Of a DNA stretch of 64,000 bases, positions 1-64,000 are shown one piece after another. Made by a program: the position numbers and the translations under genes. Positions within the stretch are counted from its first letter, which is position 1. Each line of letters starts with the position of its first letter. Where the stretch lies: assembly GCF_024586915.1 (NCBI RefSeq), contig NZ_JANBVS010000002.1, positions 248,001 through 312,000 on the forward strand, given 5' to 3'. Below the pieces are notes generated by a model that worked only from the letters and a program-made list of their open reading frames with translations, was not told the DNA's origin and ran no database searches. The DNA is from Bradyrhizobium sp. SRS-191 (GTDB lineage: Bacteria; Pseudomonadota; Alphaproteobacteria; Rhizobiales; Xanthobacteraceae).

Positions 1-612
1 GAGGACGGCCGCTCGACGGCCGGGGCGCAGTCGGCCATGGTCAAGCGCAACGAGCAGTTGCCGCCGGACGGCGAGGCGGCGCGTGTGCTGGGCCAGCGCG
101 TCATCAGTGCGTTGACGAAGAACCCGCGCTTCCTGTCGGCGGCGATCCCGCTGCAGATCTTTCCGCCCTTGTTCAATCGCTATGCGGCCTCGCGCGGCGA
201 CCATTTCGGCATCCATGTCGACAATGCCGTGCGCGGCGATCCGTTGACAGGGCTTCGCATCCGCACCGATCTGTCGATGACGCTGTTCCTGGCCGAGCCC
301 GACACGTATGACGGTGGCGAGCTTGTGATCGAGGACACCTACGGATCGCACGAAGTCAAGTTGCCCGCAGGGCATGCGGTGCTGTATCCGTCATCGAGCC
401 TTCATATGGTCACGCCGGTGACGAGAGGCGCCCGGGTCGCCTCTTTTTTCTGGATGCAGAGCATGATACGGGATGCCCATGTCCGGAGCATGATCTTCGA
501 TCTGGACACGGCGATCCAGAGCTTGGCGGAACGCCTCGGGAGGGACGATCCCGATGCGGTCAAGCTGACCGGCATCTATCACAATCTGATCCGGCAATGG
601 GCCGAGGTTTAG
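1..612 (+). CDS. PKHD-type Fe(II)/2-oxoglutarate hydroxylase, 5' end outside the window
   Basis: The frame is open from base 1, so the N-terminus (about 25-30 residues by comparison with the usual ~226-residue family) lies upstream; the internal ATG at 37 is not the start. The visible part has the double-stranded beta-helix of the PiuC/YbiX family: the iron ligands HVD in '[10 protein letters not shown]', a distal His in 'SSLHMVTPV', and an Arg just after it for 2-oxoglutarate. The family hydroxylates an unknown substrate in the cytoplasm and is commonly iron-regulated beside TonB-dependent siderophore receptors. Here it is followed directly by exbB-exbD-tonB, which supports a role in iron acquisition. 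The next start codon lies about 12 bases after this stop, so the genes are probably co-transcribed. Family call is firm; substrate unknown. Confidence 0.9.
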
Positions 613-623
613 TGGGCCGAGAT

Positions 624-1574
624 ATGATGACATCGTTCCTCGCAAGGTTTGCAATCGTCCTGTCATTTCTGACTGTTTCAGCCGTCACCCCCGCGGGCGC
701 GCAGCAGGTCGGCCAGCCGGCGCCGTCCGCGCCGGCGATCTCGACGGAGGTGTCGGCGCAGCCGGCACCAAGCCAGCCTGCATCTGGCCAGCCTGCCTCT
801 GGCCAGCCTGCGGCGCAGATGCCGGCGACCGCCGAAAGCGGCGCTGCGCGCGCTGGCAAGGCGGTTGCCACCGGGCTCGACGAGCTGTCGCCGCTCGGCA
901 TGTTCCTCAAGGCCGACATGATCGTCAAAGCGGTGATGATCGCGCTGGCGCTGGCCTCGGTCGCGAGCTGGACGATCCTGATTGCCAAGAGCATCGAGTT
1001 CTCCGTGCTGCGCGGTCGTCTCACGGCTGCGCTGCGCAAGCTGACGGCCGCAAAGTCGCTCGCCGAGGCGCAGCTCGCGCTGGGGCAAGGAAACAGCGCG
1101 AAGAACGTCGCCTCGACGCTGCTGCATGCTGCGATCTCGGAAGCGCGTCTGTCGGCCGGGCTGAACAGCGACGAGGGCATCAAGGAGCGCGCGGCCTCGA
1201 GCTTCACGGAGATCGTTCGCGCCGAGGCGCGCCGCGTCCGCGTCGGCATGGGCCTGCTCGCCACCGTCGGCGCGATCTCGCCCTTCGTCGGCCTGTTCGG
1301 CACCGTCTGGGGCATCATGAACAGCTTCATCGGCATTTCCAAATCGCAGACCACCAACCTCGCGGTGGTTGCGCCTGGCATCGCCGAGGCGCTGCTGGCG
1401 ACCGCGATCGGCCTTGCGGCGGCGATCCCGGCGGTCATCATCTACAATCACTTTTCACGCGTCACGAAGGGCTATCTCGAGCTCGTCAGCCGCGCCTCGG
1501 GCGCCACCGGGCGGCTGCTGTCGCGCGATCTCGATCGCAGCCACATGAGCGTCCACGCGCGCGCGGCGGAGTAG
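624..1574 (+). CDS. exbB: ExbB, TonB-system energising proton channel subunit
   Basis: This is an inner-membrane MotA/TolQ/ExbB proton-channel protein that uses proton-motive force to drive TonB. It starts with a cleavable-looking signal peptide ending near 'GAQQ', then a Pro/Ala/Gln-rich linker with repeated 'SGQPA' units (about residues 25-75). A membrane helix near 100-125 follows, and the conserved pair of helices with '[24 protein letters not shown]' core residues (quoted in part: [11 protein letters not shown]) at about 210-235 and 255-280. The long periplasmic N-terminus matches the alphaproteobacterial 'tonB-system energizer ExbB' subtype. The start is set at the tandem ATG (624 or 627). 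An upstream in-frame ATG at 597 would overlap the hydroxylase, and a GTG at 612 is possible. exbD begins 6 bases after the stop. Confidence 0.93.
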
Positions 1575-1580
1575 CAGGCG

Positions 1581-2060
1581 ATGGCCGTCTCGCTTTCCGA
1601 AGGCGATCTCGACGACGATTTCGACGAGACCCACGACATCAACGTGACGCCGTTCATCGATGTCATCCTGGTGCTGCTCATCATCTTCATGGTCGCCGCG
1701 CCACTGTCGACCGTCGACCTGCCGATCGACCTGCCGTCATCCAGCGCGTCGCCGCAGAAGAAGCCGGACAAGCCGACCTATGTCTCGATCAAGCCGGACC
1801 TGTCGCTGGCGATCGGGGAAAACCTGGTGAAGCGCGTCGACCTCGTGCGCGAGCTCGACGCGATGACCGATCAGCCGAAGGACCGGCCGATCTTCCTGCG
1901 CGCCGACAAGCTGGTGCCCTATGGCGAGCTGATGGGCGTGCTGGAGCTGCTGCGCGTCGGCGGCTACACCAAGATCAAGCTCGTTGCGCTGGAAGCGCCG
2001 CCAGCGGCGGCCGCTCAGGGACCTGCCGCGATGCCGGCGGCCCAGCCGGCGCAGCCTTGA
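1581..2060 (+). CDS. exbD: ExbD, TonB-system accessory subunit
   Basis: A 159-residue ExbD/TolR family protein: short cytoplasmic N-terminus, one membrane helix at about residues 25-45, and a periplasmic domain. The key motif 'DINVTPFIDVILVLLIIFMV' contains the conserved membrane Asp (in FIDVILVLL) that carries protons. The periplasmic part ends with an Ala/Pro-rich tail. It works with ExbB to energise TonB. It lies 6 bases behind exbB and 15 bases ahead of tonB, an obvious operon. Confidence 0.94.
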   Translation: MAVSLSEGDLDDDFDETHDINVTPFIDVILVLLIIFMVAAPLSTVDLPIDLPSSSASPQKKPDKPTYVSIKPDLSLAIGENLVKRVDLVRELDAMTDQPKDRPIFLRADKLVPYGELMGVLELLRVGGYTKIKLVALEAPPAAAAQGPAAMPAAQPAQP

Positions 2061-2075
2061 GGAGCGCGGCCCGTC

Positions 2076-2864
2076 ATGAGCGACCTCGATCACGGTCACG
2101 CCTCTTCGCGCCGCCTCTGGTTGCTGGCTATCTTCGGCGCGCTGCTGCTGCACGCCGGCGGCGCAGCGCTGGCGTTGACCCATCTCAAGGATGACGAGGA
2201 GACCGGCGGCCTCGGCGCGGCCGGCGCCGAGGTCATCGACATCGATATGGGCTCGCCGAAGGTCGACAATGACGAGGTGCCGGTCGGGCAGGACTCGGTA
2301 GCCCAGGCTGCCGCTCCGCAGATGCACGAGCAGAAGGCCGAGGTCGAGCAGACCGACCTGCAGAAGGATGTCCCGACCACGACGGAAGAGGCCGACCGTG
2401 AGGTCACGACCTCGGATGTGAAGAAGCCGACCGAAGAGCAGAAGGTCGCGACCGTCCAGACCCAGGCATCAGAGGCGCAGGAGGCCTCCGAGGACAGTGC
2501 GCGCAAGGCTCTGGACGAGAAGGTCCCCGAAGCCGAGAAGACCAAGGCGCCGAATGCCGGTATCGGCAAGGACGTCGAGCGGCTGACGGCCAATTGGGGC
2601 CGCAAGATCAGCGCCTATTTCGAGCTGCACAAGAAGTATCCGTCCGGAAAGAAGGTCGCCGCCCAGCTCAAGCTGGCGCTCGTCCTCAACCGGCTAGGCC
2701 GCATCGTCTCGGTCGATGTCAAGGAAACCTCCGGCGATCCGGACTTCGATCAGGCAGCCGTCAGCATGGTCCGCCGCTCGGATCCGGTGCCGAAGCCTCC
2801 GGCCGGGCTCACCGAGGACGAGTTCTCCTTCGTCCTGCCGGTCAAGTTCAACCCGCCGAAATGA
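2076..2864 (+). CDS. tonB: TonB family energy transducer
   Basis: A 262-residue TonB protein: an N-terminal signal anchor (about residues 12-34), a long periplasmic linker rich in Glu, Lys, Thr and Val (about 60-165), and a C-terminal TonB domain (about 170-260). That domain has the usual 'YPSGKK' start, the 'GRIVSVDVKETSGDPDFDQAA' type strand (core GRIVSVDVKETSG), and a 'PVPKPPAG' turn. The linker is acidic rather than Pro-Lys repeat-rich as in E. coli. It transmits energy from ExbBD to outer-membrane receptors. The start follows a GAGGAG ribosome site. No TonB-dependent receptor is visible in the window. Confidence 0.92.
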   Translation: MSDLDHGHASSRRLWLLAIFGALLLHAGGAALALTHLKDDEETGGLGAAGAEVIDIDMGSPKVDNDEVPVGQDSVAQAAAPQMHEQKAEVEQTDLQKDVPTTTEEADREVTTSDVKKPTEEQKVATVQTQASEAQEASEDSARKALDEKVPEAEKTKAPNAGIGKDVERLTANWGRKISAYFELHKKYPSGKKVAAQLKLALVLNRLGRIVSVDVKETSGDPDFDQAAVSMVRRSDPVPKPPAGLTEDEFSFVLPVKFNPPK

Positions 2865-2868
2865 GCGG

Positions 2869-2889
2869 GTGAGGTCCTCAAGGCCTCAC
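2869..2889. terminator. short stem-loop between convergent genes
   Basis: An 8-bp stem (gtgagg... paired with ...cctcac, including one G-T pair) with a 5-base loop sits between the tonB stop and the stop codon of the opposing gene. There is no T-run. It may be a weak bidirectional terminator. Tentative. Confidence 0.3.
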
Positions 2890-3308
2890 TGCAAGTACAG
2901 CCGAATCCCGACATAGACCACGCAGAGCGCCGCGAAGATCAGCGCCACGGGCAGCTTGCGCGGGACGGTGGTGCCGCTTTGCGCGGCCTTCGGCTTCGGC
3001 GGCAGCTTGCGGAAGGCGGTGACATTGTCGGTCACGGGCTCGGCTTTCACCGGCTTGACCTCGGGCGGGGCGCCGCCGCCGCCCATCTCGGCGTAATAGG
3101 CCTTGTACATCTCGCGGATGGTGGCCTCGGTCGCCTCGTGCTCCGTCATGTCGGTGAGCCGGGTCTTGTAGCTCGCCAGGAACTCCTGCGCGGCCGGCGG
3201 CAGCCCGGAGGCGCCGTTCAGCTTGGCGATCATCTTCCATGTCGCGAAATCGGCCCGGGCGCGCGTATCGGCGCGGCGCGCGATCATCATGTCAGCGGCT
3301 TTGACCAA
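2886..3308 (-). CDS. hypothetical protein with C-terminal membrane anchor
   Basis: 140 residues, not recognised. The N-terminal two thirds are soluble and helical (rich in Ala, Lys, Glu, with 'TEHEATEATIREMYKAYYAEM'-type helix, core EATIREMYKAYY). A Pro/Lys-rich linker follows, then a single hydrophobic helix at the very C-terminus (about 119-137), so it looks tail-anchored in the inner membrane. It converges on tonB with 21 bases between stops. Codon use is typical of the window, so it is probably a real lineage-specific gene. Starts at M7 or M8 are also possible. Confidence 0.6.
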   Translation of the reverse strand: MVKAADMMIARRADTRARADFATWKMIAKLNGASGLPPAAQEFLASYKTRLTDMTEHEATEATIREMYKAYYAEMGGGGAPPEVKPVKAEPVTDNVTAFRKLPPKPKAAQSGTTVPRKLPVALIFAALCVVYVGIRLYLQ

Positions 3309-3349
3309 GAGTGCCTCGGAGCTCGTTTACCGTCCCTGATGCGAGAGAC

Positions 3350-4030
3350 TTAGGTGTTACCCGTCAATAACAGAAGCAGTTGCTTGAGAGAATCGGTTGT
3401 GGCGCGGAGCAGCCCCGACACAAAATCAAGATTAAGACCGAACTGGGAACCCGCCAGGGGCAGCAGGATCAAAAATCCGATCAGAATCAGCATGCCGTAG
3501 GGCTCGAGCCGGGCAAAAGGCCGCGCCAGGACTGATGGCAGCAGGCCGACGGCGACCCGGCCGCCGTCGAGCGGCGGTATCGGAAGCATGTTGAAGACGG
3601 CGAGCAAAATGTTGAAGGAAAAGGCATTGAGCAGATTGTGGGCAACCCACTGCGCGCCGCCGGCCGGGACGAAGGGCAGGGCGTGGAACGCCAGCCCCGC
3701 GGCCAGCGCCAGCGCGATGTTGGTGGCCGGACCCGCCAGCGCCACCATGATCATGCCGGTCCGCAGCGGCTGCAGGTTGCGGAAATTGACCGGGACCGGC
3801 TTGGCATAGCCGAACAGGAACGGCGATCCCGACAGCAGCAGCATGCCCGGCAGCAGGATCGTGCCGAACGGATCGATATGCTTGACCGGGTTGAAGCTGA
3901 CGCGACCCAGTTTCAGCGCCGTGTCGTCGCCGAACCGCCAGGCGACGAAGGCGTGAGCGGCCTCATGAAAGGTAATCGCGATGATGATCGGCAGGATCCA
4001 GATGGAGATGCCGTAGGGCGAGAGATTCAA
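3350..4030 (-). CDS. site-2 protease family (M50) membrane metalloprotease
   Basis: About 226 residues, a polytopic zinc metalloprotease of the M50/S2P (SpoIVFB/YwhC-like) group. The zinc motif HExxH is seen as 'FHEAAHAF' near residue 19. The third ligand lies in 'NMLPIPPLDGGRV' (Asp of LDGG) near residue 145, and 5-6 membrane helices follow the family pattern. It probably cleaves membrane substrates, but the substrate is unknown. The start is uncertain. No ATG fits, so the TTG at 4028-4030 that gives a short N-terminus before the first helix is chosen. A frame continuing upstream would run antisense-free through the next gene in an unlikely sequence. Confidence 0.85.
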   Translation of the reverse strand: MNLSPYGISIWILPIIIAITFHEAAHAFVAWRFGDDTALKLGRVSFNPVKHIDPFGTILLPGMLLLSGSPFLFGYAKPVPVNFRNLQPLRTGMIMVALAGPATNIALALAAGLAFHALPFVPAGGAQWVAHNLLNAFSFNILLAVFNMLPIPPLDGGRVAVGLLPSVLARPFARLEPYGMLILIGFLILLPLAGSQFGLNLDFVSGLLRATTDSLKQLLLLLTGNT

Positions 4031-4085
4031 GGAGCAGGTTCCGGGAGGGGGTGACGCCTTACATAGGCACGATGGTTCCGCGATG

Positions 4086-4475
4086 CTACGCAGGATTTTC
4101 CGGAAATTGCGGCAGAGCGTCGTTGATCTCGACCCAGCCGATCTTGGCCGATGTCCAGATGTGCTCGGTCGGCGAAAACACGTTCGGGTCGTCGAAGCAC
4201 GCCAGCGCCACGCCCACCACCGGGCGGGTGTGCCGCCAGGAGAACAGCCGCGTCCCGCAGCGCGGACAGAACATCCGGTCGAGCGCATCGGAGGAGGGGT
4301 GGCGCGCGGTCTCGCCGTGAATCGTCAAGGCATCATGGGAGAACAGCGCGCGGGCGAAGAACGGCGAGCCCGTCGCCTTCTGGCAATTGCGGCAATGACA
4401 GATGCGCACGTTGATCGGCCCGCCCCGGCATTCGAAGCGCACTGCGCCGCAGAAGCATCCGCCGTGATGGATCAT
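4086..4475 (-). CDS. GFA (glutathione-dependent formaldehyde-activating/CENP-V) family protein
   Basis: 129 residues with the zinc-binding pattern of the GFA fold. 'GGCFCGAVRF' (CxC) is near the start, 'CHCRNCQKATG' (CxCxxC) near residue 30, and 'FCPRCGTRLF' (CxxC) near residue 80. Members bind one structural and one substrate-side zinc. Most are small thiol-adduct lyases of unknown substrate, and the formaldehyde name is historical. The ATG at 4475 is preceded by AGGAG, whereas an in-frame start further upstream adds an unconserved 18 residues. It runs in the same direction as the M50 gene, 55 bases ahead of it. Confidence 0.88.
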   Translation of the reverse strand: MIHHGGCFCGAVRFECRGGPINVRICHCRNCQKATGSPFFARALFSHDALTIHGETARHPSSDALDRMFCPRCGTRLFSWRHTRPVVGVALACFDDPNVFSPTEHIWTSAKIGWVEINDALPQFPENPA

Positions 4476-4793
4476 GGTGTCGGCTCCTGACGAGACGGGA
4501 TCACGCGCCCGAGCTGCGCATGCAACCATAGCGCATCATCCGATGCGCACCGGCTCGAAGCTAAGACGATCTACCGGCGGGTTGAACAGCGTGCCGTGCG
4601 CCAAACCCTAGCACGGCCTACGATGTTTTTCAGACCACACCTCAGGAATCTTGCTGATCACGACGGGAGTTCCGCGATGCCCCTGGATTGCCTCCGCCTT
4701 CGCTCTTTGAGCTACGGCGGACACGTCGCTTCACTCGCAGTGACGGAGAGAGCGGGCTGTGGGTTTGATGGTCGATGCCGCAACAGAGAAGGG

Positions 4794-4934
4794 CCGTAGG
4801 GTGGGCAAAGGCGAATGCGAGGTCTTTCAACTTGCGAGCTCGCGGTGGCGCCGTGCCCACCATGTCGCATTGGACTGCGCTGATGGACGGTGGGCACGCG
4901 GCCGCCTGCGGCGGCGGCTTTGCCCACCCTACGG
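4794..4934. repeat. nested intergenic palindrome, copy 1
   Basis: Outer arms of 17 bp match perfectly (4794-4810 with 4918-4934; consensus gtagggtgggcaaag). Inner arms of 10 bp (4852-4861 with 4889-4898; cgtgcccacc) also match perfectly. The same architecture recurs at 16207-16376, so it is a dispersed element, not a gene. The rest of the gap 4535-4942 holds part of another repeat-like tract (about 4640-4745: 'ctggattgcctccgcc...') and no credible gene. Confidence 0.8.
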
Positions 4935-4942
4935 AGTCTCAG

Positions 4943-5959
4943 TTAGCTCCATCCCTCCAGCACGATCTTGCCGCGCGAGGTGTTGCTCTCGATCAGCGCA
5001 TGCGCGCGCTTGAGGTTCTTGGCGTTGATGGCGCCGTAATTGTCGCCGAGCGTGGTGCGGATCACGCCCTTGTCGATCAGATCCGAGACATCGTTGAGCA
5101 GATGGTGCTGGGCGATGATATCCGGCGTCGTGAACGAGGAACGCGTGAACATCGACTCCCAGTGGATCGAGATCGCCTTGCCCTTGAAGGCGGCGAGCGA
5201 GAATTCGGCGGGATCGTCGATCAGGCCGAACTTGCCCTGCGGCGCCATGAACTCGGCGATCGCCTTGTAGTGCTGGTCGGTGTGGGTGAGGCTGGCGATG
5301 AGGCTGAGCGGCGGCAGCTTGAGCGCGTCGATCTGCGCCTTCATCGGCTTGCCGTGATCGATCACGGCGTGGGCGCCGAGCTTCAGGCACCAGTCGCGCG
5401 ACTCCGGCCGGGTGGCGGTGGCGAGCACGGTCAGCCCGGTGAGGCGTCGCGCCAGCTGGATCAGGATCGAGCCGACGCCGCCGGCAGCACCCGTGATCAG
5501 CAGGGTGCGGTCGTCGAGGCTCTTGCCGGGGACGACGCCGAGCCGGTCGAACAGCAGCTCCCAGGCGGTGATGGAGGTCAAAGGCAGCGCGGCGGCCTCG
5601 GCGAACGACAGGCTCTTCGGTTTGCGGCCGACGATGCGCTCGTCGACGAGATGGAATTCGGCGTTGGTGCCCTGGCGCAGGATCGAGCCGGCGTAGAAAA
5701 CCTCGTCGCCCGCCTTGAACAGCGTCACCTCGGGGCCGACCGCCTCGACCACGCCGGCGGCATCATAGCCGAGGATCTTGGTCTCGCCGGCCGGCGGCGC
5801 CGCGCGCTTGCGCACCTTGGTGTCGACCGGATTGACCGACACCGCCTTCACCGCGACTCGGATGTCGCGTCCCTTGGGCTCGGGCTTGGCGGTCTCGAAA
5901 TCGAACAGCGCGCGCTCCTCGCTGATGGGCAACGATTGCTGGTAACCGACGGCCTTCAT
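4943..5959 (-). CDS. zinc-type alcohol dehydrogenase family / NADPH:quinone oxidoreductase
   Basis: 338 residues of the medium-chain dehydrogenase superfamily. The GroES-like half (about 1-125) contains 'VSVNPVDTKVR' and 'GYDAAGVVEAVG'. The Rossmann half carries 'TGAAGGVGSILIQLA' near residue 155. Only one Cys is present, so the structural and catalytic zinc sites are absent. It should therefore act like a quinone or enone reductase with NAD(P)H, not as a true alcohol dehydrogenase. The start at 5959 has an excellent site, ggaggttgttcATG. It is divergent from an HxlR regulator across a short promoter region with a dyad, the usual layout for electrophile/quinone-stress control. Confidence 0.9.
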   Translation of the reverse strand: MKAVGYQQSLPISEERALFDFETAKPEPKGRDIRVAVKAVSVNPVDTKVRKRAAPPAGETKILGYDAAGVVEAVGPEVTLFKAGDEVFYAGSILRQGTNAEFHLVDERIVGRKPKSLSFAEAAALPLTSITAWELLFDRLGVVPGKSLDDRTLLITGAAGGVGSILIQLARRLTGLTVLATATRPESRDWCLKLGAHAVIDHGKPMKAQIDALKLPPLSLIASLTHTDQHYKAIAEFMAPQGKFGLIDDPAEFSLAAFKGKAISIHWESMFTRSSFTTPDIIAQHHLLNDVSDLIDKGVIRTTLGDNYGAINAKNLKRAHALIESNTSRGKIVLEGWS

Positions 5960-6030
5960 GAACAACCTCCTGGCTGGACTTTCGATAGGGCCTACTTGTC
6001 CTGCTGGCGTCATTTCGGCAAGTACTGTAA

Positions 6031-6053
6031 AAACAGGGAACTAGTCCCCGTTT
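6031..6053. promoter_or_regulatory. candidate HxlR operator between divergent genes
   Basis: A dyad of 9-bp arms (aaacaggga / tccccgttt, one mismatch) around a 5-base spacer 'actag' lies in the 117-base divergent gap. It is flanked by agtact and ggatact that extend the symmetry. HxlR/YodB regulators bind such dyads in shared promoters and regulate both genes. Position and symmetry are seen; the binding assignment is inference. Confidence 0.55.
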
Positions 6054-6076
6054 GGATACTATTGGGCCAGAACGCG

Positions 6077-6454
6077 ATGAAACGGAAGAATTTCACCCGG
6101 CGGCCTGGCTGCGCGGTCGAGGCCACGCTGGATCTGATCGACGGCAAGTGGAAGGGCGTCATCCTCTACCACCTGCAGGGCGGCAGCCAGCGCTTCGGCG
6201 AGCTGCGCCGGCTGATGCCGGGCATCACCCAGCGCATGCTGACCAAGCAGCTGCGCGCGCTGGAGGAGGACGGGCTGGTGGTCCGCAAGGTCTATGCCGA
6301 GGTGCCGCCGCGGGTCGATTACACCCTGTCTGAGGTCGGCGAGAGCCTGCGGCCGGTCATCGAGGTGCTGCGCAGCTGGGGCGAGCGGCACCAGGACCGG
6401 CTGTCCTGCGGCCCGGTTGCCGAGACCATCAAAACGCCGCATCAGACCGCCTGA
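6077..6454 (+). CDS. HxlR family (DUF24) transcriptional regulator
   Basis: 125 residues: a single winged helix-turn-helix with the family signature 'CAVEATLDLIDGKWKG' at 12-27, the recognition region 'RFGELRRLMPGITQRMLTKQL' (core FGELRRLMPGITQRML), and the wing 'YAEVPPRVDYTLSEVG'. Cys12 sits where redox-sensing Cys occurs in YodB/QorR types, so quinone or oxidant sensing is plausible. The frame is open far upstream, but only from this ATG does the sequence match the family. Divergent from the quinone oxidoreductase, which is its likely target. Confidence 0.9.
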   Translation: MKRKNFTRRPGCAVEATLDLIDGKWKGVILYHLQGGSQRFGELRRLMPGITQRMLTKQLRALEEDGLVVRKVYAEVPPRVDYTLSEVGESLRPVIEVLRSWGERHQDRLSCGPVAETIKTPHQTA

Positions 6455-6514
6455 GCTTGGCCGCACCGGCCGTTCCGCCTATATCCAGGGCCTCATTTTT
6501 CCAGGATTGTTCGC

Positions 6515-7909
6515 ATGACGTTGATTCGCTCCACCGTGCTCCTGCTGCTGTCGCTGCTGGCCGCCACTCCGCTCGCGGCGCAGGAGCGGCGCGTGCCGCA
6601 ATCCGGCGCCGAGCTGCGGCTGTCCTATGCGCCGATCGTGCAGCGCGTGCAGCCGGCGGTCGTCAACGTCTATGCCGCGAAGGTGGTGCAGAACCGCAAT
6701 CCCTTCCTCGACGATCCGGTCTTCCGCCGCTTCTTCGGCCTGCAGGGCGGCCCGCAGGAGCAGATGCAGCGCTCGCTCGGCTCCGGCGTGATGATCGATG
6801 CGTCGGGTCTCGTCGTCACCAACGTGCACGTCATTGAGGGCGCCGACGAGGTGAAGGTGTCGCTCGCCGACAAGCGCGAGTACGAGGCCGAGATCGTGCT
6901 GAAGGACAGCCGCACCGATCTCGCGGTGCTTAAGCTGAAGGGCACCAAGGAGCAGTTTCCGACGCTCGAGCTCGCCAATTCGGATGATCTGCTGGTTGGC
7001 GATGTCGTGCTCGCGATCGGCAATCCGTTCGGCGTCGGCCAGACCGTGACCCACGGCATCGTCTCGGCGCTGGCGCGCACCCAGGTCGGTATCACCGACT
7101 ATCAGTTCTTCATCCAGACCGATGCCGCCATCAACCCCGGCAATTCCGGCGGCGCGCTGGTCGACATGACCGGGAAGCTCGCTGGCATCAACACCGCGAT
7201 CTATTCGAAGTCCGGCGGCTCGCAGGGCATCGGCTTCGCGATCCCGGCCAACATGGTGCGCGTCGTCGTAGCCTCCGCCAAGAGCGGCGGCAAGGCGGTG
7301 AAGCGTCCGTGGCTCGGCGCGCGGCTGCAGGCGGTGACGCCGGAGATTGCCGAGAGCCTCGGCCTGCGCTCGCCGACCGGCGCGCTGGTGGCGAGCGTCA
7401 CGCCGAACAGCCCGGCGGCGCGGGCCGGCATCAAGTCGTCCGACTTGATCGTCTCGATCGACGGCCAGACGGTCGATGATCCCAACGCCTTCGATTATCG
7501 CTTCGCCACGCGGCCGCTCGGCGGCACCGCGCAGATCGAGGTGCAGCGCGGCGGCAAGCCGGTGAAGGTTGCGGTCGCGCTGGAGACGGCGCCGGACACC
7601 GGCCGCAACGAGATGGTCATCAACGGCCGCTCGCCGTTCCAGGGCGCGAAGGTCGCCAACATCTCGCCGGCGGTCGCCGACGAGCTGCATCTCGACGCCG
7701 ACACCGAGGGCGTCGTCATTCTCGAGCCCGGCGACGGCACCACGGCGGCCAATGTCGGCTTCCAGAAGGGCGACGTGATCATGGCCGTCAACAACCAGAA
7801 GATCGCCAAGACCACCGATCTCGACAAGGCCGCGCGCGAGCAGGCGCGCCTCTGGCGCATCACCGTGCTGCGCGGCGGTCAGCAGATCAACGTGACGCTC
7901 GGCGGATGA
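6515..7909 (+). CDS. Do/HtrA family periplasmic serine protease
   Basis: 464 residues: signal peptide (1-22, ending LAAQE), chymotrypsin-like domain with triad His105 ('TNVHVIEG'), Asp135 ('DSRTDLAVLK') and Ser211 ('NPGNSGGALVD'), then two PDZ domains (about 265-355 and 375-460). It degrades or refolds misfolded envelope proteins. The length fits the DegQ/MucD size class. The last four bases overlap the start of rarA (ATGA), so the two genes are translationally coupled, an arrangement seen in other alphaproteobacteria. Confidence 0.95.
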   Translation: MTLIRSTVLLLLSLLAATPLAAQERRVPQSGAELRLSYAPIVQRVQPAVVNVYAAKVVQNRNPFLDDPVFRRFFGLQGGPQEQMQRSLGSGVMIDASGLVVTNVHVIEGADEVKVSLADKREYEAEIVLKDSRTDLAVLKLKGTKEQFPTLELANSDDLLVGDVVLAIGNPFGVGQTVTHGIVSALARTQVGITDYQFFIQTDAAINPGNSGGALVDMTGKLAGINTAIYSKSGGSQGIGFAIPANMVRVVVASAKSGGKAVKRPWLGARLQAVTPEIAESLGLRSPTGALVASVTPNSPAARAGIKSSDLIVSIDGQTVDDPNAFDYRFATRPLGGTAQIEVQRGGKPVKVAVALETAPDTGRNEMVINGRSPFQGAKVANISPAVADELHLDADTEGVVILEPGDGTTAANVGFQKGDVIMAVNNQKIAKTTDLDKAAREQARLWRITVLRGGQQINVTLGG

Positions 7910-9240
7910 GCCCGAAGCGTCCCCAGCAGGGAGGGCCGAGCCTCTTCGCTGCCGCGGGGATGGAGCACGATGCGCCGCGGCCGCTGCCGGAGCGGCTGCG
8001 TCCGCACAAGCTGTCGGATGTGGTCGGGCAGGATCACATCCTCGGCCCCGACGGCGCGCTGACGCGCATGCTCGAGACGCGCACGCTCGGCTCCTTGATC
8101 TTCTGGGGCCCGCCGGGCACCGGCAAGACCACGGTGGCGCGGCTCTTGGCCGATGCCACCGAATTGCACTTCGAGCAGATCTCGGCGGTGTTCTCCGGCG
8201 TGGCCGACCTGAAGAAGGTGTTCGACGCGGCGCGCGCCCGGCGCGAGACAGGGCAGGGCACCTTGTTGTTCGTCGACGAGGTGCATCGCTTCAACAGGGC
8301 CCAGCAGGATTCCTTCCTGCCGGTGATGGAGGACGGCACCGTTGTCCTGGTCGGCGCGACGACCGAAAACCCGTCCTTCGAGCTCAACGCCGCTCTGCTG
8401 TCGCGCTCGCGCGTGCTCGTCTTTCATTCGCTCGATGCCGCCGCGATCGAGAAGCTCTATCAAAACGCCGAGGCGGTCGAAGGCCGCAAGCTGCCGCTCG
8501 ATGACGAAGCACGCAACGTGCTGATCCGCATGGCCGACGGCGATGGCCGGGCGTCGCTGACGCTCGCCGAGGAAGTCTGGCGCTCGGCGCGCAAGGGCGA
8601 GATCTTCAACGCGGTGCAGCTGCAGGAGATCCTGCAGCGCCGCGCGCCGATCTACGACAAGTCGGCCGACGGCCATTACAACCTGATCTCGGCCATGCAC
8701 AAGTCGGTGCGCGGCTCCGATCCGGATGCCGCGCTGTACTACTTCGCACGCATGCTCGATGCCGGCGAGGATCCGTTGTTCCTGGCGCGCCGCATCGTCC
8801 GCATGGCGGTGGAGGACATCGGTCTTGCCGACCCGCAGGCGCTGGTCATCGCCAACGCCGCCAAGGACGCCTACGACTTTCTCGGCTCTCCCGAAGGCGA
8901 GCTCGCGATCGCGCAGGCCGTGATCTACGTCGCGACAGCGCCGAAATCCAACGCCGCTTACAAGGCCTTCGGCGCCGCCAAGCGCGTCGCAAAAGAGGGC
9001 GGCTCATTGCTGCCGCCGAAGCACATCCTCAATGCCCCGACCAAGCTGATGCAGAGCGAGGGCTACGGCACGGGCTATCAATACGACCACGACACGCCGG
9101 ACGCGTTCTCCGGCCAGGACTACTTTCCCGAAGCCCTGGGCCGCCAGCAGTTCTACGATCCCCCCGAGCGCGGCTTCGAACGCGAGATCCGGAAGCGGCT
9201 GGATTACTGGGCGAAGCTCAGGAAAGAGCGGGGCGGGTAG
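7906..9240 (+). CDS. rarA: RarA/MgsA replication-associated AAA+ ATPase
   Basis: 444 residues. The AAA+ core has Walker A 'GPPGTGKTT' (68-76), Walker B 'LLFVDEVHRF' and sensor 1 'VGATTENPSF'. The C-terminal tetramerisation part ends with 'GYGTGYQYDHDTPDAFSGQ', the typical MgsA/WRNIP1 tail (core YQYDHDTPDAF). It acts at stalled replication forks with SSB and RecA. Full length. It overlaps the HtrA gene by 4 bases. Confidence 0.95.
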   Translation: MSPKRPQQGGPSLFAAAGMEHDAPRPLPERLRPHKLSDVVGQDHILGPDGALTRMLETRTLGSLIFWGPPGTGKTTVARLLADATELHFEQISAVFSGVADLKKVFDAARARRETGQGTLLFVDEVHRFNRAQQDSFLPVMEDGTVVLVGATTENPSFELNAALLSRSRVLVFHSLDAAAIEKLYQNAEAVEGRKLPLDDEARNVLIRMADGDGRASLTLAEEVWRSARKGEIFNAVQLQEILQRRAPIYDKSADGHYNLISAMHKSVRGSDPDAALYYFARMLDAGEDPLFLARRIVRMAVEDIGLADPQALVIANAAKDAYDFLGSPEGELAIAQAVIYVATAPKSNAAYKAFGAAKRVAKEGGSLLPPKHILNAPTKLMQSEGYGTGYQYDHDTPDAFSGQDYFPEALGRQQFYDPPERGFEREIRKRLDYWAKLRKERGG

Positions 9241-9308
9241 GAGCGACGTCGGCTCGGCGCGCTGCTACAGCACCTTCCGCTGCTCATGTCGCATCATGCT
9301 CTCACCAC

Positions 9309-9381
9309 GTCATTGCGAGCGCAGCGAAGCAATCCAGAGTCCTCGTTCCGCCCTGGATTGCTTCGCTGCGCTCGCAATGAC
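9309..9381. repeat. 29-bp perfect palindromic element / bidirectional terminator, copy 1
   Basis: Two perfectly complementary 29-base arms (9309-9337 and 9353-9381; core agcgcagcgaagcaatccag) enclose 15 bases. It sits between convergent rarA and the esterase gene, so it can serve as terminator for both. A near-identical copy is at 16094-16171. It is a dispersed intergenic element of the kind common in Bradyrhizobium chromosomes. Confidence 0.85.
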
Positions 9382-9398
9382 GGTGGAGAGAGCGCGAA

Positions 9399-10349
9399 CT
9401 ACTTCCCCGTCTGCACGAACTCCGCAATCTCCCGCGTCAGCCGGTCGTCGTCAGTGTTGATCGAATACACCTCCGACATATGACTGTGCTGCGGCAACAT
9501 CACCGCACGGGCGCAGCCGGATGGCCGCTTGCACGCGGCCTGCTTCAGCAGGTCGAACTGCTCGACGAAGCGCGGCGGGTCCATCTCGGCGGAGGCGATC
9601 ATCAGCGGCAGCGACGAGGCTTGCAGGCCTGATAGCGAGGAGCGCTCCTTGAAGCGCGAGGGATCGATGCCGAAATAGGCCATCTCCTGGTCGCCGAGCG
9701 GTGTTGCCGTGAGGTCGTAGACGCCGGAGGCCATGATCGCGCCGGCCAGGCCACCGCCGCCGACCTTGTGGAATTCGGGATGCGCCACATAGGTCGCGAC
9801 GTGTACCGCTCCGGCGGAGTGCCCCATCAAAAAGATGCGCGCCGGATCGCCGCCGTTCTCGGCGGCATGCGCCGCCGCCCATTGCACGGCGCTGGCAACG
9901 TCCTCGACGCCCGCGGGCCAGGGGAATTTCGGCGCCAGGCGGTAGGTGATGTTGATGCCGACGAAGCCGTTCTTCACGGCCCACAGCATGATGTTGTCGT
10001 AGAACGGGCTGTCCGGCGTGGTGCGCTTGTTGCCGCCGATGAATGCGCCGCCATGCACGAAGATCAGGATCGGGCGCGGCGCAGCCGCCGCGGTCTCCGG
10101 CGTGAAGACATCGAGCAGATTGCGCTCGGCCGTGCCGTAGCGGATGTCGCGCTGGACCTTCACGCCGGCATAGGGTTCCCTGGCCTGTAGCGGCGCGTAG
10201 ATCGCCGCCGTCTTCGGCGGGTCGATGGCGCGGCCGATCTCGATCAGCTTCCAGGCGATGTCGTCGGGCATCGGGCTCTGCTGCGCCTGTGCGGCGCCGA
10301 GCGCCAGCGCGGTCGTCAGGATCGTCAAAGCCAGTCTCGTCAGCATCAT
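9399..10349 (-). CDS. secreted alpha/beta hydrolase (esterase/lipase, BD-FAE/HSL-like)
   Basis: 316 residues. A signal peptide ends near 'GAAQAQQ'. The oxyanion loop is 'FVHGGAFIGG', the nucleophile elbow 'GHSAGAVH' (Ser near 178), a candidate acid lies in 'SAEMDPPRF', and the His in 'LPQHSHMSEV'. The fold is that of carboxylesterases acting on small esters, outside the cytoplasm. The start is at the tandem ATG 10344-10349, which is preceded by GGAG. The frame continues upstream but only as an antisense shadow of the neighbouring gene. Substrate unknown. Confidence 0.87.
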   Translation of the reverse strand: MMLTRLALTILTTALALGAAQAQQSPMPDDIAWKLIEIGRAIDPPKTAAIYAPLQAREPYAGVKVQRDIRYGTAERNLLDVFTPETAAAAPRPILIFVHGGAFIGGNKRTTPDSPFYDNIMLWAVKNGFVGINITYRLAPKFPWPAGVEDVASAVQWAAAHAAENGGDPARIFLMGHSAGAVHVATYVAHPEFHKVGGGGLAGAIMASGVYDLTATPLGDQEMAYFGIDPSRFKERSSLSGLQASSLPLMIASAEMDPPRFVEQFDLLKQAACKRPSGCARAVMLPQHSHMSEVYSINTDDDRLTREIAEFVQTGK

Positions 10350-10455
10350 CAGGTCAGCTCCGATCGCATCCGATTCGTGCAAGGTAGCGCGTTGCCAGGC
10401 CGATTTATCGTGATTTCGCCGTGACTGGCAGGGGCTTTTGCGATAGGCACCGTTC

Positions 10456-11862
10456 ATGAGCCGCCGCATCAAGCGAACCCAGACCCGATCCGACCGCCCG
10501 ACCGACCGCCGCAAGAGCGAGCGGCCCAAAAGCGAGCGGCCCAAGAGCGAGGCTGCGCGCAGCACCGGCGCGGCCGCCAAGCGCGAATCGGCGAAGCGAG
10601 AGCCAAGCACGCGGACCGAGGGCGAGCGCCCGCGCCGTGAACGTTTCGGCGGAGAGCGCGAGGCGGGACCGCGCAGCGAGTTCGCACGCGGCAAGGAGAA
10701 TCGCGTTCGCGCGCCGCGTGGCGAGCGCGAGGACCGGCGCGAGAGCTTTGAGCCGCGCGGCAAGCGCGCTGCCGCCGGCAAGCCCGCACGCGTCGGCGCC
10801 GACCGTCCTCAGCGCAAGCCCGCCGAAGTGCCACCGCCGAAAAAGGCCGAGCCTGAAACGACCGTGCTGCCGACCAAGGTGCAGACCGTCGTGGTCTCTG
10901 CCGACGAGAACAACATGCGCGTCGACCGCTTCTTGGAAGCGCGCTTTCCCGGGCTGTCCTTTTCCCATATCCAGCGCATCGTCCGCAAAGGCGAGCTGCG
11001 GGTAAACGGCAAGCGCGCCGACTCCAAGGACCGCCTGGAGGAAGGCCAGACGGTCCGCATTCCGCCGCTCAAGCTCGATGCGCCGAAGGTCGCGGGCGTG
11101 CTGTCGGAGGCCGAGCAGAAGACCCTCGACAGCCTGAAGGCGATGACGCTGTATGAGGACGACGACGTGCTCGTCCTCAACAAGCCCGCGGGCCTTGCGG
11201 TGCAGGGCGGCTCCGGCATGACGCGGCACATCGACCAGATGCTCGAGGTGATGCGCGATGCCAAGGGCCAGAAGCCGCGGCTCGTGCACCGTATCGACCG
11301 CGAGACCTCCGGCTGTCTCCTGATCGCCAAGACCCGCTTCGCCGCGACGCATCTGACCGGCGCCTTCCGCCATCGCTCGGCGCGCAAAGTCTATTGGGCG
11401 CTGGTCGCCGGCGTGCCGAAGCCGAAGCAGGGCCGCATCTCGACCTATCTCGCCAAGGAGGAGAGCGAGGAAGACACCATCATGCGCGTCGCCGCCCATG
11501 GCGACGAGGGCGCCAGCCATGCCGTGACCTACTACGCCGTGGTCGAGGCCTCCGCCAACAAGCTCGCCTGGGTGTCGCTGAAGCCGGTGACCGGGCGCAC
11601 CCATCAGCTGCGCGCGCACATGGCCCATATCGGCCATCCCATCGTCGGCGATCCCAAATATTTCAACATCGAGAACTGGTCGCTGCCCGGCGGCCTGCAG
11701 AACCGGCTGCACCTGCTGGCCCGCCGCATCGTCATCCCGCATCCGCGCGGCGGGGTCATCGACGCCACCGCGCCGCTGCCGCCGCACATGCTGCAATCCT
11801 GGAACCTGCTCGGCCTCGAGCACGACCGCTTCGACCCGATCGAGAACGCTCCGGAGGAGTGA
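10456..11862 (+). CDS. RluA family 23S rRNA pseudouridine synthase with long basic N-terminal extension
   Basis: 468 residues. Residues 1-130 are a low-complexity Arg/Lys/Glu/Pro tail with direct repeats of 'SERPK'. An S4 RNA-binding domain follows (about 150-215, 'MRVDRFLEARFPG'), then the RluC/RluD catalytic domain with 'HRIDRETSG' near residue 278, whose Asp is the catalytic residue. The extension makes it about 150 residues longer than RluC. Similar disordered basic tails occur in rhizobial homologues and may bind RNA. Divergent from the esterase across 106 bases. RluC- or RluD-type target cannot be told from sequence alone. Confidence 0.9.
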   Translation: MSRRIKRTQTRSDRPTDRRKSERPKSERPKSEAARSTGAAAKRESAKREPSTRTEGERPRRERFGGEREAGPRSEFARGKENRVRAPRGEREDRRESFEPRGKRAAAGKPARVGADRPQRKPAEVPPPKKAEPETTVLPTKVQTVVVSADENNMRVDRFLEARFPGLSFSHIQRIVRKGELRVNGKRADSKDRLEEGQTVRIPPLKLDAPKVAGVLSEAEQKTLDSLKAMTLYEDDDVLVLNKPAGLAVQGGSGMTRHIDQMLEVMRDAKGQKPRLVHRIDRETSGCLLIAKTRFAATHLTGAFRHRSARKVYWALVAGVPKPKQGRISTYLAKEESEEDTIMRVAAHGDEGASHAVTYYAVVEASANKLAWVSLKPVTGRTHQLRAHMAHIGHPIVGDPKYFNIENWSLPGGLQNRLHLLARRIVIPHPRGGVIDATAPLPPHMLQSWNLLGLEHDRFDPIENAPEE

Positions 11863-11865
11863 GCC

Positions 11866-12306
11866 TCACTTCCTGAACTGCTCCAGGAACAGTCGCAGCG
11901 AGTCGTGCGGGGTCTCGACATCGAGGATGACCCAGCCGTCCGGCCCTTTGACCACGATGAAGTTCATCGTCACGCGCCGGCCCTGGTTGTCGAAGCTGGC
12001 CGCGACATAGGTCTTGTCGAACTGCTTGCGCAGGATCGCGATCGCGACCGGGCCGAGCTTCCAGCGCGGGCTCTGCACCAGGAAATCGTAGGGCTCGCGC
12101 CGCGGCGCCGTCCAGTCCTTGGCAAGGCTGGGATCGAAGAACTGCGCCGCCGCCTCGGACGTGCGCGGCAGGCCGGCCGAGAGCTCCGGTGATCCCTGGC
12201 CGTAATACGCATAGACGTTGCGCACCAGCGATTCCGGTGTGCGGAAGCCGGCGGCGGCGGGCATGGCGCTGCCGAGCAGGAGGAGGGCGAAGAGCAGGAG
12301 GCGCAT
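11866..12306 (-). CDS. DUF3828-like exported protein
   Basis: 146 residues: signal peptide (1-19, ending PAAAG), then a compact domain beginning 'TPESLVRNVYAYYGQG' and ending 'GPDGWVILDVETPHDSLR', the usual pattern of DUF3828. Function unknown; the fold resembles NTF2-like/lumazine-binding periplasmic proteins. It converges on the pseudouridine synthase with only 3 bases between stops. Confidence 0.75.
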   Translation of the reverse strand: MRLLLFALLLLGSAMPAAAGFRTPESLVRNVYAYYGQGSPELSAGLPRTSEAAAQFFDPSLAKDWTAPRREPYDFLVQSPRWKLGPVAIAILRKQFDKTYVAASFDNQGRRVTMNFIVVKGPDGWVILDVETPHDSLRLFLEQFRK

Positions 12307-12396
12307 CGGCGGCTCGCATTTCGGTCGATCAGGCCTTATCTACCGCGCAAACAACCCATCCCGTATGATCTTCCCTGCAAGAGGGCTGGAATTCCG

Positions 12397-13179
12397 ATGC
12401 GTGAGCTGTTTGACGAGGTGGTCGGCCAGGGCAAGTCCGATCCGCAGGAGGCGGCGCGCCAGGCGATGCGGACGCCGCAGCGCAAGCGCTTCTACAAGGA
12501 GGCCGGCACGACTGAGGCCGAAGGCGGCCATCACGTGACGCTCGACGGCCGGCCGATCCGCACGCCCTCGGGCCGGGTCGTCGTCATTCCTGCAAGGGAG
12601 CTGGCGGAGGCGGTGGCCGCGGAGTGGGGCGCGCAGGGCGAGACCATCGATCCCGCGACCATGCCGCTGACGCGGTTCGCCAACAGCGTCGTTCAGTCGG
12701 TGGTCGACCGCGTGGACGACGTCCGCGAGGACATCGCAAAATACCTCAAGTCGGACCTGCTGTTCTATCGCGCCGGCCATCCCGAGGGGCTCGTGGCTAG
12801 CGAAGCGGCGCATTGGGACCCGGTGCTCGATTGGGCGCGGGATATGCTCGGCGCGCATTTCATCCTGTCTGAGGGCATCATGCATGTGACCCAGCCGGAC
12901 GCTGCCGTGCAGGCGGCACGGGACGCGCTGCCGACCGGACCCTGGGCTGTCGCGGCCGCGCATGTCGTCACGACCGTGACCGGCTCGGCGCTGCTCGCCT
13001 TGGCGCTGGCTCATGGTGTCCGCGATGCCGACCAGGTCTGGGCCGCCGCCAATGTCGATGAGGACTGGAATATCGAGCAATGGGGCGCCGACGAGGAGGC
13101 CATGAGCCGCCGCGCCGCCAAGCAGGTCGACTACCTGGCTGCTGTCCGCATCCTCGGGGCGGTCGATGCCGCCAGCTGA
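12397..13179 (+). CDS. ATP12 family F1-ATPase assembly chaperone
   Basis: 260 residues. The sequence has ATP12-family signatures: 'KRFYKEAGTTE', 'LDGRPIRTPSG', 'AAEWGAQGETIDPATMPLTR' (core EWGAQGETIDPATMPLT), and 'YRAGHPEGLVASEAAHWDPV'. Mitochondrial ATP12 binds the F1 alpha subunit during assembly, and alphaproteobacteria keep a homologue. Cytoplasmic. The start is preceded by AGAGGG. Confidence 0.93.
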   Translation: MRELFDEVVGQGKSDPQEAARQAMRTPQRKRFYKEAGTTEAEGGHHVTLDGRPIRTPSGRVVVIPARELAEAVAAEWGAQGETIDPATMPLTRFANSVVQSVVDRVDDVREDIAKYLKSDLLFYRAGHPEGLVASEAAHWDPVLDWARDMLGAHFILSEGIMHVTQPDAAVQAARDALPTGPWAVAAAHVVTTVTGSALLALALAHGVRDADQVWAAANVDEDWNIEQWGADEEAMSRRAAKQVDYLAAVRILGAVDAAS

Positions 13180-13241
13180 GGCCGGTTAACGCCGGGTTTA
13201 GGGCGAGCCGCTAGTCTGCCGCGCGTAACCCGAGTACGCGC

Positions 13242-14879
13242 ATGGTCCAGAGTGTCACCCCGCCGCCTTCCGTGAGCGCCGTCCGCAGCGTGGGAACTGC
13301 GGCGACCAGTGCGACGCCGGCCGCGACGTCGGGCACCACCCTGCAGGCCGGTGCGCTCGTCAGCGCAAGGGTGCAGCAGGTGCTCGCCGAGAACCTGGTC
13401 CAGGTCGCGATCGGAAACCTGTCGATGGAGCTCGCCACCGAGCTGCCGCTGCAGGCCGGCCAGTCCGTGCAGGTCGCGGTCTCGCAGACCGCGCAGGGGC
13501 TGCAGCTCGCGATCGTCGGGCAGGGCACGGCTTCCGGCACCAGTGGCACGCCGACTCCCGCCGCGACCGTCGTCGATGTCACCGGCCGCCTCGCGCCGAC
13601 CTTGGCGCCGCCGCCGGACCCGTTGACCGGGCTGGAGCGGCTCGCTGTCTCGATCGCCAGCGAGGAGGCCGCGACCCGGCAGGGGAGCCAGGGCCAGTTG
13701 TTCGCCGATCTCCAGGCGGTCGCCGACTCGCCGAACCTGCCGCCCGCGCTGCGCGCCGCGGTCTCCCAGGTGCTGGCGCAGCAGACGCCGCTTTCGGCCG
13801 CGTTGACGGCCGACGATGTTCGGACCGCTGTCCAGAACTCCGGGCTGTTTCTCGAAACCTCGCTCGCCAAGGGCAGCATTGCATCGGCGCCTTCGGACCT
13901 GAAGGCCGCCCTGATCGTGCTGCGCCAGACGCTGGCCACCGTGCTGCAGACGGTCGATTCCGGCACCACCGCGTCGACGCCGCAGCCCGGCGCCTCCTAT
14001 GCCACGGTGCTGTCGGAGGCGGGGCGCGCCGCGGCCGCGCAACAGAACGCCGCGCCGTCGCTGGTGCCAGACATCGACATCGAGCTGCCGGCCCAGCCCT
14101 GGGGCACCGGCATGGCGCGGCCTGACACGGCTTCCCCCGGCTTCACCGGTTCGGCGCTGCTCGAGAGCCTGACAGGCGCCAAGGCGCAGTCGCTGACCCC
14201 TGGCGCGGTGCTGGCCGTCCTGCAGGAGGCGCAGCAGCAGATCCCGCGCGCCGCCGGCCTCGTTCCCGGCCGCAACGGCCGCGGCGAGGTCGTCGTCCGC
14301 ACCAACACGCCGCCGCCGCCGTTCCGTGGCGGCGCACCGGTGCCGCAGCACGTGGCGACGCCGACGCTCAATCAGGACACGCCGCTGCCGGCGATCGCCC
14401 ACCGCCTGCTCGACGAGACCGACCAGGCGCTGTCACGCCAGACCCTGCTGCAGGTCGCCTCGCTGCCGGATCGCCCCGATGCCTCGGCCCCGCGCAACGA
14501 TGCGACGCAGCCGCGCTGGAATTTCGAGATTCCGTTCGCCACTCCGCAAGGCACGGCGATGGCGCAGTTCGAGATCTCGCGCGACGGCGGCACGCAGTCG
14601 CCTGAAGCCGCCAAACGCACCTGGCGCGCGCGCTTTTCGCTCGATGTCGAGCCGGCCGGTCCGGTGCATGCGATGATCTCCTTCAACGCCGAACGCACCT
14701 CGGTGCGGATGTGGGCCGAGCGCCCGGTCACCGCTGCGCGGCTACGCGCAGGCCTCTCCGATTTGAGCCAGGCGCTCAGCCGCGCCGAGCTGTCGCCCGG
14801 CGATCTCGTCGTGCAGGACGGTGCGCCACCCGCGGTGATGCCGCCCAAGGCCGGCCATTTCCTGGATCGCGCGCTATGA
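13242..14879 (+). CDS. FliK-like flagellar hook-length control family protein
   Basis: 545 residues. A long Ala/Thr/Pro/Gln-rich, low-complexity N-terminal and middle region is followed by a C-terminal hook-length domain (about 425-535) with 'WNFEIPFATPQG', 'WRARFSLDVEPAGPVHA' and 'VRMWAERPVTAARLRAGL'. FliK measures hook length and switches export specificity through FlhB. The next gene, overlapping by 4 bases, is a lone FlhB C-terminal-like protein, so the pair repeats the FliK-FlhB partnership away from any flagellar cluster. Function in hook control specifically is uncertain. Confidence 0.82.
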   Translation: MVQSVTPPPSVSAVRSVGTAATSATPAATSGTTLQAGALVSARVQQVLAENLVQVAIGNLSMELATELPLQAGQSVQVAVSQTAQGLQLAIVGQGTASGTSGTPTPAATVVDVTGRLAPTLAPPPDPLTGLERLAVSIASEEAATRQGSQGQLFADLQAVADSPNLPPALRAAVSQVLAQQTPLSAALTADDVRTAVQNSGLFLETSLAKGSIASAPSDLKAALIVLRQTLATVLQTVDSGTTASTPQPGASYATVLSEAGRAAAAQQNAAPSLVPDIDIELPAQPWGTGMARPDTASPGFTGSALLESLTGAKAQSLTPGAVLAVLQEAQQQIPRAAGLVPGRNGRGEVVVRTNTPPPPFRGGAPVPQHVATPTLNQDTPLPAIAHRLLDETDQALSRQTLLQVASLPDRPDASAPRNDATQPRWNFEIPFATPQGTAMAQFEISRDGGTQSPEAAKRTWRARFSLDVEPAGPVHAMISFNAERTSVRMWAERPVTAARLRAGLSDLSQALSRAELSPGDLVVQDGAPPAVMPPKAGHFLDRAL

Positions 14880-15157
14880 GCATCGACGTGAAGGCCGCCA
14901 ACAAGACCCAGCTCGCCGTCGCCCTGCATTACGACAAGGGCCAGGGCGCCCCGCGCGTCGTCGCCAAGGGCAAGGGCACGATCGGCGCCAAGATCATCGA
15001 GGTCGCCAAAGCGCACGACATCCCGATCGAGGAGAACGAAGTGCTGGCCGGCGCGCTCTCCAATGTCGAGCTCGGCGACGAGATCCCCGAGGAGCTCTAC
15101 AAGGCCGTCGCCGAAGTGCTGGTGTTCGTACTCAATCTCTCGCGGCCGGCGCGCTAG
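14876..15157 (+). CDS. FhlB-like small protein (EscU/YscU/FlhB C-terminal domain)
   Basis: 93 residues matching only the cytoplasmic part of FlhB/EscU. The sequence 'AVALHYDKGQGAPRVVAKG' parallels FlhB just after its NPTH cleavage site, and 'HDIPIEENEVLAGAL' and 'GDEIPEELYKAVAEVL' match the rest. The membrane half and the NPTH loop are absent, as in FhlB proteins that can replace the released FlhB C-domain. ATGA overlap with the FliK-like gene suggests they are made together. Confidence 0.85.
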   Translation: MSIDVKAANKTQLAVALHYDKGQGAPRVVAKGKGTIGAKIIEVAKAHDIPIEENEVLAGALSNVELGDEIPEELYKAVAEVLVFVLNLSRPAR

Positions 15158-15240
15158 AGCGCCGTATTGTGATCTCCGTGATGCTTCGCTCGTGATCGCC
15201 CTGTGATAGGAGGGGCGGAGTTCGCCGGAGAGATGACGCG

Positions 15241-16059
15241 ATGTCGATGATGAGCCGCCGCCATGCGCTTGGCCTGATGGCCGGCGCCAGCCTCCTGCCC
15301 GCGCGCGCCTTCGCCCATGTCGCGCCGCCGCGCAACGAGCTCCGGACGAGTCTCGCGCAACGCTTCACCGATGCCGGCACCAAGGGCACGTTCCTCGCCT
15401 ACAAGCCGGAGGAGTATCTGATTATTGCCAGCGACAGCGATCGCTCCAATGAGGGCAAGCTGCCGGCTTCGACCTTCAAGATCGCGAATTCGCTGATCGC
15501 GCTGGAGACGGGCGTCGTCGAGGATCCCGACAAGGACGTGTTCAAGTGGGACGGTGTCACCAGGCCGGTCGAGGCCTGGAACAAGGATCATACTCTGCGC
15601 AGCGCGATCGCCGTCTCGGCCGTGCCGGTCTATCAGGAGATCGCGCGCCGCATCGGGCCGGAGCGGATGCAGAAATATCTCGAGGAGCTCGACTACGGCA
15701 ATCACGACATCGGCGGCGGCATCGATCAGTTCTGGCTCACCGGTGCTCTCCGCATCGATCCGGTCGAGCAGGTCGATTTCGTCGATCGTCTCAGGCGCGG
15801 CGCGCTGACCGTCGCCAAGCGCAGTCAGGATCTGACGCGCGACATCATTCCGACCACCAAGGTCGGCGATGCCGTGATTCACGCCAAATCGGGATTGCTT
15901 GGAAAAGAGCAGGGCTCGCTCGGCTGGATGGTCGGCTGGGTCGACAAGGGCGACCAGCCCACCGTGTTCGCGCTCAACATGGACTGCCCCGAACCCCGCC
16001 ACGTCGAAGCCCGCATGGCGCTGACGCAGGCATGCCTGAAGGATGTCGGGGCGATTTGA
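15241..16059 (+). CDS. class D (OXA-type) beta-lactamase
   Basis: 272 residues with all class D hallmarks: Ser-Thr-Phe-Lys at 77-80 (acylation Ser and carboxylated Lys), Ser-Ala-Val at 126-128, Tyr-Gly-Asn at 152-154, 'FWLTG' with the conserved Trp near 165, and Lys-Ser-Gly at 216-218. The N-terminus 'SRRHALGLMAG' has a twin-arginine-like pattern before the cleavage region 'PARAFA', so export may be by Tat. It hydrolyses penicillin-type beta-lactams in the periplasm; the spectrum cannot be read. A second start four codons in (MSRRH) is possible. No regulator or mobile element flanks it, so it is probably an intrinsic chromosomal gene. Confidence 0.92.
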   Translation: MSMMSRRHALGLMAGASLLPARAFAHVAPPRNELRTSLAQRFTDAGTKGTFLAYKPEEYLIIASDSDRSNEGKLPASTFKIANSLIALETGVVEDPDKDVFKWDGVTRPVEAWNKDHTLRSAIAVSAVPVYQEIARRIGPERMQKYLEELDYGNHDIGGGIDQFWLTGALRIDPVEQVDFVDRLRRGALTVAKRSQDLTRDIIPTTKVGDAVIHAKSGLLGKEQGSLGWMVGWVDKGDQPTVFALNMDCPEPRHVEARMALTQACLKDVGAI

Positions 16060-16093
16060 AATTGAGACGCTGATGGAAGCGACACTCCACCAC

Positions 16094-16171
16094 GTCCTTG
16101 CGAGCGCAGCGAAGCAATCCAGGATCTTTCCGCGGAGATCGTCTGGATTGCTTCGCTGCGCTCGCGATGAC
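16094..16171. repeat. 29-bp palindromic element, copy 2
   Basis: Arms 16094-16122 and 16143-16171 pair along 29 bases with one mismatch and share the core of copy 1 at 9309-9381, with a different 20-base loop. It stands 35 bases after the beta-lactamase stop and can act as its terminator. Confidence 0.8.
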
Positions 16172-16206
16172 AGTGGAGAGCGGTGCTCCGCCATGCATGA
16201 AGTGTC

Positions 16207-16376
16207 GTAGCGTGGGCAAAGGCGCGAGGCGTGTTGTTAGTTGTGAGCGGCAGTGTCCCGCGCCGTGCCCACCATCTTTCTAGACCAAGACACCCTTTCT
16301 AGACCAAGACACCGCGGTGGGCACGGTGCCCGGCACGACGCAATGCGTCGTGCCTGCGGGCCTTTGCCCACCCTAC
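16207..16376. repeat. nested intergenic palindrome, copy 2, with added hairpin and 19-bp tandem duplication
   Basis: Outer arms 16207-16222 and 16361-16376 (15 of 16 pairs) and inner arms 16263-16273 and 16316-16326 (11 of 11) repeat the design at 4794-4934. Between the inner arms the 19-mer ctttctagaccaagacacc occurs twice in tandem (16276-16294, 16295-16313). An extra perfect 11-bp hairpin lies at 16332-16354. No gene is visible in 16060-16383. Confidence 0.8.
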
Positions 16377-16383
16377 ATCTTCG

Positions 16384-16869
16384 TCACCGCCGCGCCAGCT
16401 CCAGGTCGACGCCCTTGATGTCCGTCCCCGCGGGCCGGATCGACACCGTCTGCCGCTTGCCGCTGGTGGTCAGCGCCAGTCCGGCGGAGAACGTCTGGCC
16501 GCGCGCCTGGGCCTCGATGCGGTTGCCAACGGCGCGGCCCTCGATCGTGCCGGACGCGTTGTGGCTCGACTCCGTCCATTGTCCCGAGATTTCGCCGCCG
16601 CGATAGGCGACGTCGCTGGAGAGGTCGATATTGTAGCTGTCGCTGGCGCAGCGGATGTTGAGCCGCAGCTGCTCGCCGGCGCCGCCGACGTCATAAGCGG
16701 CGCGACAGCGCAGCCGCTCCTGGTTGCCGTCGGACAGGTTGATCACGCCGCCGCCCGTCCAGGCGCCCTCCAGCGCGCGAAACGGCGAGGCGGGCGCGCC
16801 ATGGGCTGCGCTCCCCAATGCGAGGGCGGTGAGCAAAGTGGGAATTGCAAGGCGAGAGGCGCGCATCAT
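16384..16869 (-). CDS. exported hypothetical protein
   Basis: About 161 residues. A signal peptide ends near 'SAAHGAPA'. A small beta-rich domain follows, beginning 'LEGAWTGGGVINLSDGNQERLRC', of which LEGAWTGGG and RLRCRAAYD are the best marks. Two Cys residues (RLRC and NIRC) could form a disulphide. It looks like a compact lipocalin-like or avidin-like beta-barrel by pattern (Trp near the start, alternating strands), but I do not recognise a named family. The ATG at 16869 has GGAG upstream; an earlier ATG at 16884 is possible. Confidence 0.65.
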   Translation of the reverse strand: MMRASRLAIPTLLTALALGSAAHGAPASPFRALEGAWTGGGVINLSDGNQERLRCRAAYDVGGAGEQLRLNIRCASDSYNIDLSSDVAYRGGEISGQWTESSHNASGTIEGRAVGNRIEAQARGQTFSAGLALTTSGKRQTVSIRPAGTDIKGVDLELARR

Positions 16870-16968
16870 CGGGCTCCGTTTCATCGTCGAAAAGCGAGCG
16901 ACAACGCAGGAACACCGGATACGTTCGATCCGTCACCTCAAAAATTGATCCAAATCGTTCTATTTTGG

Positions 16969-18057
16969 TCACGAGAGCTTGAACAGCGTACGCAGAAAGT
17001 CTGTCACTGCCTGGCGCGCGGCTTCCGCGGTGGCCGAGTTGCCGCCGACATGCGGATCGAGCTCGACGCAGGCGTCCTGATAGGTGAAGGGTTGCTGCGT
17101 CTCGGCATTCATCAGCATGCCGCCGTCGGCTTCGACGATGCGGCAGTTGCGCACGGTCTGTGCCTTCGGAGCGAGAGCGAGCATGTTGGCGCCGAGCAGG
17201 CCGAGATCGAAGCCATGCGGTGAATCCGGATATTCGGTCAGCTCGACGTCGCGCCCCGCAGCCTTGAGTCGCTCGACATAGGCCTTGCAGGTCCGCACCG
17301 GGTTGTAGTCATCAGGCCCGCCATGAAAGATCCGGATCGGCCGCGCCACAACATCGGTGTCGTCGCGATAGGTCGTGGAGCAATCCGGATAGAACGGGAT
17401 GTAGGCGGTGAATTGCAGCCCGGAGGTGTTCCAGCGCTTGTGGAAACGCGCCAGGCTGGCATAGAGGGCAGCCTGCCCACCGCGCGAGAAACCCATCAGC
17501 GCGATGCGCTCGGGATCGACGCGCGGATGCTTCGCCAGCACGTCGAGCGAATGATAGATGTCCATGATGAAATTGAGCCGGCCGAGCAGCGCCTGATTGG
17601 TGCTGGTGGCGGTGATGCCGCGCCCGGTGAAGCCGTCGATCACGAAGGTCGAGATGCCCATGGCGTTGAAGGTGCGGCTCCAGGCCGCGATGTTGGCGCC
17701 GACGCCGCCAGAGCCATGCATCAGCACGACCACCGGCAGCCGGCCGCTGCCCTGCGCCACGCGCAGCTCGCCAGCCACCGTGACCGGCTTGCCGCCGTCG
17801 TCGCCGGCGAGGAACTGCCGGTCGGACAGCGTGAGCGAAGGGATCGGATACATCTCGACCCGGGCCGGCACGTCCTTGGTGATGCCCTGGGCGTGAGCGC
17901 TGCCGGTTAACACGACACCGACCACCGCAAGCAGTGCCGCAACGGCCCGAGCGATCGCGCGCGGCCGTCGTTCAGCGGCGGAGGGTCTTGCGGGCGCGAG
18001 ACCGACGTTCCTGCGCGTGGCACACACCGCCGGTGCGGCACCGATGCGTTGCTCCAT
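16969..18057 (-). CDS. exported dienelactone hydrolase-like alpha/beta hydrolase
   Basis: 362 residues. A long n-region precedes a hydrophobic signal helix (about 36-54, ending GSAHAQG). The hydrolase domain has 'VVLMHGSGGVG', nucleophile elbow 'GFSRGGQAALYA', acid region 'HGGPDDYNP' and catalytic His in 'YPDSPHGFD'. The dienelactone-hydrolase family normally uses Cys; here the nucleophile is Ser. Probably periplasmic; substrate unknown. The start is well supported by AGGAGG eight bases upstream. Confidence 0.85.
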   Translation of the reverse strand: MEQRIGAAPAVCATRRNVGLAPARPSAAERRPRAIARAVAALLAVVGVVLTGSAHAQGITKDVPARVEMYPIPSLTLSDRQFLAGDDGGKPVTVAGELRVAQGSGRLPVVVLMHGSGGVGANIAAWSRTFNAMGISTFVIDGFTGRGITATSTNQALLGRLNFIMDIYHSLDVLAKHPRVDPERIALMGFSRGGQAALYASLARFHKRWNTSGLQFTAYIPFYPDCSTTYRDDTDVVARPIRIFHGGPDDYNPVRTCKAYVERLKAAGRDVELTEYPDSPHGFDLGLLGANMLALAPKAQTVRNCRIVEADGGMLMNAETQQPFTYQDACVELDPHVGGNSATAEAARQAVTDFLRTLFKLS

Positions 18058-18231
18058 GGCCGTCCTCCTGGCTGCGTCTTGTCTCGCAGCTCATGACACG
18101 AGTAGAACGACGCCGCCGGACCATGTCAAACCTTGGCGCGCTGGGAGGATACGGACGGCAGTGGAGAACGTGCTCGACGGCTTGCAGCCTGCTGCGCCGC
18201 GGCAGGTGCACGATAGCTGGAAGACGTTCGC

Positions 18232-18789
18232 ATGAAAAAGCTCTCACTGATGGTGGACGGAGTCGCGCTCGAGCAATCATCGCCGGCCGTTTTCGAACGG
18301 AGCAGGAGTTCGAGCGGCGCGCTACGGATCGTTCTCAGCGTGCCGAACGACCAGGCCGATCTGTTGCAGCGGCTCACCGCGTCGCTTCCGCCACCGTTCT
18401 TCGTGCTCTATGTCCTGCATACGCCCCGCGGCGAAGCCGAGCCGGGACGTTATCAGAGCCCAGAGCTTGCGCGGGATCAGCTCGACGCTCTCTTGAGCAA
18501 GTACCGGGAGTTCTTGTCCAGCGATGGACGCCATGACATCTGGATTCATTCGCCTCGATCGGGTCAGACCGTCGTCTGGGATCGGCACAATCAGTTGTTT
18601 GCCGAAGGTGAGCCGCTCGACATATTCAGGGAAGTCCTTTTGGCGTCTGGCTTCAGCGAAGGTTCTGTGGAACCCCTCGGCGCGCACGCGCACTACTATC
18701 GCGCCGAATTCGATGTCGACGCGGCGGGCTTGCTGACGGAATTGGATTGGCACCGAACACCGCTGCGTCCGGAAGACGAGCGATCGTGA
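18232..18789 (+). CDS. hypothetical protein
   Basis: 185 residues, not recognised, no signal or membrane helix. 'PPFFVLYVLHTPRG' and 'YREFLSSDGRHDIWIHSPRSG' suggest alternating strands and helices, and 'HAHYYRAEFDVDAAGLLTEL' ends the domain. Codon use is a little less GC-biased than the neighbours. It stands alone at the edge of a gene-poor stretch. Small soluble acidic proteins of this look are sometimes immunity proteins, but nothing here proves that. Confidence 0.55.
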   Translation: MKKLSLMVDGVALEQSSPAVFERSRSSSGALRIVLSVPNDQADLLQRLTASLPPPFFVLYVLHTPRGEAEPGRYQSPELARDQLDALLSKYREFLSSDGRHDIWIHSPRSGQTVVWDRHNQLFAEGEPLDIFREVLLASGFSEGSVEPLGAHAHYYRAEFDVDAAGLLTELDWHRTPLRPEDERS

Positions 18790-19966
18790 AGATGGTCGTG
18801 TGCCGCTGAGCTCGAAGTTATCAGCGCCCCCCGTCTTCTGATCAGGAAGTGCCGCCGTGCACCCCGCACGACGGGCATTCCCCGCATGATGCGCATGCAC
18901 GATTTGCCCGTCGTGCCAGTTTGTCGCGGACGCATCCCTTGTCACGTCGGGCAAATCACCTTCACATTCTCGCGCATCCCGGTTCGCTGAAGAGGGACGT
19001 TTCGCGATCGTCACGAACGTCGAGCCGGAGATGCGATGGGCGCGTCGCTCTGCAGCCTGGTGTCGCCATCGGGCCGACGAACGGAGTGATGCGACGGTGA
19101 AATCGTGTGGTCCTGGCATCTCGGTGCGGATGCCAAGCGGGCGGTGATGATGATCCGCTCGCGACGGGGGCAAGACAGCCGATCCCCGGGGAGAGCTCGT
19201 ATAATCCGTCAAACCGTCGCGCAGGGAAGGCCGGATATTGGGCTGAACCTGTGGTTCTGCCGCGTGCTTATTTGCTGCACGCGGACCGCGGGTGTCAGTC
19301 GATACCCGGTCTTCCCTGCGCCTCTTCTCCGAAGGAGAGGTCCCTGCTGACAAAACTCGGGCGTCAGGTGCCGCGAGACTGCTCAGTCGCGTCTGATGGT
19401 CGGCAAGTCGAAATCCTCGGCTTGCGGGAGGTGACGAGGTTCGGCGGTGCGGGCGTCGGGTCGGTGCCATCGCACCCCGCTGCCGGATAGTAAAAGATCC
19501 GTGATCTGCTCCGCCGAACTTCGATGCGTCATGTATCCGAAAACGCATAGGTTGCAGTCCATCCTTCCGGAAGGTGTTTCGGAAACCGATGAAGGCAGCG
19601 CCCGGAAAAAAGTGATCGAATGCCAGCCGGATACTGATCTGCACCCGTCGTGCCGTCGTTCAATCGTTACGGGCACGTGCTTTGTTCTGGAGGAAGAGGC
19701 GCGACAAAGTGCGCGGGCTGTCCCGCTCCATCGCGGTCCAGAGTCAGGCGTCATTGTCGCAGGTACGTCTTTGTTGAGGAAAGCAGCTGGCCGGGAGCTA
19801 TCAAGTCACCTATGTAACCGCCGCACGAAAATTCGTCAGCTCGCGACCGTGGTATACGGCGCGCCACGTTGTGAGCGACGACCTGGATGGCAGGGGGCCT
19901 GGCGGTTGTTCGCTCTGGTCGACCTGACAACCATCAGGGAGCTGAGCGCGCTGTCGACGTTATTAG
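18790..19966. other. gene-poor stretch, about 1.2 kb
   Basis: No frame here has a family match or a convincing start, and base composition is more even than in the genes around. It contains an inverted repeat (gatttgcccg 18901-18910 / cgggcaaatc 18948-18957) resembling repeats seen between rhizobial genes. Otherwise I see only degenerate sequence. It may be decayed insertion or integrated DNA. The promoter of the following RND operon must lie near its right end, but no clear box is visible. Confidence 0.5.
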
Positions 19967-21157
19967 ATGGGCTTCATGTTAAGAGAGCAGTTGATCCGTT
20001 CCGTTGGTGCCGCGTTCTGCGCTGTGTCTGTCATCACGCTTGCGGGTTGCAGCGACCAAGGCGGCGCAGCTGCGCCGGCGGCGTCCAATGCTCCCGAGGT
20101 CGGTGTCGTCAGTCTCGTCTCCGCGCCGGTGACGTTGACGAAGGACCTGCCGGGACGCATTACCTCGATGCGGATCGCAGAGGTGCGCCCGCGCGTCAGC
20201 GGCATCGTCATCGAGCGCAGCTTTCAGCAGGGCGGCATGGTCGAAGCCGGGGCGGTGCTCTACCGCATCGATCCGGCCCCGTTCGAAGTCGAGCTGGAGA
20301 AGGCGCGCGCGGCGCTCGCCAAGGCCGAGGCTGTGCTCTATCAGGCGGACCGGCAGGAGGATCGCTTGAAGAACCTCTTGAAGGGCGAGGCGACCACCCA
20401 GGCGCAGTATGAGCTGGCGGTGGCCGCGGAGCGCCAGGCCCAGGCCGACGTCGCGGCGCAGAAGGCCGCTGTTGCTCAGGCTCAACTCAATCTTGATTGG
20501 GCGACGGTGCGGGCGCCGATCTCGGGCCGCATCGGCCGCGCGCTGGTGACCGAGGGCGCGCTGGTCAATCCGAACGAGACGACGCATCTGGCCACCATCC
20601 AGCAGCTCGATCCCGTCTATGCCGACTTCACACAGTCCGTGGACGAGTTGAATCAGCTGCGGCGCGATCTGACCGAAGGCCGCCTCAAGAGCGTGTCGCG
20701 CGAGGCCGCGCGGGTTCGTCTGCTGTTCGACGACGGCTCGATGTACAAGCATGCGGGCCGGCTGCTGTTCTCCGACGTGAGCGTTGATCCCGGTACCGCG
20801 AAGGTGACCTTGCGCGGTGAATTTCCAAACCCCGAGGGCGAGCTGCTGCCGGGCATGTATGTCCGCGTTCAGATCGAGGAGGCGATCGATGCCGACGGCA
20901 TCGTCGTGCCTGCTCAGGCCGTACAGCGAACCACGGCGGGCGGCAGCTCCGTCTACGTCGTCAACGATGAGGGGCGTGCGAACCTGCAGCCGGTGCGTCT
21001 GGGCCGTCCGCTCAATGGCGGCATGCTGATCGAGGATGGTCTCAAGCCGGGCTGGCGGGTCGTGGTCGATGGCTTCCAGAAGTTCGGGCCGGGCAGTGCG
21101 GTCACGCCGGTGCCGTGGAAGGCTGCCGGCGCCGACAAGCCGTCCGCTTCGAACTGA
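19967..21157 (+). CDS. RND efflux periplasmic adaptor (membrane fusion protein, AcrA/MexA type)
   Basis: 396 residues. An N-terminal lipobox 'ITLAGC' (Cys about residue 27) predicts a lipoprotein anchored to the inner membrane. The order is that of AcrA: beta-barrel entry 'VRPRVSGIV'-like strand (seen as EVRPRVSGIVIER), lipoyl part, a helical hairpin rich in Ala/Glu/Gln (about 100-170), second lipoyl half 'TVRAPISGRIGRALVTEG', and barrel 'LRGEFPNPEGELLPGMYVRV'. It links the inner-membrane pump to an outer-membrane channel. The next gene is the pump, 29 bases on. The start may be ATG 19967 or 19976. Confidence 0.94.
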   Translation: MGFMLREQLIRSVGAAFCAVSVITLAGCSDQGGAAAPAASNAPEVGVVSLVSAPVTLTKDLPGRITSMRIAEVRPRVSGIVIERSFQQGGMVEAGAVLYRIDPAPFEVELEKARAALAKAEAVLYQADRQEDRLKNLLKGEATTQAQYELAVAAERQAQADVAAQKAAVAQAQLNLDWATVRAPISGRIGRALVTEGALVNPNETTHLATIQQLDPVYADFTQSVDELNQLRRDLTEGRLKSVSREAARVRLLFDDGSMYKHAGRLLFSDVSVDPGTAKVTLRGEFPNPEGELLPGMYVRVQIEEAIDADGIVVPAQAVQRTTAGGSSVYVVNDEGRANLQPVRLGRPLNGGMLIEDGLKPGWRVVVDGFQKFGPGSAVTPVPWKAAGADKPSASN

Positions 21158-21186
21158 ACCCGGCCCACGGCCCGGAGACCATTTTC

Positions 21187-24100
21187 ATGTCACGCTTCTT
21201 CATCGCGCGTCCGATCTTTGCCTGGGTCGTGGCGATCTTCATCTGTCTCGGCGGCATCCTGGCGATTCCGTTCCTGCCCGTCGCGCAATATCCGATCATC
21301 GCGCCGCCCTCGATCTCGATCTCGACGTCCTATCCGGGCGCCTCGACCGAGAACCTCTATTACAGCGTCACCCGCCTCATCGAAGAGGAGCTGAATGGCG
21401 CCGCCGGGATTCTGAACTACGAGTCGACCAGTGACACCACGGGCGAGGTCGAGATCATTGCGCAGTTCAAGCCCGGCACGGACATCGAGCTCGCCGCCGT
21501 CGACGTGCAGAACCGCATCAAGCGCATCGAGCCGCGCCTGCCGGAGGCCGTGCGCAAGCAGGGCGTCGTCATTCTCGAGGCGAGCAGCGCGATCCTCCAA
21601 TTCGTCACGCTGACCTCGACCGACGGCAGCCTCGACGAGATCGGCCTCGGCGACGTTGCGACCCGCTACGTGCTGCCGGAGCTGCGCCGTGTGCCCGGTG
21701 TCGGCCGCGCCCGCTTGTTTGCGACCGAGCGCGCGATGCGGATCTGGCTCGATCCCGACAAGCTGCTCGGCCTCGGCTTGACCGCGCAGGACGTCGACGC
21801 CGCGATCGCGGCGCAGAATTCGCAAGTTGCCTCCGGCATCCTCGGCGTCCCGCCGTCGCCATCGACCCAGCGCACCCAGAACATGGTGCTGGTCAAGGGC
21901 CAGCTCGAATCGCCGGAGGAGTTCGGCAACATCGTGCTGCGGGCCAATCTCAACGGCTCCAACGTCAAGCTGTCCGACGTGGCGAAGATCGAGGTCGGCG
22001 GCCTGACCTACGCCTTCTCCTCGTGGCTCGACGGCAAGCCGGCGGCCGCCGTCGCCGTGCAACTGGCGCCGACCGGCAATGCGCTCGCGACCGCCAAGGC
22101 GGTCAAGACGCGGATGGCCGAGCTCGCGGGCTTCTTCCCGCCCGGCGTCAAATACGAGGTCTCCTACGACATCACCCCGGTCATCGCCGCCTCGGTCAAG
22201 AAGGTGCTGATGACGCTCGGCGAAGCCGTTGTGCTGGTGTTCCTGGTGATGTTCCTGTTCCTGCAGAACATCCGCTACACGCTGATCCCGACCATCGTCG
22301 TCCCGATCGCGCTGCTCGGCACCTGTGCGGTGCTGCTCAGCCTTGGCTTCTCCATCAACGTGCTGACCATGTTCGGCATGGTGCTGGCGATCGGCATCCT
22401 GGTCGACGACGCCATCGTCGTCGTCGAGAACGTCGAGCGCATCATGGCGGAGGAGGGGCTGTCGCCTGTCGAGGCGACCGTCAAGGCGATGGAGCAGATC
22501 ACCGGCGCGGTGATCGGCATCACTCTGGTGCTGATGGCGGTGTTCGTGCCGATGGCCTTCTTCCCCGGCTCGGTCGGCATCATGTACCAGCAGTTCTCGG
22601 CCTCGATGGTGGTGTCGATCGGCTTCTCCGCCTTCCTCGCCTTGTCTTTGACGCCGGCGCTGTGCGCGACCTTGCTCAAGCCGATCGAGAAGGGCCATGG
22701 CCATGCCAAGCGCGGCTTCTTCGGCTGGTTCAACCGCTGGTTCGGGCGAGTGACGGAGCGCTATACCGGTGCGACGCGCTGGGTCGTGGCGCGCGGCGGC
22801 CGGTTCATGATCATCTACGTGCTGCTGCTGGCCGGGCTCGGCTATTCGCTGTGGCGCCTGCCGGGCGGCTTCCTGCCGGTCGACGACCAGGGCTTCGTGA
22901 TGGTCGACGTGCTGACGCCGGCCGACGCCAGCACCAACCGTACGCTCGACGTGATCAAGGCTGCCGAAAAGACGCTCGCCGAGACCCCCGGCATCGACAC
23001 GGTGTCGTTCATCTCCGGCTTCAGCTTCTACGGCCAGGGCTCGAACACGGCGCAGGCTTTCGTCACCTTGAAGGACTGGTCGGAGCGTGGCCGCAACGAG
23101 AGCGCGGATGCCTTGATCGCGCGTCTCAATCCGGAGCTGGCGAAGATCCGCGACGGCGAGGTGTCGGTGCTGGCGCCGCCGCCGATCGACAATCTCGGCA
23201 ACACCTCGGGCTTCAGCTTCCGCCTGCAGGACCGTTCGCAGCGGGGCTATGACGCGCTGATGGCGGCGAAGGACCAGCTGTTCGCGGCCGCCGCGACCTC
23301 GCCGGTGCTCGGCAAGCTCAGCGTCGAGGGGCTGCCGCCGGCGCCGCTGGTTCGTCTCGAGATCGACCGCGCCAAGGCGGCGGCGCTCGGCGTGACCTTT
23401 GCGGCGATCAACGGCGCGCTGTCGACCAGCCTCGGCTCGAACTACATCAACGACTTCCTGAACCTCGGCCGCATGCAGCGTGTCGTGGTCCAGGCCAACG
23501 ACGACAAGCGGACGAAGCCCGAGCATCTGCTGACCTACAGCGTGCGCAACAGTGCCGGCGAGATGGTGCCGTTCTCGTCATTCGCTCGCATCGCCTGGTC
23601 CGTGGGGCCCACCCAGGTCGTCGGCTTCGACGGCTATCCGTCCGTGCGCATCACCGGCAACCCGAAGCCGGGTTACACCTCGGGCGACGCAATCGCGGAG
23701 ATGGAGCGGCTGATGGGCACTCTGCCGAAGGGCTTCGGCTACGCCTGGACCGGCCAGTCGCTGCAGGAGAAGCTTGCGGGATCGCAGGCGGCGTTCCTGC
23801 TCGGCCTGTCGATCCTGTTCGTCTTCCTGTGTCTCGCCGCGCTGTACGAGAGCTGGGCGATCCCGTTCGCCGTCATGCTCGCGGTGCCGCTCGGCCTGAT
23901 CGGCTCGGTCGCCGCGGCCTGTCTGCGCGGGTTGCCCAACGACGTCTACTTCACGGTGGGCATCATCACCATCATCGGCCTGTCCGCGAAGAACGCTATT
24001 CTGATCATCGAGTTCGCCAAGGACCTGCGCGCCCGCGGCACGCCGCTGATCGAGGCGACGGTGACGGCCTGCGAGCTGCGCTTTCGGCCGATCATCATGA

Positions 24101-24327
24101 CGTCGCTGGCCTTCATCCTCGGCGTCGTGCCGCTGGTGATCGCGACCGGCGCGAGCGGCGCCAGCCAGCAGGCGCTCGGCACCGGCGTGCTCGGCGGCAT
24201 GATCACGGCCACCTTCCTGGCGGTGTTCTGGGTGCCGGTGTTCTTCGTCATGGTGATCCGCTTCTTCACGCGCGACAAGGCGGCGGTCTCTGCGACCAAA
24301 GAGGAGGTGCCATCGGCGGCGCATTGA
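21187..24327 (+). CDS. RND efflux pump, HAE-1 family (AcrB/MexB type)
   Basis: 1046 residues, full length for the family. 'MSRFFIARPIFAWVVAIF' is the canonical HAE-1 N-terminus. The proton-relay Asp pair lies in 'GILVDDAIVVVENVER' (helix 4), and the porter-domain sequence 'GPTQVVGFDGYPSVRI'-like region and 12 membrane helices follow the AcrB plan. Substrates are usually lipophilic antibiotics, dyes or detergents. No outer-membrane channel gene follows, so it must share one. No TetR regulator is adjacent. Frame continues 24 codons upstream, but the start at 21187 is the one that fits. Confidence 0.95.
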   Translation: MSRFFIARPIFAWVVAIFICLGGILAIPFLPVAQYPIIAPPSISISTSYPGASTENLYYSVTRLIEEELNGAAGILNYESTSDTTGEVEIIAQFKPGTDIELAAVDVQNRIKRIEPRLPEAVRKQGVVILEASSAILQFVTLTSTDGSLDEIGLGDVATRYVLPELRRVPGVGRARLFATERAMRIWLDPDKLLGLGLTAQDVDAAIAAQNSQVASGILGVPPSPSTQRTQNMVLVKGQLESPEEFGNIVLRANLNGSNVKLSDVAKIEVGGLTYAFSSWLDGKPAAAVAVQLAPTGNALATAKAVKTRMAELAGFFPPGVKYEVSYDITPVIAASVKKVLMTLGEAVVLVFLVMFLFLQNIRYTLIPTIVVPIALLGTCAVLLSLGFSINVLTMFGMVLAIGILVDDAIVVVENVERIMAEEGLSPVEATVKAMEQITGAVIGITLVLMAVFVPMAFFPGSVGIMYQQFSASMVVSIGFSAFLALSLTPALCATLLKPIEKGHGHAKRGFFGWFNRWFGRVTERYTGATRWVVARGGRFMIIYVLLLAGLGYSLWRLPGGFLPVDDQGFVMVDVLTPADASTNRTLDVIKAAEKTLAETPGIDTVSFISGFSFYGQGSNTAQAFVTLKDWSERGRNESADALIARLNPELAKIRDGEVSVLAPPPIDNLGNTSGFSFRLQDRSQRGYDALMAAKDQLFAAAATSPVLGKLSVEGLPPAPLVRLEIDRAKAAALGVTFAAINGALSTSLGSNYINDFLNLGRMQRVVVQANDDKRTKPEHLLTYSVRNSAGEMVPFSSFARIAWSVGPTQVVGFDGYPSVRITGNPKPGYTSGDAIAEMERLMGTLPKGFGYAWTGQSLQEKLAGSQAAFLLGLSILFVFLCLAALYESWAIPFAVMLAVPLGLIGSVAAACLRGLPNDVYFTVGIITIIGLSAKNAILIIEFAKDLRARGTPLIEATVTACELRFRPIIMTSLAFILGVVPLVIATGASGASQQALGTGVLGGMITATFLAVFWVPVFFVMVIRFFTRDKAAVSATKEEVPSAAH

Positions 24328-24345
24328 GGGCCTGGCCTGCACGAT

Positions 24346-24375
24346 GCCGAGACGCCGGTTCTTGCCCGTCTCGGC
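24346..24375. terminator. stem-loop after the RND operon (first of two)
   Basis: Nine perfect pairs (gccgagacg / cgtctcggc) around a 12-base loop, 19 bases after the pump stop. No T-run follows. Confidence 0.5.
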
Positions 24376-24389
24376 TCGTGGTATCCTCT

Positions 24390-24419
24390 CCATGAACACG
24401 CCTCTCGGCGTGTTCATGG
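24390..24419. terminator. strong stem-loop after the RND operon (second of two)
   Basis: Thirteen perfect pairs (ccatgaacacgcc / ggcgtgttcatgg) around the tetraloop tctc. It is the strongest terminator-like structure between the pump and the formyltransferase gene, though again without a T-run. Confidence 0.65.
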
Positions 24420-24520
24420 TCCGGTTTGCGGTGCCCCTTGGCTTTTGACCCTCAGGGAACGAGAGCAGCGAAGAAAGGGCTGAGGAGCTGTCATGGTCGG
24501 CATTCGGGGGCAGTGACGCA

Positions 24521-25429
24521 GTGGCCGCAACGCGGATCGCCATTCTCGGCAGTTCAATGCCGAGCTTCGAACTTGCTGATGCTCTCATGGCCGATGGCTG
24601 CGAAGTCTGCGCGATCGTGCCGCCGCGCGGCGGGCTCGGTCGCGGAGTCGAACGGCGTGCTGCTGCGCGCCGGTTGCCGGTGTGCGATGTCGGACCGTCG
24701 ATCAATGATCCGCATACGATCGAGCGGCTGCGGCTGCTGCGCGCCGACCTCTACGTGAATTGGGGGCATCCCGAGCGATTTTCGCAGGATGTGCTGGAAT
24801 TGCCGCGGCTCGGCGTTCTCAATCTGCATCCCGGCGAGATCCCGGGCGCACGCGGCCTCGAGCCGGTGTTCGCAGCCATCGTTGAGGGTTGGCCGGCGAT
24901 CACCCAGACGGCCCATCTGATGAGCGCCGCCTTCGACGATGGCCCGATCATCCGCACCCGCCGCATCGCGATCGATGATGAGCCGTATCGGGATGTGGTC
25001 GAGGAGCGGCTGCGTGAGGGGGCCGTCGGCTTCTATCGCGAGGCGGTGCTGGCCGTGCTGGCCGGCGAGCGCGGCGCGCCGGGGACGGGGCCGCGGCGCT
25101 ATTTCGGGAAGCTGAAGCCGGATGATGACGTGCTGCGCTGGACCGAGCCGCGCGAAGCCGTGCTGCGGCGGCTGCGTGCGCTCAGTCCGTTCAAGCCCGC
25201 ACGCAGCTTCATCGCCGGTCACAGTGAGCCGCTGCTGATCTGGCGCGCGGAGGCGAGTGATATCGCCGCTGAACCCGCGTCGGCCGGACAGGTGATCGCG
25301 GCCGGTGACGATGAGCTGTTGGTGGCGGCTGCGGATGGGCTTGTCCGCATCACGGCATATGAGCGCCCGCCGGCGCTGCCGTTGGTCAAGCTGGTCGGCG
25401 CGGAGCTGACGGGTGATCAGCCGCGATGA
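24521..25429 (+). CDS. formyltransferase family protein (Fmt/sugar formyltransferase-like)
   Basis: 302 residues. N-terminal formyl-THF hydrolase/transferase fold with the catalytic trio: Asn and His in 'LNLHPGEIPGARG' and Asp in 'FDDGPIIRT'. The C-terminal part resembles the Fmt C-domain. It would use 10-formyl-THF to formylate an amine. Start is GTG. It is not the tRNA formyltransferase by context. Its 3' end overlaps the last gene of the NRPS/PKS operon by 13 bases on the opposite strand. It could modify the amino end of a peptide or an amino sugar; nothing in the sequence decides. Confidence 0.78.
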   Translation: MAATRIAILGSSMPSFELADALMADGCEVCAIVPPRGGLGRGVERRAAARRLPVCDVGPSINDPHTIERLRLLRADLYVNWGHPERFSQDVLELPRLGVLNLHPGEIPGARGLEPVFAAIVEGWPAITQTAHLMSAAFDDGPIIRTRRIAIDDEPYRDVVEERLREGAVGFYREAVLAVLAGERGAPGTGPRRYFGKLKPDDDVLRWTEPREAVLRRLRALSPFKPARSFIAGHSEPLLIWRAEASDIAAEPASAGQVIAAGDDELLVAAADGLVRITAYERPPALPLVKLVGAELTGDQPR

Positions 25430-26307
25430 GGGCCGCGCAGCCGGCTCGCCAGCCTCTCGCGCTTGCGCGCGCGCAGGATGCGGTAGGAGAGGCGGCCGTC
25501 GGTCATGGCGACCTGCATCTCCGAGCCGGGGCGGGCCATGATGAGATCGAGCACGCGGGCATCGGATTGCGCCGTGACATCATCCGTCTCGGCCGGCGCC
25601 GCGGCGCCGAAGCCTGCGAACTGCGCCTCGCCTTCGGCGGCGCGGGCCAGCATCACATTCGTCGTAATATCGCGGTCGCCGAGCACGTCGAGCCCGCAAG
25701 CGCCCATCTCGGCACGCCGCGCCATCACGTCGTCGCGCTCGAACACGTCGGTGTAGAGGAACGTACCGCCCGGCCGCAGCACCCGCGCCACCTCCGCGTA
25801 GAACCGCGCGACGTGCGGATAGCAGTGCGAGCTCTCGACATTGGTCACGACGTCGAAGCTCTGGTCGGCGAACGGCAGCTGCTCGGCGTCGCCCTCGAGG
25901 AAGCGGCTGCGCGGCGCATCGACCGCGCGGCGACAGAAAGCGATGTTCTCCGGCGTGAGGTCGATGCCGGTGACCTCGTGTGGCTTGAAGTAGTTCAGCA
26001 GCGTGTGCACGGTGCCGCCGCGGCCGCAGCCGATATCGAGCACGTCGCGGCCGGCGAGATCGGTGTCGCCGACCAGTTCGAGGATGAGCCGCACCGAGCT
26101 GGCATTGACGGCATCGGGCCTGGGCAGCAGGCGGGCTTCATCCTGCCCCGACGGCAGGTAGCCCCAGTTCATGAACAGGCTGACCTCGCCGAATGGCAGC
26201 CCGTCGACGCGCCGGTTCCAATAGCCGTAGAAGCGCTGGATGCGCGACTTGAAAGCCTCGGGCTCAGTCGCCTTGTCAGGCAGGTCGTAGGCGTCGTGGT
26301 CGGACAT
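25417..26307 (-). CDS. SAM-dependent class I methyltransferase, cluster tailoring (last gene)
   Basis: 296 residues. SAM motif I 'VLDIGCGRGGT' lies near residue 90, motif II region 'VTGIDLTPENIAFC' follows, then 'FDVVTNVESSHCYPHVARFY' (core NVESSHCYP) and 'LRPGGTFLYTDVF'. The N-terminal marker 'FMNWGYLPSGQ' is shared with the gene upstream, so the two are paralogues. The family includes small-molecule O-methyltransferases acting on lipids and polyketides. In this operon it could methylate one of the two beta-hydroxyls made by the KR domains or the terminal amine. Last gene of the operon; converges on the formyltransferase. Confidence 0.88.
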   Translation of the reverse strand: MSDHDAYDLPDKATEPEAFKSRIQRFYGYWNRRVDGLPFGEVSLFMNWGYLPSGQDEARLLPRPDAVNASSVRLILELVGDTDLAGRDVLDIGCGRGGTVHTLLNYFKPHEVTGIDLTPENIAFCRRAVDAPRSRFLEGDAEQLPFADQSFDVVTNVESSHCYPHVARFYAEVARVLRPGGTFLYTDVFERDDVMARRAEMGACGLDVLGDRDITTNVMLARAAEGEAQFAGFGAAAPAETDDVTAQSDARVLDLIMARPGSEMQVAMTDGRLSYRILRARKRERLASRLRGPHRG

Positions 26308-26319
26308 AGGGTGGTCTCG

Positions 26320-27219
26320 CTACAGCTCGATGCAGTTGGCGACCTTGCGCAGGCGAAGGATGCGATATTCGAAGCGGCCGTCCTCGATGCTGTCAAAGAA
26401 CTCGGAGCCTTCCGGCGCGAGGAAGTAGCTCATCAGGGCGGCGCGCGTCGGGTCGGCCGCGTCGGCCTCCTGCGCATTGAAGGCACGCAGCTGCACCTGC
26501 GCTGCCTCGCGCCGCGCGGCCAGCACGTTGGCGGTGATGTCGCGATCGGCCGCGATGACGAAGCCGTTGGTGGTGAGGAAATCGCGCGCATGCGCGAACT
26601 GCGCCGGCTGCAGCAGGTCGGTATAGGCGAAATGGCCGCCGACCCGCAGCACGCGATTGACCTCGCGGTAGAAGCGGTCGATGTCCGGATAAGCGTTGGA
26701 CGATTCGATGTTGGTGACGAGATCGAAGGTGCCGTCGCCGAAGGCGAGGTCCTCCGCGTCGCCCTGGAAGAAGCGCAGGCGCGGATCGGCGTGGGCCTGA
26801 CGGCAATGCGCGATGCTCGTCGGGTTGATATCGACACCCGTGAGGCTGCGCGGCGAAAACCGCGCGGCGAGCGCCGCCAGCGTGCCGCCACGGCCGCAGC
26901 CGACGTCGAGCACGTCGAGACCATCGACGCCGAGCGGCCCGAGCAGCTCCAGCACCAGCCGCACCGCGTGGCGATCGAGCATCGCGGCCGGCAGACTGCC
27001 GCTCCAATCGTCGGGCCGGCCCTCGACCGGCAGGTAGCCCCAGTTGAAGAACTGCACATAGCCATCGAGGCTGCCGTCGGAGAGATAGGTGTTGAGACCA
27101 TTGTAGAAGTCGATGACGCGCGACTTCAGCTGCGCCGGTGCAACGCCGAGGCGGTCGCCAAGACGGTCGCCAAGACGGTCGCGAAGACCGGCAGGCGGGA
27201 TGGCATCGTGCGAGTTCAT
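26320..27219 (-). CDS. SAM-dependent class I methyltransferase, paralogue of the next gene
   Basis: 299 residues. Motif I is 'VLDVGCGRGGT' near residue 105, followed by 'LTGVDINPTSIAHC', 'FDLVTNIESSNAYPDIDRFY' (core NIESSNAYP) and 'LRVGGHFAYTDLL'. It shares 'FFNWGYLP' and the whole layout with the downstream methyltransferase, from which it is separated by 12 bases. The N-terminus contains three LGDR units from a 12-bp DNA repeat. It starts inside the end of the bimodular NRPS (4-bp overlap). Role probably O- or N-methylation of the peptide. Confidence 0.88.
   Translation of the reverse strand: MNSHDAIPPAGLRDRLGDRLGDRLGVAPAQLKSRVIDFYNGLNTYLSDGSLDGYVQFFNWGYLPVEGRPDDWSGSLPAAMLDRHAVRLVLELLGPLGVDGLDVLDVGCGRGGTLAALAARFSPRSLTGVDINPTSIAHCRQAHADPRLRFFQGDAEDLAFGDGTFDLVTNIESSNAYPDIDRFYREVNRVLRVGGHFAYTDLLQPAQFAHARDFLTTNGFVIAADRDITANVLAARREAAQVQLRAFNAQEADAADPTRAALMSYFLAPEGSEFFDSIEDGRFEYRILRLRKVANCIEL
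27152..27187. repeat. 12-bp minisatellite inside a methyltransferase gene
   Basis: Three tandem copies of cggtcgccaaga (the last with one change) encode the repeated LGDR near residue 14-25 of the methyltransferase on the minus strand. The tract lies outside the catalytic fold, so copy number could vary freely. Confidence 0.75.
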
Positions 27220-30200
27220 CGGAGGCTCCGCCTGCGGTCGACGAGGGCATGGCGGCGGCGCTCGGCGCGATCGTCGACATCCTGAGTTTCAGCTGCCGCG
27301 GCCTTCTCCTCGGTCGTGAGCCTGGCCTGGTCGGCGATCGTGGTGGCGCGAAACAGGTCGATCAGCGCAAGCTCGCGGCCGAAATGGCTGTTGATGCGAT
27401 GGAGCAGGCGCACCAGCAGCAGTGAGTGGCCGCCGGCATCGAAGAAGTTGGTGGTGCGGTCGATGCGCTCGCGCTGCAACAGCTCCTGCCAGATCGCATG
27501 GACCGCATGCTCGGCGTCACCGGCCGGCGCTGCCGCCTCATTCATCTCGGAGGCGGCTGCGATCGGCGGCAGCGCGCGACGGTCGATCTTGCCGGTGCGG
27601 GCCAGCGGCATCCGCTCGATCACCGCGATCTGGGCGGGGATCATGTACTCCGGCAGCAGCCGGCCGAGATGCAGCTTCAGCTCGGGCCCGATACTGCGGC
27701 CGAGCGCGGTCTGCAGCGGATCGTTGGACAGCTCGGCCCATGGCTTCGTTGCCCGCGAGACCTCCAGGGGCGAGACGGGACGAGGGCTGCCTTGCGGATA
27801 CATCAGCACGTCGAACACGCCGTCGCCGGCACGCTCGGACAGCGCAAATTCCACCGCCAAGCCAGCGGCAGCCGCGGCCTGCGCGAGCTGCTCGGGATGC
27901 AGGGCCGGGGTGGGCGGCGGCGCATCGGGATCGATGGAGGCAAGCAGCTCAAGATCGTCCGTCAGGCGGCCGTCAGGCACGCCGGTGATGCAAACCGATC
28001 CATGCGTATGCGCGGCAGCGATCATCGCGGTGACCGGATCGGCGGCATCGAGTGTGGTCCAGGCCATCCTGACGGCGGGAGGCGACGAGTGAGTGGCACC
28101 CGTCTCGAGCTCCACCTCGTAGCGGTACTTGGTCAGCTCATTGGTCGCCATGCCGCGCTTGGCGACGAGCCGGACCGTTGCGCCATGCGCGGCGGCGACG
28201 TTGGTGAAGAAGGCAGGATCGAGCACCAGCTCCTTGTCGAAGCGGATGCGATTGGCGGCGCGGGCGAGAATGGCGGGTCCGCCGAGCGCATGCTGCCGCG
28301 CCTCGACGGAGACGGCGAACAGGCGCTGCAGGGGCAGCGACCTGATGTCGCCGAGATAGATCCGGCCTGATGGCGCGAGGCAGGCGAAGACGCCGTCGAG
28401 CACGCGGCGCAGATAGTCCCGGCTCGGGAAGTACTGGACGATCGAATTGAGGATGACGAGATCGAAATGCTGCAGCGGCAGGCCGGCGAAATCATCGGCC
28501 TCGCGCTGCTCGATGGTAACGTGGCTCCAGCCGTTGCGGCGCACGAGTTCGCGGGTGCCGGCCACCGCCGGCGGAGAGAAGTCGGTGCCGTGATAGGATG
28601 CGACCACACCGGCAAGGCCGCGCAGCAGCAGCCCGGTGCCGCAGCCGATTTCCAGGACGCGGCGCGGCTTCAGCGCCAGCAGCGCCTCGGTCGTCCTGGC
28701 CTGCCATTCGCGCATCTCGGCGACTGCGATCGGTCGGCCCGTGTAGCTGTCGTGCCAGCCGGCAAGATCGGCATCCGCCGCATCGGCGGCAGGAGCATAG
28801 GTGATCTCGTACAATTCGCGCCAGTCGGAGACGAACGCCTGGCCATGCTGCTGGTGCTGCACGGTCGCGATGTCCGGCTTGAGCGTGACGAAGGCTTCGA
28901 GGAACTTGTCGTCATCTGCCGTCCGCACGACGACGGCGGCCTCGGCGACCGCGGGATGACGGGCGAGCGCGAGCTCGATCTCCTCGATCTCGATGCGGTG
29001 GCCGCGGATCTTGACCTGATTGTCGCGCCGCCCGACGAACTCGATATTGTCATCCGGATCGAGCCGCACGAGATCGCCGCTGCGATAGAGCCTGGTGCCG
29101 TCGGCCGCCGTGACGAAGCGAGCCTCGGTCGCCTCGGTGTCGCCGAGATAACCGCTGGCGAGCCCGTTGCCGCCGATGCAAAGCTCGCCGGGCATGCCGG
29201 CCGGGACGGGCCTGAGATCGGCGTCGAGAATGCGGCAGATGACGCCCGGCAGCGGCCGTCCGATCGGCACGGTCGCGGCACGCTCGGTGAGCTCCGCGAT
29301 CGGATGGAACGTTGCGAAGGTCGTGGTCTCCGTCGGCCCATAGACGTGCAGCAGGCGGGCCGGCGGACCGGCCGCGAGCACGCTGCGGACATGGTCGGCA
29401 TTGACCGCCTCGCCGCCGAACAACACGAGCCGCAGCGATGCGAAGGCTGCAGGCTTCAGCTGGGCGACCTGGTTGAACAGCGCCGTGGTGAGGAACATGA
29501 CCGACATCGCACGCGCCTTCAGACATCGTGCGAGCGCATCGGGATCGAGCAGGGTCTGCTTGTTGACGAGAACGATGCAGCCGCCATTGAGCAGCGCGCC
29601 CCAGATCTCGAACGTGGCGGCATCGAACGACAGCGGGGCGGCCTGCGCGATGCGATCGTCAGGCCTCAGCGCGGCGTAGTCGGTGTCGAGAACGAGATTG
29701 GCGACTGCGCCCTGCGGCACGAGGATCGCCTTGGGCGTCCCGGTCGAGCCGGAGGTGAAGTTGACATAGGCCGGGCTGTCGGCGCCGATCAGATCCGGCG
29801 CGGGCAGCGCCGCGCGGATGCGCTCGTCCATGTCGCCCGGGATCACGATGCCGAGCGATTCATCGATCCGCCTGAGCACGTCGCGAAATGCGGCCGTGGT
29901 GATGACATGGCGGACACCGGCCTGCGTCAGCATCAGCGTAAGCCGTGCCTCGGGCAGGGCAGGATCGAGCGGCAGATAGGCGCCGCCGGCGCGAATGACG
30001 GCGAGCAGCATGACAATCGTTTCGATGGAGCGATCCGCGGCGATGCCGACGATGTCGCCAAGCTCGACGCCGGCTGCGACCAATTGCTCGCCGAGCACGC
30101 GGCTCGCTGTGTCGAGCGCAGCGTAGCTCAGCGCTCGGCCGTCATCGCCTTCGACGGCGATACGATCACCATGCGCCGTCGCGATCGCCTGGAAGCGGAT

Positions 30201-33200
30201 GGCCAGCCCGGCACTGCCGCTCGGCAGCGCGCGCGGCCGCTCCAACGCCCGCTGCTGCATCTGCAGATCAGACGGCAGCGCCAGGACGAGCGAGGCCAAG
30301 GGAGCGGCGGGTGCGTCCAGCGCGGCCGTCAGCAGCGTGGTGAACTGCGCAGCGAGACGTCTCGCTGTGGCCGCCGTGAAGAGATCGGTGGCATAGACCA
30401 GCAGACCCTCGATGGCGCCGTCGCGTTCAAACAAATGAGTCTCGATGTCGAACCGCGTGGTGCGGATGTCCACCGGGAATGGCGAAGCTTCGATGCCGGG
30501 CAGAGCGAGGCGGTCGTCGGTCGCGTTCTGCAGCGCGAATGCGACCTGAACCAGCGGATTGCGGGCGGGATCGCGATCGGGATGCAGGCGTTCCACCAAC
30601 TGCTCAAATGGCATGTCCTGGTGCTGGTAGGCCTCCAGCGCGACATTGCGCACGCGCGCGATCAGCGTTTCGAGCGACGGCGTGCCCGACAGGTCGAGCC
30701 GCAGCGCCAGCGTGTTGACGAAGAAGCCGATCAGATCCTCAGTCTCGTGGCGGTGGCGATTGGCGATCGGGCTCGCCACCGCGAAATCCTCCTGTGCGCC
30801 GGCGCGGCCGATGACGGCGCCGTAGATCGCGATCAAAATCATGAAGGGAGTCGCATTGCAGCGCTCGGACAGCGCTTTCAGGTGCGCCGTCGTCTGGGCG
30901 TCGATGGTGATCGGCACGATGCCGCCGCGATAGGACTGCCTCGTCGGACGGCGACAATCGAGCGGCAGGCGCAGCTCGGGCAGATCGGCAAGGCGGGCCG
31001 ACCAGGCTTCGAGCTGCTCACGCGCGCGAGCGCCGGAAAACCAGTCGCGCTGCCATGTTGCGAAATCAGCGTAACGCAGCGGCAACGGACGCAATGTGGC
31101 GCCGCTCATCAGCAGCGACAGCTCGCGCGCCAGCACGGTGAGCGACCAGCCGTCGCAGGCGATGTGATGCATCACCAGCGCTAGCACGGCGCTGTCGGTG
31201 GCGATCCGGACGAGCGTGGCGCGCAGCAGCGGCGGTTGCGTCAGGTCGAAAGGCTCGAGCGCCGCCTCCGCAACCAGCGCGCGCGCCTGCTCGCTGGCGT
31301 CCGGTCGATCGCGGAGATCGACCAAGTGCAACGGACAGCGCATCGGCTGCAGGGGCTCCTGCACGGATTGCCCGTCGCACTCCACCATCCGGCTGCGCAG
31401 CGGCTCGTGGCGGGCGATGATGGCATCGAGCGCGAGCTGGAGTGCGGCGATGTCGAGCGGCCCATCGAGCCGATAGGCGATCGGCACGTTGTAGCCGGCC
31501 GTGCCCGGGTCAAGACGTTCGAGAAACCAGAGCCGCTGCTGCGCAAAGGACAGCGGCGCGGCGCCAGGCGCGGCCCTGCCGGCGATCACCTCGCGGACCG
31601 GCGCCGTTGGAGCGCTCAGCGCGATGGCGGCGGCGAGCAGGCGCGGCGTCGGCTGCTCGAACACGAGCCGCAACGGCACGGCGAGTCCGCGCCGTTGCGC
31701 CAGCTGCGAGATCACGCGGGTGGCGAGCAGCGAATGTCCGCCATGCTCGAAGAAGTCGCTGTCGCGCCGGATCGGGTGGGCCAAGAGCTGCGACCAGATC
31801 GCGATGATCTCGGCTTCGAGATCGCCTGCTGCGTCGTGATCCGTCAGGAGCGTCGGTGGCGCCAGCGTGATGAGACGCAGCGCCGCCCGGTCGATCTTGC
31901 CGTGATCGCTGACCGGCATGCGCGCAATCTGCGTGATCCGGGATGGGATCATGTAGTCCGGCAGCTCCTGTCGCAGCCAGCGCAGGACGGAAAGGGGCTC
32001 GGTGCTCTCATCGTCGAGGGTGACCAAGGCTTCCAGAGACTTCTGCTCGCCGTCGCCGCGCACGATGACGGCCGCCTCAGCCACGGCCGGATGTCGTGCA
32101 AGCGCCAGCTCGACTTCCTCGACCTCGATGCGATGGCCGCGGATCTTGACCTGGTTGTCGCGGCGGCCGACGAACTCGATGTTGTTCTCGGGATCGAGCC
32201 GTGCGAGATCGCCGCTGCGATAGAGCCTGATGCCATCCCGGGCGGTGACGAAACGAGCGTCGGTGGCGGCGGAGTCGCCGAGATAGCCGTTGGCGACGCC
32301 GTTGCCGCCTATGCAGAGTTCGCCTGGCATGCCGGCTGGGACTGGCCTCAGCTCGGCATCGACGATACGGCAGATCACGCCGGGCAAAGGGCGTCCGATT
32401 GGCACGGTGGCCGCACGATCGGAGACCTGCTCGACCGGATGGAAGGTCGCGAAGGTCGTGGTCTCCGTCGGCCCGTAGACGTGGAGCAGGCGGCCGGGGG
32501 GACCTGCCGCGAGCACGCTGCGGACATGATCCGCGTTGACCGCCTCGCCCCCGAACAGCGCGAGGCGCAACGGCGCCAATGCAGCAGGCTTCGACTGGGC
32601 AAGCTGGTTGAACAGGGCCGTGGTGAGGAACATCACCGAGATCGCGCGATCCTTCAGGTCGCGGGCGAGCGCCTCGGCATCGAGCAAGGTGTGCTTGTCC
32701 ACCAGGACGATGCAGCCGCCATTGAGCAGCGCGCCCCAGATTTCGAAGGTCGCAGCATCGAACGAGAGCGGCGCGGCCTGGGCGATGCGATCCTCGGGCG
32801 TGAGCGCGGCGTAGTCGGTGTCGAGCACCAGGTTGGCGACCGCGCCCTGCGGCACCAGGATCGCTTTCGGCGTGCCGGTCGAGCCCGAGGTGAAGTTGAC
32901 ATAGGCCGGGCTGCCGGCCCCCATCAGTTCGGGTGCGGGCAGCGACGCGTCGGCGACCTCGCCCGAAGCATCGTCTGCAACAACAATCTCGAGAGAGACT
33001 TGAACTCCGATGAAGACGTCGCGCAGCCTGGCTGTGGTGACGATATGGCGAACACCGGCTTGCTTCAGCATCAGTTCGAGCCGCGCCGGCGGCAGCGCCG
33101 GATCGAGCGGCAGATAGGCGCCGCCGGCACGGATGACGGCAAGCAGCATCACGATGGTATCGACCGAGCGCTCGGTGGCCACACCGACGATATCGCCGAG

Positions 33201-34910
33201 ACCGATACCGGCAGCGACCAGCCGTTCACCAAGGGTGCAGCTGGCGAAGTCGAGTGCGGCATAACTCAGCGTCCGGCCGTCATCGCCTTCGACGGCGATA
33301 CGCTGGCTCTGCGCGACAGCGATCGCGGCGAAGCGGGCGGCGAGTCCGGTGTCGCCGCCGGGCAGCGCGCGTGGCCGCTCCAGCAGTTGCCGCTGGGCCA
33401 GCAGATCGGCCGGCGAGTCCAGCGGCAGGTCCGCAACGTGACTCTCGGGTGTAGCCAGGCAGACATCGAGCAGATGGACATAGCGGCGTAGCCAGCGCGC
33501 GGCGCCGCGGCGCGTAAAGCTGTCGCTGCGCGCGGTGAGCATCAGCCGCAGGCCGTCCTGATCGGCTGTGTCGCTGTCCGTCAGCTTAATCTCGCTGTCG
33601 GGAGCGGGTTCCAGCAGGGCCGACGTGGCGTGGCCGGCGAGCGGCCAGACGTGAAGTTCGAGATCGAAGCGGGTGGTGCCGCGCTCAAAGCCGATGGTGC
33701 TGACGTCAATGCCGTCCAAGGCGAGCGGCGTGTCGGGGGTGGCCTGATAGGCGAAGCTCGTGAGCGCGGGATCAGCGAGCAGGGCGGAGAGCGACGGTTC
33801 GCTGGTCGCCTCATCGCGCGAGGCGTCGAGCGCAGCAGCGAGATCGTCATGAACCTGGCCGAGCAGATCGACAAAGCGCATCGTGCTGTTGAAATCGGCG
33901 CTGACGATCAGGGTGTCGACATGGAAGCCGATCTGCTCGGCCAGCGCGGCATCGCGGCGACCCGCGGCCGGCACTGCAATGACTGGCGTCGGGCTTGCCG
34001 ATAGACGGGCAACGAGCAGCATCTGGACCGCCAGCAGCGTGGTCGCGACGCTGGTCCGGTGCTGACGGGCGAAGGCGCGCAAACGCGCGTGCAAGCGGGA
34101 CGGAACTCGTGCGGCCAGCGTGTGGCCACCGAAGCGCCGGCCGCTCGGGCGGATCGCGTCGTGCGGCACCGGCGCGGGGCTTGCGTCCGGCAATCGCGCC
34201 GGTGCGGTCCTGCGGACAGTGACCGAGGGGGGAGCCATGACAGGGCGGGGCGGGACTTGCCACGTCTGGTCATTCAGCCGCGCGTGATAGGCCGACGCCA
34301 GATCGCGGCAAAACACGGCGTGCGACCAGCCATCGGTGACGATGTGATGGATCAGGTGAATGAGGACGTGATCGTCTTCGGCGAAGCGGATCAGAGCGGC
34401 CTTGACGAGCGGCGGCTGATCCAGCGCGATCGGCTGTTGTGTGAGGCGAGAGGCGAGATCGCGCGCGACGGAGTCGCGCTCATGGCGGGCGACCTCCGAA
34501 CGATCAAGGCTCGTGATCTGAAATCGACAGGCTGCGGCAATGAAACGAACGGGCTCGCCATCGACGTCATGAAAACCGGTGCGCAGGGCATCATGTGCGG
34601 CGACGACATCGCCGAAGGCGGCTTCGAGGGCGGGGACGTCGAGACGGCCCGTCATGCGATAGGCCGCCGAGACATTGTAGAGGGCCTCGTCGGGCGCAAG
34701 CCGGCTGGCAAACCACAGTCGCTTCTCAGCAGCCGAGAGGCGCGACGCGTCACGCAGATGAGCGATGATGTCGGTCCGGTGTGCCGCGATTGACTGGCGC
34801 AGCTCTTCGCTCAGCGCGCCCGCAGGGGCGCGAAAGCGCAACTGCTCACCGTCCATGAACAGGACGACGCCGCGGCTCCGAAGCGTTGCGAGAAGGGAGC
34901 CTGCGGTCAC
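27216..34910 (-). CDS. bimodular NRPS: TubC-C-A-PCP-C-A(nMT)-PCP
   Basis: 2564 residues. TubC-type docking domain at 1-52 ('LLATLRSRGVVLFMDGEQLR'). C1 has an intact 'HHIVTDG' (188-194). A1 spans about 525-1010 ('FTSGSTGTPKAI' near 673). PCP1 is 'GGHSLLAT' near 1058. C2 has 'HHIACDG' near 1248. A2 begins about 1555 and carries an inserted N-methyltransferase ('VLEIGCGTG' near 2090). PCP2 is 'GGHSLLLV' near 2493. Both A domains read the ten-residue pocket DAFFLGVTFK, close to known isoleucine/valine codes, and are nearly identical to each other. It should add two aliphatic residues, the second N-methylated. There is no TE, so the chain must move to another protein. Start is GTG inside the stop of the A-PCP gene. 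Confidence 0.95.
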   Translation of the reverse strand: MTAGSLLATLRSRGVVLFMDGEQLRFRAPAGALSEELRQSIAAHRTDIIAHLRDASRLSAAEKRLWFASRLAPDEALYNVSAAYRMTGRLDVPALEAAFGDVVAAHDALRTGFHDVDGEPVRFIAAACRFQITSLDRSEVARHERDSVARDLASRLTQQPIALDQPPLVKAALIRFAEDDHVLIHLIHHIVTDGWSHAVFCRDLASAYHARLNDQTWQVPPRPVMAPPSVTVRRTAPARLPDASPAPVPHDAIRPSGRRFGGHTLAARVPSRLHARLRAFARQHRTSVATTLLAVQMLLVARLSASPTPVIAVPAAGRRDAALAEQIGFHVDTLIVSADFNSTMRFVDLLGQVHDDLAAALDASRDEATSEPSLSALLADPALTSFAYQATPDTPLALDGIDVSTIGFERGTTRFDLELHVWPLAGHATSALLEPAPDSEIKLTDSDTADQDGLRLMLTARSDSFTRRGAARWLRRYVHLLDVCLATPESHVADLPLDSPADLLAQRQLLERPRALPGGDTGLAARFAAIAVAQSQRIAVEGDDGRTLSYAALDFASCTLGERLVAAGIGLGDIVGVATERSVDTIVMLLAVIRAGGAYLPLDPALPPARLELMLKQAGVRHIVTTARLRDVFIGVQVSLEIVVADDASGEVADASLPAPELMGAGSPAYVNFTSGSTGTPKAILVPQGAVANLVLDTDYAALTPEDRIAQAAPLSFDAATFEIWGALLNGGCIVLVDKHTLLDAEALARDLKDRAISVMFLTTALFNQLAQSKPAALAPLRLALFGGEAVNADHVRSVLAAGPPGRLLHVYGPTETTTFATFHPVEQVSDRAATVPIGRPLPGVICRIVDAELRPVPAGMPGELCIGGNGVANGYLGDSAATDARFVTARDGIRLYRSGDLARLDPENNIEFVGRRDNQVKIRGHRIEVEEVELALARHPAVAEAAVIVRGDGEQKSLEALVTLDDESTEPLSVLRWLRQELPDYMIPSRITQIARMPVSDHGKIDRAALRLITLAPPTLLTDHDAAGDLEAEIIAIWSQLLAHPIRRDSDFFEHGGHSLLATRVISQLAQRRGLAVPLRLVFEQPTPRLLAAAIALSAPTAPVREVIAGRAAPGAAPLSFAQQRLWFLERLDPGTAGYNVPIAYRLDGPLDIAALQLALDAIIARHEPLRSRMVECDGQSVQEPLQPMRCPLHLVDLRDRPDASEQARALVAEAALEPFDLTQPPLLRATLVRIATDSAVLALVMHHIACDGWSLTVLARELSLLMSGATLRPLPLRYADFATWQRDWFSGARAREQLEAWSARLADLPELRLPLDCRRPTRQSYRGGIVPITIDAQTTAHLKALSERCNATPFMILIAIYGAVIGRAGAQEDFAVASPIANRHRHETEDLIGFFVNTLALRLDLSGTPSLETLIARVRNVALEAYQHQDMPFEQLVERLHPDRDPARNPLVQVAFALQNATDDRLALPGIEASPFPVDIRTTRFDIETHLFERDGAIEGLLVYATDLFTAATARRLAAQFTTLLTAALDAPAAPLASLVLALPSDLQMQQRALERPRALPSGSAGLAIRFQAIATAHGDRIAVEGDDGRALSYAALDTASRVLGEQLVAAGVELGDIVGIAADRSIETIVMLLAVIRAGGAYLPLDPALPEARLTLMLTQAGVRHVITTAAFRDVLRRIDESLGIVIPGDMDERIRAALPAPDLIGADSPAYVNFTSGSTGTPKAILVPQGAVANLVLDTDYAALRPDDRIAQAAPLSFDAATFEIWGALLNGGCIVLVNKQTLLDPDALARCLKARAMSVMFLTTALFNQVAQLKPAAFASLRLVLFGGEAVNADHVRSVLAAGPPARLLHVYGPTETTTFATFHPIAELTERAATVPIGRPLPGVICRILDADLRPVPAGMPGELCIGGNGLASGYLGDTEATEARFVTAADGTRLYRSGDLVRLDPDDNIEFVGRRDNQVKIRGHRIEIEEIELALARHPAVAEAAVVVRTADDDKFLEAFVTLKPDIATVQHQQHGQAFVSDWRELYEITYAPAADAADADLAGWHDSYTGRPIAVAEMREWQARTTEALLALKPRRVLEIGCGTGLLLRGLAGVVASYHGTDFSPPAVAGTRELVRRNGWSHVTIEQREADDFAGLPLQHFDLVILNSIVQYFPSRDYLRRVLDGVFACLAPSGRIYLGDIRSLPLQRLFAVSVEARQHALGGPAILARAANRIRFDKELVLDPAFFTNVAAAHGATVRLVAKRGMATNELTKYRYEVELETGATHSSPPAVRMAWTTLDAADPVTAMIAAAHTHGSVCITGVPDGRLTDDLELLASIDPDAPPPTPALHPEQLAQAAAAAGLAVEFALSERAGDGVFDVLMYPQGSPRPVSPLEVSRATKPWAELSNDPLQTALGRSIGPELKLHLGRLLPEYMIPAQIAVIERMPLARTGKIDRRALPPIAAASEMNEAAAPAGDAEHAVHAIWQELLQRERIDRTTNFFDAGGHSLLLVRLLHRINSHFGRELALIDLFRATTIADQARLTTEEKAAAAETQDVDDRAERRRHALVDRRRSLR

Positions 34911-36742
34911 AACACGCCCGCCTCGAAGGCCGCCACATCAGCCAGACGACGGGCGATCCCCCGCACCGTCGCGTCGGCATAGAGGTCCTGCAACGTCCCG
35001 TGCCAGTCGAGCTGCGCGCGCAATTGTCCGAGCAGGCGCATCGCCAACAAGGAATCGCCGCCGAGATCGAAGAAGTCGTCGTCGGCGCCGGACGGCGTCA
35101 GCTTCAGGACGGAGGTGAACAGCGCCGCGACCGCCGCCTCATTGGGATCATCGAACTCCATCTCGCTGCTTGCGTCCGCCCGCAGGCGCGACAGCAGCGC
35201 GTCGCGATCGATCTTGCCGTTGGCCGACAAAGGAAACGACGGCAGGATCACGAAGCGCGACGGCACCATGGCGGCGGGTAGCTCGGCCTGCAGCTGCGAT
35301 CGAAGCTGGGCCTCGGCAGGGCCGCGAGCAGCCGATATGGTCACGAACGCATGAAGCCGAACATCGCCCGGCGACAGCTCGGCCGCCAGCACGATCGCGC
35401 CGCGTACGCCCTCGATGGCCTCGAGGTGGCGCGCGATCGCGCCGGGCTCGACGCGATGACCCCTGATCTTGAGCTGCTCGTCGAGACGTTCGAGGAAGAC
35501 GAGCGATCCATCACGCTGCATGCAGACACCGTCGCCACTGCGATACATCAGCCCGCCGGGGCGGAAGGGATCGGGCCGAAACCGTTCGCGTGTGAGCTGG
35601 GCATCACCGAGATAGCCCGTCGTGACCGCCTCGCCGCCGATCCAGAGCTCGCCCTCCGTGCCGAGCGCGACCGGGTGCAGATCGGAATCGAGGACGTAGC
35701 AGGCCGTGCCGGCGACCGGCCCGCCGATCGAGAATGGCTCGCTGGGAGGCGCAGCTGCGGTGAACCGTGCGGTCGTCGTGAAGACCGCTGTCTCCGTCGG
35801 CCCGTAGCAATGCACGACGGCGCTCGCGCCGGCATTGAGCACCCGCTGGGCGGCCGCCGCGCTGCCGCGTTCGCCGCCGGTCAGGACCTCGACCCCGGCG
35901 AGCGCATCGGGGCGATCTTCGGCAATCCGGTTGAACAGGCCGGTCGTGATAAACGCCGTCGTGACTCCATGACGGCCCACTAGGTCGGCGATATTGTCGG
36001 GGGTCGGCGGCTCATTCGAATGCAGCACCACGCGCGCGCCCGCGGCGAGGAACGGCCAGAGATCGAACACGGCGGCATCGAAGCTGGGGGGAGACAAGGC
36101 CAGCGCAACGCTGTTGTTGTTTAGCGTGACGTAGCTCGACGAGACCATCAGCCGCGTGACGTTCTCATGGCGGACAACGACGCCCTTGGGACGGCCGGTC
36201 GAGCCCGATGTGAAGATCACATAGGCGGTATCGGAGGTGCGGGCGGCTGGTGGCGGCACTGCTCCCGCGCTTGCAAGGGCATCAGTTGCGATGACGCGGT
36301 CGCGCCATTGCGGACCAAGCTGTTGTGCCGTGTCGGCGGCCACGACGATCAGGGCCGGCTGTGCCGTCGCGAGCACGCTTTCGGTGAAAGCCTTGGGATA
36401 ATGCGGCGCGATCGGAACATAGCCGCAGCCAGCATCGAGCACGCCGAGCAGCAGCGCCGGCAGATCAAGGTCACGGCCTGAGAGCACGGCCACAAGGTCA
36501 CCGCGCCGTGCGCCGCGGGCGATCAAGGTGGTGCGAACATGATCGGCCCGAGCAATCAACTCACCATACGTCATGGTGCCGGCGGCGCTGATCAGCGCCG
36601 GCACGTCGGGCGAGCGCGCCGCAGCGCTGCGGACCAAATCGCCAATACTGCCGCGCTCCGGCTCCGGGTGGTCGTGCCAGGCTAGCGACAGCTCGGGGGC
36701 GACGATCAGGCGCGGGCCGATCCCGCCCATGATCCCGGCCAT
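34907..36742 (-). CDS. stand-alone NRPS loading protein, A-PCP
   Basis: 611 residues. A full adenylation domain has 'IFTSGSTGRPKGVV' near 179, 'YGPTETAVF', 'RSGDGVC' and 'NGKIDRDAL' near 510. One carrier domain follows, with 'LGGDSLLAM' near 560. Pocket residues read DAFFLGCVFK, similar to the aliphatic codes of the downstream bimodule, so Val/Ile/Leu is the best guess. With no condensation domain it can only start a chain, and the next protein opens with a TubC docking domain, a natural partner. It overlaps that gene by 4 bases and follows the small helical gene by 3 bases. Confidence 0.92.
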   Translation of the reverse strand: MAGIMGGIGPRLIVAPELSLAWHDHPEPERGSIGDLVRSAAARSPDVPALISAAGTMTYGELIARADHVRTTLIARGARRGDLVAVLSGRDLDLPALLLGVLDAGCGYVPIAPHYPKAFTESVLATAQPALIVVAADTAQQLGPQWRDRVIATDALASAGAVPPPAARTSDTAYVIFTSGSTGRPKGVVVRHENVTRLMVSSSYVTLNNNSVALALSPPSFDAAVFDLWPFLAAGARVVLHSNEPPTPDNIADLVGRHGVTTAFITTGLFNRIAEDRPDALAGVEVLTGGERGSAAAAQRVLNAGASAVVHCYGPTETAVFTTTARFTAAAPPSEPFSIGGPVAGTACYVLDSDLHPVALGTEGELWIGGEAVTTGYLGDAQLTRERFRPDPFRPGGLMYRSGDGVCMQRDGSLVFLERLDEQLKIRGHRVEPGAIARHLEAIEGVRGAIVLAAELSPGDVRLHAFVTISAARGPAEAQLRSQLQAELPAAMVPSRFVILPSFPLSANGKIDRDALLSRLRADASSEMEFDDPNEAAVAALFTSVLKLTPSGADDDFFDLGGDSLLAMRLLGQLRAQLDWHGTLQDLYADATVRGIARRLADVAAFEAGVL

Positions 36743-36745
36743 ATC

Positions 36746-37030
36746 CTACTCGACCGGAACGCGTTGCGGACGGCGCTCCTTGGGGCCGCTGTCGGCGCGC
36801 TGCTCTTCCTTCTCGACCACCGCGAGCAGGCCGCGCAGCAACTCGGCCTCGCTGCGCAGGATATGCTTGCGCATGATCTGCGCGCTCTCGGCGCGTCCGG
36901 CCAGCAGCGGCCCGAGCACCTGGTTGATGGCGGCCTGCGCGTAGTTGAGCAGCGGCTGGAGGTCGATCGTCTTCAGTCCAAGGGTTGCAGCATCGACGGT
37001 CGCGTCGTCCTTGTCGTGAGCCTCGGTCAT
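36746..37030 (-). CDS. small helical protein S2, shares motif with S1
   Basis: 94 residues, no family recognised. Predicted almost wholly helical, with 'LLNYAQAAINQVLGPLL' and a charged helix 'ILRSEAELLRGLLAVVEKEE'. The block AELLRGLLAVVE matches AELYKGQLAVVE in the next gene upstream, so the two are probably paralogues or partners. The tail is basic. Start chosen at MTEAHDK; a longer frame upstream is Arg/Pro-rich and antisense-like. It lies 13 bases behind S1 and 3 bases ahead of the A-PCP gene. May form a complex with S1 and the ArsA-like ATPase. Confidence 0.72.
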   Translation of the reverse strand: MTEAHDKDDATVDAATLGLKTIDLQPLLNYAQAAINQVLGPLLAGRAESAQIMRKHILRSEAELLRGLLAVVEKEEQRADSGPKERRPQRVPVE

Positions 37031-37043
37031 CGGTCTGGTCCTT

Positions 37044-37493
37044 TCAGGAATCCTTGGCGGGGAAGGGCGTGGGGCGAGACGGCATTGCGGTGCGCAGCTC
37101 GGCGGTCGGCCTGATCTGCTGGGCCAGCGCGGCCGACTCCGTGGCTGCGGCGGTGGCAGTTGCGATCGCCTGGGCGCGGCTGCTGTGAACCGGGCTGACG
37201 CCGGCAGCTGCGGTCGAGGCCGGCGTGCCGGCTGACGCTGCGGCCGGAGCTGTCGCTGCCGGGCGCGCATGCGTCGCGGGCGGCGGCGTCGACGCCTTGT
37301 GCAGCTTGCCGATGAGGTTCTCGACCACCGCGAGCTGGCCCTTGTAGAGCTCAGCCTGGGCCTTCAGCGCCTGTTCGAGCAACGTCCTCATCGCTGAATT
37401 ATGCGTATCGGCCACCTCGCGCAGATCGTCGGTCAGCGACTGCGATGTGTCCATGGCCCGTTTCAGGAACGGGAAGCTTCCGCGGCTGATCAT
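37044..37493 (-). CDS. small helical protein S1, phasin-like layout
   Basis: 149 residues. Residues 1-75 are helical, with 'LREVADTHNSAMRTLLEQAL' and 'AELYKGQLAVVENLIGKL'. Residues 76-149 are a Pro/Ala/Thr-rich tail. A helical head with an Ala/Pro tail is the general look of phasins and other surface or scaffold proteins, but no family match is claimed. It overlaps the stop of the ArsA-like ATPase gene by 4 bases, so they are co-translated. The motif shared with S2 suggests a hetero-oligomer. Confidence 0.72.
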   Translation of the reverse strand: MISRGSFPFLKRAMDTSQSLTDDLREVADTHNSAMRTLLEQALKAQAELYKGQLAVVENLIGKLHKASTPPPATHARPAATAPAAASAGTPASTAAAGVSPVHSSRAQAIATATAAATESAALAQQIRPTAELRTAMPSRPTPFPAKDS

Positions 37494-38716
37494 GAATGCG
37501 CATCCTTTCTGAATGTGATTTCGAGTGCATCGCCGTTCATCTTCGCGCCCGCCGTCTGCATCGCTACCAGGGCGCGGGGTAGCAGGATGACGCGCTTGAA
37601 CGTACCGATCCGGATGAAGAGATCCTCGTTGTCGCGGGAGATCTCCACCTTGTCCTTTGGTGCGAACCGGAGTTGCACTGAGAGCCTGTGTTCGTTGTCG
37701 GAGATCTTGGCGAACCCGAATGGCGCCGTCGAAATGCGAACCTCGGCCGGGTCGGCATCGCCATAGAGCTGCGAGCCGAACTCCTCCAGCCGCTCGACGC
37801 CGATGACCTCGCTCCGCTGGAACGGGATCGTCGCAATCGGCACCGGATCGAAGTAGCTATGCACTGTCTCGATCATTGCGGTCTGCCGCTCCACCCAGTG
37901 CGAGAAGTAGCCGTCGCCTTTGGGTAGCATGCGGTTCACGACGACGGTGTCAATGGCGATCCCGTAGAGGTTGAAATACATGTAGGCCCGCTGGGTCTCG
38001 CGAACCACCATCTGGTCGGGCACCGTGACCAGCCGCAGCGAGGTGATGGTGGGATCGTGCAGCATGGTCTCGACGCCCTCGAGCTTCTCGAACAGGCTCT
38101 GCAGGGCTGCGAAATAGCCGTCCTCGGGCAGCATCATGGACTCGCCGCCGAATTTCTTGGCAATCGGCCGCAGCACGCTGGCGACCCGGCGGTCGATCTT
38201 GAGCCGCTTGCGGACATACCAGTCGATCGAGCCGATGATCGAGACGAAGCGCAACGACTCACTGGTCGGCGGGCAGTCGACCACGATCACGTCATAGGCG
38301 CCCTCGCGGGCATATTGGTTGATGTGGAGGAGGGCGATGATGTCCTCCATGCCGGGCATGATCGCCGCTTCCTCGGCGACGATGCCGTCGAGCCCGCCGC
38401 CCATCAGGAGATAGGCGATGTATTTGTAGACGTCGCCCCAGTTGCGCTGCATCTCCTCCTGGACGTCGATCTCCTGGAAGTCGAGATTGTCACGCACCTT
38501 GACCGGCTGGCCGCGCGCCGTGCTGAACAGCTCCTCGCTCATGTTGAAGCTGTCGGCGAGGCTATGCGCGAGATCGAACGACATCACGATGGTCTTACGG
38601 CCGCGGGCGGCCAGCGCCACTGCGGTCGCTGCGGCTACGGTGGTCTTGCCGACCCCGCCCTTGCCGGAGACCATGATGATGCGCGGCTTGGTCCGCGAAG
38701 GTTCAGTCCCGGTCAT
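37490..38716 (-). CDS. ArsA/Get3-like ATPase
   Basis: 408 residues. Deviant Walker A 'SGKGGVGKTT' lies near 17-26, switch I-like 'SFDLAHSLADSF', and switch II region 'VIVVDCPPTSESLRF'. A C-terminal Hsp20-like ArsA domain (about 325-405) contains 'RLSVQLRFAP' and 'DLFIRIGTFKRVILLP'. The family are homodimers that shuttle hydrophobic cargo or pump anions; the paired metalloid Cys residues are not evident, so arsenite export is unlikely. It is embedded in the NRPS/PKS operon with 4-bp overlaps on both sides, next to two small helical proteins. Role in the pathway unknown: cargo delivery or complex assembly are guesses. Confidence 0.88.
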   Translation of the reverse strand: MTGTEPSRTKPRIIMVSGKGGVGKTTVAAATAVALAARGRKTIVMSFDLAHSLADSFNMSEELFSTARGQPVKVRDNLDFQEIDVQEEMQRNWGDVYKYIAYLLMGGGLDGIVAEEAAIMPGMEDIIALLHINQYAREGAYDVIVVDCPPTSESLRFVSIIGSIDWYVRKRLKIDRRVASVLRPIAKKFGGESMMLPEDGYFAALQSLFEKLEGVETMLHDPTITSLRLVTVPDQMVVRETQRAYMYFNLYGIAIDTVVVNRMLPKGDGYFSHWVERQTAMIETVHSYFDPVPIATIPFQRSEVIGVERLEEFGSQLYGDADPAEVRISTAPFGFAKISDNEHRLSVQLRFAPKDKVEISRDNEDLFIRIGTFKRVILLPRALVAMQTAGAKMNGDALEITFRKDAHS

Positions 38717-39543
38717 GAAAGTCGCAACTCCGAAGCTGTTGGACCGCGCGCGGCTGATGCGTCGCGCAGCCGTTCCGCGATAGCGCGGGCGATCAACGCC
38801 ACGACAGCCGGCATCGCGCGATGGATGAAGAAGTGATTGCCGTCGAACATCTCACAGGTGAGAGGCGCCGACGTCATGGCCTGCCAGCTCTGAAGCTCCG
38901 GCAGTCCGGCAATCGGATCGCCACGACCGCCGATCGCCAGGATCGGGCAGGGCAGCGGTGGCCGCGGACTCCAGCGATAGGTTTCGCATAGCCTGAAGTC
39001 GGCGCGGAGCGCCGGCAGCACCAGGGCCAGCAGCTCGGGCTCGTCGAGCAGCATGGACGGCAGGCCGCCGAGCTCCATGACGGCCGCCACGAACGCAGCA
39101 TCGCCGAGGTGGGACACGTCGCGGAACCGGCGCGGCAGGTTCGGGGCGCCATGTCCCGAGACGATCAGCAGCTCGGGGATCGGCAGTCCGCGCTGCTGCA
39201 GCGCCTGCGCCAGCTCATAAGCGAGCATCGCGCCCATGCTGTGTCCCAGCAATGCGTAGGGCCGGTCGAGCCACGGCGTGATGGCTGGGACGAGTTGCGC
39301 AATCAGTGTGCGCGCGTTGTCGATCGCGGGCTCCATGATGCGGCGCTCGCGGCCCGGCAGGTGCACGGGCGAGAACGCGATCCAGCCCGGAAGCCGCGAC
39401 GGCCATTCGCCGAAGCTTGAGGCGTTGCCGCCGGCGAAGGGCAGCGCGAACAGCCGCAGCCGGCGCGGCGTCTCGGGATCGCCGCCGATCCAGGCGCGCC
39501 CCATGCCGCTCTTCGCGCCTGATGCAGACGACGTCGTGCTCAT
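38713..39543 (-). CDS. type II thioesterase
   Basis: 276 residues. Alpha/beta hydrolase of the external thioesterase group: 'LFALPFAGGNASSF', 'HLPGRERR', nucleophile elbow 'GHSMGAMLAYELA', acid in 'IGGRGDPIAG' and His in 'GNHFFIH'. It frees carrier domains from wrong or stalled acyl groups, a usual companion of NRPS/PKS lines. The start at 39543 lies in a 4-bp overlap with the patatin gene; an apparent longer frame upstream is antisense-type sequence. It overlaps the ArsA-like ATPase gene by 4 bases. Confidence 0.92.
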   Translation of the reverse strand: MSTTSSASGAKSGMGRAWIGGDPETPRRLRLFALPFAGGNASSFGEWPSRLPGWIAFSPVHLPGRERRIMEPAIDNARTLIAQLVPAITPWLDRPYALLGHSMGAMLAYELAQALQQRGLPIPELLIVSGHGAPNLPRRFRDVSHLGDAAFVAAVMELGGLPSMLLDEPELLALVLPALRADFRLCETYRWSPRPPLPCPILAIGGRGDPIAGLPELQSWQAMTSAPLTCEMFDGNHFFIHRAMPAVVALIARAIAERLRDASAARGPTASELRLS

Positions 39544-40637
39544 GCGTCCGGCTCGAAGGTTGCGCTGGGTTGCATGATCGGGGTGAAGACGTCGCGGCCT
39601 TCGGGGCCGGGCGGAATGTCGCCGATCCAGCCTTGGATGTGGAGCCATTGGCAGATCTCGTCGACCGCCGCCTCGACGTCGGTGTGAGCCAGCGCCTCGT
39701 CGATGACCTTGCGGGTCTCGGCGATGTCGAATGGATGCGGCGCGGTGTTGAAATAGGGATCGATGCGCTTGAAGTTGGCGCCGAGCAGCTGCGCGCATTG
39801 ATATTCGATGATGGCCCCGCCGCCGCGGATCGCAAGCCGCACCAGCAGCATCGGCTCCTTTGGCGACAACAGCCATTGGCCGTAGCCCCAATCGGCGATG
39901 CCGTTGACGATCTCGGGCTTCACGGAGAGTGGCTTGCGGCCGCAGCCGACCGAGAGCACGCTGATGCTCTCGACGGCGATCGGCTCACCCGCGGCGCGGC
40001 GCTGCTCGAACACCGCCGACACCGCGCACATCGACGGGTTGTTGGCAACGAGGCCGCCGTCGAGATAGCCGATGTCGCCGCCGGCGATGCCGGCGAAGAT
40101 CGGGCTGATCACGGGGATGTTGCTGGTGCGCAGGGCGACGTCGACGACGCGCTCGTCGGGCGAATAGTCGACGATGCCGGGAATGTTGTGAAACAGCCGC
40201 GGACGCCACTGCCGTTGCCGCTCGCTGGCGTTCTCGTGGTGCAGCTGGAAGGCGGGCACGATGACGCGCCGCTTGAGATCGCCGAGCCTTGTGTCTGCGC
40301 CGAAATAGCTGACCAGGAAATCGATCATCCGGCTGCGGTCGTCGAACGCCTTGGCGCCGACGAAGCCTGCCATGAGACGGGTCGGCTTGAAGGTGAAGGT
40401 GGTGTCGAGGATGTGCTCCCAGAAGCTCAGGGCGCCTTCGATGCCGTGATCGGGATCCTCATGGGCGGCGAGGAACAAGGCGTTCAGGCCGCCGGCCGAC
40501 GTACCGGCGATGATGTCGGCGCTATCGAGGAAATGGCCGCCGTTGCGCCCGATGCGGTCCGCCGTGCGTCGCAGCACCTCGGCGGTGATGTAGCCGCTGA
40601 TGCCGCCGTCCATCGCGAGGATGCGCTGATGTGTCAT
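39540..40637 (-). CDS. patatin-like phospholipase/acyl hydrolase
   Basis: 365 residues. The Ser-Asp dyad is present: 'GTSAGGLNALF' (Ser near 47) and 'GYLDGGLVANNP' (Asp near 200). The oxyanion segment near the N-terminus reads 'MDGGISGY', not the usual DGGGxRG, so a Gly and the Arg/Lys are missing. Patatins cleave acyl chains from lipids. Inside this operon it could trim an acyl group from the product or deliver a fatty acid. Overlaps neighbours by 4 bases on each side. Activity is not certain because of the altered loop. Confidence 0.85.
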   Translation of the reverse strand: MTHQRILAMDGGISGYITAEVLRRTADRIGRNGGHFLDSADIIAGTSAGGLNALFLAAHEDPDHGIEGALSFWEHILDTTFTFKPTRLMAGFVGAKAFDDRSRMIDFLVSYFGADTRLGDLKRRVIVPAFQLHHENASERQRQWRPRLFHNIPGIVDYSPDERVVDVALRTSNIPVISPIFAGIAGGDIGYLDGGLVANNPSMCAVSAVFEQRRAAGEPIAVESISVLSVGCGRKPLSVKPEIVNGIADWGYGQWLLSPKEPMLLVRLAIRGGGAIIEYQCAQLLGANFKRIDPYFNTAPHPFDIAETRKVIDEALAHTDVEAAVDEICQWLHIQGWIGDIPPGPEGRDVFTPIMQPSATFEPDA

Positions 40638-43600
40638 GGCTGCACTCCATCGCCTGTGGCGAGGCCATTGGTGATCGCTGCAGCGAGCGCCGCAACCGAC
40701 TTGCGCCCCAGCAAAGTCAGATGCGCGGCGCGCACCACTTCAATTCTCGGGGCGAGCGCCAGATGTGGGCTGACGGTCGCCACCAGCGGATCGTCCGGAG
40801 CGATCTCGCCATCGACGCTGGCGCGCACGATCAGCGTCGATCCGCAATAGCGGCTCGGCTCATAGTTCAGCCAGGCGCGGCTGAGCGCGGCGAAGCACGG
40901 CCAGCGGCTGACCAGCTCGCGGGCGAGCCCGATGACCACGCTTGCGATCCCGGTGTGGCGGTCGCCGGCCAGCCGCGCGAGATCGGTGATGTCGGCTCGC
41001 GATCGCGGCGCGCTGCGCAGCAATTCGCGGCCGAGCCCCAGGGCCAGTGCGCCGGCGCGCAGCGGGCTGAGCTTGCCGCCGCGCCAGGGCAGGCCGGCGT
41101 CGATCAGCACGAGCTGCACCGACTCGCCTGCCGCCTCCAATTGCCGCGCCATCTCGAAGGCGATGGCGCCGCCGAGCGACCAGCCGCCGACGCGATAGGG
41201 GCCATGCGGCGCGACGCGCCTGACGAGCGCAACATAGCTGGCTGCAAGCCGCGCAAGGTGTTTTGCCTGCTCAGCCGCCGGCGCCTCGAGGCCGAACACC
41301 GGCCAGTGCTTCGGCAGCGCTTCCGCCAGCGCACCATAGCCGAGCGACGTTCCGATCGCCGGATGCACGAGGAACAGCGGCGGCGCGTCGCCGTCGCGCC
41401 GGAACGGCAGCACTTGGGTCGGCAGATCCGCCTCGTCATGGTCCGATGCGAGCGCATGGGCCATCTGCGCGATGCTTGAACCTGCGAACAATGTGGCCAA
41501 TGCCAGCTCGCGGCCCATGGCGCGCTGCAGCCGGTCTCTCAACGTCAACAGCAGCAGCGAATGGCCGCCGAGCGCGAAGAAATCGGCGTCCCGGTCGAGT
41601 TCGATCGCGTTTGCGGCATCGCGGCCGAGAACATCTGCGACGATGCTTGCCACCTGCGTCTCGATCGGGCCAATCGGAGTGGAGCGGTGCGGGGCAGTCC
41701 GGAGCTCCGGTAAGGCCAGCAGCGTCGCCAAATCGAGCTTGCCATGCCGCGTCCGCGGCATCGACTGAACCACGACGATGCGATCCGGGATGAGATAGCC
41801 GGGAAGATTCTCGCGGAGGAATGCCGTCAACGACGGGCCGTCGAGCGTCGCGGAACCACGCGGAGCGGCGAAGGCGACGAGGCTTGCGTGATGCAGGGTC
41901 AGGGCGGCTTCAGCGACATCAGGGTGTCGGCCGAGTGCGGCCTCGATCTCGGCGGGCTCGATGCGGTGGCCGCGCAGCTTCAGCTGCTGATCGGTTCGGC
42001 CGAGATACGCAATCCGTCCGTCGTGCTGTCGCCGGCCGCGATCCCCGGTGAGATAGAAGCGCTCGCCGGGCGCGAGCCGCAGATCGGTGCGGAAGCGCGC
42101 TGCAGTCTGCAGGGCATCACCGAGATAGCCGCGGGCAAGGCCGATGCCGCCGATCGCGATCTGGCCGGCGATGCCGGTCGGCAGCGCGGCGCCCTTGGCA
42201 TCGACCACGGCGACGCGATGACCGCGCACCGGGCGGCCGATCGTCGGTGCCGTGTCGCCTTCGACCCGCTCGATCGTGCTCCAGACCGTCGTCTCGGTCG
42301 GGCCATAGGCGTTGAACAGCTGTGTCGCGCCGGCCCACTCACCAAGGCCGCCGGGACAGGCTTCTCCGGCCACGACGACGCTGCGCAGCGACGGATGATC
42401 GGCCGGGCGCAGATGCAGCAGCATGGTGGGCGGCAACGTGACATGCGTGGCCCGCTCAGTGCGAATGCGGGCCGAGATGGAGAGCCGGTCGACGGTGTTG
42501 CCGTGCTCGGGCAGCAGCAGGGTGCCGCCATGCGCCATCGCCATCACGACCTCGAAGATGAAGGCGTCGAAGCTGATCGCGGCGAATTGCAGTACCCGTG
42601 CGTCCGTCCCATCCGGGATGATGTCGTCGGCCTGGGCGTCGGCGAGATTGGACAGGCCGCCATGCTCGACCATGACGCCCTTCGGACGTCCCGTGCTGCC
42701 GGAGGTGTAGATGAGGTAGGCGAGTTGCCCAGCGGAGGGAGGCGGCAACGATCGTGGCGCAGCGTTCACGAGCAGCTCGGCCACCGAGACCTGCGGCACA
42801 TCGATCGTGACAGGCTGCTGCGCCGGATCGGTGGTCAGAAGCAGCGCCGGCCGCGCATCGGCCATCAACTCGGCGATACGCGCAGGCGGAAGATCGTGGG
42901 CCAGCGGCAGATAGCAGCGGCCGCTGCGCCAGATCGCCAGCAGAGCAACGATCAGCCCCGGGGATGATGGTCCGAGCACCGCGATGACCGTGCCATCCGG
43001 AGTCTGCTCCGTCAGTGCGGCGGCTAGTCTCTCGGCCCGCGATGCGAGCTCGCCGTAGCTGATCTGCTCGCCGCGGCAGATCAGCGCGGGATGGCTCGTG
43101 CGCGCTTCGGCATGGCGCGCAAAGCGCTCGGGGAGGCTGACATAGGGCCGTGCGGGTGCGCCCGTCGTCTGTTTCGTAAGTGCATCGCGCTCGGCGGCTG
43201 TGATCAAGGCGAGGTCGGCAATCGCGGTCGCGGGGCGCGTCACGGCGCCCGCGAGCAGCGTCCTGAAGCGTGCGGCGAACGCCTCCATGCTCTGGCGCGA
43301 AAACAGGTCGGCCGCATAGGTCAGCACGCCGCGCCAGCCGCCGGCGCCGTCCGGAAACAGATGCAGCTCGACATCGAAGCGTGTTGCCTTGTAGTCGGCC
43401 GAGAGGATCTCGATTGTGCTGTCGCCGAGCCGGCCATTGGCCGGGAAGTCCGGCTGCACCGACAGCGCCACCTGGACCAGCGGATTGCGCGAGGGATCGC
43501 GCGGCGGATTGAGCATCTCGACCAGCCGATCGAACGGCGTCAGCGCATGGTCGAGTGCGGCCATCGCGGTGCGATGCGTCTGCTTGACGAGGTCGGCGAA

Positions 43601-44632
43601 GCTGCGCTCCGGATCGAGCCGCTGGCGCATCACCAGAGTGTTGACGAAGAAGCCGATCAGCGGCTCCAGCTCGGGCCGCGTGCGGTTGGCCGTGACCGAG
43701 CCGATCGCGAGATCGTGCTCGCCGGTGTAGCGATGCAGCAGGGCTGTGAACGCGGCGAGGAACACGGCGAAGGCGGACGTGCCGTTCCGGCGCGCGAGCG
43801 CGTCGATGAGGCGGCCGTGCTGCGGGGTGATCGCGACTGCCACGGCATCGCCCGCGTGGGTCTGCTGCGGTGGTCGCTGCCGATCGGTGGGAAGCTCGGT
43901 CACCGGCAGGTCTGCCAGGGTCTCGCGCCACCACGCCAGTTCGTCCGTAAGCCGCCCGTCACCGCCGGCTTCGTGATAGGCGAGGTCGGCATAATCGATC
44001 GCCAGCGGCGGCAGCGTTTCGCCGCGATAGAGCGCATCGAGGTCGCGCAGCAGCACGCCGACGCTCCAGCCATCGGTGATGACGTGGTGGAGATTGAGCA
44101 GCAGCGCATGGTCGCGCTCGCCGAGCTTGATCAGTTCGGCCGCAATCAGCGGCGCGCAGGTGAGGTCAAACCGATGCTGGGCATGCCGGACAATGGCCGT
44201 GCTCAGCCGCTCTTCGCGCTCGTCGCGCGCGAGTTGCGACAGGTCGCTCTGTTCGAGCCTGAAATCGACGCTTGGCGCGATCGACTGGTACGGCTCGCCG
44301 TGGCGCTCGCCGAACGAGGTTCGCAGCACGGCATGGCGGGCGATCAGCGCGCCCAGCGCGGCTTCGAGGCGCTCCGCATCGACGGGACCGCTGAGCCGCA
44401 GCGGCAGTGGCGAGTTGTAGGCATGGTCGCCCGGCGACAGCCGATCCAGGAACCAGAGACGGCGCTGCGCGGAGGTCAGCGGTGCCGTGCCGCCCGCGGC
44501 CGGAAGCACCTTGGCGATCGGTGACGGCTTTGCCTGTGGCGCGTGCGCGGCCGCAAGCTGCGCATCGAGTGCGGCGCGTTGCGCCGGCGAGAGCTGCCGC
44601 AGACGTTCGGCGATATCCGCTGCTGCCGTCAT
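40634..44632 (-). CDS. NRPS termination module, C-A-PCP-TE
   Basis: 1332 residues. C domain with 'HHVITDG' near 182; A domain with 'YTSGSTGRPKGV' near 644 and 'GKLDLATL' near 964; PCP 'LGGHSLLLL' near 1023; thioesterase with 'GWSLGGAIAF' near 1151 and a His in 'AAHLTLLG' near the end. Pocket residues read DAFTVAAVWK, close to phenylalanine codes such as DAWTIAAICK, so an aromatic residue is likely. The TE would release the chain, either as free acid or ring. No epimerase. Start at 44632 within the PKS stop; a longer upstream frame is a shadow of the PKS gene. Confidence 0.94.
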   Translation of the reverse strand: MTAAADIAERLRQLSPAQRAALDAQLAAAHAPQAKPSPIAKVLPAAGGTAPLTSAQRRLWFLDRLSPGDHAYNSPLPLRLSGPVDAERLEAALGALIARHAVLRTSFGERHGEPYQSIAPSVDFRLEQSDLSQLARDEREERLSTAIVRHAQHRFDLTCAPLIAAELIKLGERDHALLLNLHHVITDGWSVGVLLRDLDALYRGETLPPLAIDYADLAYHEAGGDGRLTDELAWWRETLADLPVTELPTDRQRPPQQTHAGDAVAVAITPQHGRLIDALARRNGTSAFAVFLAAFTALLHRYTGEHDLAIGSVTANRTRPELEPLIGFFVNTLVMRQRLDPERSFADLVKQTHRTAMAALDHALTPFDRLVEMLNPPRDPSRNPLVQVALSVQPDFPANGRLGDSTIEILSADYKATRFDVELHLFPDGAGGWRGVLTYAADLFSRQSMEAFAARFRTLLAGAVTRPATAIADLALITAAERDALTKQTTGAPARPYVSLPERFARHAEARTSHPALICRGEQISYGELASRAERLAAALTEQTPDGTVIAVLGPSSPGLIVALLAIWRSGRCYLPLAHDLPPARIAELMADARPALLLTTDPAQQPVTIDVPQVSVAELLVNAAPRSLPPPSAGQLAYLIYTSGSTGRPKGVMVEHGGLSNLADAQADDIIPDGTDARVLQFAAISFDAFIFEVVMAMAHGGTLLLPEHGNTVDRLSISARIRTERATHVTLPPTMLLHLRPADHPSLRSVVVAGEACPGGLGEWAGATQLFNAYGPTETTVWSTIERVEGDTAPTIGRPVRGHRVAVVDAKGAALPTGIAGQIAIGGIGLARGYLGDALQTAARFRTDLRLAPGERFYLTGDRGRRQHDGRIAYLGRTDQQLKLRGHRIEPAEIEAALGRHPDVAEAALTLHHASLVAFAAPRGSATLDGPSLTAFLRENLPGYLIPDRIVVVQSMPRTRHGKLDLATLLALPELRTAPHRSTPIGPIETQVASIVADVLGRDAANAIELDRDADFFALGGHSLLLLTLRDRLQRAMGRELALATLFAGSSIAQMAHALASDHDEADLPTQVLPFRRDGDAPPLFLVHPAIGTSLGYGALAEALPKHWPVFGLEAPAAEQAKHLARLAASYVALVRRVAPHGPYRVGGWSLGGAIAFEMARQLEAAGESVQLVLIDAGLPWRGGKLSPLRAGALALGLGRELLRSAPRSRADITDLARLAGDRHTGIASVVIGLARELVSRWPCFAALSRAWLNYEPSRYCGSTLIVRASVDGEIAPDDPLVATVSPHLALAPRIEVVRAAHLTLLGRKSVAALAAAITNGLATGDGVQP

Positions 44633-47600
44633 GAGGCCAGCGCCTCCGGCACGCTCTTGCCCGCGAGCTGATCGAGGCCGTCGAGCAGCGCGGTCAAGGT
44701 CGCCTTGTCCGTGCTTTCGGCCAGAGTCTGGCCGATGCCGAGTGCGAGGCCGGCCACGGTCGGGGCGGCAAAGAACGTCTTGAGGGATAGCCGAACCCCG
44801 AACTGATCGGTGATCCGCGCCAGCAACTGCACGGCGCGCAGCGAATGACCGCCGAGATCGAAGAAATTGTCGTCGGCGCCGATCCGGTCGATGCCGAGCA
44901 GCTGGCCCCACAGCGTGGCGAGACCGGTCTCGATCTCGCCTTCGGGCGCGCGATAGGCGGTCCGGCGCTGTGACATCAGCGGTTGGAGGGCGCTCGTCGT
45001 TTCGGCGCTCTCGTCGCGCGCAATCCAGATCTGGCGGCGCTGAGCGAGATCTCCGCGCGTGACGACGAACTGCTCGGCCTCGCCCCGCAGGACGATGCGC
45101 ATGAAGGCATCGAGGCTCTCCGACGGTCGCATCGCGAACGCATCCATGCTCGTGCCGGATCCCTTCGCGAGCTCGCCGTCGCGGGTGAGCCAGCGATCCC
45201 AGTTGGTGCTGATCCAGTCGGTGCCGGCGTGTCGGCCGCGGAGTGCCGCGGCTGCATCCAGCACCTGGTTGGCGGCCGAGTAGGCGGCAAAGCCGAGGCC
45301 GCCGAGAATGGCGGCGTTCGAGGACAGCAGCACGACGAAGCGCGGCGGGCTCGCGCAGGCGGCGACGGCGGCATCCAGACCTTCAAGCCCCGCCAGCTTT
45401 GGCGCGAACTGCGCGGCCACATCCTCCGGCGTCAGCTGGAGGATCGGACTGATCAGGGCTGTGCCGCTGGTGACGGCTGCCGCATGAATGATCCCGGCCA
45501 CCGGCCCACGGCTGCGCTCCAGCGTCGCGATCGCCTGGGTCATGGCCAAGGGATCGGCGACGTCGGCCTGCACGACCTCGATCGGCAGGCCTTCGCTGCG
45601 CCATTGACGGAGGGCGGCGATGCGCTCGGCCTGGCTGGGATCGGCAACGTCCCAGCGGCTTTCGTCCGGAAAGCCGGGCCGCACGATCAATGCCACCTTG
45701 GCGCCGAACTGGCGCGCCAGATGGCCGGCCAGCAGCCGGCCGATACGGCCGAGCCCACCGGTGATCACCACGAGATCGCCGCTTGCAATGCTGCGGACGG
45801 AGGAGGAATGGGGGCCGAGTTGGACGGGCGTGTAGTCCCGAAGCCAACGGCGGCGGCCGCGCAGCGCTACCACCGGCTCCACGCTGGCCGCGGTGATCTC
45901 GCGCAGCAAGGCATCGATGACGGCCTCAGGCGTTGCCGAGGGATCGAGATCGATGACGCAGGCTTCGCAGCCCGGAAATTCCTGCGGCAGCACCTGCGCC
46001 ACGCCGAGCACCGCGGTGCGCGCCGGGACAAGCTCATCAGCGGAATCGACCAGCACCGCATGGCGTGTCGCGATGAGCGTACGGGTCGGCGGCGCAAAAC
46101 CCGCCGTCGCGCAGCCCTGCATCAGGGCGACGATGGACATGAAGCCATGGTCGACTTCGGCTGCAGCGCCTCGGCCAGCATCTGCACTCCAGAGATGGAC
46201 GACGAGCGCAGGCGCTGCGCCGGCGGCGATCAGCAGCAGGCTAAAATCCTCGGCCGATCCCGGGCGAACCTGGAAGACATCCTGCTCGTCGATGGCGAAG
46301 CCGTCACCGGCGCGCACGCACAGCACCGGATCATGACCGGCCATGCGCAGAGCGCTGATCACGCCGGCAGCAATGGCGCTGCCGTCATCGAACACCAGCG
46401 CGGCGCCGGAAGCAGCATCGGTTCGCGGCACCGGCGGGAGCGCCCTGCGCCAGGCGGGCAGATAGAACCAGTCGTCGATCGGCTTGTCCGTCACTGCTGT
46501 ACGGCGCTGGCCGGGGACCGGGGCGTCGATCCACAGCCGGTTGCGCTGAAACGGATAGGTCGGCAGCGGCACACGTACGCCGTCGGGCACACCTGCTGTT
46601 GCGGAGAGATCAACATCGACGCCCGAGCACCAGAGCTGCGCGGCGGCGGTCAGCAGCACGGCCTGGTCGTCATCGACGACTCCAGCCTTTCGCACCGAGG
46701 TCACGCGATGATGGCTCGTGCTGGAGGCTGGATGCTGTGCGGCTAGCATGGTGCAAGCCTCGCCCGGACCGCATTCGATCAGCACCAGGTCGGGCTCGCG
46801 CAACAGCGTGGCGAGCGCGCGGTCGAAGCGGACAGTGTGGCGCAGATGCGTGACCCAGTAGTCGGGCGTCAGCTGGCCGGCGCGGAGCCAGTCGCCGGTC
46901 AGGCTCGAGATGATCGGGCATGATGGCGAACGCTGTGGCACGCCTGCAAAGGCGGTGCTGAATTCAGCCATCACGGCGTCGATCGCACGGGAGTGGCCGC
47001 CGACGTTGAGAACCAGGCGCTGGCTGCGCAGGCCACGCGCCTCGAGCGCGCGTTCGAGCTGATCGATGGCCGCATGCGGCCCCGAGACGGTGCACAGATC
47101 GGGGCCATTGATGGCGGCGAGATCGACTTCTGAGCCCGCCAGGCTCATGACCGTGTCGCTCGCGGCCATCACTGCCAGCATGGCGCCGCCGGCATTCGCA
47201 TCCTGCAGCGCCGAGCGCAACGCCACGATACGTGCGGCTTCTGCGGGCGTGAACACGCCGGCGAGCGTGGCGGCAGCATATTCGCCGAGACTGTGACCCA
47301 GCATGATATCGGCCTTGACGCCGCGCGCCTGCCACAGCCGTCCCAGCGCGTAGGAGACGGCGAAAGTGGCGGGCAGCGTGATCCGAGCGCTGCGGTTGGC
47401 AGGCGTGTCGGACGCGTCGCGGATCAGCGGCAGCACGTCGGCTCCCGCCGCGCCGAGATGCGACGCGATATCGAGCAACGCCTCCCGGAACGCGGGCTCC
47501 TGCGCGAGCAGCCCGCGCGCCATGCCGGGATAGGCGACACCGCCGCCCGGAAACAGGAAGGCACATCTGGGTCGCATCAGCGCCCGGGCCGACACGCGGC

Positions 47601-49143
47601 GACAGCCGCTCTCGCCTGACAACGCCTCTGCCGCCTGCCTCGCATCGCGGGCGATGATCGCGCCGCGCTGGTCATGAGCGGTGCGTCCGGCCTGCTGCGT
47701 GTAGGCAGCGTCGGCGAGCGTGATCTGCCCCTCGGCAAGTCGGCCGGCGAGCGCCGCGCCGAGACGGTTGAAGCCCCCTTCGTCGCGCGCCGAGAAGGGC
47801 AGCACGCGCCAGCTGCCGTCCGGTCCTGTCGCGCGCGTCGGCTTGAAGCTCTCGACGATGACATGGGCATTGGTGCCGCCGATGCCGAAGGCGCTGACGC
47901 CGGCGCGGCGCACCGCTTCCGGCCACGTCTTGGCTTCAGTGGCGAGATAGAACGGACTGCCGGCGAAGTTGATCGCAGGGTTGGGCGTGTTGACGTTGAT
48001 GGTGGGCGGGATGATGCCGTCGCGCACGGCGCACACGGCTTTGATCAGTCCGGCGACGCCGGCCGCGGCATCGAGATGGCCGACATTGCCCTTCAGGCTG
48101 CCGAGCGCGCAGAAGCCGTTGCGCTCCGTCGTCTCGCGGAAGGCCTGCGTGAGCGCGCTGACCTCGATGGGATCGCCGAGTCGCGTTCCCGTCCCATGGG
48201 CCTCGATCAGTCCGATCTCGTCAGCGGTGATGCCGGCGAGCTGCTGCGCCAGCAGCACCGCTTCAGCCTGTCCTTCGACGCTCGGAGCGGTGAAGCTCAT
48301 CTTGCGTCCGCCATCATTGTTGATGGCGCTGCCGCGGATCACGGCATGGATCATGTCACCATCGGCCACGGCTTCCGACAACCGCTTCAACACGACCATC
48401 GCGGCGGCGTTGCCGGGCACGATGCCGTCACCGGCCGCATCGAACGGCCGGCAATGACCGTCGCGAGCAAGCACGGACCCTTCCTGATGCAGGTAGCCGC
48501 CGGTGAGCGGCAGGCTGACCGTGACTCCGCCGGCCAGTGCCACGTCGCATTCGAAGGCGAGCAGAGCGCGGCACGCCATGTGGACGGCGACCAGCGAGGT
48601 CGAGCATCCCGTCTGCACGTCGACGGCCGGTCCGTGCAGGTCGAGCTTGAACGCCAACCGGGTGGCCAGGAAATCCTTCTCGTTGCCGATGAAGATCTGG
48701 TCGTCGCCTTCGGCGGCGCGCGGATTGTCGGCGAGGTTCGACAGCCAATAGCCGGCGCGGGCGGCGCCTGCGAACACTCCGGTCCAGCCGGCGAAGCCGC
48801 CCTTGCGATAGCCGGCGCTTTCGAGCGCGGCGTGGCCGACCTGGAGCAGCAGCCGATGCTGCGGATCCATCAGCATGGCTTCGCGCGGCGAATAGCCGAA
48901 GAACTCGTGATCGAAGCAGTCGGCGTCGTCGAGCACGGCTTTGGCGCGCACGTAATCCGGCCGGGTGGAGAGCGAGGCGGGGACACCGGCCTTGGCGAGG
49001 TCGTCGTCGCTCAAAGGGCGCACGGACTCGACGCCGGCTTGCAGATTGCGCCAGAATGTCTCGACATCGTCAGCGCCGGGGAAACGCCCGGCCATGCCGA
49101 TCACGGCGATGGCTTCACGCGCGCTCGAGGAGCTCCCGGTCAT
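44629..49143 (-). CDS. PKS module, KS-AT-KR-ACP, atypical AT pocket
   Basis: 1504 residues. KS with 'TGCSTSLV' (Cys near 179), 'EAHGTGT' and 'KGNVGHLDAA'; note TGC for the usual TAC. AT with 'GHSLGEYAA' near 617 and selectivity motif 'VGGHS' near 714, where malonyl-specific domains have HAFH and methylmalonyl ones YASH. KR with 'GGLGRIGRLL' near 1133, 'LLSSNAA' and 'AAYSAANQV' near 1286, so it looks active. ACP 'LGGHSLRAV' near 1431. No DH or ER, so the unit keeps a beta-hydroxyl. Lies between the Pro-like and Phe-like NRPS modules. The extender may be bigger than malonyl; this cannot be settled by eye. Confidence 0.94.
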   Translation of the reverse strand: MTGSSSSAREAIAVIGMAGRFPGADDVETFWRNLQAGVESVRPLSDDDLAKAGVPASLSTRPDYVRAKAVLDDADCFDHEFFGYSPREAMLMDPQHRLLLQVGHAALESAGYRKGGFAGWTGVFAGAARAGYWLSNLADNPRAAEGDDQIFIGNEKDFLATRLAFKLDLHGPAVDVQTGCSTSLVAVHMACRALLAFECDVALAGGVTVSLPLTGGYLHQEGSVLARDGHCRPFDAAGDGIVPGNAAAMVVLKRLSEAVADGDMIHAVIRGSAINNDGGRKMSFTAPSVEGQAEAVLLAQQLAGITADEIGLIEAHGTGTRLGDPIEVSALTQAFRETTERNGFCALGSLKGNVGHLDAAAGVAGLIKAVCAVRDGIIPPTINVNTPNPAINFAGSPFYLATEAKTWPEAVRRAGVSAFGIGGTNAHVIVESFKPTRATGPDGSWRVLPFSARDEGGFNRLGAALAGRLAEGQITLADAAYTQQAGRTAHDQRGAIIARDARQAAEALSGESGCRRVSARALMRPRCAFLFPGGGVAYPGMARGLLAQEPAFREALLDIASHLGAAGADVLPLIRDASDTPANRSARITLPATFAVSYALGRLWQARGVKADIMLGHSLGEYAAATLAGVFTPAEAARIVALRSALQDANAGGAMLAVMAASDTVMSLAGSEVDLAAINGPDLCTVSGPHAAIDQLERALEARGLRSQRLVLNVGGHSRAIDAVMAEFSTAFAGVPQRSPSCPIISSLTGDWLRAGQLTPDYWVTHLRHTVRFDRALATLLREPDLVLIECGPGEACTMLAAQHPASSTSHHRVTSVRKAGVVDDDQAVLLTAAAQLWCSGVDVDLSATAGVPDGVRVPLPTYPFQRNRLWIDAPVPGQRRTAVTDKPIDDWFYLPAWRRALPPVPRTDAASGAALVFDDGSAIAAGVISALRMAGHDPVLCVRAGDGFAIDEQDVFQVRPGSAEDFSLLLIAAGAAPALVVHLWSADAGRGAAAEVDHGFMSIVALMQGCATAGFAPPTRTLIATRHAVLVDSADELVPARTAVLGVAQVLPQEFPGCEACVIDLDPSATPEAVIDALLREITAASVEPVVALRGRRRWLRDYTPVQLGPHSSSVRSIASGDLVVITGGLGRIGRLLAGHLARQFGAKVALIVRPGFPDESRWDVADPSQAERIAALRQWRSEGLPIEVVQADVADPLAMTQAIATLERSRGPVAGIIHAAAVTSGTALISPILQLTPEDVAAQFAPKLAGLEGLDAAVAACASPPRFVVLLSSNAAILGGLGFAAYSAANQVLDAAAALRGRHAGTDWISTNWDRWLTRDGELAKGSGTSMDAFAMRPSESLDAFMRIVLRGEAEQFVVTRGDLAQRRQIWIARDESAETTSALQPLMSQRRTAYRAPEGEIETGLATLWGQLLGIDRIGADDNFFDLGGHSLRAVQLLARITDQFGVRLSLKTFFAAPTVAGLALGIGQTLAESTDKATLTALLDGLDQLAGKSVPEALAS

Positions 49144-52100
49144 CGCAAGCCCTCTCCACGCATGCGCAGCGCGCGCCCGCGGATTCCGCTCGCGGTGCTC
49201 ACGGCGGCCGGGTGCGCTGCCGCACCGATGTGACGCGCCAGCGCCGCCACGGTCGGAAACTGGAACAGGTCGGCGATGGCGAGCGGCACGGCAAAGCTGC
49301 TGACCAGTTTGTCGTAGGCCTCCACCAGCAGCAGCGAATTGCCGCCGAGTTCGAAGAATGTGCTGTCGACGTCGACGTCGACGTCGTCGCGGCGGAGCAC
49401 CGCGCTCCAGATCGCAGCGATCGCTTGTTCGGTCGCGCTGCGCGGCGCGGGTTGGTTCAGCGGCGACGAGGAGGCGAACGGCCGGCCGGCAGCACTCAGC
49501 GCGGCGCGATCGACCTTGCCGTTGGCAGACAAGGGGAGCGCATCGAGTTGCAGGAAGCGGGCCGGCATCATGTAGTCGGGCAGGCGGGGCCGCAGCCAGT
49601 CACGCAGGGCATGCGGCATAAGAGCCGGTGAGCCGGGAACGACGCAGGCGACGAGTTGGCGGTGGCCGCCCGCATCGCGCTCGGCGATGACAGCGCAATC
49701 GGCAACACCGGGATGAGCGGCGAGCACCACCTCGATCTCGCCCGGCTCGACGCGGTAGCCCCGGATCTTGATCTGGTTGTCGCGCCGGCCCAGGAATGCG
49801 AGACGCCCATCGCGGTTCAGCTTGACGATATCGCCGGTGCGATACATGCGGGCGTCGGCGGCGAACGGATCAGCGACGAAGCGATCCGCCGAGGCGTCGC
49901 CGCCGAGATAGCCATCGGCAACCTGAACGCCGGCAATGCAGAGTTCGCCGGCAGCGCCATAGGGCTGTAGCCGGCCTTCTGCATCGAGGACATACAGGCG
50001 ATTGCCCGGCAGCGCGCGCCCGGCCGGTGGCAGCATGGGCCAATGCGAGGGATCGCCGTCGAGCACTTCCTCGCTCACCACGTGGGTCTCGGCAGGGCCG
50101 TACTGATTGATCAGCCGGAGGCCGGGATGACCAATGAAAAGACCGCGGACCTCGTCGGTGAGTTGGGGCTGCTCACCCGCGGTGATGATCTCACGCAGCC
50201 ATGGAAGGTGTCGCCCGGAGGTGACGACGCCGCGCGCCAGCAGCGCGACGAGCGGGAAGGGGAGAAAGACGCGTGCGATCTGCTCTCGTGCCATCAGCGC
50301 GGCGAGTTGCTGCGGATCACGCCGCTGCGCTTCAGGCGCCGGGACCAGCGTGCCGCCCGTCAGCAGCGTGAAAAACACCTCCTGGATCGCGACGTCGAAG
50401 CCGACCGCGGAGGCCAGCAGCGTCCGCATCGGCTGCGGACGGATGGCGAGCTGAGATGCCATCAAGTTGGCAAAGGCGTGCGTGGGCATACGGATGCCCT
50501 TCGGCGTGCCGGTCGAACCCGAGGTGAACACGATGTAGAGCGGAGCGTGATTGCACGCGTCAGGCAGGGCAATGACGTCGCGGCCGATGTTGCCGATCAA
50601 CGTGTCGATCGTCGTGCACGGCGCACCGATCGCCGCGTCGGCTCCACGCTCGCTCGCGCAGAGCACCAGTGCGGCACCGGCGAGCGCGATCTGCTGCGTG
50701 AGACGGAGCGGCGGCAGCTCGGGGTCGACAGGCGCAAACGGGAAGCCGAAGCGGGCGCAGGCCAGCATGGCGGCGACGAGATCGCGGCCACGGGGGAGCA
50801 CCAGCGCGACGACGTCTCCGGCGGCGAGGCCACGTGCGCAGAGCGCCGATCCGATCCGGTCGGCAAGATCGTAGAGCTGATCATAGGTGAGATCGGGTCC
50901 GCACCCGTCATGTAAGGCGCAGCCTTCGCCGAAACGCGTGCGCGCCGTCTCCAGGAGCGCGCACAGCTCAACATGCGGAGCCGGACCGCCATCGCCGGCT
51001 GCCAGGATGGCGGCCTGTGCGGCCGCATCAAGCAGGGGATAGTCGGTGAGCGGACGGTCTGGCGTCGCGAGCGCGGCCGCGAGCCAGATCTTCAGCATCC
51101 TGATCAGGTCGGTCATCGTCGCGCTATCGAACAGATCGCTGTTGTAGAACAACGTGCCCGTCAGCCCGGCGTCGATATCGCGTGCCCCGGTCCAGCTCTG
51201 CCGGCCGTCCCACAGATGCAGCTCGAGATCGAAGCGCGCCGCCGGCAGTCGATACGGAAATGCGGCCGTCGACAGGCCTTCGAGCTGCAGCGGCCGCATC
51301 GGCGCATTCTGCAGCGCGAACAGCACCTGCACCAGCGGGTTGCGGCTGGTGTCCCGCGGCAGATTCAGGTCATCGACCAGCTTCTCGAATGGCAGGTCCT
51401 GATGCGCCTGGGCCTGGATCATCGCCTCGCCGGTGCGGCGGACGAGATCGCTGAAATCCTTTGCTCGCGCGAGATCGAGCCTGATCGCCAACGTGTTGAC
51501 AAAGAAGCCGATCAGATTCTCCAGCGCCGGATCGGTGCGTCCGGCGACGGGCGTGCCGATCGCGAAATCAGTTTGTCCTGCGATCCGGCCGAGCACCGCG
51601 CGGAATGCCGCAAGCAGCACGCAATAGAGCGTCGTCGACTGCTGCCGCGCCAGCTCGCTCGCCGCGGCGATCAGATCCGGTTCGAGGCTGACATCGATCG
51701 AGGCGCCACGCAGCCTTGCGAGCGCCGGCCGCGGCCGGTCGAGCGGCAAGTCGAGGACGGGAAGGCCGTCGAGCGTGGTCTTCCAGGCATCGAGCAGATG
51801 TTGCAGCCGCGTGCCGCTCAGTGCGGCCCGCTGTGCCGTGCTGAAGCTCGCATAGTCGGTCGCGAGCGGGACGAGGCTCGGACTCTCGCCGTGCCGGCGT
51901 GCAGCATAGGCAGCTGCGAGATCGCGATTGAAGACCGCAAGCGACCAGCCATCGGCGCAGATGTGATGGAGCACGATGACCAGGATATGACGGTGCGGCG
52001 TCAGCCTGATCAGCCTGGTCCTGAACACTGCCGCGCGCAGATCGAATGGCTTGGCCACTTCAGCGTCGACCAGGCTCCGGGCGGCATCCTCATCGGCCGC

Positions 52101-52448
52101 ATCGACGAGCGGTAGAGCGACCCGCAGCGCAGGCAGCACCGTCTGCACCGGCTTGCCGTCGATCTCGGCAAAGACGGTGCGCAGCGGCGCGTGCTGCGCG
52201 ACCAGGTCGTTCAGCGCCTCCGTCAGGGCGGCGACGTCGAGAGGTCCTGACAGATCAAAGGCGCCCGGGATGTTGTAGGCGGGGCTGCCGGGATTCAGGC
52301 GGTCGAGAAACCACAGCCGTTGCTGCGCAAATGAGAGAGCGTAGCTGTGCGGCTGATCGGTGCGACGGCTCAGGAGTTGCGTCAGCAGGGCGCGCTGCTC
52401 CGCCGCGGACATCTTGGCCAGGTCTGGCGTGAGCCGCGCGGCGGTCAT
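49140..52448 (-). CDS. NRPS module, C-A-PCP, proline-like code
   Basis: 1102 residues. C domain with 'HHICADG' near 159; A domain with 'VFTSGSTGTPKGI' near 644, 'QYGPAETHVV' and 'GKVDRAAL' near 979; PCP 'LGGNSLLLV' near 1034. Pocket residues read DVQFIAQVVK, one or two changes from known proline codes (DVQLIAHVVK), so proline or a close relative is the likely substrate. A run of alternating Asp-Val codons (49365-49390) lies just before the PCP. Sits between two PKS genes with 4-bp overlaps, so an amino acid is inserted between two ketide steps. Confidence 0.94.
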   Translation of the reverse strand: MTAARLTPDLAKMSAAEQRALLTQLLSRRTDQPHSYALSFAQQRLWFLDRLNPGSPAYNIPGAFDLSGPLDVAALTEALNDLVAQHAPLRTVFAEIDGKPVQTVLPALRVALPLVDAADEDAARSLVDAEVAKPFDLRAAVFRTRLIRLTPHRHILVIVLHHICADGWSLAVFNRDLAAAYAARRHGESPSLVPLATDYASFSTAQRAALSGTRLQHLLDAWKTTLDGLPVLDLPLDRPRPALARLRGASIDVSLEPDLIAAASELARQQSTTLYCVLLAAFRAVLGRIAGQTDFAIGTPVAGRTDPALENLIGFFVNTLAIRLDLARAKDFSDLVRRTGEAMIQAQAHQDLPFEKLVDDLNLPRDTSRNPLVQVLFALQNAPMRPLQLEGLSTAAFPYRLPAARFDLELHLWDGRQSWTGARDIDAGLTGTLFYNSDLFDSATMTDLIRMLKIWLAAALATPDRPLTDYPLLDAAAQAAILAAGDGGPAPHVELCALLETARTRFGEGCALHDGCGPDLTYDQLYDLADRIGSALCARGLAAGDVVALVLPRGRDLVAAMLACARFGFPFAPVDPELPPLRLTQQIALAGAALVLCASERGADAAIGAPCTTIDTLIGNIGRDVIALPDACNHAPLYIVFTSGSTGTPKGIRMPTHAFANLMASQLAIRPQPMRTLLASAVGFDVAIQEVFFTLLTGGTLVPAPEAQRRDPQQLAALMAREQIARVFLPFPLVALLARGVVTSGRHLPWLREIITAGEQPQLTDEVRGLFIGHPGLRLINQYGPAETHVVSEEVLDGDPSHWPMLPPAGRALPGNRLYVLDAEGRLQPYGAAGELCIAGVQVADGYLGGDASADRFVADPFAADARMYRTGDIVKLNRDGRLAFLGRRDNQIKIRGYRVEPGEIEVVLAAHPGVADCAVIAERDAGGHRQLVACVVPGSPALMPHALRDWLRPRLPDYMMPARFLQLDALPLSANGKVDRAALSAAGRPFASSSPLNQPAPRSATEQAIAAIWSAVLRRDDVDVDVDSTFFELGGNSLLLVEAYDKLVSSFAVPLAIADLFQFPTVAALARHIGAAAHPAAVSTASGIRGRALRMRGEGLR
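49365..49390. repeat. GTCGAC microsatellite in the NRPS linker
   Basis: Tandem gtcgac units encode alternating Asp and Val just ahead of the carrier domain of the proline-type NRPS. It is a likely length-variable site in a linker. Confidence 0.6.
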
Positions 52449-55400
52449 GTCGGTTGCCCCTCCGCCAGCAGCCGCTCCAGCATCCGGTTGACCTCGTCGC
52501 CCGACATCACCTCGACCATGCGACGCGCCTCCTCGCTCACCGGTCGGACCAGATCGACAGCAGGAGAGGCTGTACTCGGCGGCTGCGCGGCAGCGAGATG
52601 ATCAAGCGCGGCCGCGAGCCGAGCCGGAGTGGTGTGCGCGAACAACAGATCGGGCGTGACCGGCAATGCGAAGCGCAGCCGCAGGCGTGAGACGACCTGG
52701 ATGGCCTGCAGCGAGTCGCCGCCGAGATCGAAGAAGTCACCGTCGTGAGGCAGATCGGACCGCCCGAGCACCTCGGCGAAGATGTCGCGAATGCCGTGCA
52801 CGCGATCCGTCGCACCGCCGACGACAGCATCATTCGCGGTGGCGGCGTGTCCGGCCAATGCAGTCCAGCGCGCAAGGCGTTCGTCGAGATCACCGCCGCA
52901 GACGACGAGCTGGCCAGTCAATCCTCCGGCCACGACACGCTCGATGGCGTCGATCGCTTGCGACGTCGTGAGCGCGTAGCCCGCCGACGCGACGTCGTCA
53001 GCATCCAATCCTTCCGACCACGCGTCCCAGCACAGCGAAGCCCAGCGGCCATCACGCTCTGCATAGGCGTCGAGCCAGGCATTCGCCGCCGCGTAGGAGG
53101 AGAAGCCGAGCCCGCCGAGCAGCGAGGCGAGCGACGACATCAGGATGCGCACACTGAGCTCGCGCTTGCCGAGCACGTTGTCGAGCGCTTGCACGCCCGC
53201 GACTTTTGCCGCGAGCATACGCTTCGACGTGGCCTCGTCAGTGTCATGAATGGATGCGAAGGCGCGGGTCTCGGCGGCCATATGAATGATGCCGTCGAGC
53301 GGGCCGAACGTCGCTTCGGCGGCGACGACCGCGCTGTTGAGGGCGTCGCCGTCAGTGACGTCGCACGAGAACGCCTGGGCAGAACCACCTTGTGCCGTCA
53401 CGTCTTCAAGCCGGCGGACGATGTCATCGGGCACCGAGCGGCCGAGCAGCGACAGGCGGGCGCCGTGCCGGCTGGCAAGCTCGCGCGCCACGGTCAGGCC
53501 GAGCCGGCCGAGACCGCCGGTGATGAGATAGTGCCCGTCGAGCTTGGCGGTCTTATCGACGGCGCCGACCGGACGGAAGCTGCGTTCCAATACGCGGTCG
53601 CCTCGCAAGGCAGAGATGGAGGCGCCCGACGCGGCGCAGGCGGTGACGATAGCAGCATTTCGCACGTCACGGCCGACATCGAGGATGCGCACCGTGACGT
53701 TCGGCTGTTCCTGACCGAGCACAATGGCCGGCCCGAGCATCAGGGCGACGTCCGGATCGGGACGGTCCGTGTTGTCGACCGCGAACGCATCACGTGCGAG
53801 CACGGCCAGGTCGATGGGGGCCGCGACGTTGGCGGCTTCCAGCGCGGCTCCGATCCGGAGCAGTGACCGATAGCCGCGCTCGCGTGCATCGCCGCTCACG
53901 TCCTGCAGCAGCGCGAGGTGCACGATGCGGTCGGGGACCCCGGCACGCAGGTGCGCGATCAATTCGCCATGGTCGGTAGTCGCCGACACCTGCATTAGCC
54001 GTCCACCGGCCCGGTCGATGGCGGCAGCGATGGTCCGGGTGAGGTCACCCCCGGCGTCACCAACGATCCAGGTCATTCCGTCCAGCGCACGCGGGACACG
54101 TCGTGGCCTGCGCTCCCAGGCCGGCACGAACAGGATCTCGCTTTGTGCAGACGGTCGGCCGGCAGGAGGCGGCGCCGACAGCGCGAGATCGGCGATCATG
54201 TCGACAGCGTAGCGGGTCGCCCGGAAAGGATAGGGCGGCAGTGACACCGGCTGTTGCTGTCGGCTCTCGTTGAAGGCCTGCCAATCCAGCTCGCAGCCCT
54301 GCGCATAAAGTTCGGCAATCGCCGTATAAGTGGCGCGCGCCTCGTCGATGTCGGCGGACGACGGCTGCGGTAGCATGGCGACGATCTCGGTGTCGGGCGT
54401 GCGTGCGGCGTGCCGGCGCGCGAAGCCGCCCAGAACTTTGCCTGGCCCCATCTCGATCAGGATATGAGGTTGCTGCGCCAGCACGGACGCCAGCCCGTCC
54501 AGGAAGCGCACCGGCGAGAGCGCCTGGAGAATCCAGTAGGCAGGATCGCAAGCCTCTGCGCTGCTGAGCCAGCCGCCATGGACATTGGAAGCGATCGGGA
54601 TGCGCGGTGCAGCCAGCGGCGTCCGCGCGAGCGTCGACCTGAAGGTGTCGAGCGCGGGCTCCAGCAGGTGCGAATGGAAGGCGCGGCTGGCGGGCAGCCT
54701 CCGCGTCTGCACGCCCATCGCTCTCCAGCGCGCGTCCTGCTGCTCGATCGCCTCGGGCGTGCCGGAGATCACGCATTGCGTCGCTGTATTCACGGCGGCG
54801 AGCCGCAGGTCGGGACCGAGCTTGCCGACTCCGGCTTCGCCGAGGGCGACCGCGAGCATCGCGCCGGCAGGGCTCGCTTGCATGGCCTCGCCGCGCGCCA
54901 CCACCAGCGCCAGGGCGGCGTCTTCCGACATGACTCCGGCAAGGCAGGCCGCGGTCAGCTCGCCGATGCTGTGACCGATCAGGCACGCCGGGAGCAGTCC
55001 CCAATGCATCAAGAGTCGGCCGAGCGCATATTCGATCACGAACAGCGCCGGCTGGGTCCACCGGGTGTCGCCGAGGGCGGCCGTATCCAGGCGGCCAATT
55101 TCGATCACCTGCCGGATATCGGTGCCGGTCAGCCGCAGGATCGTTGCGGCACACCGATCGACGACATCCTTGAAGCGCGGCTCGGTGCGGAGCAGGCCGC
55201 TGCCCATGGCGATGAATTCCGCGCCCTGGCCGGGAAACATGAAGCACAGCGGGCGCTTCGTGGCGCCGACGCGGCTCGAGATCACCGCGCCATTGCCATT
55301 GCAGATATCGCGAGCTTCGCTGGCCGTTGCCGCGACGACGGCGCGTCGCCGGGGGAAGTGGCGCCGCCGCGTCTGCAGCGTGAAGGCGACGTCAGCGATG

Positions 55401-56836
55401 TCGGGCGGCTGCGAAGCCGACAGCGTGGCGCCGAGCCTGTGGACCATCGTATCGGCGACGTCATCGTCCGGCGCCGAGAGCGGCAGGATCAACGGACGCT
55501 GGTTTGCCGTCTCCCGAACGACTGGCGCGGGCGCTTCCTGCAGCACGGCATGGGCATTGGTGCCGCCGATGCCGAAGGAGCTGACGGCCGCGAGCCGCGC
55601 GCGATCCGACGTCCAGGGCTGTAGACGGTCGTTGATGGCAAAACGCGTGCGGCCCAGCTCCAGCTTGGGATTGGCGCTGCGATAATGCAGCGTCGGCGGG
55701 ATCTCTCGGTGGTGGAGTGCGAGCGCCGCCTTGATCAGGCCAGCGACGCCTGCGGCGGCCTTGAGATGCCCGACATTGCTCTTCAGCGATCCGATCCAGC
55801 AGCGGGTCGCTCCCGGCTCTGCCGGCCCGAATGCCTCGGCGAGCGCGGCGATCTCGATCGGATCGCCCATCACGGTGCCGGTGCCATGCGCCTCGATGAA
55901 GCCGATCTCGGATGGATCGACGCCAGCCACCTTGCGCGCCAACGTCAGCACATCGGCCTGACCCTGAATGCTGGGGGCCGTAAAGCCGACCTTGCGGCCG
56001 CCATCATTGTTGATCGCGGTGCCGCGGATCAGCGCATAGATGCGATCGCCGGCCTCGAGCGCATCCTCGATCCGCTTGAGTGCGATGACGCCGACCCCGT
56101 TCGACGGCAGGGTGCCCGCTGCGTCGGCATCGAACGGCCGGCAGCAGCCATCCGGCGACTCCACCGAACCATGCGCGAAGGTATAGCCCTCGGCATTGGG
56201 CGTGCTGATCGACACGCCACCGGCCAGCGCGAGATCGGATTCAAACGTCAGCAGCGACTGGCAGGCCAGGTGAACCGCGACCAGCGAGGTCGAGCAGGCG
56301 GTCTGTACGGTCAGGCTCGGTCCGCGCAGATCAAGCTTGTAGGAGACGCGGGTGGCGAGGAAATCCGGGCTGTTGCCGAAGAAGACCGGTGTCGACTTCG
56401 CGGCTTCCACAACATCACGCGTGCGCGCGAGCAGGGCAGCCTGGTGGCTCTGCTCGGCCTCGCCGGCGAACACACCGATCCAGCCCTTGAACGTCGCGGG
56501 ATCGCAGCCGGCATCTTCGAGCGCGTGCCAGCAGCTCTGCAGAAACCAGCGGTGCTGCGGATCGAGATAGGCGGCCTCGCGCGGCGCAATGCCGAAGAAC
56601 TCCGCATCGAAGCAGTCGCCTTCCTCGATCAGGCCCTTGGCTGGGACATAGTCGGGATGGTCGACCAGCGATGCGGGAAGTCCAGCCGCGATCAGCTCGT
56701 CGCGCGAGAGGCGGCGCACGCCATCGCGCCCCTCGCGCAGCAGCGACCAGAACGCTGCGATATCGGCGGCGCCGGGGAAACGCCCGGCCATGCCGACGAT
56801 TGCGATGCTGCCGGGGGGCACGGACGCCGACGTCAT
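52445..56836 (-). CDS. PKS module, KS-AT-KR-ACP, malonyl-type AT
   Basis: 1463 residues. KS with 'TACSTSLV' (Cys near 178), 'EAHGTGT' and 'KSNVGHLKAA'; AT with 'GHSIGELTAA' near 620 and 'RAFHSHLLEP' near 719, the AFH pattern of malonyl-CoA domains; KR with 'GGLGRLGLTVA' near 1109, 'LMSSLAS' and 'SSYAAANAW' near 1252; ACP 'LGGDSLQAI' near 1372. No DH or ER, so it should add two carbons and leave a beta-hydroxyl. It is the first synthase gene of the operon, but its KS is not a KSQ and no acyl-loading domain precedes it, so it most likely accepts a peptide from another protein. Confidence 0.94.
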   Translation of the reverse strand: MTSASVPPGSIAIVGMAGRFPGAADIAAFWSLLREGRDGVRRLSRDELIAAGLPASLVDHPDYVPAKGLIEEGDCFDAEFFGIAPREAAYLDPQHRWFLQSCWHALEDAGCDPATFKGWIGVFAGEAEQSHQAALLARTRDVVEAAKSTPVFFGNSPDFLATRVSYKLDLRGPSLTVQTACSTSLVAVHLACQSLLTFESDLALAGGVSISTPNAEGYTFAHGSVESPDGCCRPFDADAAGTLPSNGVGVIALKRIEDALEAGDRIYALIRGTAINNDGGRKVGFTAPSIQGQADVLTLARKVAGVDPSEIGFIEAHGTGTVMGDPIEIAALAEAFGPAEPGATRCWIGSLKSNVGHLKAAAGVAGLIKAALALHHREIPPTLHYRSANPKLELGRTRFAINDRLQPWTSDRARLAAVSSFGIGGTNAHAVLQEAPAPVVRETANQRPLILPLSAPDDDVADTMVHRLGATLSASQPPDIADVAFTLQTRRRHFPRRRAVVAATASEARDICNGNGAVISSRVGATKRPLCFMFPGQGAEFIAMGSGLLRTEPRFKDVVDRCAATILRLTGTDIRQVIEIGRLDTAALGDTRWTQPALFVIEYALGRLLMHWGLLPACLIGHSIGELTAACLAGVMSEDAALALVVARGEAMQASPAGAMLAVALGEAGVGKLGPDLRLAAVNTATQCVISGTPEAIEQQDARWRAMGVQTRRLPASRAFHSHLLEPALDTFRSTLARTPLAAPRIPIASNVHGGWLSSAEACDPAYWILQALSPVRFLDGLASVLAQQPHILIEMGPGKVLGGFARRHAARTPDTEIVAMLPQPSSADIDEARATYTAIAELYAQGCELDWQAFNESRQQQPVSLPPYPFRATRYAVDMIADLALSAPPPAGRPSAQSEILFVPAWERRPRRVPRALDGMTWIVGDAGGDLTRTIAAAIDRAGGRLMQVSATTDHGELIAHLRAGVPDRIVHLALLQDVSGDARERGYRSLLRIGAALEAANVAAPIDLAVLARDAFAVDNTDRPDPDVALMLGPAIVLGQEQPNVTVRILDVGRDVRNAAIVTACAASGASISALRGDRVLERSFRPVGAVDKTAKLDGHYLITGGLGRLGLTVARELASRHGARLSLLGRSVPDDIVRRLEDVTAQGGSAQAFSCDVTDGDALNSAVVAAEATFGPLDGIIHMAAETRAFASIHDTDEATSKRMLAAKVAGVQALDNVLGKRELSVRILMSSLASLLGGLGFSSYAAANAWLDAYAERDGRWASLCWDAWSEGLDADDVASAGYALTTSQAIDAIERVVAGGLTGQLVVCGGDLDERLARWTALAGHAATANDAVVGGATDRVHGIRDIFAEVLGRSDLPHDGDFFDLGGDSLQAIQVVSRLRLRFALPVTPDLLFAHTTPARLAAALDHLAAAQPPSTASPAVDLVRPVSEEARRMVEVMSGDEVNRMLERLLAEGQPT

Positions 56837-58050
56837 GTGGCGCCAGCCGCGCGCGCGATGGAGTTGCCGGCAAAGGCGGCGGCGAATCCGATCAGCGCGC
56901 TCACGAGCATCAGGCTGAAGATCGGCGCATGCTCGACGGTTTCGATCACTCCGGCCGTGGCTGAAATCGCAGCCGCCAGGACCGTCATCAGGAACGTGAC
57001 GAGCGCCGATGACGTCGCAATGTCGCGCGTTGCCTCGCTGAGGGCCGCCGACCGGCCGACCACCACCGCCATGCCGAGCCCGAAGGTGAAGGTGCCGGCT
57101 GCGAGCAGGATCAACGTCACCGAGGGCTCTAGCACGCTGGTGAGCCAACCGGTTGCCGCGCCGATCACGGCGAGGCCGCAGCCGACGAGAATGTTGGCGT
57201 GAAGCGACAGCCATTGCCGCCGCAGCGATTCCCGCACCACGATCGATCCGATGATGAAGGGGAGAAAGGCTATGAAGGCCAGAATGCCGTAGGCATGCAC
57301 TGACACCTTCAGCTTGTGCATGAACAGGAACGGCGCGCCGATGAAGAAGATGGTCAGCGCACCGGTCAGGCACCCGATCATGGTGGCGTACAGCACCAGC
57401 CGCCGCTGGCCGAGCGCGATGCGATAGCTCTCCAGCGTCGCGACCAGATGCGGTCGGGTCTTGTCCTCGTCGACCGGCGGCGTCAGAGTTTCCGGGCTGA
57501 CGAAGGCAAACGGCCCCAATGCGAGCACGACGGCTGCCAGCACCGCGAAAAGGCCGCGCCAGCCGAGCGTGCCGACCAGCGACGTGCCGATGATAGGGGT
57601 CAGTGCGGAGGCGAGCGCCAGTGCCGTCCCAAGCCGCGCGAGGATCATCAAGGTCGCCTGCGCATCCCGGCTGTCGCGGATCATCGCCTGGCCGACCGTC
57701 GGCAGGACGCCGGCGCCGACCGATAGAATGAAGATGCCGACGAACACGCCGGCTACGATCTGCGCCACCGCAGCCGTGACGGCGCCGACCGCGAGCAGCG
57801 CGATGCCCCCGATCAGCACGGGGCGGCGGCCGAAACGGTCGGCGAGGGGACCAACCACGATCTGGACCGAGGCATAGCCCGAAAGAAAAACGCTCATCAG
57901 CATCTGCGAACGGCCAGCGGAAATCTCAAAGTATCGACCGATCTCCGGCAGGGCCGGAGCAAAAACGAAATTTGATAGCTGCGACATGACGATGGCTGCA
58001 CCTGCCAGCGTCGGAATGAAGCGTGTATCGAGCTTGAGAGCTTCGCTCAT
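56833..58050 (-). CDS. MFS exporter, Bcr/CflA-like multidrug subfamily
   Basis: About 405 residues with 12 predicted membrane helices. 'GPLADRFGRRPVLIGG' is the loop 2-3 signature, and 'FAPALPEIGRYF' near the N-terminus is typical of the Bcr/CflA drug-exporter branch. First gene of the NRPS/PKS operon and overlapping the first PKS by 4 bases, it is the likely product exporter and self-protection. Start chosen at ATG 58050 (MSEALKLD); a GTG at 58074 is an alternative. Confidence 0.92.
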   Translation of the reverse strand: MSEALKLDTRFIPTLAGAAIVMSQLSNFVFAPALPEIGRYFEISAGRSQMLMSVFLSGYASVQIVVGPLADRFGRRPVLIGGIALLAVGAVTAAVAQIVAGVFVGIFILSVGAGVLPTVGQAMIRDSRDAQATLMILARLGTALALASALTPIIGTSLVGTLGWRGLFAVLAAVVLALGPFAFVSPETLTPPVDEDKTRPHLVATLESYRIALGQRRLVLYATMIGCLTGALTIFFIGAPFLFMHKLKVSVHAYGILAFIAFLPFIIGSIVVRESLRRQWLSLHANILVGCGLAVIGAATGWLTSVLEPSVTLILLAAGTFTFGLGMAVVVGRSAALSEATRDIATSSALVTFLMTVLAAAISATAGVIETVEHAPIFSLMLVSALIGFAAAFAGNSIARAAGAT

Positions 58051-58135
58051 TTGTCCGACGGAGTTGCCGCACACCGAATCATGACAACAGACTATCCGAT
58101 TAGAAGACGCGTCCTTGTGAACTATCGCATAAGTC

Positions 58136-58154
58136 GCACCATATAATTTGGTGC
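58136..58154. promoter_or_regulatory. dyad with embedded TATAAT upstream of the operon
   Basis: Arms gcacca (58136-58141) and tggtgc (58149-58154) flank 'tataatt', giving a 19-base symmetric site 86 bases upstream of the exporter start and about 300 bases upstream of the divergent transferase. The related dyad ggtgc-gtcg-gcacc is at 58335-58348. A regulator site in the divergent control region is plausible; the rest of 58051-58455 is AT-richer and shows no gene. Confidence 0.45.
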
Positions 58155-58455
58155 AAAGGCGAACAAGGACGCGGCGCTGTTGTGCACAGCCGCGGCAACT
58201 ACCAGCCGTCGCTCAGGTCTAAAGAGTCGCAGCTCCATTGAAGCAACTGATGGATTTGGCGCGAAGCCATGGTCGGCCTAGGCGACTGAGGCACTGACGA
58301 CGGTAGTGCGAGATCATACGAAGATCAGTCTAGTGGTGCGTCGGCACCGATAGTTGTGTACGATGATGTGAGTAGGGAGGGTCTCAGCTGGTCCGGCCCC
58401 GTCGATCAAACGCCCGGCAGGCCATGCTAGCCCGGCATCACGTACAGAGTTCTAC

Positions 58456-59109
58456 ATGACGGCGATAACGACGCTGTTTCGGTGCCCGGTTGCGGTGAAG
58501 GCGTCTGGGCTGTTGACGGCCGAGGCGGACCTGTTTCCTGAGGAGCGCGCCTTTATCCGTGCTGCCGTGCCGAAGAGAAGGGCCGAATTCGCGACCGCGC
58601 GGATCCTGGCGCGGAAGGCGCTCGGCACGCTCGGTGCGGTGCCCATCCCGCTCGTGCCGCGACCAGACCGCGCGCCGACATGGCCGTCTGGCTATACGGG
58701 CAGCATCTCACACTGCGACAATTTTTGCGCCGTGGTCGTGGCGCGGAGCCGCGACGTGGTCTCGCTCGGCCTCGACGTGGAGAATCGGCGCGAACTCGAT
58801 CGGACGATGCAGGAGTTGGTGCTGACCCCAGCAGAACGGCAATGGGCTGCGGTTCAGCCCGAGGCGCTCCGGCCGACCCTGCCGATCCTGATCTTCAGCG
58901 CCAAGGAAGCCTTCTATAAATGTCAGTATCCAGTCACGCGCGGCTTTCTCGACTTCCAGGATGTCGAGCTGGCGATCGACTGGATGTCGGGGACGTACAC
59001 GGCGCGCGTTCTCAAGCCGGAATGGCCGGCGGCGGTCGCCTGTTTGTCCGGACGCTTTCTGATCGATGATGATCGGGTCGGCTGCGGCGTCGAACTCTTG
59101 CCGGGCTGA
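58456..59109 (+). CDS. 4'-phosphopantetheinyl transferase (EntD/Sfp type)
   Basis: 217 residues with the expected motifs: 'TGSISHCDNFCAVVV', 'SLGLDVENRREL' (Mg-binding Asp and Glu) and 'FSAKEAFYKCQYP'. It moves phosphopantetheine from CoA to the conserved Ser of carrier domains. Divergent from the NRPS/PKS operon, it is the obvious activator of its seven PCP/ACP domains. Spacing of 405 bases leaves room for a shared control region. Substrate preference cannot be read. Confidence 0.93.
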   Translation: MTAITTLFRCPVAVKASGLLTAEADLFPEERAFIRAAVPKRRAEFATARILARKALGTLGAVPIPLVPRPDRAPTWPSGYTGSISHCDNFCAVVVARSRDVVSLGLDVENRRELDRTMQELVLTPAERQWAAVQPEALRPTLPILIFSAKEAFYKCQYPVTRGFLDFQDVELAIDWMSGTYTARVLKPEWPAAVACLSGRFLIDDDRVGCGVELLPG

Positions 59110-59148
59110 TTGCCGAGCGCATCCCAGGGTTGGGTCCGCGGAGACGAG

Positions 59149-59168
59149 GCCGCAAAGAATTTTGCGGC
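59149..59168. terminator. stem-loop after the phosphopantetheinyl transferase
   Basis: Eight perfect pairs (gccgcaaa / tttgcggc) around 'gaat', 39 bases after the stop. A second small inverted repeat (gtctcg-ac-cgagac) lies at 59185-59198. Confidence 0.6.
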
Positions 59169-59215
59169 GACCAGATTCTGGAATGTCTCGACCGAGACGC
59201 ATGTTACCGCAGTCG

Positions 59216-59286
59216 CTAAACATGATGCGCCGCGGTATCGGCCGAAACGGGCTTGACATGTTTAGTGTGTGCCAATCTACTAAACA
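59216..59286. promoter_or_regulatory. overlapping operator arms at the ABC importer promoter
   Basis: Three related half-sites: ctaaacatg (59216-59224), catgtttag (59257-59265), and actaaaca (59279-59286). The middle one forms a perfect 9-bp inverted repeat with the first and a perfect 8-bp one (tgtttagt / actaaaca, 12-base spacer) with the third. The second pair straddles the promoter -10 box, a classic repressor position. A LacI-, DeoR- or GntR-type sugar regulator is likely, but it is not encoded here. Confidence 0.65.
59253..59281 (+). promoter_or_regulatory. sigma70-type promoter of the ABC importer operon
   Basis: A perfect TTGACA -35 box at 59253-59258 is followed, after 17 bases, by tctact (4 of 6 matches to TATAAT) at 59276-59281. 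Transcription would begin near 59288, giving a leader of about 145 bases before the binding-protein gene. Confidence 0.6.
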
Positions 59287-59431
59287 AAATACTTAACTCG
59301 GGCGATTTGATCCGAGGGCATGGGGAAACGCCTGCGGCTCCCGCTGTCGTTGTGACGGCGCATCTCGCTGCGGGCAGAGATCGCCGTGATCCGTGACAAA
59401 GCGGGCGGCGCCAACAGGGAGGGAGTGCCAG

Positions 59432-60763
59432 ATGAAGTTGCTGCAGACATTTGCACTGACGGCGACCGTCGCCGTCGCGACAGTGCTCGGCGCATCCGCG
59501 CCGGTGCGTGCCGAAGGAAAGACGATCACGCTGTGCTGGGCGGCGTGGGACCCGGCCAACGCGCTGGTCGAGCTGTCCAAGGACTTCACCGCCAAGACCG
59601 GCGTCAACATGAAGTTCGAATTCGTGCCGTGGCCGAACTTCGCCGACCGCATGCTCAACGAGCTCAACTCCAAGGGCAAGCTGTGCGACCTGATGATCGG
59701 TGACTCCCAGTGGATCGGCGGCGCCGCGGAGAACGGCCAATACGTCAAGCTCAACGAGTTCTTCGACAAGGAAGGCATCAAGATCTCCGACTTCATGCCG
59801 GCCACTGTCGCCGGCTATGCCGAATGGCCGAAGGGCTCGCCGAACTACTGGGCGCTGCCGGCGATGGGCGACGCCAACGGCTGGACCTACCGCAAGGATT
59901 GGTTCGCGCGGCCGGAGATCCGCGAGGAGTTCAAGAAGAAGTTCGGCCGCGAGCTCGAGGTGCCGAAGACGCAGGAAGAGCTGAAGGACATCGCCGAGTT
60001 CTTCCAAAAGCGACAGATCGACGGCAAGACCGTCTACGGCGCGGCGATCTTCACCGAGCGCGGCTCGGAGGGCATCACCATGGGCGTGACCAACGCGCTC
60101 TACCCGTTCGGCTTCAAGTATCAGAACCCGAAGAAGCCGTATGACATGCAGGGCTTCGTCAACTCCGACGACGCGGTGAAGGGCCTCGAATTCTACAAGG
60201 CGCTCTACAAGTGCTGCACGCCGCCCGGCTATTCCAACGGCTACATGCAGGAGGGCCTCGACGCCTTCAAGTCCGGGCAGGTCGCGCTGCAGATGAACTG
60301 GTTCGCGTTCTTCCCCGGTCTCTACAAGGACCCGAATGTCGGCGGCGACAAGATCGGCTTCTTCGTCAATCCCGCGCAGAAGGAGAAGGGCTCGCAGCTC
60401 GGCGGGCAGGGCATCTCGGTCGTGGCCTATTCGCCGAACCGCGCCGAGGCGCTGGCCTACATCAAATGGTTCGCCTCGCTCGATACGCAGAAGAAGTGGT
60501 GGGCGCTCGGCGGCTATAGCTGCCACAAGGGCGTGCTGAACGACCCCAACTTCAAGAACACCGCGCCGTTTGCCGCCGACTTCCTGGTGGCGATGGACCA
60601 GGTCGTCGACTTCTGGGCCGAGCCGTCCTACGCCCAGCTGCTGCTGGCCATGCAGAAGCGTGTCCACGACTACGTCGTCGCCGACCAGGGCACGGCCAAG
60701 GGCGCGCTCGACGGGCTGATCGCCGACTGGACCAAGGTGTTCAAGGAGGACGGCAAGCTCTGA
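59432..60763 (+). CDS. ABC importer substrate-binding protein, family 1 (carbohydrate type)
   Basis: 443 residues. Signal peptide 1-28 (ending APVRAEG), then a two-lobed binding protein: 'KTITLCWAAWDPANALVELS', 'LCDLMIGDSQWIGG', 'YWALPAMGDANGWTYRKDWF' (core ALPAMGDANGW), and 'VALQMNWFAFFPGL'. Conserved aromatic residues would stack on a sugar. Periplasmic. Start at 59432 has an excellent ribosome site (gggagggag). It is followed by a hairpin at 60802-60822 and the permeases. Sugar not identifiable. Confidence 0.92.
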   Translation: MKLLQTFALTATVAVATVLGASAPVRAEGKTITLCWAAWDPANALVELSKDFTAKTGVNMKFEFVPWPNFADRMLNELNSKGKLCDLMIGDSQWIGGAAENGQYVKLNEFFDKEGIKISDFMPATVAGYAEWPKGSPNYWALPAMGDANGWTYRKDWFARPEIREEFKKKFGRELEVPKTQEELKDIAEFFQKRQIDGKTVYGAAIFTERGSEGITMGVTNALYPFGFKYQNPKKPYDMQGFVNSDDAVKGLEFYKALYKCCTPPGYSNGYMQEGLDAFKSGQVALQMNWFAFFPGLYKDPNVGGDKIGFFVNPAQKEKGSQLGGQGISVVAYSPNRAEALAYIKWFASLDTQKKWWALGGYSCHKGVLNDPNFKNTAPFAADFLVAMDQVVDFWAEPSYAQLLLAMQKRVHDYVVADQGTAKGALDGLIADWTKVFKEDGKL

Positions 60764-60801
60764 TCGCCGCTCGTGAGCGCAATGCGAAACGAAGACCTGA
60801 T

Positions 60802-60822
60802 CCGGCAGGCCTCGCCTGCCGG
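60802..60822 (+). promoter_or_regulatory. intercistronic stem-loop after the binding-protein gene
   Basis: Nine perfect pairs (ccggcaggc / gcctgccgg) around a 3-base loop, 38 bases after the binding-protein stop. Such stems protect upstream mRNA or partly terminate, giving more binding protein than permease, as in other sugar importers. Confidence 0.7.
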
Positions 60823-60877
60823 GTTGGACCACCGGCCTCCGAGCCATGCCGTAGCAGCCAGTGAAGCAGTCCCTCGC

Positions 60878-61840
60878 ATGACCAACCAAACCGGATTGAG
60901 CGGCCTCGTCGACCGCGCCGCCTTGGTGACGCCGCCCGTCGTGGCGCGGCGCGTGCGCGGCCTGTCCGAGCGCGCCATCGCCTGGCTGTTCATCACGCCG
61001 ACGATGTTGCTGCTGCTGGCGATCAACATCTTTCCGCTGATCTGGACCATCCGGCTGTCCTTCACCAATTATCGCGCCAACCGCCCCAACGCGGCGGTGC
61101 TCGATGTCGGCCTCGCCAACTACCAGTCGATCCTGACGGACCCGGACGTCTGGGCGGCGATGACCGTGACGGCGCGCTTCGTGTTCTGGAGCATCCTGAT
61201 CCAGACGATGCTCGGCTTCACCCTGGCCTGGTTGATCGACAAGAAGTTCCGTGGCCACGGGCTGTGGACCACCTTGATCCTGCTGCCGATGATGCTGTCA
61301 CCGGCGGTGGTCGGCAATTTCTGGACGTTCCTCTACCAGCCGCAGACCGGGCTGTTCAACTACGTCGTCTCGGCTGTCACCGGCGCGCCGGCGTCGTCGT
61401 TCCAGATGCTGGCGCAGGTGCCGCTGGCGCCATGGGCGATCGTGATCGTCGACACCTGGATGTGGACGCCTTACGTGATGCTGATCTGCCTCGCCGGCCT
61501 GCGCTCGATCCCGGACTACATCTATGAGGCGGCCGAGGTCGACCGGGCCTCGCCGTGGCGGCAGTTCTGGTCGATCACGCTGCCGATGGCGCTGCCGTTC
61601 ATCATGCTGGCGGTGCTGTTTCGCGGCATCGAGAACTTCAAGATGTTCGACATGGTCAACCTGCTGACCGGCGGCGGGCCAGGCTCGACCACGGAGGTTG
61701 CCTCGATCACCCTGAAGCGCGAGGCGTTCGAGAAGTGGCGCACCGGCTATTCCTCGGCCTTCGCGATCATCCTGTTCGTTACCGTGTTCGGCCTCGCCAA
61801 CATCTACGTCAAGGCGCTCAACCGGGTGAAAAGCCGATGA
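60878..61840 (+). CDS. ABC importer permease, MalF-like
   Basis: About 320 residues. First helix 'AIAWLFITPTMLLLLAINIF' (core WLFITPTMLLLLA), then 'TNYRANRPN', 'WTTLILLPMMLSPAVVGNFW' and the EAA loop 'IYEAAEVDRASPWRQFW'. Six membrane helices. A longer frame begins at 60773, but those 35 codons run through the perfect hairpin, so ATG 60878 (MTNQTG) is preferred. The stop overlaps the next permease gene by 4 bases. Confidence 0.88.
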   Translation: MTNQTGLSGLVDRAALVTPPVVARRVRGLSERAIAWLFITPTMLLLLAINIFPLIWTIRLSFTNYRANRPNAAVLDVGLANYQSILTDPDVWAAMTVTARFVFWSILIQTMLGFTLAWLIDKKFRGHGLWTTLILLPMMLSPAVVGNFWTFLYQPQTGLFNYVVSAVTGAPASSFQMLAQVPLAPWAIVIVDTWMWTPYVMLICLAGLRSIPDYIYEAAEVDRASPWRQFWSITLPMALPFIMLAVLFRGIENFKMFDMVNLLTGGGPGSTTEVASITLKREAFEKWRTGYSSAFAIILFVTVFGLANIYVKALNRVKSR

Positions 61841-62790
61841 CAGGCCTCGTATCAGCTCATTCCGTGGTCGATCCTTCGCCGCAGGTCAAGCGGATCGCAG
61901 CCTTCGTCGTGATCGGCTATGCGCTGATCACGCTGGTGCCGCTGCTGTGGATCGTGATGACAGGCTTCAAGTCGCCGTCGGACGCGATCGCCTATCCGCC
62001 GAAGATCGTGGCCGAGCCGACGGTGGAGGGCTATTGCAACCTGTTCACGACGCGGACGCGGCAGGCGCCCGAGTACATGGCCAAGCTCCCGCCGGCCGCG
62101 GGCATGTGCGACCGCATCTCGCGCGAGCGCAACATGGTGATCGCAGGTCCGTCGAACTACATCCCGCGCTACGTCAACTCGCTGGTGATCGCGTTTGGCT
62201 CCACGGCTCTCTCCATCGTGCTCGGGACGCTCGCAGCCTATGCGTTCTCGCGCTTCAAGGTGCCGCTCAAGGATGACCTGCTGTTCTTCATCCTGTCGAC
62301 GCGGATGATGCCCCCGATCGCCGTCGCGATCCCGATCTATCTCATGTATCGCGAGCTCGGACTGTCCGACACCAAGCTCGGCATGATCCTGCTCTATACA
62401 TCGGTCAACATCTCGCTCGCGGTCTGGCTGCTCAAGGGCTTCATGGACGAGATCCCGCGCGAGTACGAGGAGGCCGCGATGGTCGACGGCTACACCCGGC
62501 TGCAGGCGTTCTTCAAGGTGGTGCTGCCGCAGGCCACCACCGGCATCGTCGCCACCGCGATCTTCTGCCTGATCTTCGCCTGGAACGAATATGCCTTCGC
62601 GGTGCTTTTGACCTCCGGCACGGCGCAGACCGCGCCGCCCTTCATCCCGATCATCATCGGCGAGGGCGGCCAGGATTGGCCGGCGGTGGCGGCAGGCACG
62701 ACGCTGTTCCTGATCCCGATCGTCGTGTTCACCGTCGTGCTGCGAAAGCATCTGCTGCGCGGCATCACGTTCGGGGCGGTGCGCAAATGA
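61837..62790 (+). CDS. ABC importer permease, MalG-like
   Basis: 317 residues with six membrane helices. EAA loop 'EYEEAAMVDGYTRLQAF' near 210, and 'NEYAFAVLLTSG' near the end. A periplasmic insert of about 60 residues after the first helix contains two Cys (EGYCNLF and AGMCDRI), perhaps a disulphide. It partners the preceding permease. ATGA overlaps at both ends. Confidence 0.92.
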   Translation: MTGLVSAHSVVDPSPQVKRIAAFVVIGYALITLVPLLWIVMTGFKSPSDAIAYPPKIVAEPTVEGYCNLFTTRTRQAPEYMAKLPPAAGMCDRISRERNMVIAGPSNYIPRYVNSLVIAFGSTALSIVLGTLAAYAFSRFKVPLKDDLLFFILSTRMMPPIAVAIPIYLMYRELGLSDTKLGMILLYTSVNISLAVWLLKGFMDEIPREYEEAAMVDGYTRLQAFFKVVLPQATTGIVATAIFCLIFAWNEYAFAVLLTSGTAQTAPPFIPIIIGEGGQDWPAVAAGTTLFLIPIVVFTVVLRKHLLRGITFGAVRK

Positions 62791-63005
62791 GCGAAATCAT
62801 CCAAGGCAGCACGCCCGAGGTCGCGCCCACGCGCTGGCCGCGCGCGTTGCGGCGCGGCCCGATGGAGACGGTGGCGACCATCCTGATCGCAGCCGGCGTG
62901 CTAATGCTGCTGCAACCGTTCGCGCTGGTGCTCTACACCTATTCCTTCGTCACGACGCTGGCTGGCGTGGTGATGTTCACCATCGTCTCCAAGTTTCCGG
63001 ATTGA
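62787..63005 (+). CDS. small two-helix membrane protein of the ABC importer
   Basis: 72 residues with two hydrophobic segments (about 27-46 and 50-67) and a basic N-terminus 'RWPRALRRG'. It overlaps the MalG-like gene by 4 bases and ends 4 bases before the ATPase gene, so it is part of the operon. A small membrane gene at this place is seen in some rhizobial sugar importers. Function unknown; an accessory or stability subunit is plausible. Confidence 0.78.
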   Translation: MSEIIQGSTPEVAPTRWPRALRRGPMETVATILIAAGVLMLLQPFALVLYTYSFVTTLAGVVMFTIVSKFPD

Positions 63006-63009
63006 CGTC

Positions 63010-64000
63010 ATGGCCGAGATCCGGATCGAAAATCTCGAGAAGCAGTTCGGCGGCTTCGCAGCCGTGCGCGGCACCAGCTTCACCATTGCCGATGGGGAGT
63101 TTTTCTGCCTGCTCGGTCCCTCCGGCTGCGGCAAGACCACAACCTTGCGCATGATCGCAGGTCTGGAGTTGCCGACCTCCGGCTCAATCAGGCTCGGCGG
63201 CGAGGACGTCACCTTCCGCCGCGCGCGTGAGCGCGACATCGCGATGGTGTTCCAGCTGTTCGCGCTGTACCCGCACATGAATGTGCGCAACAACATCGCA
63301 TTCCCGCTGGTCTCGATGGGGATGCCGAAGGCCGAGATCAAGCGGCGCGTCGAGGATGCCGCGCGTATTCTGCGTATCGACCACCTGATCGATCGGCCGG
63401 TGAGCGGCTTGTCCAGCGGTGATCGCCAGCGCGTCGCGCTCGGACGCGCCATTGTCCGTGAACCGAAGGCGTTCCTCATGGACGAGCCGCTCGGCGCGCT
63501 CGACGCCGAGTTCCGGCACATCATGTGCGGCGAGCTGCGCGCCCTGCATGATCGGCTGAAGGCGACGACGGTGTTCGTGACCCACGACCAGCTCGAGGCG
63601 ATGTCGATGGCCGACAAGATCGCGGTGATGAATCGCGGCGTCGTCGAGCAACTGGGGACGCCGCAGGAGATCTACGACCGCCCGGCCTCGATGTTCGTCG
63701 CCGACTTCATCGGCTCCCCGGCGATGAACTTCATCCGTTTTGACGCAAGGCTCCCTGCAGGCGCGAGCCGCATTCGCATCGACGGCGCCGAGATCGGCGT
63801 GCCCGTGCTGCGCGAGGACGCCGACGGCAGCGCCCTGGTGCTCGGCGTGCGGCCTGAGCAGGTGACGCTGACGACCGAGGGCGGCCTGCGCGGCGAGGTG
63901 TTCGGTGCCGAATATCTCGGCACCACCCAGGTCGTCACCATTGTCACCGCGCATGGCATGGTGAAGGCGCGCATCCCGGCCGCCGTTCGGGTCGAGCGCG
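63010..64000 (+). CDS. ABC importer ATP-binding protein (MalK/UgpC type), 3' truncated by window end
   Basis: 330 codons are visible from ATG 63010 with no stop. Walker A 'GPSGCGKTTT', Q-loop 'MVFQLFALYPHMNV', signature 'LSSGDRQRVALGRA' (usual LSGGQQQR), Walker B 'AFLMDEPLGALDAE', and H-loop 'VTHDQLEAMSMAD'. The C-terminal OB-like (TOBE/MalK) domain starts around 235 with 'GSPAMNF' and 'LGVRPEQVTL'. It powers the importer. The Gly-Gly of the signature is Ser-Gly followed by Asp, a small change that may still work. Confidence 0.92.
   Translation, partial: MAEIRIENLEKQFGGFAAVRGTSFTIADGEFFCLLGPSGCGKTTTLRMIAGLELPTSGSIRLGGEDVTFRRARERDIAMVFQLFALYPHMNVRNNIAFPLVSMGMPKAEIKRRVEDAARILRIDHLIDRPVSGLSSGDRQRVALGRAIVREPKAFLMDEPLGALDAEFRHIMCGELRALHDRLKATTVFVTHDQLEAMSMADKIAVMNRGVVEQLGTPQEIYDRPASMFVADFIGSPAMNFIRFDARLPAGASRIRIDGAEIGVPVLREDADGSALVLGVRPEQVTLTTEGGLRGEVFGAEYLGTTQVVTIVTAHGMVKARIPAAVRVER

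What the first reader, a model, noticed from the sequence alone, without database searches (positions are those of the whole stretch)
27216..56836. Dolastatin/auristatin-like assembly line in a rhizobial genome
Seen: seven carrier domains on five proteins; A-domain pocket codes DAFFLGCVFK (loading A-PCP), DAFFLGVTFK twice (second with in-line N-methyltransferase), DVQFIAQVVK (Pro-like), DAFTVAAVWK (Phe-like); two KS-AT-KR-ACP modules with no DH or ER; no epimerase; TE only after the Phe module; two free methyltransferases. Known: dolastatin 10/symplostatin is Dov-Val-Dil-Dap-Doe. Dil is N-Me-Ile plus a reduced acetate with O-methyl, Dap is Pro plus a reduced ketide with O-methyl, and Doe derives from Phe. 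Inference: chaining A-PCP, bimodule, malonyl PKS, Pro module, second PKS and Phe-TE module gives the same unit order, all-L, ending in a Phe acid as in auristatin F. That would be a new soil/plant-associated source of this scaffold, known to me mainly from marine cyanobacteria.
Basis: partly seen in the sequence, partly recalled or inferred. Interest (0 to 1): 0.96.

Follow-up and report, generated by a model that had tools for sequence, protein, structure and literature searches.

The report
Land-bacterium dolastatin-order assembly line
A soil and plant-associated Bradyrhizobium carries an intact, evolutionarily conserved set of enzymes predicted to join building blocks in the same order as the marine tubulin-binding peptide dolastatin 10, but it likely caps the product with a formyl group and would end it in phenylalanine, so it would be a new land-based source of a relative of this drug scaffold.

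Summary
The same 13 genes plus a formyltransferase, in the same order and orientations, occur in three other genomes of the genus and in one of another family that matches Phreatobacter aquaticus, 55-77% identical per protein. The 14 genes tested are under purifying selection; the catalytic motifs examined are intact.

The unit order now has a test. The bimodule (5 of 5 genomes) and Pro module (4 of 5) end in the basic tail typical of NRPS-to-KS joins; the A-PCP ends in the tail typical of NRPS-to-NRPS joins, and the bimodule begins with a TubC docking domain. Both KSs group with NRPS-fed KSs. This gives aliphatic, Ile/Val, N-Me-Ile, ketide, Pro, ketide, Phe, TE.

It predicts an N-formyl start. 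There is no Cys/thiazole module. Backbone order dolastatin/auristatin-like, but not dolastatin 10; no product is known.

The parts
24521..25429 (+). Formyltransferase (Fmt/ArnA-like), convergent to the operon; predicted to N-formylate the starter amino acid
   Evidence: Pfam Formyl_trans_N/C; NLH and DDG motifs kept in 5 of 5 genomes; next to the cluster in 5 of 5; 4 of 265 genus genomes at E <= 1e-25, the same four as for the methyltransferase
25417..26307 (-). Free methyltransferase b (predicted O-methyltransferase)
   Evidence: Best NCBIfam models: phthiotriol/phenolphthiotriol dimycocerosates MT and fatty-acid O-MT Mtf2, both below cut-off; conserved in 5 of 5
26320..27219 (-). Free methyltransferase a (predicted O-methyltransferase), paralog of b at 44-48% identity
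   Evidence: ATGA overlap with the bimodule
27216..34910 (-). NRPS bimodule TubC_N-C-A-PCP-C-A-nMT-PCP; both A codes DAFFLGVTF(K), Ile/Val-like; basic C-terminal tail
   Evidence: tail test
34907..36742 (-). NRPS loading module A-PCP, code DAFFLGCVF(K), aliphatic; C-terminal FEAGVL docking tail
36746..37030 (-). 94-aa orphan protein, predicted single long helix
   Evidence: 5 homologs (one in Phreatobacter aquaticus, context of the four unnamed ones not seen); present in 5 of 5 clusters; model (mean pLDDT 77.7, pTM 0.38)
37490..38716 (-). ArsA/GET3/TRC40-family ATPase with HSP20-like C-terminal domain
   Evidence: in a sample of 385 class-level genomes only the window's own has it at E <= 1e-60
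38713..39543 (-). Type II thioesterase
   Evidence: Pfam PF00975; GHSMG motif 5 of 5; start at the ATG overlapping the patatin stop
39540..40637 (-). Patatin-like phospholipase, nearest NCBIfam model CBASS phospholipase (95 bits, below its cut-off of 200)
40634..44632 (-). NRPS module C-A-PCP-TE, code DAFTVAAVW(K), Phe-like; chain release
   Evidence: gramicidin S synthetase 1 and tyrocidine synthase 1 are the best PDB chains matched by a single stretch, a third unnamed chain close behind
44629..49143 (-). PKS2 KS-AT-KR-ACP; AT motif VGGH (IGAH in the Phreatobacter-matched genome) in place of HAFH
49140..52448 (-). NRPS module C-A-PCP, code DVQFIAQVV(K), Pro-like; basic C-terminal tail
52445..56836 (-). 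PKS1 KS-AT-KR-ACP; AT motif RAFH, malonyl-type
   Evidence: start from ATGA overlap
56833..58074 (-). MFS exporter (Bcr/CflA-like), first gene of the operon
58456..59109 (+). Phosphopantetheinyl transferase next to the cluster in the window genome, G246, G002 and G222; not found in the fetched 40 kb of G328

Best explanation
This is an intact, conserved NRPS-PKS gene cluster predicted to make a linear, likely N-formylated pentapeptide-type molecule whose units would run in the dolastatin/auristatin order and which would be released as a phenylalanine acid. Shown by sequence: the domains, pocket residues, catalytic motifs, docking tails, synteny and selection. Inferred steps: (1) the A-PCP loads Ile/Val and the free formyltransferase formylates its amine; the N-terminus is the only free amine that the backbone would have. 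(2) The A-PCP tail docks on the TubC domain of the bimodule, which adds Ile/Val and N-methyl-Ile/Val. (3) The basic tail of the bimodule hands the chain to a NRPS-fed KS (PKS1), which adds malonate and reduces it to a beta-alcohol, giving a dolaisoleuine-like unit. (4) The Pro module, then PKS2 with an AT that lacks the malonyl-gating Phe, give a dolaproine-like or nor-dolaproine-like unit. (5) The two paralogous methyltransferases likely O-methylate the two alcohols. (6) The Phe module and TE release the acid, and the MFS pump exports it.
For: Codes: 24 of 25 A domains identical across five genomes. DAFFLGVTFK carries Ile/Val in cyanopeptolins and L-Ile in suomilide-type peptides (passages). 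DVQFVAQVVK, one change from ours, is listed for Pro (passage). Gramicidin S synthetase 1 and tyrocidine synthase 1 (261 and 253 bits) are the best PDB chains matched by one stretch for the Phe A domain. Order: at least 5 Arg/Lys in the last 25 residues in 18 of 19 NRPS-to-KS tails against 3 of 32 NRPS-to-NRPS tails; bimodule 5 of 5 genomes, Pro module 4 of 5. Acidic/hydrophobic end in 21 of 32 against 0 of 19; A-PCP 5 of 5. KS1 and KS2 fall with 31 of 32 NRPS-fed KSs (SH-aLRT 100) and away from 31 of 32 PKS-fed ones. ATGA/GTGA overlaps at 8 of 8 joins tested. Formyltransferase: conserved and co-occurring. Methyltransferases: the two best models are methyltransferases of hydroxyl-type substrates (the substrate class of the phthiotriol enzyme is recalled). 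AT1 scores 156 bits with CurL but 105-109 with Lsd14 fusion/PikAI; AT2 scores 158 against 147-152. A 722-aa frame matches the acid-CoA-mutase model TIGR00640, so methylmalonyl-CoA is likely available.
Against: No product, mass or enzyme activity is known. Most named PKS-fed KS controls are actinobacterial, and the full tree has 75 unlabelled KSs on the same side, so KS grouping alone is weak. Twelve of the 19 NRPS-to-KS tails are near-copies (seven myxobacterial, five Nostocales), so they are not independent. The methyltransferases score 139-163 bits against cut-offs of 300-400. The loading and Phe codes were not found in print. AT2 fits neither the malonyl nor the methylmalonyl motif; both ATs score best with a chain (5yda) whose substrate I do not know, and AT1 also scores 158 bits with a DEBS/EryA2 chain (11sz), so the PDB contrast is not uniform. 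The formyltransferase is only a distant Fmt/ArnA relative and could act on another substrate. Patatin, ArsA and the orphan have no assigned step. Swapping PKS1 and PKS2 in the order is not excluded by the tails.
Confidence: 0.62

Rival explanations
1. Strict dolastatin/auristatin analogue: the starter is N,N-dimethylated by one of the free methyltransferases, and the formyltransferase is a bystander or acts elsewhere.
For: Unit order and pockets as above; two free methyltransferases are present; dolastatin 10 starts with a dimethylated amine (recalled).
Against: The formyltransferase is kept in all five clusters and in the genus occurs (E <= 1e-25) only in the four carriers. The two methyltransferases are paralogs whose best models are not N-methyltransferases, matching the two alcohols in number.
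Confidence: 0.17
2. PKS1 starts the chain with an acyl unit (the patatin could supply a fatty acid), so the product is a lipopeptide acyl-ketide-Pro-ketide-Phe, and the A-PCP/bimodule acts elsewhere.
For: PKS1 is the first synthase gene of the operon; a patatin is encoded; the operon order differs from the assembly order.
Against: PKS1 has no loading domain; its KS groups with NRPS-fed KSs. The bimodule has no release domain, and its tail is of the NRPS-to-KS kind in 5 of 5 genomes.
Confidence: 0.08
3. Same assembly line, but the TE cyclises the chain (macrolactone or macrolactam), or hydroxyls stay free.
For: TE function cannot be read from the motif; the methyltransferase assignment is by resemblance only.
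Against: A formylated N-terminus and methylated alcohols would leave no nucleophile for ring closure.
Confidence: 0.13

Closest known systems
Dolastatin 10 / symplostatin 1 / auristatins (marine cyanobacterium Caldora penicillata; described in PMC12415834, passages read)
   Same: Linear peptide with two amino acids each extended by a two-carbon PKS unit; predicted order aliphatic, aliphatic, N-Me-Ile ketide, Pro ketide, Phe-derived end.
   Different: Predicted N-formyl instead of N,N-dimethyl start; no Cys/thiazole module; ends as a Phe acid; discrete methyltransferases; no C-methyl domain. Among the 120 listed hits the bimodule's next full-length relatives outside Bradyrhizobium and Phreatobacter are 33-38% identical, so no near copy is visible there.
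Linear gramicidin synthetase LgrA (formylating NRPS initiation; recalled)
   Same: Formyltransferase-fold enzyme associated with an aliphatic loading A-PCP.
   Different: Here the formyltransferase is a separate gene on the opposite strand, not a fused F domain.
Tubulysin assembly line (TubC docking domain; recalled)
   Same: TubC_N docking domain, Ile/N-methyl modules, hybrid NRPS-PKS.
   Different: No pipecolate, thiazole or ER-containing parts.
Pepstatin / statine-forming NRPS-PKS lines (PMC12081711, search listing only)
   Same: Amino acid + malonate + ketone reduction to a gamma-amino-beta-hydroxy acid.
   Different: Two such units, one from Pro, predicted O-methylated, Phe end.

Membership tests
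Modular hybrid NRPS-PKS | C, A, carrier, KS, AT, KR and TE with intact active sites | tested here: met
   C HHxxxDG 20 of 20, carrier Ser 35 of 35, KS Cys-His-His 10 of 10, AT GHSxGE 10 of 10, TE 5 of 5 over five genomes; KR Ser-Tyr-Asn 9 of 10 by pattern, the tenth read
Dolastatin 10 / auristatin | Unit order aliphatic-aliphatic-N-Me-Ile ketide-Pro ketide-Phe | tested here: met
   Pockets, docking tails, KS grouping; prediction only
Dolastatin 10 / auristatin | N,N-dimethylvaline start | tested here: inconclusive
   Aliphatic loading pocket met; formyltransferase conserved instead; no in-line MT on the A-PCP
Dolastatin 10 / auristatin | Two O-methyl groups on the ketide alcohols | tested here: inconclusive
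   Two paralogous MTs nearest to the phthiotriol MT and Mtf2 O-MT models, below cut-offs
Dolastatin 10 / auristatin | Alpha-methyl on the Pro-derived ketide only | tested here: inconclusive
   No C-MT domain; AT2 VGGH lacks the Phe of HAFH, AT1 RAFH keeps it; extender not proven
Dolastatin 10 | Cys module giving the thiazole of dolaphenine | tested here: not met
   TE directly after the Phe module; no further module in the cluster
Linear-gramicidin-type formylated initiation | Formyltransferase acting on loading aminoacyl-PCP | tested here: inconclusive
   Gene conserved and cluster-linked with NLH and DDG motifs kept; activity untested
Any of the above | Chemical structure of the product | not testable with these tools
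   No metabolomics available here

The most novel reading that the evidence does not exclude
Plant-associated Bradyrhizobium and a Phreatobacter, independently of the marine cyanobacteria or by old transfer, make an N-formyl auristatin-F-like tubulin-binding peptide with a dedicated ArsA/patatin/94-aa cassette of unknown role. That would be the first terrestrial, proteobacterial route to the dolastatin scaffold, which legume symbionts would make next to eukaryotic cells.
Probability: 0.4. Interest if true: 0.9.

Novelty: new variant of a known kind. Interest (0 to 1): 0.72.

Why it matters
Dolastatin 10 was the starting point for MMAE, the payload of several approved antibody-drug conjugates (PMC12415834, passage). 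One open-access library holds no paper with both Bradyrhizobium and dolastatin, and no title reporting a dolastatin 10 gene cluster stands in the listings (25 of 63 shown; 9 of 9; 17 of 17); of these I read passages of two papers only. A Bradyrhizobium with an intact cluster of the same unit order would make the biosynthesis of this scaffold testable by gene deletion. It would also raise the question of why a legume-associated bacterium would make a peptide of a class known to hit tubulin.

Tried and rejected
PKS1 as chain starter: rejected on docking tails and KS grouping. Extender choice of AT2: tried PDB scores, a neighbour search and a motif census of 191 AT domains from its relatives and the fetched loci; left open, because its motif belongs to neither textbook class. 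Ethylmalonyl-CoA supply: no CCR above cut-off in the genome, so ethylmalonate is unlikely. A copy of the cluster in the other methyltransferase-positive genomes G433 and G407: rejected; there the methyltransferase frame also matches a thioesterase and follows large PKS-like frames that do not match the cluster. A cyanobacterial sister cluster: among the 79 loci only L009 (Bradyrhizobium aeschynomenes) shows the cluster's gene set; L013 and L046 share the bimodule string Dk-C-A-P-C-A-nMT-P, but NRPS modules, not a KS, follow it. Literature for the loading and Phe codes: nothing found. PMC8602731 was opened because the search listed dolastatin 10; the word is only in its reference list. Papers holding ArsA, patatin, nonribosomal peptide and polyketide synthase together: none. 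The RND pump at 19967-24327 was considered as part of the cluster and left out for want of evidence; the fetched stretch of G328 ends about 0.7 kb past the formyltransferase, so its absence there is not shown. The KS loci (own genome) were fetched but not used.
Full report
WHAT IS THERE. On the minus strand of the window an operon runs from an MFS exporter (58074) through PKS1, a Pro-type NRPS module, PKS2, a Phe-type module with TE, a patatin, a type II TE, an ArsA/GET3-like ATPase, a 94-aa protein, an A-PCP protein and a C-A-PCP-C-A-nMT-PCP bimodule, to two methyltransferases. A formyltransferase (24521-25429, plus strand) meets the last methyltransferase tail to tail. All 8 joins tested overlap by ATGA or GTGA. 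There is no Pfam sign (E <= 0.001) of DH, ER, epimerase or C-methyltransferase, and no dual C/E motif.

WHOSE IT IS. The window lies in a 7.62 Mb draft genome with 37 condensation-family matches, some of them fragments of one domain. The bimodule's best relatives are six Bradyrhizobium proteins (90, 85, 80, 80, 79 and 78% identity: ORS 285, USDA 4353, SZCCHNR2011, 83002, ORS 375, SSBR45G) and one of Phreatobacter aquaticus (58%, full length). The next full-length hits in the list are at 33-38%. The call listed the best 120 of 6294 hits and scored only the 7985 candidates sharing most words.

CONSERVATION. All 265 genus genomes have some match to methyltransferase a, but only 4 have a near relative (E below 1e-160); the next genome is at 2.8e-32. 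In a sample of 397 genomes of the order it passes 1e-40 in four: the window's own, G328, and G433 and G407 with unrelated surroundings. I fetched the neighbourhoods. G246, G002, G222 and G328 hold the same 13 genes in the same order as the window, plus the formyltransferase in the same relative orientation. Identities to the window are 85-97% for G246 and 55-77% for G328 over the 13 proteins. dN/dS (own Nei-Gojobori script) is 0.075-0.437 for 14 genes in two comparisons, all 28 values below 1; the highest pair is the 94-aa gene, whose frame was read with upstream sequence. The cluster is a kept unit, not a relic.

POCKETS. Nine positions read by motif and alignment give DAFFLGCVF, DAFFLGVTF, DAFFLGVTF, DVQFIAQVV, DAFTVAAVW. 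Over five genomes 24 of 25 domains agree; the exception is F to Y in one loading domain. The tenth letter K was assumed, and the PheA numbering is recalled. DAFFLGVTFK is tabulated with Ile and Val in Planktothrix cyanopeptolins (PMC2533009, passage) and is said to give L-Ile, or D-allo-Ile if an epimerase follows, in suomilide-type peptides (PMC13122637, passage). DVQFVAQVVK is listed for Pro in a table entry given in brackets, so possibly predicted (PMC9113097, passage). For the Phe A domain the best PDB chains matched by one stretch are gramicidin S synthetase 1 (261 bits) and tyrocidine synthase 1 (253 bits), with an unnamed adenylation protein at 249; linear gramicidin synthase A and an unnamed peptide synthetase score higher with two stretches. 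That the first two take Phe is recalled.

ORDER. The gene order is not the assembly order, so I tested the joins. Among the loci fetched by then (window and L009 left out), 19 NRPS proteins precede a KS protein and 32 precede another NRPS protein. At least five Arg/Lys in the last 25 residues: 18 of 19 against 3 of 32. Acidic residues with a hydrophobic last residue: 0 of 19 against 21 of 32. One search shows the tails (Mann-Whitney p 1.3e-8, on rows that are not independent: seven of the 19 are myxobacterial and five Nostocales near-copies). The bimodule tail (DRAERRRHALVDRRR) fits the first class in 5 of 5 genomes and is strikingly like myxobacterial NRPS-to-KS tails (DRAQQRRQAIRRQGRR). The Pro module fits in 4 of 5. 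The A-PCP tail (FEAGVL) fits the second class in 5 of 5; the bimodule, which starts with a TubC_N docking domain, is its natural acceptor. In a tree of 74 KSs both queries lie on the side with 31 of 32 NRPS-fed KSs and 1 of 32 PKS-fed KSs (SH-aLRT 100). Against over-reading this: 106 of 170 extracted KSs had no label, the ten query KSs among them; most named PKS-fed rows are actinobacterial; and in the tree of 167 rows the query side also holds 75 unlabelled KSs.

EXTENDERS AND TAILORING. AT1 has RAFH in 5 of 5; AT2 has VGGH in four and IGAH in one. AT1 scores 156 bits with CurL against 105 with an Lsd14 fusion and 109 with PikAI; AT2 scores 158 against 152 and 147. But both score best with 5yda, of unknown specificity to me, and AT1 also scores 158 with a DEBS/EryA2 chain, 11sz. 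That CurL is malonyl-type and PikAI methylmalonyl-type is recalled. Loss of the Phe that gates alpha-substituents, a 722-aa match to the acid-CoA-mutase model TIGR00640 and no crotonyl-CoA carboxylase/reductase above cut-off make methylmalonate at PKS2 possible. That would place an alpha-methyl where dolaproine has one, but it is not shown. The two methyltransferases are paralogs (44-48% identity). Their two best NCBIfam models are the phthiotriol/phenolphthiotriol methyltransferase and the fatty-acid O-methyltransferase Mtf2 (139 and 161-163 bits, below cut-offs of 300 and 400). Two alcohols and two such enzymes match in number.

THE MISSED PART. The formyltransferase (Fmt/ArnA-like, 71-79 bits to its three best family models) keeps its NLH and DDG motifs in five genomes. 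In the genus it passes 1e-25 in 4 of 265 genomes, exactly the four with the methyltransferase, each of which I saw to hold the cluster. The backbone would have one free amine, the N-terminus, so N-formylation is the natural prediction; linear gramicidin is a known precedent (recalled). This departs from the N,N-dimethylvaline of dolastatin 10.

UNEXPLAINED CASSETTE. In a sample of 385 class-level genomes only the window's own has the ArsA-like ATPase at 1e-60. The 94-aa protein has five homologs among 5.8 billion proteins: one in Phreatobacter aquaticus and four unnamed, context not seen. Its model is one long helix. ArsA is the least changed of the 13 proteins in all four comparisons. These genes are linked to the pathway, but I can assign no step.

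LITERATURE. PMC12415834 (passages) describes dolastatin 10 as a linear peptide with two amino acids each extended by malonate, a cyclised C-terminal Cys, and Caldora penicillata as producer. Searches of the open library listed no paper on such a cluster in Bradyrhizobium; most subscription papers are not in it.

VERDICT. Real, intact and conserved; backbone order dolastatin/auristatin-like with good support; N-formyl rather than dimethyl likely; no thiazole; product unknown. New variant of a known kind.

Noticed in passing
window 31896-33350 and 28881-30194 (the two bimodule A domains): The two Ile/Val A domains of the bimodule are 78-98% identical to each other within one genome (94.5% in G002, 98% in G328), which suggests gene conversion between them.
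   Followed up: partly
window 36746-37030: 94-aa orphan protein with a stretch of about 30 residues almost unchanged between genera, predicted as one long helix; five homologs found, four of them unnamed.
   Followed up: partly
window 37490-40637: An ArsA/GET3-like ATPase and a patatin nearest to the CBASS phospholipase model sit inside the biosynthetic operon; role unknown.
   Followed up: partly
window 19967-24327: RND efflux pump with membrane-fusion protein next to the cluster, also near it in L009 and in part in G246; the fetched stretches of G222 and G328 end too soon to tell.
   Followed up: no
G000 contigs C2, C10, C28, C35, C1, C11: The same genome holds further large NRPS loci, including open frames of 4151, 4115 and 3780 aa.
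   Followed up: no
L127/L132 (G433) and L128/L134 (G407): In another family of the order a related methyltransferase (38-39% identity) shares a frame with a thioesterase match behind large PKS-like frames.
   Followed up: no
window 44629-49143, AT of PKS2: AT motif VGGH/IGAH; among the 191 AT domains examined [VI]AAH motifs are common, a class whose extender preference I could not place.
   Followed up: partly
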